This document shows, piece by piece, positions 1 to 32,407 of a stretch of 32,407 nt of DNA. Positions within the stretch are counted from its first letter, which is position 1, and each line of letters begins with the position of its first letter. Source of the DNA: Acaryochloris sp. IP29b_bin.137 (GTDB lineage: Bacteria; Cyanobacteriota; Cyanobacteriia; Thermosynechococcales; Thermosynechococcaceae); NCBI RefSeq assembly GCF_028285745.1, contig NZ_JANQOP010000066.1:1-32407 (forward strand), read 5' to 3'. Under the pieces are notes generated by a model, which worked only from the letters and a program-made list of their open reading frames with translations, was not told the origin of the DNA and searched no databases. The position numbers and the translations under genes are program-made.

Positions 1-1662
1 GATTTCAGCAGTGCCGCCATTATCAGGAGTACCCACACCTGCGAGGGTTAAGTCGTTACCCTCAGCGTCAGAGTCGTTCCCTAAAACATCAATGTTTACT
101 GCTGCACCTGCATCAGTTGTGGCTGTGTCATCCGCTGCTACTGGTGCTGTGTTAACAACATTGGTATCTTTGAGCGTTAACGTCACTGAACCAGCATCTG
201 CTGAAACGGTATATCCATCTCCTGGACCTACTGTAAACGTAGTCTGCTCTTCACCCTGATCATCATTACGCAAATCATCATCAGGATTAGTCACTGAACC
301 ATCTGGAACCCGATCTTCGTCATTAAAAATGGGTAAAGTGATAGTTGCCGTTTGCTCTGTAACTAGGATAGTTGCGCCACTGTTATCATCGAAACCGGTA
401 AAACCTCCAATCCCAGTGAACGTCGCGTCAGGAGGAAGCACTAAAAAATCGCCTAAAGCAAAAGGCTTACCTGTTTCAAGAGAAATTTCTAAACCTTCGC
501 TTGGTGGGGGTTCGCTCAGACTAATAGTAAAGGTGACTTGAGGTGTAGGATCTTCGTCTTCGACCAATTCAGTAACGTCGGTGGTAATGCTAACCTCTGG
601 AACACCGGAAGATAGTTGTTCTGGATTATCCGCCATAATAATCGAATCGCTACTGGCTCCCGCAGCGACTGTTCCAGGTGTCCCCAGACCCAGACCATCA
701 GGCACATCCTCTGGCGCAATAGTGCTAATGGTCCAAGTGATCTCTTCCGCGACATCCGCAGAATCTTCAATATCGGGGTTAGTATCAGGGTTATCTACAC
801 TAACATCTGCGTCAGAAGTGTTTAATACAGGAATGGAAAACGAAGCATTCTGCTGTGTGATATTCAACGCGAAGGCGCTAAAGTCAAGGTCTGGCGATAC
901 GTCGTTGTTAGGTAAGAAAGGATCAATGCCATTGAGCTGTAAGTTTGACCCATCAAAATTAGGATTGAATCGATTAAACGAAGAAGTCTCATTGGCACTC
1001 AGGACAACTACAATACCCCCTGCTGGAGGAGCTTCGTCGAGCGTAAAGTTAAATGTAACGAGTGTCTCTTCAGTTTCAATCGCTACATCCTGTTCGATAT
1101 CAAGGCTAACTTCAACAAAGCTGCCCTCATAACTCTGTTGCAGTGCTTCAGAGAAAATAACGTGCGTTTGAACCTCTCCAAGCTGAGCATCTAGCACCCA
1201 ATTTAGCTGACCATCAATTTTACCTACGCGCTGAGTAGATGCAGCAATATTGGCCTCTGTAAGCTGATGTAAACGCTGCAAGAAGAGTGCACCTAATGCG
1301 CCTTCAGCTACCTGACATCCATAAACTAAGACATCAGCGCTGCAAAGTGCGTTAGCCCAAGATTCGATTTGATGTTCGTAGTGGCTGAGGGTTTCAAGAC
1401 TGAGCTTGGAATTGCCTAAAAATAAACATCCTGAGGTCCCGTGGGACACTAAATGTAAGCTTGAGACGAGTTTCCGACTACTCAATGCCTGCGTAATTTG
1501 TTCTATCCCATCTCGGCTGGGATCGAGTACGATGACATCTTCCTGAGGCAAGCTACGAACCAACTGCGTTAGATCGTCAACATGACTGTCAATGATGACA
1601 AGTGTTTTTGTTGATGAGAGACTTTTTCTCAATTGAGATGAATTTGGTGCGGTCAAGAACAT
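1..1662 (-). CDS. DUF4347 / Calx-beta-like / tandem-95 repeat surface protein, N-terminal part (cut by left edge)
   Basis: The ATG at 1662-1660 opens 554 codons with no stop before the left edge. An AAGGA ribosome site lies 10 bases upstream of it (top strand 1673-1677). Residues about 20-180 match DUF4347: a hydrophobic strand LVIID, then LHLVSHG (His74), GNSKLSLETL, and VLVYGCQVAEG (Cys116). From about residue 185 the protein becomes acidic beta-sandwich repeats resembling Calx-beta (EVSLDIEQDV, then EVSITTDVTELVEDED). From about residue 505 a cadherin-like/tandem-95 unit begins (NTAPVAADDTATTDAG, then NIDVLGNDSDAEGNDL). No N-terminal signal peptide is visible, as I recall is usual for this family. 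Such proteins are typically very long, calcium-binding, exported or adhesive. The His-Gly and Gly-Cys pair resembles the dyad of caspase-like proteases, but activity is unproven. It is divergent from the genes to its right and probably unrelated to the biosynthetic operon. Confidence 0.88.
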   Translation of the reverse strand, partial: MFLTAPNSSQLRKSLSSTKTLVIIDSHVDDLTQLVRSLPQEDVIVLDPSRDGIEQITQALSSRKLVSSLHLVSHGTSGCLFLGNSKLSLETLSHYEHQIESWANALCSADVLVYGCQVAEGALGALFLQRLHQLTEANIAASTQRVGKIDGQLNWVLDAQLGEVQTHVIFSEALQQSYEGSFVEVSLDIEQDVAIETEETLVTFNFTLDEAPPAGGIVVVLSANETSSFNRFNPNFDGSNLQLNGIDPFLPNNDVSPDLDFSAFALNITQQNASFSIPVLNTSDADVSVDNPDTNPDIEDSADVAEEITWTISTIAPEDVPDGLGLGTPGTVAAGASSDSIIMADNPEQLSSGVPEVSITTDVTELVEDEDPTPQVTFTISLSEPPPSEGLEISLETGKPFALGDFLVLPPDATFTGIGGFTGFDDNSGATILVTEQTATITLPIFNDEDRVPDGSVTNPDDDLRNDDQGEEQTTFTVGPGDGYTVSADAGSVTLTLKDTNVVNTAPVAADDTATTDAGAAVNIDVLGNDSDAEGNDLTLAGVGTPDNGGTAEI

Positions 1663-2404
1663 TGCGTTTTAGTCCTTAATTTAAGAATCGATAGCGTTTA
1701 GATAGGCAAAACATTGACTCAAACCAAGAGCTGAAAACCCCAGGCCTGAGAACCAACACCCTTTCCTTACAATGAAGTCCTCATTAGAGAGCAGAGAAGG
1801 TTGCTCAGGATACCAACATTAATGTTTGATGGGCACGATTGAGCCGATCTCGATGACTCTAAACATCAGCAACGGCATTATTTTATTAAGAATACTTATG
1901 GTTAATTCTTTAAAGTTGTTGTCATTAGACATATGCAAAGAAAATCTTTTAGGCAAATGAAAAACTCCAAAAAGCTGAATAGAAACAACTCTCCTTTTCT
2001 TAAACCAAAGATAAAGTCTTCTTAATTCATGCATTTAGCCCATAGATAGATAAAAATCGCAATAGAAAGCAGATTGTCCAATATTAAGCTGGAAAATCAC
2101 GTCTAACCCTAACTACATAGGTAGAGCAAGGAGGTCACCCTTCTCTAGCAGAATCTTGTATGGCTTCATAAAATAAGCAGCAGCAATCTAATTGATTATC
2201 TTTGTTGACTTCATTTCTCAACTAATTCAAAATTACAGTATCACTTATAACTGAATTTGAAAAGAAAATGAGTAATAACCTACAAAATTAAAGTTATGTG
2301 TTCACGTAAGCCTCTTACCGTAAAGCTTTTACACTCATTTAGACCGCATGTTGATAATTCGTGAGTGATTTACAGATCTTCTACTTTGGACCTATTCTCA
2401 CTGT

Positions 2405-2418
2405 AATATCATGATATT
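2405..2418. repeat. 14-bp perfect palindrome
   Basis: AATATCATGATATT is its own reverse complement. It sits in AT-rich intergenic DNA where such palindromes can arise by chance. An operator for a dimeric regulator is possible, but no adjacent promoter was recognised. Confidence 0.3.
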
Positions 2419-2460
2419 CATTCAAAGAACCTAATGATCAGTGAAAATAGCTGCTTTAAA

Positions 2461-2530
2461 GGGATAAGACTGCATATTTTCTCCAAAAATTGGTTTTTTA
2501 TGCAAAAATACCTTCTTTCAGATTTATCCC
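2461..2530. repeat. Nested inverted repeats
   Basis: Three pairs of arms lie inside one another: GGGATAA (2461-2467) with TTATCCC (2524-2530), TGCATA (2471-2476) with TATGCA (2499-2504), and CCAA (2483-2486) with TTGG (2490-2493). The innermost stem is followed by six T residues (2494-2499), like a very weak terminator. The right side has a longer unpaired stretch than the left, so a regular stem is not formed. It may be a decayed small mobile element, a folded RNA segment or coincidence. Confidence 0.25.
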
Positions 2531-2582
2531 AACCACCAGGTTGAATAATTTTTTAAGGAAGATGCAATTTTTCTTTTCTTAA

Positions 2583-3002
2583 CGACTTTGCACTGAAAAT
2601 ACAAAGGTTGCAGAAGTTCCGTCTTCAGCAAGAGTAAATTTGTTTGCTGAGACAAATGGAACAGGTGGGGCAAGAAAAATTACAGCCTAAGCACAAGGCT
2701 TAAACACCGTAGCTACTAAACAGCATGATTTATTGGATCGGATCACCGCCAATGAGCAATGCAGTATTTAAATCGACAGTCAGCTCACCAAAGCAATTGT
2801 GAATAATCAAATGACTATTGCAGATTTAGAAAATCGGCTCCAACAAAGGAGGCGGATGACATCAAGCATTTACGTTGAGCAGATGAACATCAGAATGATG
2901 TTCATCTGTAATGAGTTTGACATTCCTTCCCCACACCTCTGTCGTTTAGACAGGAAGATTCCCTGGGTCGCGAGTAATTGTTCCTGCTTTAGGGCTTGTT
3001 GA
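2583..3002 (+). pseudogene. Possible gene remnant broken by two in-frame stops
   Basis: One reading frame looks coding-like over about 420 bases but is interrupted by TAA at 2688-2690 and 2769-2771 and ends at TGA 3000-3002. Its pieces read KVAEVPSSARVNLFAETNG, then QGLNTVATKQHDLLDRITAN, then after the second stop QLTKAIVNNQMTIADLENRL, which looks like a short coiled coil. The last piece alone is open from a GTG at 2799 for 67 codons, but it has no good ribosome site and its tail (after about residue 20) looks unlike a normal protein. I recognise no family. Either this is a degraded gene or the resemblance is accidental. Confidence 0.22.
2880..2908. repeat. Perfect 12-bp hairpin with a 5-base loop
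   Basis: CAGATGAACATC (2880-2891) is separated by AGAAT from its exact reverse complement GATGTTCATCTG (2897-2908). There is no T-run after it, so it does not look like an intrinsic terminator. It lies in non-coding or degraded sequence about 285 bases ahead of the ABC transporter genes. A regulator site, a REP-like element or a transposon remnant are all possible. Confidence 0.55.
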
Positions 3003-3192
3003 CTAGGCTCAATACTTAGCGCCCGCGATAGATTATGTGAGCAAATCTGCGATAAGACCCCACAACTTAGATTCTAAGGGAAAACCATGGATGGTGAGTT
3101 GACGCTTTACTTTAGCCAGAAAAGGCAAATTTATGGACGGATTCTTGAATCATTGCAACTGAAGAAAGACATATACTTTGAGAAATTTGCCT

Positions 3193-4047
3193 ATGTTAGT
3201 CATTCAAGAACTTTGTAAAACGTACAACAACGGGATTGAAGCACTTAAGAATATTTCCCTTGAAATACCTCATGGAATTTTTGGGCTGTTGGGTCCTAAT
3301 GGGGCTGGGAAATCCACCCTGATGCGGACCTTAGCTACTCTGCAGGATCCAGATAGCGGCACGGTTACTTTGGATGGAACGGATTTGCGACGGGATCTAC
3401 AGCAGTCCCGTCAGAATCTGGGCTATTTACCCCAGGATTTTGGAGTCTATCCTCAAGTCTCTGCAGTTGAACTCCTCGATCAACTGGCTGTTTTCAAAGG
3501 CTTTGTCAATCGAAAGCAACGACGGGCAGTTGTTGAAGAACAACTACAGCTCGTTAATCTCTTCGATCATCGACATCAGCAACTGGGAACATTCTCTGGG
3601 GGAATGCGACAGCGCTTTGGTATTGCCCAGGCATTGCTAGGAGCGCCGCGCTTAATCATTGTCGATGAACCAACGGCTGGTTTGGACCCAGCAGAGCGTA
3701 TCCGATTTCAGAATTTACTCGCTGAGATTAGCCAGGATCGGGTGCTGTTACTCTCAACTCATATTGTCGAGGATGTGGCTGAACTCTGCCCTCAGATGGC
3801 GATTCTTAAACAGGGTGCAATAGTGCAGAGCGGTAGTCCATTGGAGATGTTGGACAACTTGAAAGGACGGGTTTGGATGTGTCCAGGGGAAGACCTCTCT
3901 GAGATAGAGGAACAGTGGGCTTTAATTACGACTCGGATGGAACGCGGCGGTCGCTGCACAAGAGTGTTGAGTGAAACCCAGCCCAGTTCAAAATTTCAGT
4001 TAGTTGATCCTGATCTTAACGATGTGTATTTCACGGCATTGATGTAG
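3193..4047 (+). CDS. ABC transporter ATP-binding protein
   Basis: This is the cytoplasmic ATPase that would power the permease encoded just downstream. Numbered from the upstream TTG at 3178, it shows Walker A GPNGAGKS (39-46), the Q-loop in YLPQDFG (Gln86), signature FSGGMRQR (139-146), Walker B LIIVDEP (Glu164), D-loop AGLD and switch His195 in STHIVEDV. The C-terminal 70 residues are less conserved, as in the ABC-2 (CcmA/YhaQ-like) export subfamily. I prefer the ATG at 3193, which gives MLVIQELCKTY, the normal start of this family. The TTG adds five residues and neither site has a strong Shine-Dalgarno sequence. The next gene begins 39 bases after the stop, so the two form an operon. The substrate cannot be told from sequence. 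Confidence 0.93.
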   Translation: MLVIQELCKTYNNGIEALKNISLEIPHGIFGLLGPNGAGKSTLMRTLATLQDPDSGTVTLDGTDLRRDLQQSRQNLGYLPQDFGVYPQVSAVELLDQLAVFKGFVNRKQRRAVVEEQLQLVNLFDHRHQQLGTFSGGMRQRFGIAQALLGAPRLIIVDEPTAGLDPAERIRFQNLLAEISQDRVLLLSTHIVEDVAELCPQMAILKQGAIVQSGSPLEMLDNLKGRVWMCPGEDLSEIEEQWALITTRMERGGRCTRVLSETQPSSKFQLVDPDLNDVYFTALM

Positions 4048-4086
4048 TCCATAGCAGAATGCCTTTATCCAAGAAGGTTTGAATCC

Positions 4087-7000
4087 ATGTTTTCAACTCC
4101 TGTCTTTCGCTTTGAGTGCCGTTACCATCTACGCCGCCCCACTTTTTGGGTGATTGCCGTAGTATTTTTTGCGATCGCAACCACTGATATGGTCTCCAAA
4201 GGCAGTGAAGGCAACGCCTTTTTCTATGTCAATAGTCCGCTACAGATCTTTCAAACCACAATTTGGTATAGCATTTTTGGCATTTTAGCCGCGGCTGCCT
4301 TTATTGCCGAAACTTTTGTGCGCGATGCTCAAAACCGAACGGAAGAGCTAATTCTAGCAACTCCCATTTCCAAAAGACACTACTTAGCGACACGGTTTAT
4401 CGCTGCTTTTGCGGTGGCATTCCTTGCTTTTTCGGCCTATCTGCCAGGGATGATTCTGGGAAGTTTAGTACCGGGGTTAAATGCATATGCTATCGGGCCG
4501 CTTCGACTGGACGCCTACTTACTAAGCTATGGATTGATCACCTTCCCTAACTTGTTTCTGGTGTCTGCGATTGCCTTTGGGTTAGCAGCCCGAACGCGAA
4601 GTTTAGCGTTTACCTATGCAGGGTCAATTGTCTTAGTGATGTTTTATTTGGCCTCCCTACTGATGGTAGGGGTGGATGTGATTAACTTTGACCAATATTG
4701 GCTATGGGCCCTCGCAGACCCCTTTGGATTTTTTGGCTTAGAAGAGCAAACGCTGGCCTGGACCGTTCATCAATACAATACCCTGATGCCCCCATTGAGT
4801 GGCACCTTCGTTTGGAACCGCATACTGTGGATCCTAATTGGTCTCGGGACTTGGCTCATCAGTTACCTAAGTTTTTCCCTGAAACTACCTCGCCGATCCA
4901 CACGCCAATCAGTGGTTCAGGCAGTTGGACAGAATCGACAACCATCGTCTGGGAAGCTAATATCCTCGAACCGTCCCATCAATCATACCTTTCGCTTTGT
5001 TCGTCAATGGATTCATCGCAGCATTTTTGAAACTCGCATGATTCTGAAAGGACGAGCTTTTTTGCTGCTGACAGCGGGAGGACTAGTTAGTTTGGTGATG
5101 GCGGCCATGGGAAGCCGCACCTTCAGTTATTCAAACCCCAGTACCGATATTTTGATCCACTCGGCCAATATTTATCTAGACTATATTCTCTTTGCCATTA
5201 TTGTGGTCTATTCGGCAGAGGTCATGTGGCGCGATCGCGCCCTCAGGCTGCAGTCCGTGCTTGATGCCACCCCCGTTTCAAGTGGGGTGCTTTTATTATC
5301 GAAACTGTCAGCGCTCTTTGTGATGATTACATTCAATTTGCTGCTGGCCATGGGGGTGATGATTGGCTATCAGCTTTTGAATGGCTATACCAACCTCCAG
5401 CTTCCCCTTTACGGACAAATGCTGTTTCTAGAGCATGGTCCTTACTACTACATCACGGCTGCCCTCGCACTATTTACCCAAGTCGTCACCCGTCGTAAAT
5501 ACTTGGGGATGGCTTTGGTCGTTTTAATTTCTTTATCCCATATCCCCTTAGATGCGTTGGGCTGGTATCACAACCTCTATCGGTTTGCAGCGACCAATGA
5601 TATTGAATACTCTCCCATGAATGGATACGGGGGGTTATTTCAAGGACATCTCTGGTATGTCCTTTACTGGAGTCTGTTTGCCGCAGTCTTGCTGATGATT
5701 GCATATATGCTCTGGCCCCGAGGCATCCCAGAGGGTAAGCCGGGAGCATTGTGGCGAAGCGGCTGGAAAGCCGCCCATCGCTCAGTCAAAAAAGTTCTCG
5801 CAGTCTTGGTGCTGTCCTGGGTGGGCGTAGGGACCTGGATTGCCTACAATACCACTCAACTCAACGCCTACCAACCACCGGGTAAAGAGGAAACGGCAGC
5901 AGCCATTGAAAAGCGATTTAAAAAATATGAATCCTTGCCTATGCCTGTGGTCACCGATACTAAAGTGACCGTTGATTTATATCCGGACCAACGCTATTTC
6001 AAAGCACGGGGACAATACACCTTAGAAAATCGTACTGATCAGCCCATTCGTGAAATTCACCTATTGACCTTTATTAACCTCAAGCTTGGGGAAGTTAACT
6101 ATCCAGGGGCCAAGCTTCGGGAGGCTCATCCGAAGTGGGGCTACTATATCTATGACTTAGCCTCTCCCCTCATGCCCGGCGAGCAGCAAGTGATGCAGTT
6201 TCAGACTGCCACAACGTCGGCCCAGGGCTTTCGCAATCAGGTTGATAGCGATGACGTGTATATGATTTATCCCAATGATGTCGTTGCCAATGGGACCAAT
6301 CTGTACAGTCCTTTTATTTTGCCCTTTGTCGGCTACACCAAAATGGTGGAGCAAAAAAAAGCCTGGTTGCGGGCTAATTTAAGATTGCCCCCCCTTGACG
6401 AACGCATGCGTTCCCATGATGACCCCTCCGGCCTGGCCCAAGCATTAATGGTGACTCATTTAGCCTGGGGGAAGACAGAGGTTACGATTGGGACTGCTGC
6501 AGATCAAATGGCCGTCACATCAGGGCGTCTCGTAAAGCAATGGACCGAGGGAGATCGGGCCTATTTTCGCTATCGCTCAACTCAGCAGACCCGGGGTAAA
6601 TTCACGATCTACTCGGCCCGATACGCAACCTATCGCAATAATGATTACCGGGTCCCCATTGAGATTTACTACCATCCCTCCCACTCAGACAATGTGGAAT
6701 TGATGGCTCAGCAAATGGGTAAAGCGCTCACCTTTTACGAGCAAATCTTGGGTCCCTATCCCTTTGAGCAGGTGCGATTGGTTGAATTTGTCTATTACGA
6801 CGGCATGGTTTTTTCAGAAGGGGGAACGTTGGGACTACCCGAAGTGCTGGGCTGGAAAAGCAAAGCACAGGGGCAAGGAAAGGAATCCTTAATTGATTGG
6901 GTGAGCTATCTATTGGCCCATGCCTGGTGGGAAGACCAGATGATTGCCGCTGATGTAGCAGGGGGCATGACAATTCGGGAGGCGTTAAGTGCTTATGCGA

Positions 7001-7695
7001 GTGAACTGTATCAGCGATCGCAGCGCCCCCCTGCAGAACAGCGCCTAGCAAAGCAGCGCTTAATGCGTGATTACTTCCGACAGCTCGGTAAAATTGACTT
7101 TAAGGAACCTCCCCTAGTGGATGTTTACAACGAACTACCTGTCGCCCGCCACAAAGGTGGCATGATCTTAGAACTGATTGAACAGCAAATCGGTCAGGTA
7201 GCCCTTCTTAGGGCAATTCGCCAGTTTTTAAACATTCATCGATTTCAGCCTCCACCCTACGCGACGGTCTTAGACCTGAAGGATCAGATTGCAGCCCAGG
7301 CTTCTACCAAGGATCGAGTACTAATCGATGAGTTGTTTAGTAAAGTCGTTACTTATCAAGTAGGCCTTACGGATGCCGTCGCTAAGCCTTTTGACAAGGG
7401 TAAGTACAAAGTGACTCTCAATCTCGCTGCTCAAAAACGATACACAACAAATCTAGGCCTGCAAAAATCAGCACCACTCAATATGCCCCTCGCAATTTCA
7501 GTTCAAGATCAAAAGGGTAAAACGCTCTACGACAGTCAACGGTTAATCGACAAGCCCCAAACTACGGTTAAACTCATCGTTAGTGATCGTCCCGCTTCAG
7601 TATCCCTCGATGGCGATTATGTTCTACCTTCAGCCTTCACCCAAAACAACACGCGCCCCATCAGAATCCTCAGCACAGATGACACTGGTGGTTGA
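4087..7695 (+). CDS. ABC-2 permease fused to an M1-aminopeptidase-like domain (catalytic motif degenerate)
   Basis: This 1202-residue protein is preceded by AAGAAGG about 9 bases before its ATG. Residues 1-265 and about 310-590 are two ABC-2-type membrane halves. Hydrophobic segments lie near 20-33, 60-77, 103-128, 145-166, 177-197 and 243-262, then near 324-341, 360-378, 400-428, 452-466, 473-490, 522-543 and 569-587. Residues about 615-1090 are an extracytoplasmic domain of the M1 (gluzincin) fold: YEQILGPYPFEQVRLVEF, FSEGGTLGLPE in place of the GAMEN region, then YLLAHAWWEDQ. In active M1 enzymes that last place reads HExxHxWW. Here the first His is Tyr941 and the catalytic Glu is Leu942; only His945 and a downstream Glu965 remain. 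The usual Tyr of the YxKG segment is also lost (ARHKGG). It is therefore probably a non-catalytic binding domain. It pairs with the upstream ATPase; fusions of ABC permease and M1 domain are known, with no firm substrate to my knowledge. Confidence 0.9.
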   Translation: MFSTPVFRFECRYHLRRPTFWVIAVVFFAIATTDMVSKGSEGNAFFYVNSPLQIFQTTIWYSIFGILAAAAFIAETFVRDAQNRTEELILATPISKRHYLATRFIAAFAVAFLAFSAYLPGMILGSLVPGLNAYAIGPLRLDAYLLSYGLITFPNLFLVSAIAFGLAARTRSLAFTYAGSIVLVMFYLASLLMVGVDVINFDQYWLWALADPFGFFGLEEQTLAWTVHQYNTLMPPLSGTFVWNRILWILIGLGTWLISYLSFSLKLPRRSTRQSVVQAVGQNRQPSSGKLISSNRPINHTFRFVRQWIHRSIFETRMILKGRAFLLLTAGGLVSLVMAAMGSRTFSYSNPSTDILIHSANIYLDYILFAIIVVYSAEVMWRDRALRLQSVLDATPVSSGVLLLSKLSALFVMITFNLLLAMGVMIGYQLLNGYTNLQLPLYGQMLFLEHGPYYYITAALALFTQVVTRRKYLGMALVVLISLSHIPLDALGWYHNLYRFAATNDIEYSPMNGYGGLFQGHLWYVLYWSLFAAVLLMIAYMLWPRGIPEGKPGALWRSGWKAAHRSVKKVLAVLVLSWVGVGTWIAYNTTQLNAYQPPGKEETAAAIEKRFKKYESLPMPVVTDTKVTVDLYPDQRYFKARGQYTLENRTDQPIREIHLLTFINLKLGEVNYPGAKLREAHPKWGYYIYDLASPLMPGEQQVMQFQTATTSAQGFRNQVDSDDVYMIYPNDVVANGTNLYSPFILPFVGYTKMVEQKKAWLRANLRLPPLDERMRSHDDPSGLAQALMVTHLAWGKTEVTIGTAADQMAVTSGRLVKQWTEGDRAYFRYRSTQQTRGKFTIYSARYATYRNNDYRVPIEIYYHPSHSDNVELMAQQMGKALTFYEQILGPYPFEQVRLVEFVYYDGMVFSEGGTLGLPEVLGWKSKAQGQGKESLIDWVSYLLAHAWWEDQMIAADVAGGMTIREALSAYASELYQRSQRPPAEQRLAKQRLMRDYFRQLGKIDFKEPPLVDVYNELPVARHKGGMILELIEQQIGQVALLRAIRQFLNIHRFQPPPYATVLDLKDQIAAQASTKDRVLIDELFSKVVTYQVGLTDAVAKPFDKGKYKVTLNLAAQKRYTTNLGLQKSAPLNMPLAISVQDQKGKTLYDSQRLIDKPQTTVKLIVSDRPASVSLDGDYVLPSAFTQNNTRPIRILSTDDTGG

Positions 7696-8192
7696 ACTGT
7701 GGAAATTTTAGAGGTACATTGTTAATACTCATTCTTAATTAGAAAGCCATATCTATTTACTCTACTAAGAATTAAAAATAAATCGCTAAATTGAGGGAAT
7801 AGCTGGATCTTATGAACTAAAGCCAAATCCTAGTTCTGTTTACTCCTACTATCACATGCATAAAGCTAATAGGTTGAAATGCCTTACAAAATGACTTTTG
7901 TTTGAACAGTTGGATAGTATTGACAACATTGAAGACGCCTTGTGGTATAAGAAACGCCAATCCTTAAGGAATTCTTTTTTTAGTGTTGGCTTGTAGAAAA
8001 AAATATAAGAATCATTTATTCTATTGAGAATAATTCCTATTATGGGAGTGCTATTATAGCTTCTTTCATGAGCATGGGATAAGTGCCACGTATTCACATA
8101 TGAGTTCGTGACTGTTTTTCTTCGCTTATTAAGAAAGGCCTTGAGAAGTTAGACACATGCGTGTTTTTTCTCCGATCTGATACCTAGCAACA
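7696..8192. other. AT-rich spacer between the ABC operon and the biosynthetic operon
   Basis: No gene was found on either strand; an 81-codon minus-strand frame at 8097-7852 looks like noise. An imperfect inverted repeat (7731-7742 with 7762-7772) lacks a following T-run, so I do not call a terminator. The spacer presumably contains the promoter of the downstream operon, with one weak candidate listed separately. Confidence 0.5.
7920..7951 (+). promoter_or_regulatory. Weak candidate promoter for the biosynthetic operon
   Basis: A perfect TTGACA (7920-7925) is followed by TATAAG (7946-7951). The spacer is 20 bases, longer than the usual 16-18, and the pair lies about 240 bases ahead of the first start codon. 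It is the best match seen in the spacer, but AT-rich DNA gives such matches easily. Confidence 0.2.
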
Positions 8193-11100
8193 ATGCAGAG
8201 AATTATGACGTTCAAAGGGATAATCCAAAACAAACTTGATGATTCAAACCATGATTTTTCTTTGGGATCGACTTTGGCGAACGTCTTGCGCCAAAGAGCC
8301 ATAGCTCAGCCCCACAAAGTTGCCTGTCAGTTCATACCCGATGAAGTTTCTGATGTAACCCGAGTAGATTGGCACCAGGGAAATAGCTGGACGTATTCTG
8401 ATATTGATCGCCGAGCTAGAGCAATTTCTAAGCAGTTACGAATTCGATTGTCAGATTGTGATAGACAGAATCAGCCTATTCTTCTGGCCTATTCTCCAGG
8501 TTTAGAATTTATTGCTGCTCTTTTTGGCTGCTGGTACGCAGGTAAAATCGCAGTCCCCGTTCAGCCAGCCCGTCGCCATCAGAGCGGGGAACGCTGGAAA
8601 CATATTCTTGAAGATGCCCAAGTAGTAGGTATCTTAACTTGTCAGCATTTGTTACCAGAAGTAAAACAGTTAATAGCCCATCATGATAGTGATACTCTCT
8701 TCTGTCTGGCTACTGATCAACTCAATAATCTAGAAATTAATGATTCAATACCTAATGAGTTTGAGCTTTGTAAGGCTGAGAAATTAGCGTTGTTGCAATA
8801 CACCTCAGGTTCTACCAGCAAACCGAAAGGTGTCATGGTTAGCCATTCCAACCTCATGAGTAATCAAGCATTGATTTATCAATGCTTTGGTCATGGGCCT
8901 GACAGCTATTTTGTTATTTGGTTACCTCCTCATCATGACATGGGGTTAATTGGTGGAATTTTACAGCCTATTTACGGTGGTTTCCCAGTGACCTTGATGT
9001 CACCACAGTCTTTTTTACGGAGACCAATACGCTGGCTACAGGCAATCTCTCATTTTCAGGCAACAACCAGCGGTGGACCTAATTTCGCCTATGACTATTG
9101 TCTTCAAAAAACCACGCCTTCACAGCGGGTAGGGTTGAATCTAAGCAGTTGGCAACTTGCCTTTAATGGGGCTGAACCTATTCAAGCTAGGACACTTGAA
9201 AACTTCTCATCCACCTTTGCAAGTTGTGGGTTTAAGTCCCAAGCATTTTACCCCTGCTATGGCCTAGCAGAAGCTACTCTATTCGTCTCGGGTAACCATT
9301 GGGATGCCCGGAAAAATACGATTCGTAGCCTCAAGCGGAGTTCGCTTGGTTTAGGGAATGTTGTTGAGACGACTCCCAATTCTGACGATGCAGCACTCGT
9401 TATTGGCTGCGGTGAATTAGATGTAGGAACGAGTCTAGCCATTGTTGACCTGAAAAATGGTCATACCTGTACGTCGAACAAAATAGGTGAGATATGGGTT
9501 GCAGGCGACAGCATAACCCAAGGGTATTGGCAAAATTTTCAAGCGACACAAGAAAGCTTTCATGCTTACTTACCTGATGGAAGTGGGCCTTATCTGCGCA
9601 CTGGAGATTTGGGCTTTTATGATGGTCAATCACTTTATATCACCGGGCGGCTTAAAGATTTAATCGTTATCCGTGGACGCAACCACCTACCCCACGACAT
9701 CGAATATACTGTAGCTCAATGTCATGAAGATCTGAGATCACAAGGGGCTGCATTTAGTGTCGATCTGGATGGATCTGAAAGCCTTGTCATTTTTCAAGAA
9801 GTCAAGCGAGCGGCCTTACGTCATCTGCAGGCAGAGGTTGTTTTCAATGCCATACGTGCTGCTGTTTCACACCATCATGGGCTACAAGTTGCAGTCATAT
9901 GGCTACTGAAGCCGGGGCACCTACCGCAGACTACAAGCGGGAAAGTACAAAGACATATATGCAAAACTGCCTTTATCGAAAAAAAGCTCGCACCTGTCGC
10001 CCATTGGTCCATTAATGAAGGGCAAAAGATCAAGCGAAGTAAGGGAAAAGAATCTACCGCCTTTGCTTCCAGCAAAGATAACTTAAATTCTTTACCGTCG
10101 GACAGAACTAACAAGCTTGCTGGCCGCATTTCTTGGCTTCGCCAATATGCGAACGAGTCGATTAATTCCCGATTAATGGATGAGCGTCGATGTATTTCAC
10201 CCAGCATAGTTCTGGATTTTGGCAACCAAGGCTTGTTGGGGATGCAGGTGCCTCAACAGTATGGTGGCCTGGAATTCGGCCATCATGACCTATTGCAAGT
10301 CTTGGAACAACTTGGGGCCATTGATCCTACTTTAGCCCTATTTGTTGGTCTTAATAATGTACTGGGTATTCGCCCTATCTTGGACTATGCTCAGCCAGAG
10401 ATGCGCGAGCAACTTCTACCGGGGCTAGCTGCTGGGCGAGAATTAGCAGCATTTGCTCTGACTGAACCAGCGGCTGGTTCTAACCCATTCGGTATTACGT
10501 CTAAAGCCATGCCGACGTCACAGGGTTGGACATTGCAAGGAGAAAAAATTTGGAGTGGTTCCGCAGCGTGGGCAAGCGTTACCAATGTATTTGTCAAGCA
10601 ATGTGATGCAACTGGTAACCCCATAGGTGTCAGCGGATTCATCGTCAAAAAAGGTTCGCCTGGACTACGTCAAGGGCCTGAGGCATTGACCATGGGGATG
10701 AGAGCCATGGTGCAAAATACGGTGTTTCTAGACCAAGTGCCTGCCTCTACATCTCAGCTTTTGGGCGAATCTGGCATGGGCATGATTGTGGCACAAGAAG
10801 CCATGATGTATGGGCGCCTAGCTATTGCTGCTGCCAGTGTTGGTGGAATGAAGCGCTGTGCCCAAATGATGCTGCGCTATAGTTCTCGTCGCTCTATTTC
10901 TACGGGAAAATTGTTGGATAACCCAATAATATTGACTCGATTGAATTGGTTAACTCATGCGATCACCACTCTTAACAGCCTAGTTACCTTTGTTGGTCAA
11001 CGTTTGGATCAGGCATTGTTTGTCCCTGAAGAGTTCTATGCTGCCTGCAAGGTCCTAGGCCCAGAATTTTATTGGCAGGCTGCTGACAACTTAGTGCAAT

Positions 11101-12131
11101 GTCTAGGAGGACGAGGCTATATCGAAACTAACGTAGCACCCCAAATCCTCAGAGATGCCAGAGTTTTGAGAATTTTTGAAGGGCCAACTGAATCCCTAGC
11201 AATGTATTTAGGGGCTAGGGTGACCCATCAGCCAGCAGCATTGCGAGAGTTTTTATCAGAGTTGAATTTGACCTCACTGGCAGATTCACTCTTTGAGTCT
11301 GCCAGTGAGATTTTGGCCTACTATCTAAGTTCACAGTCACCTTTCTCAGATGAGATACCTGCTCGGCAGCAGGCAAATTTTGTGATTGGGGAAACGGCTG
11401 CGTGGGCATTAGCTATCGCAACATTAAAGGCTACCTCAGCTAGGCCTGCAGCGACTGAGTGGGCACAGCATCACTTTAAGCAGGCTGTTGCTCAGGTTCA
11501 GGTGTCTCACCCCAATAAAGGGGTAACGGCGACAATGTTGGCTGAACAAATTAGCAACTATCAAAACAGTATCGGAGAGATCGAACAAACCTTGGCAGGT
11601 AATGACGAAATGCTAGATAAGGTGTTGAAATTAACGCCTCCATCTCATTCTTCTCCCGTGGAGGGACAGACCAAGCACCTGCACGCTCATGAAAAGAAAG
11701 TCCCCCCCTCTCTGTTTCGCCCACTTTCCCTGAAGCAGAAATTCAAAATTGAGCAGTGGCTGCAGCAGTGGCTTACGCAGCGATTGCGCTTAGAACAAGA
11801 TCAAATTGAACTCAATAAAGCGCTAGCAGACTATGGTGTTGATTCAGTCATGGCGGTTGAATTGGCCCAAGATTTGGAAGATTTTCTTGCCTTGTCGCAG
11901 CCGCTAGATGTGACTCTAGCCTGGAGCTTCCCAACCATTGAAGCGCTCTCTCAGCATCTTGCTGATCTGACCAATGGTGCTCAACCACCAATGTCTAATC
12001 AACCGATGTCTAATCCAGAGATCGCAAACCGTTTTTCTGGTCTAGATGAAACGGAGCTCAGTGACGATTTATCCGAGGCCCAACTGGCGGAAATGCTGGC
12101 AGCGGAACTGGCAGCAGTGCGAGGGAGATAG
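8193..12131 (+). CDS. Loading protein: fatty acyl-AMP ligase - acyl-CoA dehydrogenase-like - ACP fusion
   Basis: This 1312-residue starter enzyme has three parts. Residues about 20-595 are a fatty acyl-AMP ligase (FAAL): YTSGSTSKPKGV (203-214), PPHHDMGLIGG, YGLAEAT (356-362), RTGDLGF (469-475), GRLKDLIVIRGRN and the terminal Lys584 in TTSGKVQR. The spacing and HHDMGLIGG favour FAAL over CoA ligase, so it should form acyl-adenylate from a free fatty acid and pass the acyl to ACP. Residues about 640-1130 are an acyl-CoA dehydrogenase-type flavoprotein: ALTEPAAGSN (755-764) and LGGRGYIETN; Glu996 in RIFEGPTE is at the usual catalytic-base position. It likely makes a 2,3-unsaturated acyl-ACP. Residues about 1180-1260 are an ACP with Ser1218 in YGVDSVMAVEL. 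The C-terminal tail (DDLSEAQLAEMLAAEL) is probably a docking helix. An ATG at 8205 with an AGAG site six bases upstream is an alternative start. The next gene begins two bases after the stop. Confidence 0.93.
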   Translation: MQRIMTFKGIIQNKLDDSNHDFSLGSTLANVLRQRAIAQPHKVACQFIPDEVSDVTRVDWHQGNSWTYSDIDRRARAISKQLRIRLSDCDRQNQPILLAYSPGLEFIAALFGCWYAGKIAVPVQPARRHQSGERWKHILEDAQVVGILTCQHLLPEVKQLIAHHDSDTLFCLATDQLNNLEINDSIPNEFELCKAEKLALLQYTSGSTSKPKGVMVSHSNLMSNQALIYQCFGHGPDSYFVIWLPPHHDMGLIGGILQPIYGGFPVTLMSPQSFLRRPIRWLQAISHFQATTSGGPNFAYDYCLQKTTPSQRVGLNLSSWQLAFNGAEPIQARTLENFSSTFASCGFKSQAFYPCYGLAEATLFVSGNHWDARKNTIRSLKRSSLGLGNVVETTPNSDDAALVIGCGELDVGTSLAIVDLKNGHTCTSNKIGEIWVAGDSITQGYWQNFQATQESFHAYLPDGSGPYLRTGDLGFYDGQSLYITGRLKDLIVIRGRNHLPHDIEYTVAQCHEDLRSQGAAFSVDLDGSESLVIFQEVKRAALRHLQAEVVFNAIRAAVSHHHGLQVAVIWLLKPGHLPQTTSGKVQRHICKTAFIEKKLAPVAHWSINEGQKIKRSKGKESTAFASSKDNLNSLPSDRTNKLAGRISWLRQYANESINSRLMDERRCISPSIVLDFGNQGLLGMQVPQQYGGLEFGHHDLLQVLEQLGAIDPTLALFVGLNNVLGIRPILDYAQPEMREQLLPGLAAGRELAAFALTEPAAGSNPFGITSKAMPTSQGWTLQGEKIWSGSAAWASVTNVFVKQCDATGNPIGVSGFIVKKGSPGLRQGPEALTMGMRAMVQNTVFLDQVPASTSQLLGESGMGMIVAQEAMMYGRLAIAAASVGGMKRCAQMMLRYSSRRSISTGKLLDNPIILTRLNWLTHAITTLNSLVTFVGQRLDQALFVPEEFYAACKVLGPEFYWQAADNLVQCLGGRGYIETNVAPQILRDARVLRIFEGPTESLAMYLGARVTHQPAALREFLSELNLTSLADSLFESASEILAYYLSSQSPFSDEIPARQQANFVIGETAAWALAIATLKATSARPAATEWAQHHFKQAVAQVQVSHPNKGVTATMLAEQISNYQNSIGEIEQTLAGNDEMLDKVLKLTPPSHSSPVEGQTKHLHAHEKKVPPSLFRPLSLKQKFKIEQWLQQWLTQRLRLEQDQIELNKALADYGVDSVMAVELAQDLEDFLALSQPLDVTLAWSFPTIEALSQHLADLTNGAQPPMSNQPMSNPEIANRFSGLDETELSDDLSEAQLAEMLAAELAAVRGR

Positions 12132-12133
12132 CC

Positions 12134-15100
12134 ATGATCCAATCTCGCTCGTCTAAATCAATACCTTCGTCTGAAAATCAGTCTAAGAACTACCGTAGTT
12201 TATTGCGAGAAGCAACGATTCAGATTCGCAAGTTGCGTACTCAGCTAGACAATATTGAAAAACGCCAAGCAGAGCCCATCGCAATTGTTGGCATGGCTTG
12301 TCGCTTCCCTGGTGAGGCAAATACTCCTGAAGCTTACTGGGACTTGCTGCGAAATGGGGTAGACACCGTTGGCAAAGTGCCGACTCAACGTTGGGACATC
12401 GACGCCTATTATGACCCTGATCCTGCTGCACCTGGGAAAATGTACACTCGTTCAGGTAGCTTTATTAACCATGTAGATCAGTTTGATCCACAATTTTTTG
12501 GGATTTCACCTCGAGAAGCACACAGTTTAGATCCGCAACAGCGGTTATTACTGGAAGTTAGCCACAACGCTTTAGAGAATGCTGGCATTCCCGCTTTTGA
12601 CCAAAAAGGAAGTGCCACAGGGGTGTTTGTTGGCCTCTGTTTTGATGATTATGCTCAGCGCAGCGTGCGCTCTAGCAATCCAGCCCTGATCGATGCATTT
12701 AGTAGTCTGGGGAATACCCGAAGTGTTGCTGCTGGACGGATTGCCTATGTATTTGGATTTCAGGGGCCAACGATGCAGCTGGACACCACCTGCTCGTCAT
12801 CATTGTTGGCGATTCATTTAGCCTGCCAGAGTTTACGTAATGGGGAATGTAATCTCGCTTTGGCAGGTGGCGTCAACCTAATGCTTTCACCGGAAGCCGC
12901 TATTGGTTTTTGTAAGCTTCAGGCTCTGGCACCAGATGGACGATGTAAAACCTTTGATGCGGCGGCTGATGGCTATGGTCGTGGTGAAGGGTGTGGTGTG
13001 GTTGTGCTGAAACGGATGTCGGATGCCGTTCATGACCGAGACAATATTCTAGCCCTAATCAAGGGTTCAGCGGTGAATCATGATGGCTCTAGCAACGGCT
13101 TAACCGCCCCTAATGGTGCTGCTCAGACAGCGGTCATCCGCCAAGCATTATCCAATGCCCGACTAGATCCAGAACAAATTCAATACGTGGAAGCTCACGG
13201 GACCGGGACTTCCCTGGGAGATCCTATTGAGCTCATTGCGTTAGATCAAGCCCTGGACGGTCGCTCAGATCCCCTTTTGGTAGGTTCAGTCAAAACAAAC
13301 TTTGGTCACCTGGAGGCAGCTGCCGGTGTAGCTGGGTTGATGAAAGTGATTCTTGCATTGCAGCATCAACAAATTCCTCCCCATTTGCACCTCAATACTC
13401 CCAATTCTTTCATCCCCTGGGAACGTCTCGCTATTCAAGTGCCGACCCAATTGACTCCCTGGCCAGAAACTTCAGAACCCAAACGGGCAGGTCTGAGCAG
13501 TTTTGGGATGAGTGGCACCAACGTGCATCTTATTCTTGAGGAAGCAGTATCTGCTGAAGCGGCCCCCCTGGAAAACCCCTTTTGTGCAAATCCTGAACGC
13601 TCCCTTCATCTTTTGACGTTATCTGCCCGAAGTGAATCAGCCCTGAAATCATTGGCCCTGCAGTATCAAGCCTGGTTGATGGAATCTAAGAGCGATTCAG
13701 CTGACATTTGCGTTACGTCGAATACAGGGCGCTCTCACTTTACCCATCGATTGGCTGTGAGTGCAGCTAACATCCCCCAACTCGGTCAACAATTAAATCA
13801 TGCGATTGAGCAGCGATTCTCCCATAATCTTTTGCAACCGGTCTCATCCCACCATCCAAAGATTGGTTTTCTCTTTACTGGACAAGGCTCACAATATGTG
13901 AGGATGGGGCAAGAACTCTTTGAGACTGAGCCTGTTTTCCAAGATGCCATTCATCGGTGTGCTGAAATTCTAGAGAAAGACAACATCCCGTTGTTGAAGC
14001 TTCTTTACCCAGCTTTAGAATCGTCGACGCTTCCCTCAAAGTACTCAATTCATGACACCACTATTACTCAACCTGCTCTTTTTGCCCTTGAATATGCCCT
14101 CGCTAAACTTTGGCAGTTCTGGGGCATTGAGCCTGACTATGTTTTAGGTCATAGCATTGGTGAATATGCAGCGGCCTGCATTGCGGGTGTATTTAGCCTT
14201 GAAGATGGACTCAGACTCATCGCTGCACGCGGGCGGTTGATGCAGTCTTTGCCAGAAGGGGGGGGAATGGTGGCGGTGATGGCTGCCTCGGACCCGGTGG
14301 CTGAACTGTTATCGGATGGGGTTGAGATCGCAGCAGTGAATGGCCCTCAGAATACGGTCATTTCGGGAGAACTATCAGCTTTAAATCGTGTGGTTACGCA
14401 GCTTGAGTCTCGAAACTACAAAATCAAATGGCTTAAGGTTTCCCATGGGTTTCACTCTGCCCTCATGGAGCCAATCCTGGCAGAGTTTCAACAGATTGCC
14501 CAAGCGATACAGTATCGTCAGCCCAATATTGACTTTATCTCTAGTGTGACTGGGCAGTCTATGGCGACTGAAATAGGTGAACCCAGCTATTGGGTCAATC
14601 AAATTCGTCAACCTGTGCAGTTTTCATTAGCCATGGATACCCTTGCGAATGAAAACTGCAAAATCTTTATTGAGATTGGTCCCCGCCCCACCTTAGTTTC
14701 CATGGGACAGCTGTGCATACCGGCAGAGGATAGTCAATGGTTACCTAGCCTATCGCCTGCAAAAGTGCAAAACGATGTCCGTTCTGAAAAAACAGATTGG
14801 CAAACGCTGACATCAACATTGAGCCGACTGTATGAGGCAGGCTGTTCAATCAATTGGGCTAACTTTAACAGAAACTGTTCCCGAAAAACCGTACTCTTGC
14901 CCAGTTACCCCTTTCAGCGGAAACGCTATTGGTTGGAGACAGCAAGCGAGTCCTCTCCTCCTAACCTGACATCAACCATCCAATATCCTCTATTAGGGCA
15001 ACAACTCTCCCTCGCAGGAGATACGGTACGATGTTATACCTCATTTTTACAATGGGATAACCCGTTAATTTGGCAGGATCACCGAGTTTTTCAGTCTGTA

Positions 15101-18100
15101 TTAATGCCTGCTGCAGCTTATCTAGAAATGGTTTTAGCCGCAGGCCGAGAGATATACCAAGACGCCAGTTATGAAGTGACCAACGTATCCTTGCTAAAGG
15201 GACTATGGCTCAGTGAAAGCAACTCCATTCACCTACAGACATTAGTAAACCGTCAGGAACTCGATCAGTACTCCTTTGAGATTCACAGCCGCCATGAAAA
15301 TGATTGGGTTCAACATAGTACAGGCAATATACAGTCATCTTCTGCTCAAACAAATCTACCTGGACTCAACTTTAAAGCTATTCAACACAGGCTGACGAAT
15401 ACTCTCTCAAGTGAGCAATTCTATGAGAGATGTGTGGCTCGTGGGATTGAGTATGGCCCATCGTTTCGGGCTGTTCAACAGGTTTGGCTGGGAGATGGAG
15501 AGGCGTTAGCTCAGGTCGCCCTTACTCCATCCTCGACGGTCCTTCAATTCCAAATGCATCCGGTGCTATTGGATGCTGGCCTGCAGTTGGCAGGAGCCAC
15601 GCTAGAAGAAAGTTTAACTCCCTATTTACCGGTAGCTGTTGAACGGTTTTATTGTTGCCAAGCACCGGAAGCGGCCTGGATATATGCTCAAAAACGTCAC
15701 CAAGCGGTCGCCCAGCCGGTTATTGATGTAACTTGGGTAGACGCTCAGCATCAGACTGTAGCTGTTCTCCAGGGACTAACCTTGCAGGCGGTTGAATCTC
15801 CCAATCATCCGACTCAATGGTTTCATCAAGTAGTCTGGGAAAATCAGCCTTTACCCCTAGCACCAGGGGCGTTCTTGGTTTCACCCCAAGCGGTGAGCGA
15901 TGCGATCGCATCCCAATTCACCCAACTTGTTCAACAGCCTGATTTTCTCACCTACCAAGACTTACAGACTGAATTAAACACCTTGACCTTGGCCTATATT
16001 ATCCAGGCCTTCTCTCAGTTAGGTTGGACTCCTCAGTCAAATAGACACTACACAAGCAAGGAATTAGCCCATATCCTTGGCATTGTTTCTCGGCATCAAA
16101 AACTGTTTAATCATTGCCTAATTTTGTTGCAAAAAGCTCATGTTTTGACCACAGTTAATGGGCTCTGGCAAGTTCCTAATGAATTACCACACATAAATTT
16201 AAGAGATCTAGAAGAACGACTTCAAGAAAAGCAGTTATTAAGTACGGAACTTTCCCTATTGCAACGTTGTGGGACAAAACTGGCTTCCGTTTTTCAAGGT
16301 CAAGTAAATCCTTTAGATCTATTGTTTCCTCAAGGAAATTTAACTGATCTCGCACAACTCTATCAGAGTTCTGTGGGTGCTCAGGCAATGAATCAATTGT
16401 TGCGAAGAGCAATTGCCACAGCTATCGCTCATGTACCTCTAGACCGCCCTCTTCGTGTTCTCGAGATTGGCGCAGGTACAGGTGGCACTACATCTCAGAT
16501 ACTGCCACTACTGGCTGACTTAAGCCACCCCGTCACCTATATCTTCACTGATATTTCCTCTCGGTTTACACGTGCTGCCCGCGACCAATTCCAGAAGTTT
16601 TTATTTACGGAATATAAGCTACTAGATATCGAACAATCGCCTGTGGCACAAGGATATAAACCTGATTTTGACCTTGTAATTGCTGCCAATGTTCTCCACG
16701 CAACGGCGGATATTCAACAGACCCTAAACCATGTTCGGGAGCTATTAGCTCCAGGTGGTCAATTGTTTTTGCTCGAAGGAACTCAGCCCATGGCTTGGGT
16801 TGATTTGATCTTTGGTTTGACTTCTGGCTGGTGGCGATTCAACGATCATGATCTACGACAGGATCACCCTCTGCTTTCAGTTTCACAATGGCACTCAGTA
16901 CTAAAGGAAGTTGGGTTTAACGAGGTTGTTGCATTAAAAACTGACGACACTTCTCAGGAGTTTGCTCAGACTGTCATTATCGCTCAGTCTGAAACAGCTA
17001 CATTAAATCACTGGTATCTCTTGGGAAACCTATCATCCATTCGCCCATTAGCATCTCGATTAGAGACCCAACATCAGATTACCAGGACTTTCGATGCTGC
17101 CCTTCTCGATATGGCCGAGTTTTTACCTGAGCTTGAGACTATAAATAGCTTTGTTTATATTTTGCCATCAGTCATTGAAGACCACGTGGTAGAGGTGACG
17201 GAGAATATCTGTCGACAAATGTTGTCATTGGTACAAGCATTGACACACCATTCTGAGCCTCCCAGGCTCTATGTTGTCAGTGTGGAAAACACAAGAGCTT
17301 CTTGTCTTTCCAAGTCATCTCTATGGGGATTTGTTCAAACTTTACAGATGGAGCACCCAGAATTACATTGCACCCATCTGCAAGTGGACAATTTGGACAA
17401 CCTCGTTGCAGAACTATTATCGGCCTCGCCTGAAACTCAGGTTAAATTCACAACAGGTGTCAGGCAGGTTGCACGCTTAGAATCTTTCACCGAAGATTTA
17501 TCCAGAAATCCATTCCAAAACTCACCCATTCATTTAGTTACGACTCAAACAGGTACACTGAACGGATTGCAATGGAAGAATACCCAAGTCCGACAGCCCC
17601 AAGCCAATGAAGTAACTATTCGCGTTCAGGCTACGGGGCTTAACTTTAAGGATGTGCTAATCGCAATGGGGCAATATCCTGAGGCTGCTCCTCTGGGGTC
17701 TGAGTGTGTGGGTGTGGTGATAGAGGTTGGAGCTGACGTCAGCGATCTGCAGCCGGGACAGTTGGTAATGGCCATTGCCTATGGTAGCTTTTCACGGTTT
17801 GTTAACGTCCATCGCAATTTAGTGACTCCTGTTCCTCCTAATGTCACCATTACCGAAGCTGCTACGCTACCTGTAGTCTTTTCGGCAACTTACTACGGCC
17901 TTTTTTATCTAGCTAAGCTGCAGCCAGGGGAACGGCTCCTCCTCCACGGAGCAACAGGCGGTATCGGTCAAGCCGCAATTCAAATTGCTCAACAGGTGGG
18001 GGCAGAGATTTTTGCCACTGCCAGTCCTGATAAGTGGGATGCACTCAAAGCTCTGGGAGTAAGCCACATTATGGAGTCAAGAAGCCTGGGCTTTGCAGAC

Positions 18101-19795
18101 GAGATTATGGCAGAAACTGATGGGCAAGGGGTTGACGTCGTCATTAACGCCCTTCCCGGTGACTTCCGTATTAAAAGTTTAGAGGCGCTAGGAACCCAAG
18201 GTCGATTTATTGAGATGGGAAAAGGTGACGGCCTAAAGCCGCACCAAATGACCCAGCTTAGACCAGGCATTCAGCACTTTAACGTTGACATGTCTAGCCT
18301 GTGTGCCCACCAGCCTGAGGTAGTCCAGTCGATACTTCTTAAAATTGCCCAACAGATCAATGCGGGGGCATGGATGCCCTTGCCCGCAACGGAATTTTCC
18401 CAAAATGATGTAATTCAAGCATTTCGGATGCTGCAGCAGTCTAAACATATAGGCAAGATTGTGGTTACCCAAAATGCAGACTTTCAGATTCCCGATCATG
18501 TCTCTGCAACCTCTCCTGAAATTGCACTAAGGTCCGACAGTACATACTTGATTACCGGTGGTTTAGGGGGGCTAGGTTTAACCACGGCTCGATGGATGGT
18601 CGATCACGGAGCCAAGCACATTGCCCTTATGAGCCGTCGGGAACCCTCAGATGCCGTTCGTGCTGAAATCAAGATTCTGGAAAACCGGGGCGTTACGATC
18701 GATCTGTTATTAGCGGATGTCGCTGACCAAGCTGCCGTGACTAAAGCTCTCAATAGCTTAGAGCAACAACAATTAGTCTTTCCAGGCGGGCTGCGGGGGA
18801 TTATACACGGTGCAGGTGTGCTGGAGGACAGCTTCATCCAGCAGATGGACTGGTCACAGTTTAAAAAAGTACTTGCTCCCAAACTTTCAGGGGCCTGGAA
18901 CCTGCATACATTAACTCGAAATAGCGATTTAGATTTCTTTGTTCTATTTTCTTCGGCAGCAGCCTTGCTCGGTTCCCCTGGGCAAGCTAATCATGCTGCG
19001 GCTAATGCCTTTCTAGACGGTCTGGCCCGCTATCGTCAACAGATGGGGTTGCCCGGTTTAAGTATCAATTGGGGTGCTTGGTCATCCGTGGGGTCGGCGC
19101 TGAAGTATCAGCAACAGGGCACTCTTCATAAACTGACGGGTGTAGAGGTGATTACCCCTGAGCAGGGACTCGCCAAGCTGGAGCAAATTTGGTCTACGTC
19201 ATCTGCCCAGGTAGGTGTTGTTCCGATTAACTGGTCGGTATTTTTAACTCAGTTTCTAGTCAACGATCTTCTGTTCTTCCAAACGGTGCAGGCTGCTCTC
19301 CCCTCCTCTGCCTCCTCGCATCAGTCCCACGTCCCTGCATCTCAACCTTTCCTGGAGCAGCTTAAAGCCACACATGCTGAACAACAACGGCAGCTTTTAG
19401 ATACCTATGTTTGTCAACAAGTTTGCTGCACGCTGGGATTTCGGGTGGAGGAACTGGACCTGAATGCTGGCTTCTTTGATTTGGGCATGGATTCGCTGAC
19501 GGCTTTGGAACTGAAGAATAATCTACAGAGTAATTTAGGACTCTCTTTACCGAGCACATTGGTGTTTGACTATCCCACCGTGGCGACACTGCTGGATTAT
19601 CTTGCAACAATGCTACTAAAAGCTGAGATCAAACCTGCTTCAGCCTCTGCCATTCATCAGGGGCAAGGCCACATTGATACGGTAGAAAAATCAATAGAAA
19701 CATCGTCATTGCCATCGGGGAATACCTTAGCGGTACTGATGGATGAAAAGCTAGCCGATATTGAAGCGTTACTTGGCGAGGGAGACGCATCATGA
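12134..19795 (+). CDS. Type I PKS, one fully reducing C-methylating module: KS-AT-DH-CMT-ER-KR-ACP
   Basis: The 2553-residue protein opens with a short coiled-coil docking segment (18-46). KS (47-470) has Cys220, His355 and His392. AT (about 575-900) has GHSIGEY (Ser674) and SHGFHS, a malonyl-type motif. DH (about 950-1220) has His983 and Asp1147, but its first motif reads HRVFQSVLMP, with Gln for the usual Gly. The C-methyltransferase (about 1300-1615) has the SAM motif LEIGAGTGGTT and the His1522/Glu1548 pair in NVLHAT and LLEGT. A pseudo-KR (about 1620-1790) is followed by ER (about 1800-2115; GATGGIG and Tyr1848) and KR (about 2136-2330; [10 protein letters not shown], Ser2274). The KR has His2287 where Tyr is expected. 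ACP Ser is 2454 (GMDSLTAL). It should extend the enoyl starter by two carbons, methylate the alpha carbon and reduce the beta carbon fully. A GGGAG site overlaps the end of the upstream gene, and the stop overlaps the next ATG (ATGA), so translation is coupled. Confidence 0.96.
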   Translation: MIQSRSSKSIPSSENQSKNYRSLLREATIQIRKLRTQLDNIEKRQAEPIAIVGMACRFPGEANTPEAYWDLLRNGVDTVGKVPTQRWDIDAYYDPDPAAPGKMYTRSGSFINHVDQFDPQFFGISPREAHSLDPQQRLLLEVSHNALENAGIPAFDQKGSATGVFVGLCFDDYAQRSVRSSNPALIDAFSSLGNTRSVAAGRIAYVFGFQGPTMQLDTTCSSSLLAIHLACQSLRNGECNLALAGGVNLMLSPEAAIGFCKLQALAPDGRCKTFDAAADGYGRGEGCGVVVLKRMSDAVHDRDNILALIKGSAVNHDGSSNGLTAPNGAAQTAVIRQALSNARLDPEQIQYVEAHGTGTSLGDPIELIALDQALDGRSDPLLVGSVKTNFGHLEAAAGVAGLMKVILALQHQQIPPHLHLNTPNSFIPWERLAIQVPTQLTPWPETSEPKRAGLSSFGMSGTNVHLILEEAVSAEAAPLENPFCANPERSLHLLTLSARSESALKSLALQYQAWLMESKSDSADICVTSNTGRSHFTHRLAVSAANIPQLGQQLNHAIEQRFSHNLLQPVSSHHPKIGFLFTGQGSQYVRMGQELFETEPVFQDAIHRCAEILEKDNIPLLKLLYPALESSTLPSKYSIHDTTITQPALFALEYALAKLWQFWGIEPDYVLGHSIGEYAAACIAGVFSLEDGLRLIAARGRLMQSLPEGGGMVAVMAASDPVAELLSDGVEIAAVNGPQNTVISGELSALNRVVTQLESRNYKIKWLKVSHGFHSALMEPILAEFQQIAQAIQYRQPNIDFISSVTGQSMATEIGEPSYWVNQIRQPVQFSLAMDTLANENCKIFIEIGPRPTLVSMGQLCIPAEDSQWLPSLSPAKVQNDVRSEKTDWQTLTSTLSRLYEAGCSINWANFNRNCSRKTVLLPSYPFQRKRYWLETASESSPPNLTSTIQYPLLGQQLSLAGDTVRCYTSFLQWDNPLIWQDHRVFQSVLMPAAAYLEMVLAAGREIYQDASYEVTNVSLLKGLWLSESNSIHLQTLVNRQELDQYSFEIHSRHENDWVQHSTGNIQSSSAQTNLPGLNFKAIQHRLTNTLSSEQFYERCVARGIEYGPSFRAVQQVWLGDGEALAQVALTPSSTVLQFQMHPVLLDAGLQLAGATLEESLTPYLPVAVERFYCCQAPEAAWIYAQKRHQAVAQPVIDVTWVDAQHQTVAVLQGLTLQAVESPNHPTQWFHQVVWENQPLPLAPGAFLVSPQAVSDAIASQFTQLVQQPDFLTYQDLQTELNTLTLAYIIQAFSQLGWTPQSNRHYTSKELAHILGIVSRHQKLFNHCLILLQKAHVLTTVNGLWQVPNELPHINLRDLEERLQEKQLLSTELSLLQRCGTKLASVFQGQVNPLDLLFPQGNLTDLAQLYQSSVGAQAMNQLLRRAIATAIAHVPLDRPLRVLEIGAGTGGTTSQILPLLADLSHPVTYIFTDISSRFTRAARDQFQKFLFTEYKLLDIEQSPVAQGYKPDFDLVIAANVLHATADIQQTLNHVRELLAPGGQLFLLEGTQPMAWVDLIFGLTSGWWRFNDHDLRQDHPLLSVSQWHSVLKEVGFNEVVALKTDDTSQEFAQTVIIAQSETATLNHWYLLGNLSSIRPLASRLETQHQITRTFDAALLDMAEFLPELETINSFVYILPSVIEDHVVEVTENICRQMLSLVQALTHHSEPPRLYVVSVENTRASCLSKSSLWGFVQTLQMEHPELHCTHLQVDNLDNLVAELLSASPETQVKFTTGVRQVARLESFTEDLSRNPFQNSPIHLVTTQTGTLNGLQWKNTQVRQPQANEVTIRVQATGLNFKDVLIAMGQYPEAAPLGSECVGVVIEVGADVSDLQPGQLVMAIAYGSFSRFVNVHRNLVTPVPPNVTITEAATLPVVFSATYYGLFYLAKLQPGERLLLHGATGGIGQAAIQIAQQVGAEIFATASPDKWDALKALGVSHIMESRSLGFADEIMAETDGQGVDVVINALPGDFRIKSLEALGTQGRFIEMGKGDGLKPHQMTQLRPGIQHFNVDMSSLCAHQPEVVQSILLKIAQQINAGAWMPLPATEFSQNDVIQAFRMLQQSKHIGKIVVTQNADFQIPDHVSATSPEIALRSDSTYLITGGLGGLGLTTARWMVDHGAKHIALMSRREPSDAVRAEIKILENRGVTIDLLLADVADQAAVTKALNSLEQQQLVFPGGLRGIIHGAGVLEDSFIQQMDWSQFKKVLAPKLSGAWNLHTLTRNSDLDFFVLFSSAAALLGSPGQANHAAANAFLDGLARYRQQMGLPGLSINWGAWSSVGSALKYQQQGTLHKLTGVEVITPEQGLAKLEQIWSTSSAQVGVVPINWSVFLTQFLVNDLLFFQTVQAALPSSASSHQSHVPASQPFLEQLKATHAEQQRQLLDTYVCQQVCCTLGFRVEELDLNAGFFDLGMDSLTALELKNNLQSNLGLSLPSTLVFDYPTVATLLDYLATMLLKAEIKPASASAIHQGQGHIDTVEKSIETSSLPSGNTLAVLMDEKLADIEALLGEGDAS

Positions 19796-22700
19796 GTAAC
19801 CCGTCTCTTCAGGACCACAGCAGCACTAATGACCAGCGCATGGCTCGTGCTCTACAAGCGATTGAAAAATTGCAGGCTAAACTCATCACCGTTGAATCTG
19901 CTCGTACCGAGCCTATTGCCATCGTGGGCATAGGCTGTCGATTCCCAGGAGAGGCGGATAGCCCAGAGGCGTTTTGGCAACTGTTGAAACAGGGGCGGGA
20001 CGCGATTACCGAAGTTCCAAGCGATCGCTGGGATGCCGATGCCTACTACGACCCTAATCCTGATGCACCGGGCAAGATCGTCACCCGTAACGGTGGCTTT
20101 GTAGGGCACCTCCAGGAGTTCGATGCCGCTTTCTTTGGCCTCTCACCTCGGGAAGCAGTCAGCGTCGATCCGCAGCAGCGCTTACTGCTAGAGGTGAGCT
20201 GGGAGGCGATGGAGCACGGAAGCATGGTGCCTGACCAGTGGCGCTCTCGACCTGTGGGTGTATTTGTCGGCATCAGCAGCAACGACTATTCCCAGCATCT
20301 TTCGCAACGGCCTGACACCGATATTGATGCCTACCTAGCCACCGGCAACGCCCACAGCGTTGCGGCAGGGCGACTGTCCTATAGCCTCGGGTTCACCGGG
20401 CCGAGCTTAGTGGTGGATACGGCCTGCTCGTCCTCTCTCGTGGCGGTGCATCTTGCTTGTCAGAGTTTGCGCAACCAAAACTGCGAGGTGGCTCTTGCAG
20501 GGGGCGTCAATCGCATTCTGGCCCCAGAATATAGTATTACCTTCTCTAAGGCCCATATGCTGGCCCCGGATGGTCGCTGTAAAACCTTTGACGCGGCGGC
20601 TGATGGCTTTGCGCGGGGTGAAGGCTGTGGCGTTGTGGTCCTCAAGCGGCTTTCGGATGCAGTGGCCCAGGGAGATCGCGTCCTAGCGCTCATTCGCGGC
20701 AGTGCCGTCAACCAGGATGGACCCAGTAGTGGTTTAACGGTCCCCCACGGTCCTTCGCAACAGGCTGTGATTCGTCAGGCTTTAGATAACGCTGGAGTAG
20801 AACCAGGGCAAATCAGCTATATTGAAGCCCACGGCACTGGAACTGCGCTAGGCGACCCCATTGAAGTGGGAGCATTGGGTGCTGTATTTGGCTCTAACCA
20901 TACTGAGCAGCAACCGCTCCACCTTGGCTCGGTGAAAACCAATATCGGCCACCTAGAGGCAGCGGCTGGCATTGCGGGGCTAATCAAGGTGGTGCTGTCA
21001 ATGCAGTATCAAACCCTACCGCCTCATCTCCATTTCAACGAACCCAGTCCCCATATTGATTGGTCGGCATTGCCCATTCAGGTCACCCAGCAGTCGCTTG
21101 CTTGGCCTGCTGCCCCAACTTCGGAAGCCAAGCAGGCAAACCGATTCGCAGGCGTTAGCTCCTTTGGCTTCAGCGGCACCAATGCCCATGTCGTCATTGA
21201 GTCGGCCACTCCTTCAGCGTCTGTGCCCGTTCAGTCGCAAACAGGACCTCCCTATCTGCTGACCCTGTCTGCTAGGGATCCAGAGGCGCTGCAGGCGTTA
21301 GCTCATCGCTATGTAGACCACCTCACTCAGCCAGAGATCGCCCTTAAGGATCTGTGCTGGAGCGCTTGGGCCTTGCGATCTCACCATCCTTACCGCCTCG
21401 CCATTGTCGCTGACTCTCTTGAAAACGCCCAGGCTCAGCTCAGCGCCTTTGCGGAGGATCAAGCTCCTCAAGCCATCACTGACAAGGCCAGCCAGCGTCC
21501 GCTTAAAATTGCCTTTCTGTTCACGGGGCAAGGGGCGCAGTACGTCAATATGGGCCGCCAGCTTTACGAAAGTGAACCTGTGTTCCGAGAGACTATTGAG
21601 CACTGCGCTGAGGTTCTTACTGCGGAAAGTATTGACCTAATCAAGCTACTTTATCCAGAAGAGAACCAACAGGAATCCGGGACATTTCTCAATCAAACGG
21701 CTAATACCCAACCTGCGCTGTTTGCGATCGCCTATGCCCTCACTGAACTTTGGCGGTCCTGGGGCGTTCAGCCCATCGGTGTTTTGGGCCATAGCATTGG
21801 CGAGTATGCAGCAGCCTGTGCGGCTGGGGTTATGGACTGGGACGCTGGACTAAAGCTGATTGCAGCCCGAGGACGACTGATGCAGGCGCTGCCCAGCGGC
21901 GGCATGGCGGCAGTGATCGCCTCACCGGAACAGGTTGAGCCTTATCTGAACGATGGCGTTGCGATCGCGGCTGAGAACGGTCCCACTAGCACCGTTCTCT
22001 CTGGTGATCAGGTTGCTCTAAATCAGGTCCTGGAGTCCCTAGAAAAACAAGGGATGCAAACCAAACACCTTCAAGTGTCTCATGGCTTCCACTCTCATCT
22101 GATGGAGCCAATGCTTGAAGATTTTGAGGCCATTGCTGAAAAGGTTCAATTCCAGCGCCCCAAGGTCGAGATGATTTCCACGGTGACGGGGCAACCCATT
22201 GGTGAAGAAATCACTCAGGCTGACTATTGGGTTCGCCATATACGTCAGCCCGTCAAGTTTTGGCAGGGAATAGATCGCCTTGCAAACAATAACTACGACA
22301 TTCTGCTTGAAATTGGACCCAAGCCGACGCTGATTGCGTTGGGACAAGGGTGTTTACCGGATCGTTCTGGGAAATGGTTGCCGAGCCTGTGGCCGAAACG
22401 CGATCGCTTCCCCTCAGATCATCATACAATGTTGGCTAGTCTCGGACAGCTTTACGTATCAGGTGCTCCAGCTCGGTGGCCCGATGAAACCGGTCAACGA
22501 GTTTCATTACCCACCTACCCATTTCAGCGACAGCGATATTGGATTGATATTGAGACTTGCAATGCTCAACGACAGACTCAGCAACATCCAATTTTAGGGG
22601 AGCGATTAAATCTCGCCCGAAGTGAATCCATTGTCTTTGAGGGTGAAATTAGCTCTACCCTGGTGCCTTTTCTAGAGGAGCATCAGGTATTTGGAATTCC

Positions 22701-25700
22701 AGTCCTACCTGCGGTGGGCTACCTAGAAATGGTTTTAGCTGCTGCAGATAGCGCAGATGCGGGTCTCACTGCGATCACTTTCCAGAATGCGCTATTGCTC
22801 GATCAACCCAAAACAGTTCAACTGATTCTTTCGCCCGGAACTAAACATCAAAGATTTGAAATATTCAGCCTGTCTGCTAAGAAAGAGTGGGTTCTACATG
22901 CCAGTGGTCACTTAATACCCGCTCCTCATCAGGCACATCAGGAAGAACCATTTACCTTAATGGAAATGCAGGCTGTCTGCTCAGAGGAGAAATCTGTTAC
23001 CCACTGCTACGAGTGGTTATCGATGCGAAGGATAACCTACGGTGAGAACTTCCGTGCCCTGAAGCAGATTTGGATAGGCGATAATCAAGCGTTGAGTCGC
23101 CTCCAACTGCCACCAGCTCTATCGTCTACGCTGGCAGACTATCAACTACACCCGGTTCTCCTAGATGCTTGCCTACAAAGTATTGCTGCCATATTCATTG
23201 ACTTAACTCAAACTGATACTTATTTACCCGCAGCAGTGGAATTGGTTTCCATTACAGGGCAAATAGCTTCTGAACTATGGAGTCATATTCAGGTCAAGAG
23301 ACGAGAGAACTATCTTCTTGCAGATATTCATTTGTGGACGATCACTGGTGACTATCTCGGCATTATTAAGGGGCTCCAGCTTCAGCCTGCCAGTGTTGAG
23401 CGCATACTTGGCTCTAATGCGACCCTAGAAGACTCACTGGAAAACTGGTTTTACAAACTTGATTGGAAGGTTGAACCACTGACTCAGTTGGCGTCATCCA
23501 CTACAATCATCCAGAAAATTTATCCATATTATTCTGCAGCTCTGACTGAACCTGCGATTCAGAGATACCAAAACTTATTGCCCAAATTAGAAAATCTGAG
23601 TTTGGGGTATATGGTGACGGCGCTAAACATTCTCAACGGTGTCGAAACCCTTCCTACAGAATTTGATGTTGCTGAATTAATAGATCAGGGGAATGTTGAC
23701 CCTCGGCAAAAACGATTATTCCAGCACCTACTGGAATTAGTTGTCAACCATCCACCTTATGAGGGTGGACAGCAACAGGTTATCTCACAATCGGAAACAT
23801 TACTTAGCCAGCATCCAGAAGCTAAAGCTGAACTGACTTTAATCCAGCGATGCGGAGAACATTTGGCAGGTGTTCTGCAGGGCAGTATTGATCCACTAAC
23901 GCTCCTTTTCCCAGCAGGTGATCTGTCAGACCTGACACATCTTTATCAGTCCTCACCGGGGGCTCAACTGATGAATGATTTGGTGCGGCAAGCGGTGATG
24001 GCTGCTATCGCCCCTCTATCTCGTCTCCCTCGCATTCTGGAGATCGGTGGCGGCACAGGCGGCACGACAGCCCATCTCTTGCCACATTTGGGCCAGGCTG
24101 AGTACGTTTTCACAGATATTTCTCCGCTGTTTTTGGCTAAGGCCAAGAAGCGCTTTGCTGACTATGACACCGTTCTATATCAAACGCTAGATATTGAGCA
24201 GTCTCCTGAGAGCCAAGGCTTTGAAGCCCACGCCTATGATCTGGTCATTGCCTCAAATGTACTTCATGCCACAGAAGATTTGGAGCGGACATTAGGGCAT
24301 GTGCGATCTCTTCTAACATCAGATGGTCAGTTGGTGCTCCTAGAGGGTACGCAGCCCTTAGCTTGGCTAGATCTGATCTTTGGCATGACTGAAGGCTGGT
24401 GGAAACGGCCTGAATATCCACTCCTGTCGGTTTCGCGATGGCAATCTCAGCTTCAAGCGGCTGGATTTGAGGATATCGTTGCTTTAACTCCTGATCAGGA
24501 GGCAGAAAGTATTCTAGCGCAGTCTGTCATCATCGCCACATCACCTCTGGTTAAGACAACGGCTCCACTACTGCTAGCGGCTCCCTCCAGTGAACTTGGC
24601 AAAACCCTATCAGACACGATTGATGCTCGTTTAATTGGCTTAGAGACTGATCTAACTCCACGGACTCCTATCCCAGAAACCATTGATCCACTTAGTTTTG
24701 AGGCATTTGAGACTCTGCTGGCAACGTTTGGAGATCAACAGCTAGAACAAATTATTTACTTAGTTGGTAGCCCGGAGCCAGAGGAGCCTATAGAAACTTA
24801 CACCCAACACATCCTTATGGGGCTTCTCCATCTGGTACAAACACTGACCCAAACATCAGAAGCAATGCCCAAGCTCACCCTTGTCACCCAGGGAAGTGTG
24901 GATGGATTAGGGCATCCAGCCGTAGCATCGGCCTGGGGTCTTGGTCGCGTGATCGAGCTGGAATATCCCAGCCTACATTGTTGCCGGATTGATCTTGATC
25001 CGACAATGGCTATAGCGCAACAGGTGGAGATCATTTACCGCGAGTTACAGCTAGAGCAGGAGGCGGGTGCAATCTCCTATCAGCAAAGTCAACGACGTGT
25101 TGCACGGCTAGGCCCAGCTAAACCAATTACCCCTCAAATTCCCGCAGAGCCGTTTCAGCTTACCCTCTCAAGTAAAGGAACGCCTGATAACCTCCAGATT
25201 GTTACCTCTGTTCGACAGCAACCTGGTCCTGGTGAAGTCGAAATTCAGGTTAAGGCTGCTGGCCTTAACTTCATTGATGTGCTGGATGCGCTGGGGCTAC
25301 TGCCCTTTGATCGCGATTTGCTCGGCGTCGAATGCACAGGCCAGATTGTCAGGATTGGTGAAGGAGTTGATGCGTTTCAGGTTGGCGATCCAGTGATAGC
25401 GCTGGCTCCTGGCAGCTTTCGGCAGTACATCACGGTGCCAATAGTGCTGATAGGACATCAACCCCAGACTTTAAGCACTATGGAGGCAGCGACGATTCCG
25501 ACAAACTTTTTGACCGCTGACTATGCGTTGCGTCAGGTAGCTCAACTCCAGCCAGGTGAACGAATTCTCATCCATGCCGCCGCTGGAGGGACCGGAATGG
25601 CGGCTGTAAAAATTGCCCAGCAAATCGGCGCAGAGGTATACACCACTGCCAGTCCAGGAAAATGGGAGGCATTACGAATCCAAGGGGTTACCCAGATCAT

Positions 25701-27357
25701 GAACTCTCGCACTCTGGATTTTGCTGATGAAATTATTGTCAAAACTAACGGCCAGGGCGTCAACGTGGTCCTTAGCTCGCTATCAGGTGAATTTATCCCT
25801 AAGGGACTATCAGTGCTGGCTCCACAGGGACGGTTTCTGGAAATCGGCAAGCGCGATATCTGGACAGCAGAGCAGGTTGCTGAGGTCAGACCAGATGTAG
25901 CCTATCACCTAATTGATTTGATGACGGTTGCTCACACTCAACCAGATCAGATTCAAGTGATGCTGCAGAGTCTTCAACAGCAATTTGAAGAGAAAGCGTT
26001 GACCCCGGTTCCCTATCAAGTTTTCCCGATAACTGAGGCAAGCCAAGCATTCCGTTGCATGCAGCAGGCGCAACACATTGGTAAGATAGTGCTTGATTTT
26101 GAGCCTGATCCACCCATATCCATTCAGGCCGATGCAACTTATTTGCTCACAGGGGGGCTAGGCGGGCTAGGGCTCTCAACCGCTGAATGGCTGGTGGAAC
26201 AAGGGGCACGTCATCTAGCTCTGGTGAGTCGTCGTACAGAACTTTCTGCGGATGTCACCACTGCAGTTGAACGGCTCCGACAGCAGGGGACTTCGGTGGC
26301 CCTACTCCAGGCAGATGTGGCCAATCGAGCGCAGCTAGATAGAGCCTTGGCACAGGTTCGCGATACTCTACCGCCATTGCGCGGTGTGATTCATGCTGCT
26401 GGAATCCTAGAAGATGGGGTATTGCAGCAGCTTACTTGGGAACAGATGCAAACTGTACTCGCACCTAAAATTTGGGGCGCGTGGAATCTCCATGAGCTGA
26501 CAAAAAAGCAATCCCTCGATTTGTTTGTCCTATATTCATCGGCAGCCGCATTGCTGGGTTCTCCGGGTCAGGGCAGCCATGTGGCAGCCAACAGCTTCTT
26601 AGATGCGCTGGCTCACCATCGGCGACAGTTAGGGTTACCAGCATTGAGCATTAATTGGGGACCTTGGTCTGAGGTAGGTTCGGCTGCTACAAGAGTTATT
26701 CACAAGCAGATGCAGGCGAAAGGGGTAGGAGCGATTACATCTTATCAAGGTAAGCAAGCTCTCTCTCAATTGTTTTACAAAAACACTTTATCCCAGGTAG
26801 GTGTCATCCCAATTCACTGGTCTCGGTTCCGTATGAGTGTCAATCGTGATTCGTTCTTTACTAACTTTAACCAGCCAGAATTTAGTCAGTTCCCATCTGG
26901 TCAGACTCCTGCTCAAAAGTCACAGGCCGACTGGCGATTTATACTCCAGACACTACCTCATCGACAACGTACTGGATTTATAGCTCAGGAGCTCCAGATT
27001 GAAGTTGCCAAGATATTGGGGTTGCCTAGTTCTCAAAATCTTGACCCCGTGACCAGCTTTTTTGATATGGGCATGGATTCCTTGATGGCTGTTGAGTTGA
27101 AGAACCAGTTGGATCTTCATCTTGGCACTCCTGTTGCATCTACTGATATCTTTGAATTCCCGAATATACGTGCTTTAGCGACTCATTTGGTTGAGACCCT
27201 AGATGTGCCTACCTCTCCAATTGATTCTGACAAAGCTGCAGCGCAATTCCTAGCAGTCGAGCAGTCACCTTTGACTGAGCCGAGCCTTGCAGCTGATGCT
27301 GCTTCAGATATTGAACAAGAGTTAGACGCCATTGAGACCCTATTAGGTCGGTCATAA
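19792..27357 (+). CDS. Type I PKS, second fully reducing C-methylating module: KS-AT-DH-CMT-ER-KR-ACP
   Basis: This 2521-residue paralogue of the preceding PKS has the same domain order. After an N-terminal helix (15-40), KS (41-470) has Cys212, His347 and His387. AT has Ser668 in GHSIGEY and the malonyl-type SHGFHS (763-768). DH has an intact [10 protein letters not shown] (His964) and Asp1125. The methyltransferase has [11 protein letters not shown] (1416-1426) and the His1492/Glu1518 pair. ER (about 1790-2100) has AAAGGTG, with Leu1837 where the preceding module has Tyr. KR (about 2115-2310) has [10 protein letters not shown], Ser2250 and His2263 in place of the catalytic Tyr. ACP Ser is 2430 in [10 protein letters not shown], and the tail [13 protein letters not shown] is a likely docking helix. 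It should add a second two-carbon unit with an alpha-methyl group and full reduction. GAGGGAGA lies just before the ATG, which overlaps the upstream stop by four bases. The next gene starts 22 bases after its stop. Confidence 0.96.
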
Positions 27358-27379
27358 GTTGTTATAGAGTTTCTTTCCT

Positions 27380-30300
27380 ATGAGTGACACCCTAAACATT
27401 ACCAACACTACTTCTGAACGGGTCTTTCGAGCCCTAAAAGAAGCACGATCCAAGCTCGAAGCCATTGAAGAGGCTAGAAAGGAGCAAATTGCCATTATTG
27501 GTATGGCCGGCAAGTTTCCCGGTGCAGATAACTTAGATGAGTTTTGGGAATTACTGGTCCAGGGTAGATCTGGCATTCGCATGCTTTCAGAGACGGAATT
27601 ATTAGAAGCTGGAGTCCCCGAATCGACCTTTACCCAACCTAATTATGTTCCAGCCTACGCTAGCTTTACTGATCCGACGCAGTTTGATGCCCATTTCTTT
27701 GGTTACTCCCCCCGAGAAGCAGAGCTGATTGATCCTCAACACCGTGTGTTTCTGGAATGTGCCTGGGCAGCTCTAGAGAATGCGGGGTACGACAGTCACC
27801 AATATGACGGCACCATTGGTGTATATGGTGGGGCTGCCCTCAATAGCTATCTAGTTAATCTGTATGCGAATGCCACCGTTAGAGATTCAGTAGACCCAGT
27901 ACAGGCGGTGATCAGTAATGTTATGGGACTTATGCCCACTCGGGTTTCCTATCAGCTTGATCTGAAGGGACCAAGTTGTGGCATTCAAACAGGATGCTCT
28001 ACCGCTCTGGTGGCAGTGCATACAGCCTGTCAAAGTCTTTTGCACCATGAATGCGATATGGCTCTAGCAGGGGGAGTGACCGTTAGTAGTGCGATCCCTC
28101 AGGGGTATTTATATCAACCCGATGGCATTGCTGCACCTGATGGTGTATGCCGTGCCTTTGATGCTATGGGACAAGGGACCTTATTTGGTAATGGGGTCGG
28201 GTTGGTCGTTCTGAAGCGGCTCCAGGCAGCTGTGAGAGATGGTGACCATATCTATGCTGTGATCAAAGGCTCCGCGATTAATAACGATGGGGCTGATAAA
28301 GTGGGTCTCACTGCGCCCAGCATTTCTGGCCAAGCTGCTGTGATTCAAGCTGCTTTTGATCAAGCTGGCATTGACCCTAGCACTCTCAGCTATATCGAGG
28401 GGCATGGAACAGGGACCCCTCTTGGGGACCCTATCGAGATAGCAGCCTTAAACAAGGTATTTAACCGGGCTTCCTCAAGGCCTTGCGCTTTGGGTTCAGT
28501 CAAAACGAATGTGGGGCATTTGGATGCGGCAGCTGGAGTAGCTGGGTTGATTAAAACGGTACTGGCTATGCAGAACCGGGTTCTGCCGCCCAGCCTCAAT
28601 TTTAAGGCGCCAAACCCTCGCATTGCTTTCGAGCAGGGTCCATTTGTTGTTAACGATCGCTGTACAGACTGGGTCAGTACCGAGGTGCCAAGGAGGGCTG
28701 GGGTTAGTTCCTTTGGCATGGGAGGAACCAACGCTCATGTCATTTTAGAAGAAGCACCCGTACCAAAGTCCACTAACAAAGCTCGGCCTTGGCAAATGCT
28801 GACGTTATCGGCAAAAACGCCAACTGCCTTAATGCAGATGCGCCAGCAATTGGCAACTCACTTAAAAGATCATCCGGAACAGGACTTAGCAGATATTGCT
28901 TACACACTCCAGATTGGTCGTCGTTCTTGGCCCCATCGCCAGATTTGCTTGTGTCAGACGACTACAGAAGCCATCGAGTTACTCAATCAGGCTGACTCTC
29001 CCCTTTGCCTGAGTCAAACGGCCCATTCAGAAACCCACAGCATCGTGTTTATGTTCTCTGGGCAGGGAGCACAGCACGTTAATATGGGCCGCGATCTGTA
29101 CGAGACTGAGCCTGTTTTCCGCCAAGCCATGGCCCAGTGTGCCGATCTACTTGGCTCCGACTTCCCCCTTTTAGAGATACTCTATGGGGTTAAGAGAGAC
29201 CGACCCGAGACTCAATCTAGCTACCCTTTGACCCATACAGCTAACGCTCAACCGACCTTATTTGCGGTTGAGTATGCGCTAGCTAAATTGTGGCTGTCCT
29301 GGGGGATTCAGCCTAAGGCGCTCATTGGCCACAGCATTGGTGAATATGTGGCAGCTTGTATTGCTGGGGTGTTTTCGTTGGCAGATGCCCTGGCTTTGGT
29401 GACCCAACGGGGCCGAATCATGCAGTCCTGTTCTCCAGGGGCAATGCTGTCGATTCTGCAGCCCGCAAGTTCCGTGAGAACATACCTGCCCGTGGGAGCG
29501 GAAATTGCAGTGATCAATAGCCCCCAAACCTGTGTGGTGTCTGGACCCATAAGGGTGATTGAAGCATTGCGATCGCAGTTGGAATCCCAATCTATTCCCT
29601 GTCGTCGCCTCGAAACCTCTCATGCTTTTCACTCTGCCTCGATGGATTCGGCCCTAGGCGAGTTTGGGCAGGTCCTGCAAAAAGTAGCACTCCATCCCCC
29701 TCAAATTGAGATTATCTCTAACGTGACGGGGACTTGGCTAACGGATACTGAGGCGACGAGTCCTGATTACTGGCTACGTCATTTGCGACATACCGTCCAC
29801 TTTAGCCAAGGCATTACTGAACTTCTTCATCTCGACCATCCGATCTTTCTAGAGATTGGCCCAGGACATACCCTTACCAAATTGGTGCAACAGCATTTGG
29901 CACCCGAACAACGCCATATCCCTGCCCTGCAATCATTGCCCCATCCACGGGAGAATCAAGCTGACCTCGTCACCATGATGATGACCCTAGGTAAACTGTG
30001 GTTGACGGGCATAACCGATTTTTGGCAGGACTTTCACGCATCGACCCAGCGGCAGCGATTACCCCTGCCCACCTATCCTTTTGAACACCAGTCCTACTGG
30101 ATTCCCCTAGAGCAAGATGCACCTGCACAAGTCACTCCAGAGGATGAATCTTCTAAAAAACCAGACCTCTCGGATTGGTTCTATCTCCCCACTTGGAAGC
30201 GATTGCCTCTTATTGAGCCTCCCTCAAATCGTCTGGATAGCTGCTGGCTAATTTTTACGGATGGGGTCCGACGAGAAAGTCTTTGGTCGTCCCTAGAGGA

Positions 30301-32002
30301 CCAAATCAACAACCTCACTTGGGTAACCCCAGGAGACGAATTTTTATCTCAAAATAATGTCTATACATTGAATCCTCATCAGGCAAACGATTATCAGTTA
30401 CTCTTACAAGCCTTACAAGGTGAATCCATTACTCAAGTTGTATATGACTGGGGGGGAATACAGGCTCTAGCTCATCTCGATCCCCTCGAATCATTACTTC
30501 ACCTTATCCAATCCTTGTCAGGTCAGAAAACGACGCTGAGCTTGATCACCACTAACGTTCAGAATGTCACAGGGACAGAGTCGATCAATCCTCTGATGGC
30601 TAAAATTCTGGGTTTTGGCCAGGTAATTTCCCAAGAATATCCACAGCTACGTAGCCGTTTTATCGATATTGATGATTCCTGCTCACCCCCTATGGTGACA
30701 AAACTGGGTCAGGAATTGCGGCAGGAATACAATCCGGAACAGCGGATACTAGCCTACCGAGAGGGGCATCGTTGGGTCCAAACCTATGACACCCTGCCTT
30801 TGCCACCTCACCAATCTTCATTACTCAAGCCTGGGGGAACCTATCTCATTGCGGGAGATATAGTTGAAGGTCTGGGAACAGTGTATGCCAAGGCTCTAGT
30901 TCAAGATCTTGACGCCAAACTCATTTTGGTGGGTCGTCCAGGCTTGCCTGCAGCCAGCGATTGGGAAAAATGGCTATTGACCCACGGCCCCCAACATAGC
31001 GTCAGTCGATTGATTCGGCAGTTGCAAGCTTTGGGAACCGAAGGTGAAACATTTCTGTGGTTTAGTGGGGATCTCACCGATCTTGACTGGACGCAAGCAA
31101 CGCTTCACCACGGGCTTGAACGCTTTGGTCCTATTGTCGGCGTTTTCCATACCGATGTAATGGGAGATCAGGCCAGTTGCGCAATGGCGGAATTGGATGC
31201 AGCGGCCTGCGATCGCATCTGTCGCACCAAAGTAGAGGGGATTCAAGTTCTTCAACAAGCCCTTTCCCCTTCTCCGGTAGACTTTTATCTGCTCCAGTCG
31301 TCCTTGTCTAGCATTGTGGGTGGCATTGGTTTCGGTGCCTATGCGGCTGCAAACGGTTACCTCGATGCGTTCGCTCAGCAGCAACACAATCAAACCACCC
31401 AATGGCTAAGTCTGAATTGGGATGCTTGTGAGCTAGACAAACCGGCCACGCAGACCCAATCAACTTTAATGAGTTCAGCGATGTCCGCAGATGAAGTCTG
31501 GGAAGTTACACAGCGAGCGTTATCTCAATCAAGTTGTCCTCAACTAATTATTTCACCTCGCAGCCTTCAAGCCAGACTTGATAAAGCCTTTGTTGCTGCT
31601 CCTGAAAAGGTAGATAACTTCGTTTCCGACGTCGGTTCCGCTTCCCATACCCGTCCTCCATTGTCAACGCCTTATGTAGCCCCTACGAATGAGGTTGAAC
31701 AAACCGTAGCCCTGGCCATGGGAGAGCTATTAGGCATTGAAGCGGTTGGGATTAACGATAACTTTTTTGAGCTAGGAGGGCATTCTCTGCTCGCAATACA
31801 GGCTGTCACTCGCTTACGACAAGAGTTTCAAGTTGATCTGCCCATGCGTGCCTTTCTCTTTGAAGCCCCAACGGTTGCAGGCATTGCCAAAATCATTACT
31901 GAAAATCAGATTATTTTATCTGATGACACTCAATCAACACTGGAGGACTTACTAGGTCAAATTGAGAATATGCCCCTTGAAGAAGTGGAAAAGAAATTAT
32001 AA
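27380..32002 (+). CDS. Type I PKS, third module: KS-AT-KR(atypical)-carrier
   Basis: This is a 1540-residue single module. After a helical N-terminus (12-35), KS (36-460) has Cys206 in QTGCSTALVAVH, His342 and His380. This KS type is the one I know from mixed PKS/NRPS systems, unlike the two preceding KSs. AT (about 555-870) has Ser652 in GHSIGEY and SHAFHS (747-752), malonyl-type. There is no DH, methyltransferase or ER. A KR with its structural half spans about 930-1400. Its catalytic set looks present (Lys1284, Ser1308, Tyr1321 and Asn1325 in GAYAAANGY), but the cofactor motif expected as TGGLGGIG reads AGDIVEGLG and the LDD region reads MGDQ, so activity is doubtful. The carrier (about 1435-1505) has Ser1469 in FFELGGHSLLA, a peptidyl-carrier-like signature. 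The tail (LEDLLGQIENMPLEEVEKKL) is a likely docking helix. There is no thioesterase. It should deliver a beta-keto or beta-hydroxy acyl chain to the next protein. Confidence 0.95.
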   Translation: MSDTLNITNTTSERVFRALKEARSKLEAIEEARKEQIAIIGMAGKFPGADNLDEFWELLVQGRSGIRMLSETELLEAGVPESTFTQPNYVPAYASFTDPTQFDAHFFGYSPREAELIDPQHRVFLECAWAALENAGYDSHQYDGTIGVYGGAALNSYLVNLYANATVRDSVDPVQAVISNVMGLMPTRVSYQLDLKGPSCGIQTGCSTALVAVHTACQSLLHHECDMALAGGVTVSSAIPQGYLYQPDGIAAPDGVCRAFDAMGQGTLFGNGVGLVVLKRLQAAVRDGDHIYAVIKGSAINNDGADKVGLTAPSISGQAAVIQAAFDQAGIDPSTLSYIEGHGTGTPLGDPIEIAALNKVFNRASSRPCALGSVKTNVGHLDAAAGVAGLIKTVLAMQNRVLPPSLNFKAPNPRIAFEQGPFVVNDRCTDWVSTEVPRRAGVSSFGMGGTNAHVILEEAPVPKSTNKARPWQMLTLSAKTPTALMQMRQQLATHLKDHPEQDLADIAYTLQIGRRSWPHRQICLCQTTTEAIELLNQADSPLCLSQTAHSETHSIVFMFSGQGAQHVNMGRDLYETEPVFRQAMAQCADLLGSDFPLLEILYGVKRDRPETQSSYPLTHTANAQPTLFAVEYALAKLWLSWGIQPKALIGHSIGEYVAACIAGVFSLADALALVTQRGRIMQSCSPGAMLSILQPASSVRTYLPVGAEIAVINSPQTCVVSGPIRVIEALRSQLESQSIPCRRLETSHAFHSASMDSALGEFGQVLQKVALHPPQIEIISNVTGTWLTDTEATSPDYWLRHLRHTVHFSQGITELLHLDHPIFLEIGPGHTLTKLVQQHLAPEQRHIPALQSLPHPRENQADLVTMMMTLGKLWLTGITDFWQDFHASTQRQRLPLPTYPFEHQSYWIPLEQDAPAQVTPEDESSKKPDLSDWFYLPTWKRLPLIEPPSNRLDSCWLIFTDGVRRESLWSSLEDQINNLTWVTPGDEFLSQNNVYTLNPHQANDYQLLLQALQGESITQVVYDWGGIQALAHLDPLESLLHLIQSLSGQKTTLSLITTNVQNVTGTESINPLMAKILGFGQVISQEYPQLRSRFIDIDDSCSPPMVTKLGQELRQEYNPEQRILAYREGHRWVQTYDTLPLPPHQSSLLKPGGTYLIAGDIVEGLGTVYAKALVQDLDAKLILVGRPGLPAASDWEKWLLTHGPQHSVSRLIRQLQALGTEGETFLWFSGDLTDLDWTQATLHHGLERFGPIVGVFHTDVMGDQASCAMAELDAAACDRICRTKVEGIQVLQQALSPSPVDFYLLQSSLSSIVGGIGFGAYAAANGYLDAFAQQQHNQTTQWLSLNWDACELDKPATQTQSTLMSSAMSADEVWEVTQRALSQSSCPQLIISPRSLQARLDKAFVAAPEKVDNFVSDVGSASHTRPPLSTPYVAPTNEVEQTVALAMGELLGIEAVGINDNFFELGGHSLLAIQAVTRLRQEFQVDLPMRAFLFEAPTVAGIAKIITENQIILSDDTQSTLEDLLGQIENMPLEEVEKKL

Positions 32003-32081
32003 TTTTCCGTGCATACCAAAAACAATTTATCAAATCAAAAACTTGAAATCATCAAAATATCTTATTAAAGAATTAAAAACC

Positions 32082-32407
32082 ATGAAATTTAGTTTGTTCT
32101 ATTTTGACGGGGATGGGTTAACCTCACAAGATGACCCGTATAAACTATTAATTGAAAGCTCTAAATTTGCCGATCAAAATGGTTTTAGTGCCGTTTGGAC
32201 CCCTGAAAGACATTTTCATGCCTTTGGTGGACTCTATCCTAATCCAGCAATGACTAGTGCAGCACTTGCAATGGTCACTGAAAAGATTCAACTGCGGGCC
32301 GGCAGTGTCGTGCTACCCCTACATCATCCAGTCCGGGTGGCTGAGGATTGGGCCGTAGTCGATCAACTGTCTGGAGGACGGGTGGCGATCGCCTTTGCTT
32401 CGGGCTG
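32082..32407 (+). CDS. Luciferase-like flavin monooxygenase of natural-product type, N-terminal part (cut by right edge)
   Basis: The ATG at 32082 opens 108 codons with no stop before the right edge. The start MKFSLFYFDGDG and the segments VWTPERHFHAFGGLYPNP, QLRAGSVVLPLHHPVRVAED and LSGGRVAIAFASG match the FMN-dependent luciferase-like monooxygenases found in PKS and NRPS clusters (MupA-like family). In known cases the domain is either alone or at the head of an NRPS condensation-adenylation-carrier module; which applies here lies beyond the window. It starts 79 bases after the third PKS gene, with no terminator between, so it belongs to the same operon. The ribosome site is weak (AAAG about 11 bases upstream), and the frame stays open upstream, so an earlier TTG start (32043) is possible. 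The substrate is presumably carrier-bound. Confidence 0.9.
   Translation, partial: MKFSLFYFDGDGLTSQDDPYKLLIESSKFADQNGFSAVWTPERHFHAFGGLYPNPAMTSAALAMVTEKIQLRAGSVVLPLHHPVRVAEDWAVVDQLSGGRVAIAFASG

Follow-up and report, generated by a model that had tools for sequence, protein, structure and literature searches.

The gene cluster that begins in this stretch of DNA very probably encodes the synthetase of an amphiphilic siderophore of the Dmaq/fabrubactin superfamily. The stretch analysed, hereafter the window, is the entire contig C71 (32407 b) of Acaryochloris sp. IP29b_bin.137, a fragmentary genome of 5.5 Mb (88% complete, 373 contigs), and it is the 5' third of an assembly line of ~72 kb. Our results are at the level of sequence (domain order, contig joining, active-site motifs, adenylation (A) domain codes and orthology), and from them we infer the siderophore role in Acaryochloris and every chemical step given below. 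A preliminary description of this DNA recognised no product and by implication treated the operon as unique. Our results do not support this, as an orthologous siderophore cluster is present in Anabaena PCC 7120 and in Nodularia CCY9414, and the fabrubactin family is a relative; among the orthologues, we found none whose product has been characterised and shown to have another structure. The orthologous clusters were thus already known. New, so far as the literature we found goes, are the lipid and peptide halves as one colinear line, a residue-level prediction for a structurally unsolved siderophore, and a CmlA domain fused to the releasing reductase.

The operon had been described as a FAAL-ACAD-ACP protein, two KS-AT-DH-CMT-ER-KR-ACP modules, a KS-AT-KR-carrier module and a flavin monooxygenase, all on one strand. 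Both the open reading frames and Pfam bear this out (Table 1), with domain E-values of 1e-9 to 1e-100 across the five ORFs, well past chance. The gaps, given there as ranging from a 4-base overlap to 79 bases, are exact: between the FAAL gene and the luciferase-like monooxygenase (LLM) gene they are 2 b, a 4-b overlap, 22 b and 79 b, the LLM gene starting at the ATG at 32082 and not at the TTG at 31962. Active-site residues are present in the KS domains (Cys/His/His), the AT domains (GHSIGE with HGFH or HAFH) and both DH domains (His/Asp). The SAM motif and NVLHAT, as in CurJ, are found in both CMT domains, the nucleotide loops in both ER domains and the carrier serines in all DSL/HSL motifs; motif reading also finds the ACAD Glu in RIFEGPTE. 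Against the PDB, CMT1 matched CurJ (5thy, 4e-89), aligned over its length with the motifs kept.

Table 1. Features of the window, with the evidence on which each assignment rests
Feature	Position	Strand	Evidence and remarks
ABC transporter ATPase (GldA/DrrA-like)	3178..4047	+	Pfam ABC_tran; NCBIfam drrA/GldA-like below cut-off; 92% identical, same place in G004
ABC-2 type membrane protein, 1202 aa	4087..7695	+	Pfam ABC2_membrane_4; 92% identical, syntenic in G004
Loading protein FAAL-ACAD-ACP	8193..12131	+	Pfam AMP-binding, AMP-dom_DIP2-like, Acyl-CoA_dh_N/M/1, PP-binding; 84% identical in G004
PKS1 KS-AT-DH-CMT-ER-KR-ACP, malonyl-type AT, C-methylating, reducing	12134..19795	+	Pfam and active-site motifs
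PKS2 KS-AT-DH-CMT-ER-KR-ACP, malonyl-type AT, C-methylating, reducing	19792..27357	+	Pfam and active-site motifs
PKS3 KS-AT-(degenerate KR)-ACP	27380..32002	+	Pfam, motif reading; 43% to fbn-type PKS next to Agrobacterium LLM
LLM, 5' part; FMN-dependent luciferase-like monooxygenase, FbnE-like	32082..32407	+	Pfam Bac_luciferase; TIGR04020; 3' remainder on contig C364
95-base exact overlap with end of contig C364	32313..32407	.	Unique match in own genome; links to NRPS part

By window gene, the nearest relative is Acaryochloris sp. IP29b_bin.176 (G004), of the same genus. Upstream of the operon, the ABC-2 membrane protein is unusually long, and its pairing with the ATPase is kept beside the cluster in G004; the two could possibly export the product, their membership of the cluster being uncertain. 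Positions 1-1662 (- strand) encode a large surface-type protein with DUF4347 and cadherin-like domains, truncated by the contig end. The search of the window for tRNAs and Rfam families gave none. Protein identity to G004 is uneven: at 16.2-27.4 kb, from about residue 1350 of PKS1 to the end of PKS2, it drops from 77-95% to 41-76%, with the PKS2 KS at 73-86%, and is back to 88-96% in PKS3, all domains being kept. A diverged homologue seems to have replaced an 11-kb segment, unless the assembly is chimeric here.

The KR domains are unusual in two respects. In KR1 (~18.5-19.1 kb) and KR2 (~26.1-26.7 kb), a His occupies the place of the catalytic Tyr of most KRs, and the same His is found in every readable orthologous reducing module, both in the cyanobacterial genomes compared and in PKS2 of Methyloversatilis. 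Since it is so widely kept, KR1 and KR2 are probably functional; a literature search on the Tyr-to-His variant turned up no paper. In KR3 (~30.8-31.4 kb), the nucleotide loop TGGxGxLG is replaced by AGDIVEGLG. This odd loop is well conserved across genera, as AGD-VEGLG in PKS3 and as GD--QGLG or GDLTTGLG in PKS4 of the relatives, and it resembles the loop VIGELLEGLG of the Agrobacterium fbn-type PKS, so that it has the look of a conserved variant and not of a decayed domain. For the chain on the third carrier, the preliminary description proposed a 4,6-dimethyl acyl group with a C8-C9 double bond, either 3-oxo or 3-hydroxy. Domain order agrees with the methyl groups and the double bond, and the 3-oxo form is probably the likelier, because the KR3 loop is degenerate and is shared with the Agrobacterium fbn-type PKS. 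The final lipid is another matter. Since the LLM should act on carbons 1 to 3, oxidising the beta-keto unit and rearranging it, this lipid has probably lost the plain 3-oxo-4,6-dimethyl pattern, and the compound to seek in extracts is a rearranged acid rather than a plain 3-oxo or 3-hydroxy lipid.

The LLM belongs to TIGR04020 (MupA/Atu3671), with a score of 501 bits where the cut-off is 244. It is 62% identical to the Agrobacterium LLM, and the adjoining PKS is 43% identical with the same odd KR loop; an FbnE-type monooxygenase lies here beside a PKS predicted to form a beta-keto unit. The chemistry of FbnE reportedly involves a Favorskii-like rearrangement, according to the fabrubactin paper. 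This flavin monooxygenase has been proposed to form the two alpha-hydroxycarboxylates of fabrubactin (PMC12971057). In the Acaryochloris cluster, the odd loop occurs in just two PKS modules (PKS3 and PKS4), and there is one LLM, a count that fits two predicted alpha-hydroxycarboxylate ligands; the LLM probably converts the 3-oxo chain of PKS3 to the first of these iron-binding groups.

The complete cluster is found, colinear, on a single 83.9-kb contig of G004. Its first half runs FAAL-ACAD-ACP; PKS1; PKS2; PKS3; LLM; C-A-PCP-E; C-A-PCP-C-A-PCP-E; C-A-PCP; KS-AT-(KR)-ACP. The second half of the peptide part follows as C-A-PCP-Cy-A(Ox)-PCP; C-A-PCP-C-A-PCP-E; C-A-PCP; C-A-PCP, and the cluster ends with CmlA-TubC-reductase, a methyltransferase, a class III aminotransferase, MbtH, two small ORFs and a fatty acid hydroxylase. 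Adenylation domains were aligned to the GrsA reference stretch, and we take the residues to be those that standard code tables give. On this basis, the ten amino-acid modules of G004 read D-Asn, Gly, D-Val, Gly, [PKS4], Ala, Cys, Gly, D-Ala, Ser and Tyr/DOPA, the last code, DAPTLGAVNK, being read as an aromatic residue. The D configuration of Asn, Val and Ala is the one marked by E domains in the predicted line, and the cyclisation and nitroreductase-type oxidase domains should turn Cys into a thiazole. Leptolyngbya sp. SIOISBB has the same gene order throughout, with its NRPS genes broken by frameshifts, while Oscillatoria sp. CS-180 and the two copies in a Halomicronema MAG keep the order to the limits of their contigs. 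The two Halomicronema copies are separate clusters, perhaps from two strains in the bin. Two further occurrences were observed. The betaproteobacterium Methyloversatilis thermotolerans has a shortened version with FAAL-ACAD-ACP, both C-methylating PKSs, CmlA-reductase and aminotransferase. In Gloeocapsa PCC 7428 the cluster is on plasmid pGLO7428.01, adjoined by a tyrosinase-family gene, a TonB receptor and a sucrase-ferredoxin.

The link to iron comes from the cyanobacterial orthologues. The same pathway, with matching A-domain codes, is present in Nodularia spumigena CCY9414 and in a genome closely related to that of Anabaena PCC 7120 (G079); across these two and G004, the ten codes come in the same order and are equal or one residue apart, except for Val, with two. 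In Nodularia, the FAAL/PKS1/PKS2 block is at the position expected for nsp26710-26730 and the NRPS block lies where nsp26910-27060 should, in the numbering of the genome paper, which treated the former as a separate, iterative PKS cluster and called the latter cryptic, noting that Anabaena PCC 7120 has one much like it (PMC3610870). A survey of the phylum gave the Nodularia cluster as an orthologue of the siderophore clusters of Nostoc PCC 7120 and Agrobacterium C58 (PMC4247773). The PCC 7120 cluster was linked to most siderophore production in 2008; its deletion removes most of the siderophore, and the structure of the product was still unsolved in a 2019 review (PMC6562677). Both alr2679/alr2680 and all2649-all2641 are FurA targets in PCC 7120 (PMC4788461, PMC4005646). 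The published all2649 FurA box recurs upstream of the first, orthologous NRPS gene, matching at 18/19 positions in G079 and at 17/19 in Nodularia, so that the sequence itself links these clusters to the experimental work. Between the two cluster halves, Nodularia also carries genes for a TonB receptor, an MFS protein, HlyD/FtsX, an iron permease-like protein and a Suc_Fer protein.

The surroundings of the Acaryochloris operon do not repeat this picture. Upstream of the FAAL gene, no Fur box was found: the generic 19-bp box matched at 13/19 positions in the window (shuffle p ~0.21) and 11/19 in G004, and the all2649 FurA box at 11-12/19 at best. In the window, the gap between PKS3 and LLM has a 14/19 match (p ~0.01, one among many tests), with only 13/19 in G004, and we do not claim it as a site. 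No TonB receptor was seen on the Acaryochloris cluster contig; receptors occur elsewhere in both Acaryochloris genomes. Regulation in Acaryochloris may differ from that in Anabaena and Nodularia, with the orthology of the enzymes still standing. A lipopeptide of the same architecture might instead serve mainly in the handling of copper or another metal, or in membrane activity, rather than in iron supply; the lack of both box and receptor beside the operon would suit such a role, and marine Leptolyngbya-type metallophores, for example fatuamide A, can prefer copper. We regard this as improbable, however, as the orthologous Anabaena 7120 cluster is Fur-regulated and its deletion costs the siderophore, and the Nodularia locus contains iron-uptake genes.

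The other end of the cluster bears on the nature of the product. The terminal Tyr/DOPA module, with reductase, aminotransferase, N-methyltransferase and MbtH, is present on contig C179 of the window's own genome, together with a pair of small genes that overlap by 4 b and encode proteins of 173 aa and 190 aa. These are orthologous to pairs in Agrobacterium and Allorhizobium (1e-14 to 1e-68), and the 190-aa, FbnM-like protein matches the tyrosine peroxygenase SfmD (1e-5). FbnL and FbnM act together as a heme peroxidase, and their oxidation of Tyr to DOPA is the first step of Dmaq synthesis (PMC12971057). On the Agrobacterium plasmids, an orthologous LLM lies between PKS and NRPS and beside a FAAL, and is followed by two small proteins annotated as 'siderophore biosynthesis protein', MbtH, aminotransferase, methyltransferase and terminal NRPS. 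Identities to the A. tumefaciens plasmid cluster, which stands for the fbn type in this comparison, are 55% for the aminotransferase, 41% for the methyltransferase, 61% for MbtH, 46% for the terminal NRPS and 44% for the reductase; with the Allorhizobium plasmid included, they range over 47-51% for the FbnM-like and 27-36% for the FbnL-like protein. The terminus also includes a diiron hydroxylase, a CmlA-type domain with an intact HxHxDH motif, and its fusion to the releasing reductase suggests a Dmaq group that is additionally hydroxylated.

The aminotransferase could be read in a second way. In a beta-amino lipopeptide like puwainaphycin, the LLM would alpha-hydroxylate, and the class III aminotransferase aminate, the PKS3 product, which would become a 3-amino-2-hydroxy-4,6-dimethyl fatty acid (one methyl in the case of PuwE). 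The LLM of PuwE (6ket) is indeed the closest to ours in the PDB, and KR3 appears inactive. We nevertheless think this very unlikely and reject such an acid as the PKS3 product, as the aminotransferase belongs to the Dmaq cassette: it is grouped with the reductase, methyltransferase, MbtH and FbnL/FbnM-like genes, and its Agrobacterium orthologue sits in a cluster of the same make-up. In Methyloversatilis, it adjoins the CmlA-reductase gene, and we saw no LLM in the 80 kb that we read. Moreover, PuwE has aminotransferase and LLM in one protein, whereas the Acaryochloris aminotransferase stands alone, ~46 kb from the LLM. Other candidates were the beta-OH-Asp cyanochelin, leptochelin and fatuamide; they were set aside for differing starters or the lack of matching domains.

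In the window's own genome, the line is spread over several contigs. The 95 bases at the 3' end of the window recur once elsewhere, at the end of contig C364, and joining the two gives an intact LLM frame of 354 aa, 336/354 identical to G004, followed by NRPS C-A-PCP-E with an Asn code. The preliminary description had expected a lipid-primed PKS-NRPS hybrid with an amino acid next and NRPS or release genes to the right; the overlap and the G004 contig support this, the right flank holding both NRPS and release genes. Contig C179 carries the pathway end and matches the last part of the G004 cluster at 88%. The middle NRPS genes, equivalent to 36.5-64.9 kb of G004, were not found in this 88% complete assembly, so that only the Asn, Ser and Tyr/DOPA modules are assembled here. 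That the window operon and the NRPS contigs are separate pathways joined by accident is scarcely credible, for all the 373 fragments of the assembly and the replaced segment in PKS1/PKS2, given an exact and unique overlap, a frame intact across it, and the identical order on the G004 contig and in the Leptolyngbya, Oscillatoria and Halomicronema records.

For the siderophore pathway, the following course can be proposed. The FAAL would adenylate a fatty acid and load it on the ACP, where the ACAD would put in a 2,3-double bond to give a 2-enoyl starter. PKS1 and PKS2 would each add one malonate unit (two carbons), with alpha-methylation from SAM and full reduction, and PKS3 a third unit left as the 3-oxo form by its non-standard KR nucleotide loop. 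The FbnE-like LLM would then oxidise the beta-keto unit, a Favorskii-like rearrangement yielding an alpha-hydroxycarboxylate iron ligand, before NRPS modules append D-Asn-Gly-D-Val-Gly. PKS4, with its degenerate KR, would supply a second beta-keto unit to the LLM, and so a second ligand, after which Ala, thiazole (Cys with Cy and Ox), Gly, D-Ala, Ser and Tyr/DOPA would follow. The FbnL/FbnM-like pair would convert Tyr to DOPA, and the CmlA-type domain may hydroxylate the beta carbon of DOPA. Release as an aldehyde by the reductase, followed by the action of the aminotransferase and N-methyltransferase and by ring closure of the catechol, would give Dmaq as the third ligand. Two alpha-hydroxycarboxylates and Dmaq would make three bidentate iron ligands. 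More tentatively, with the chances slightly against it, the cyanobacterial branch may make an undescribed chelator with a dimethyl-branched unsaturated lipid, two LLM-made alpha-hydroxycarboxylates, a thiazole and a benzylic-hydroxylated Dmaq; in Anabaena PCC 7120, this chelator would account for the second siderophore, still unsolved. The residue-by-residue prediction can be tested by LC-MS in culturable strains.

Among known systems, the likeness to curacin is confined to the motifs that CMT1 shares with the CurJ C-methyltransferase, curacin being the product of a different pathway. A salicylate-starter Dmaq system shares the Dmaq end group and the reductase, methyltransferase and aminotransferase genes, but has neither FAAL nor lipid part. 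The puwainaphycin (puw) cluster is alike in FAAL, C-methylating reducing PKS and an LLM of the same family, and unlike in the PuwE fusion, thioesterase cyclisation and single methyl. The Agrobacterium fabrubactin (fbn) family shares the PKS3-LLM-NRPS core, a second PKS of the same kind, the FbnL/FbnM-like pair, MbtH, aminotransferase, methyltransferase and terminal NRPS-reductase; the Agrobacterium stretch read, however, is without ACAD, the C-methylating reducing PKS pair and the CmlA domain, and has fewer amino-acid modules. With the present cluster, chemistry of the fabrubactin type would reach a cyanobacterial branch that is lipid-primed and C-methylating. Within that branch, Anabaena PCC 7120 (all2649-all2641 and alr2679/alr2680) and Nodularia CCY9414 have the same domain set and A-domain codes, as read in CCY9414 and the 7120-like genome, but their genes form two loci with iron-uptake genes between them, PKS3 having been shifted to the end, whereas those of Acaryochloris and Leptolyngbya are contiguous and colinear. 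The colinear Acaryochloris version indicates that the two Anabaena and Nodularia halves are one assembly line.
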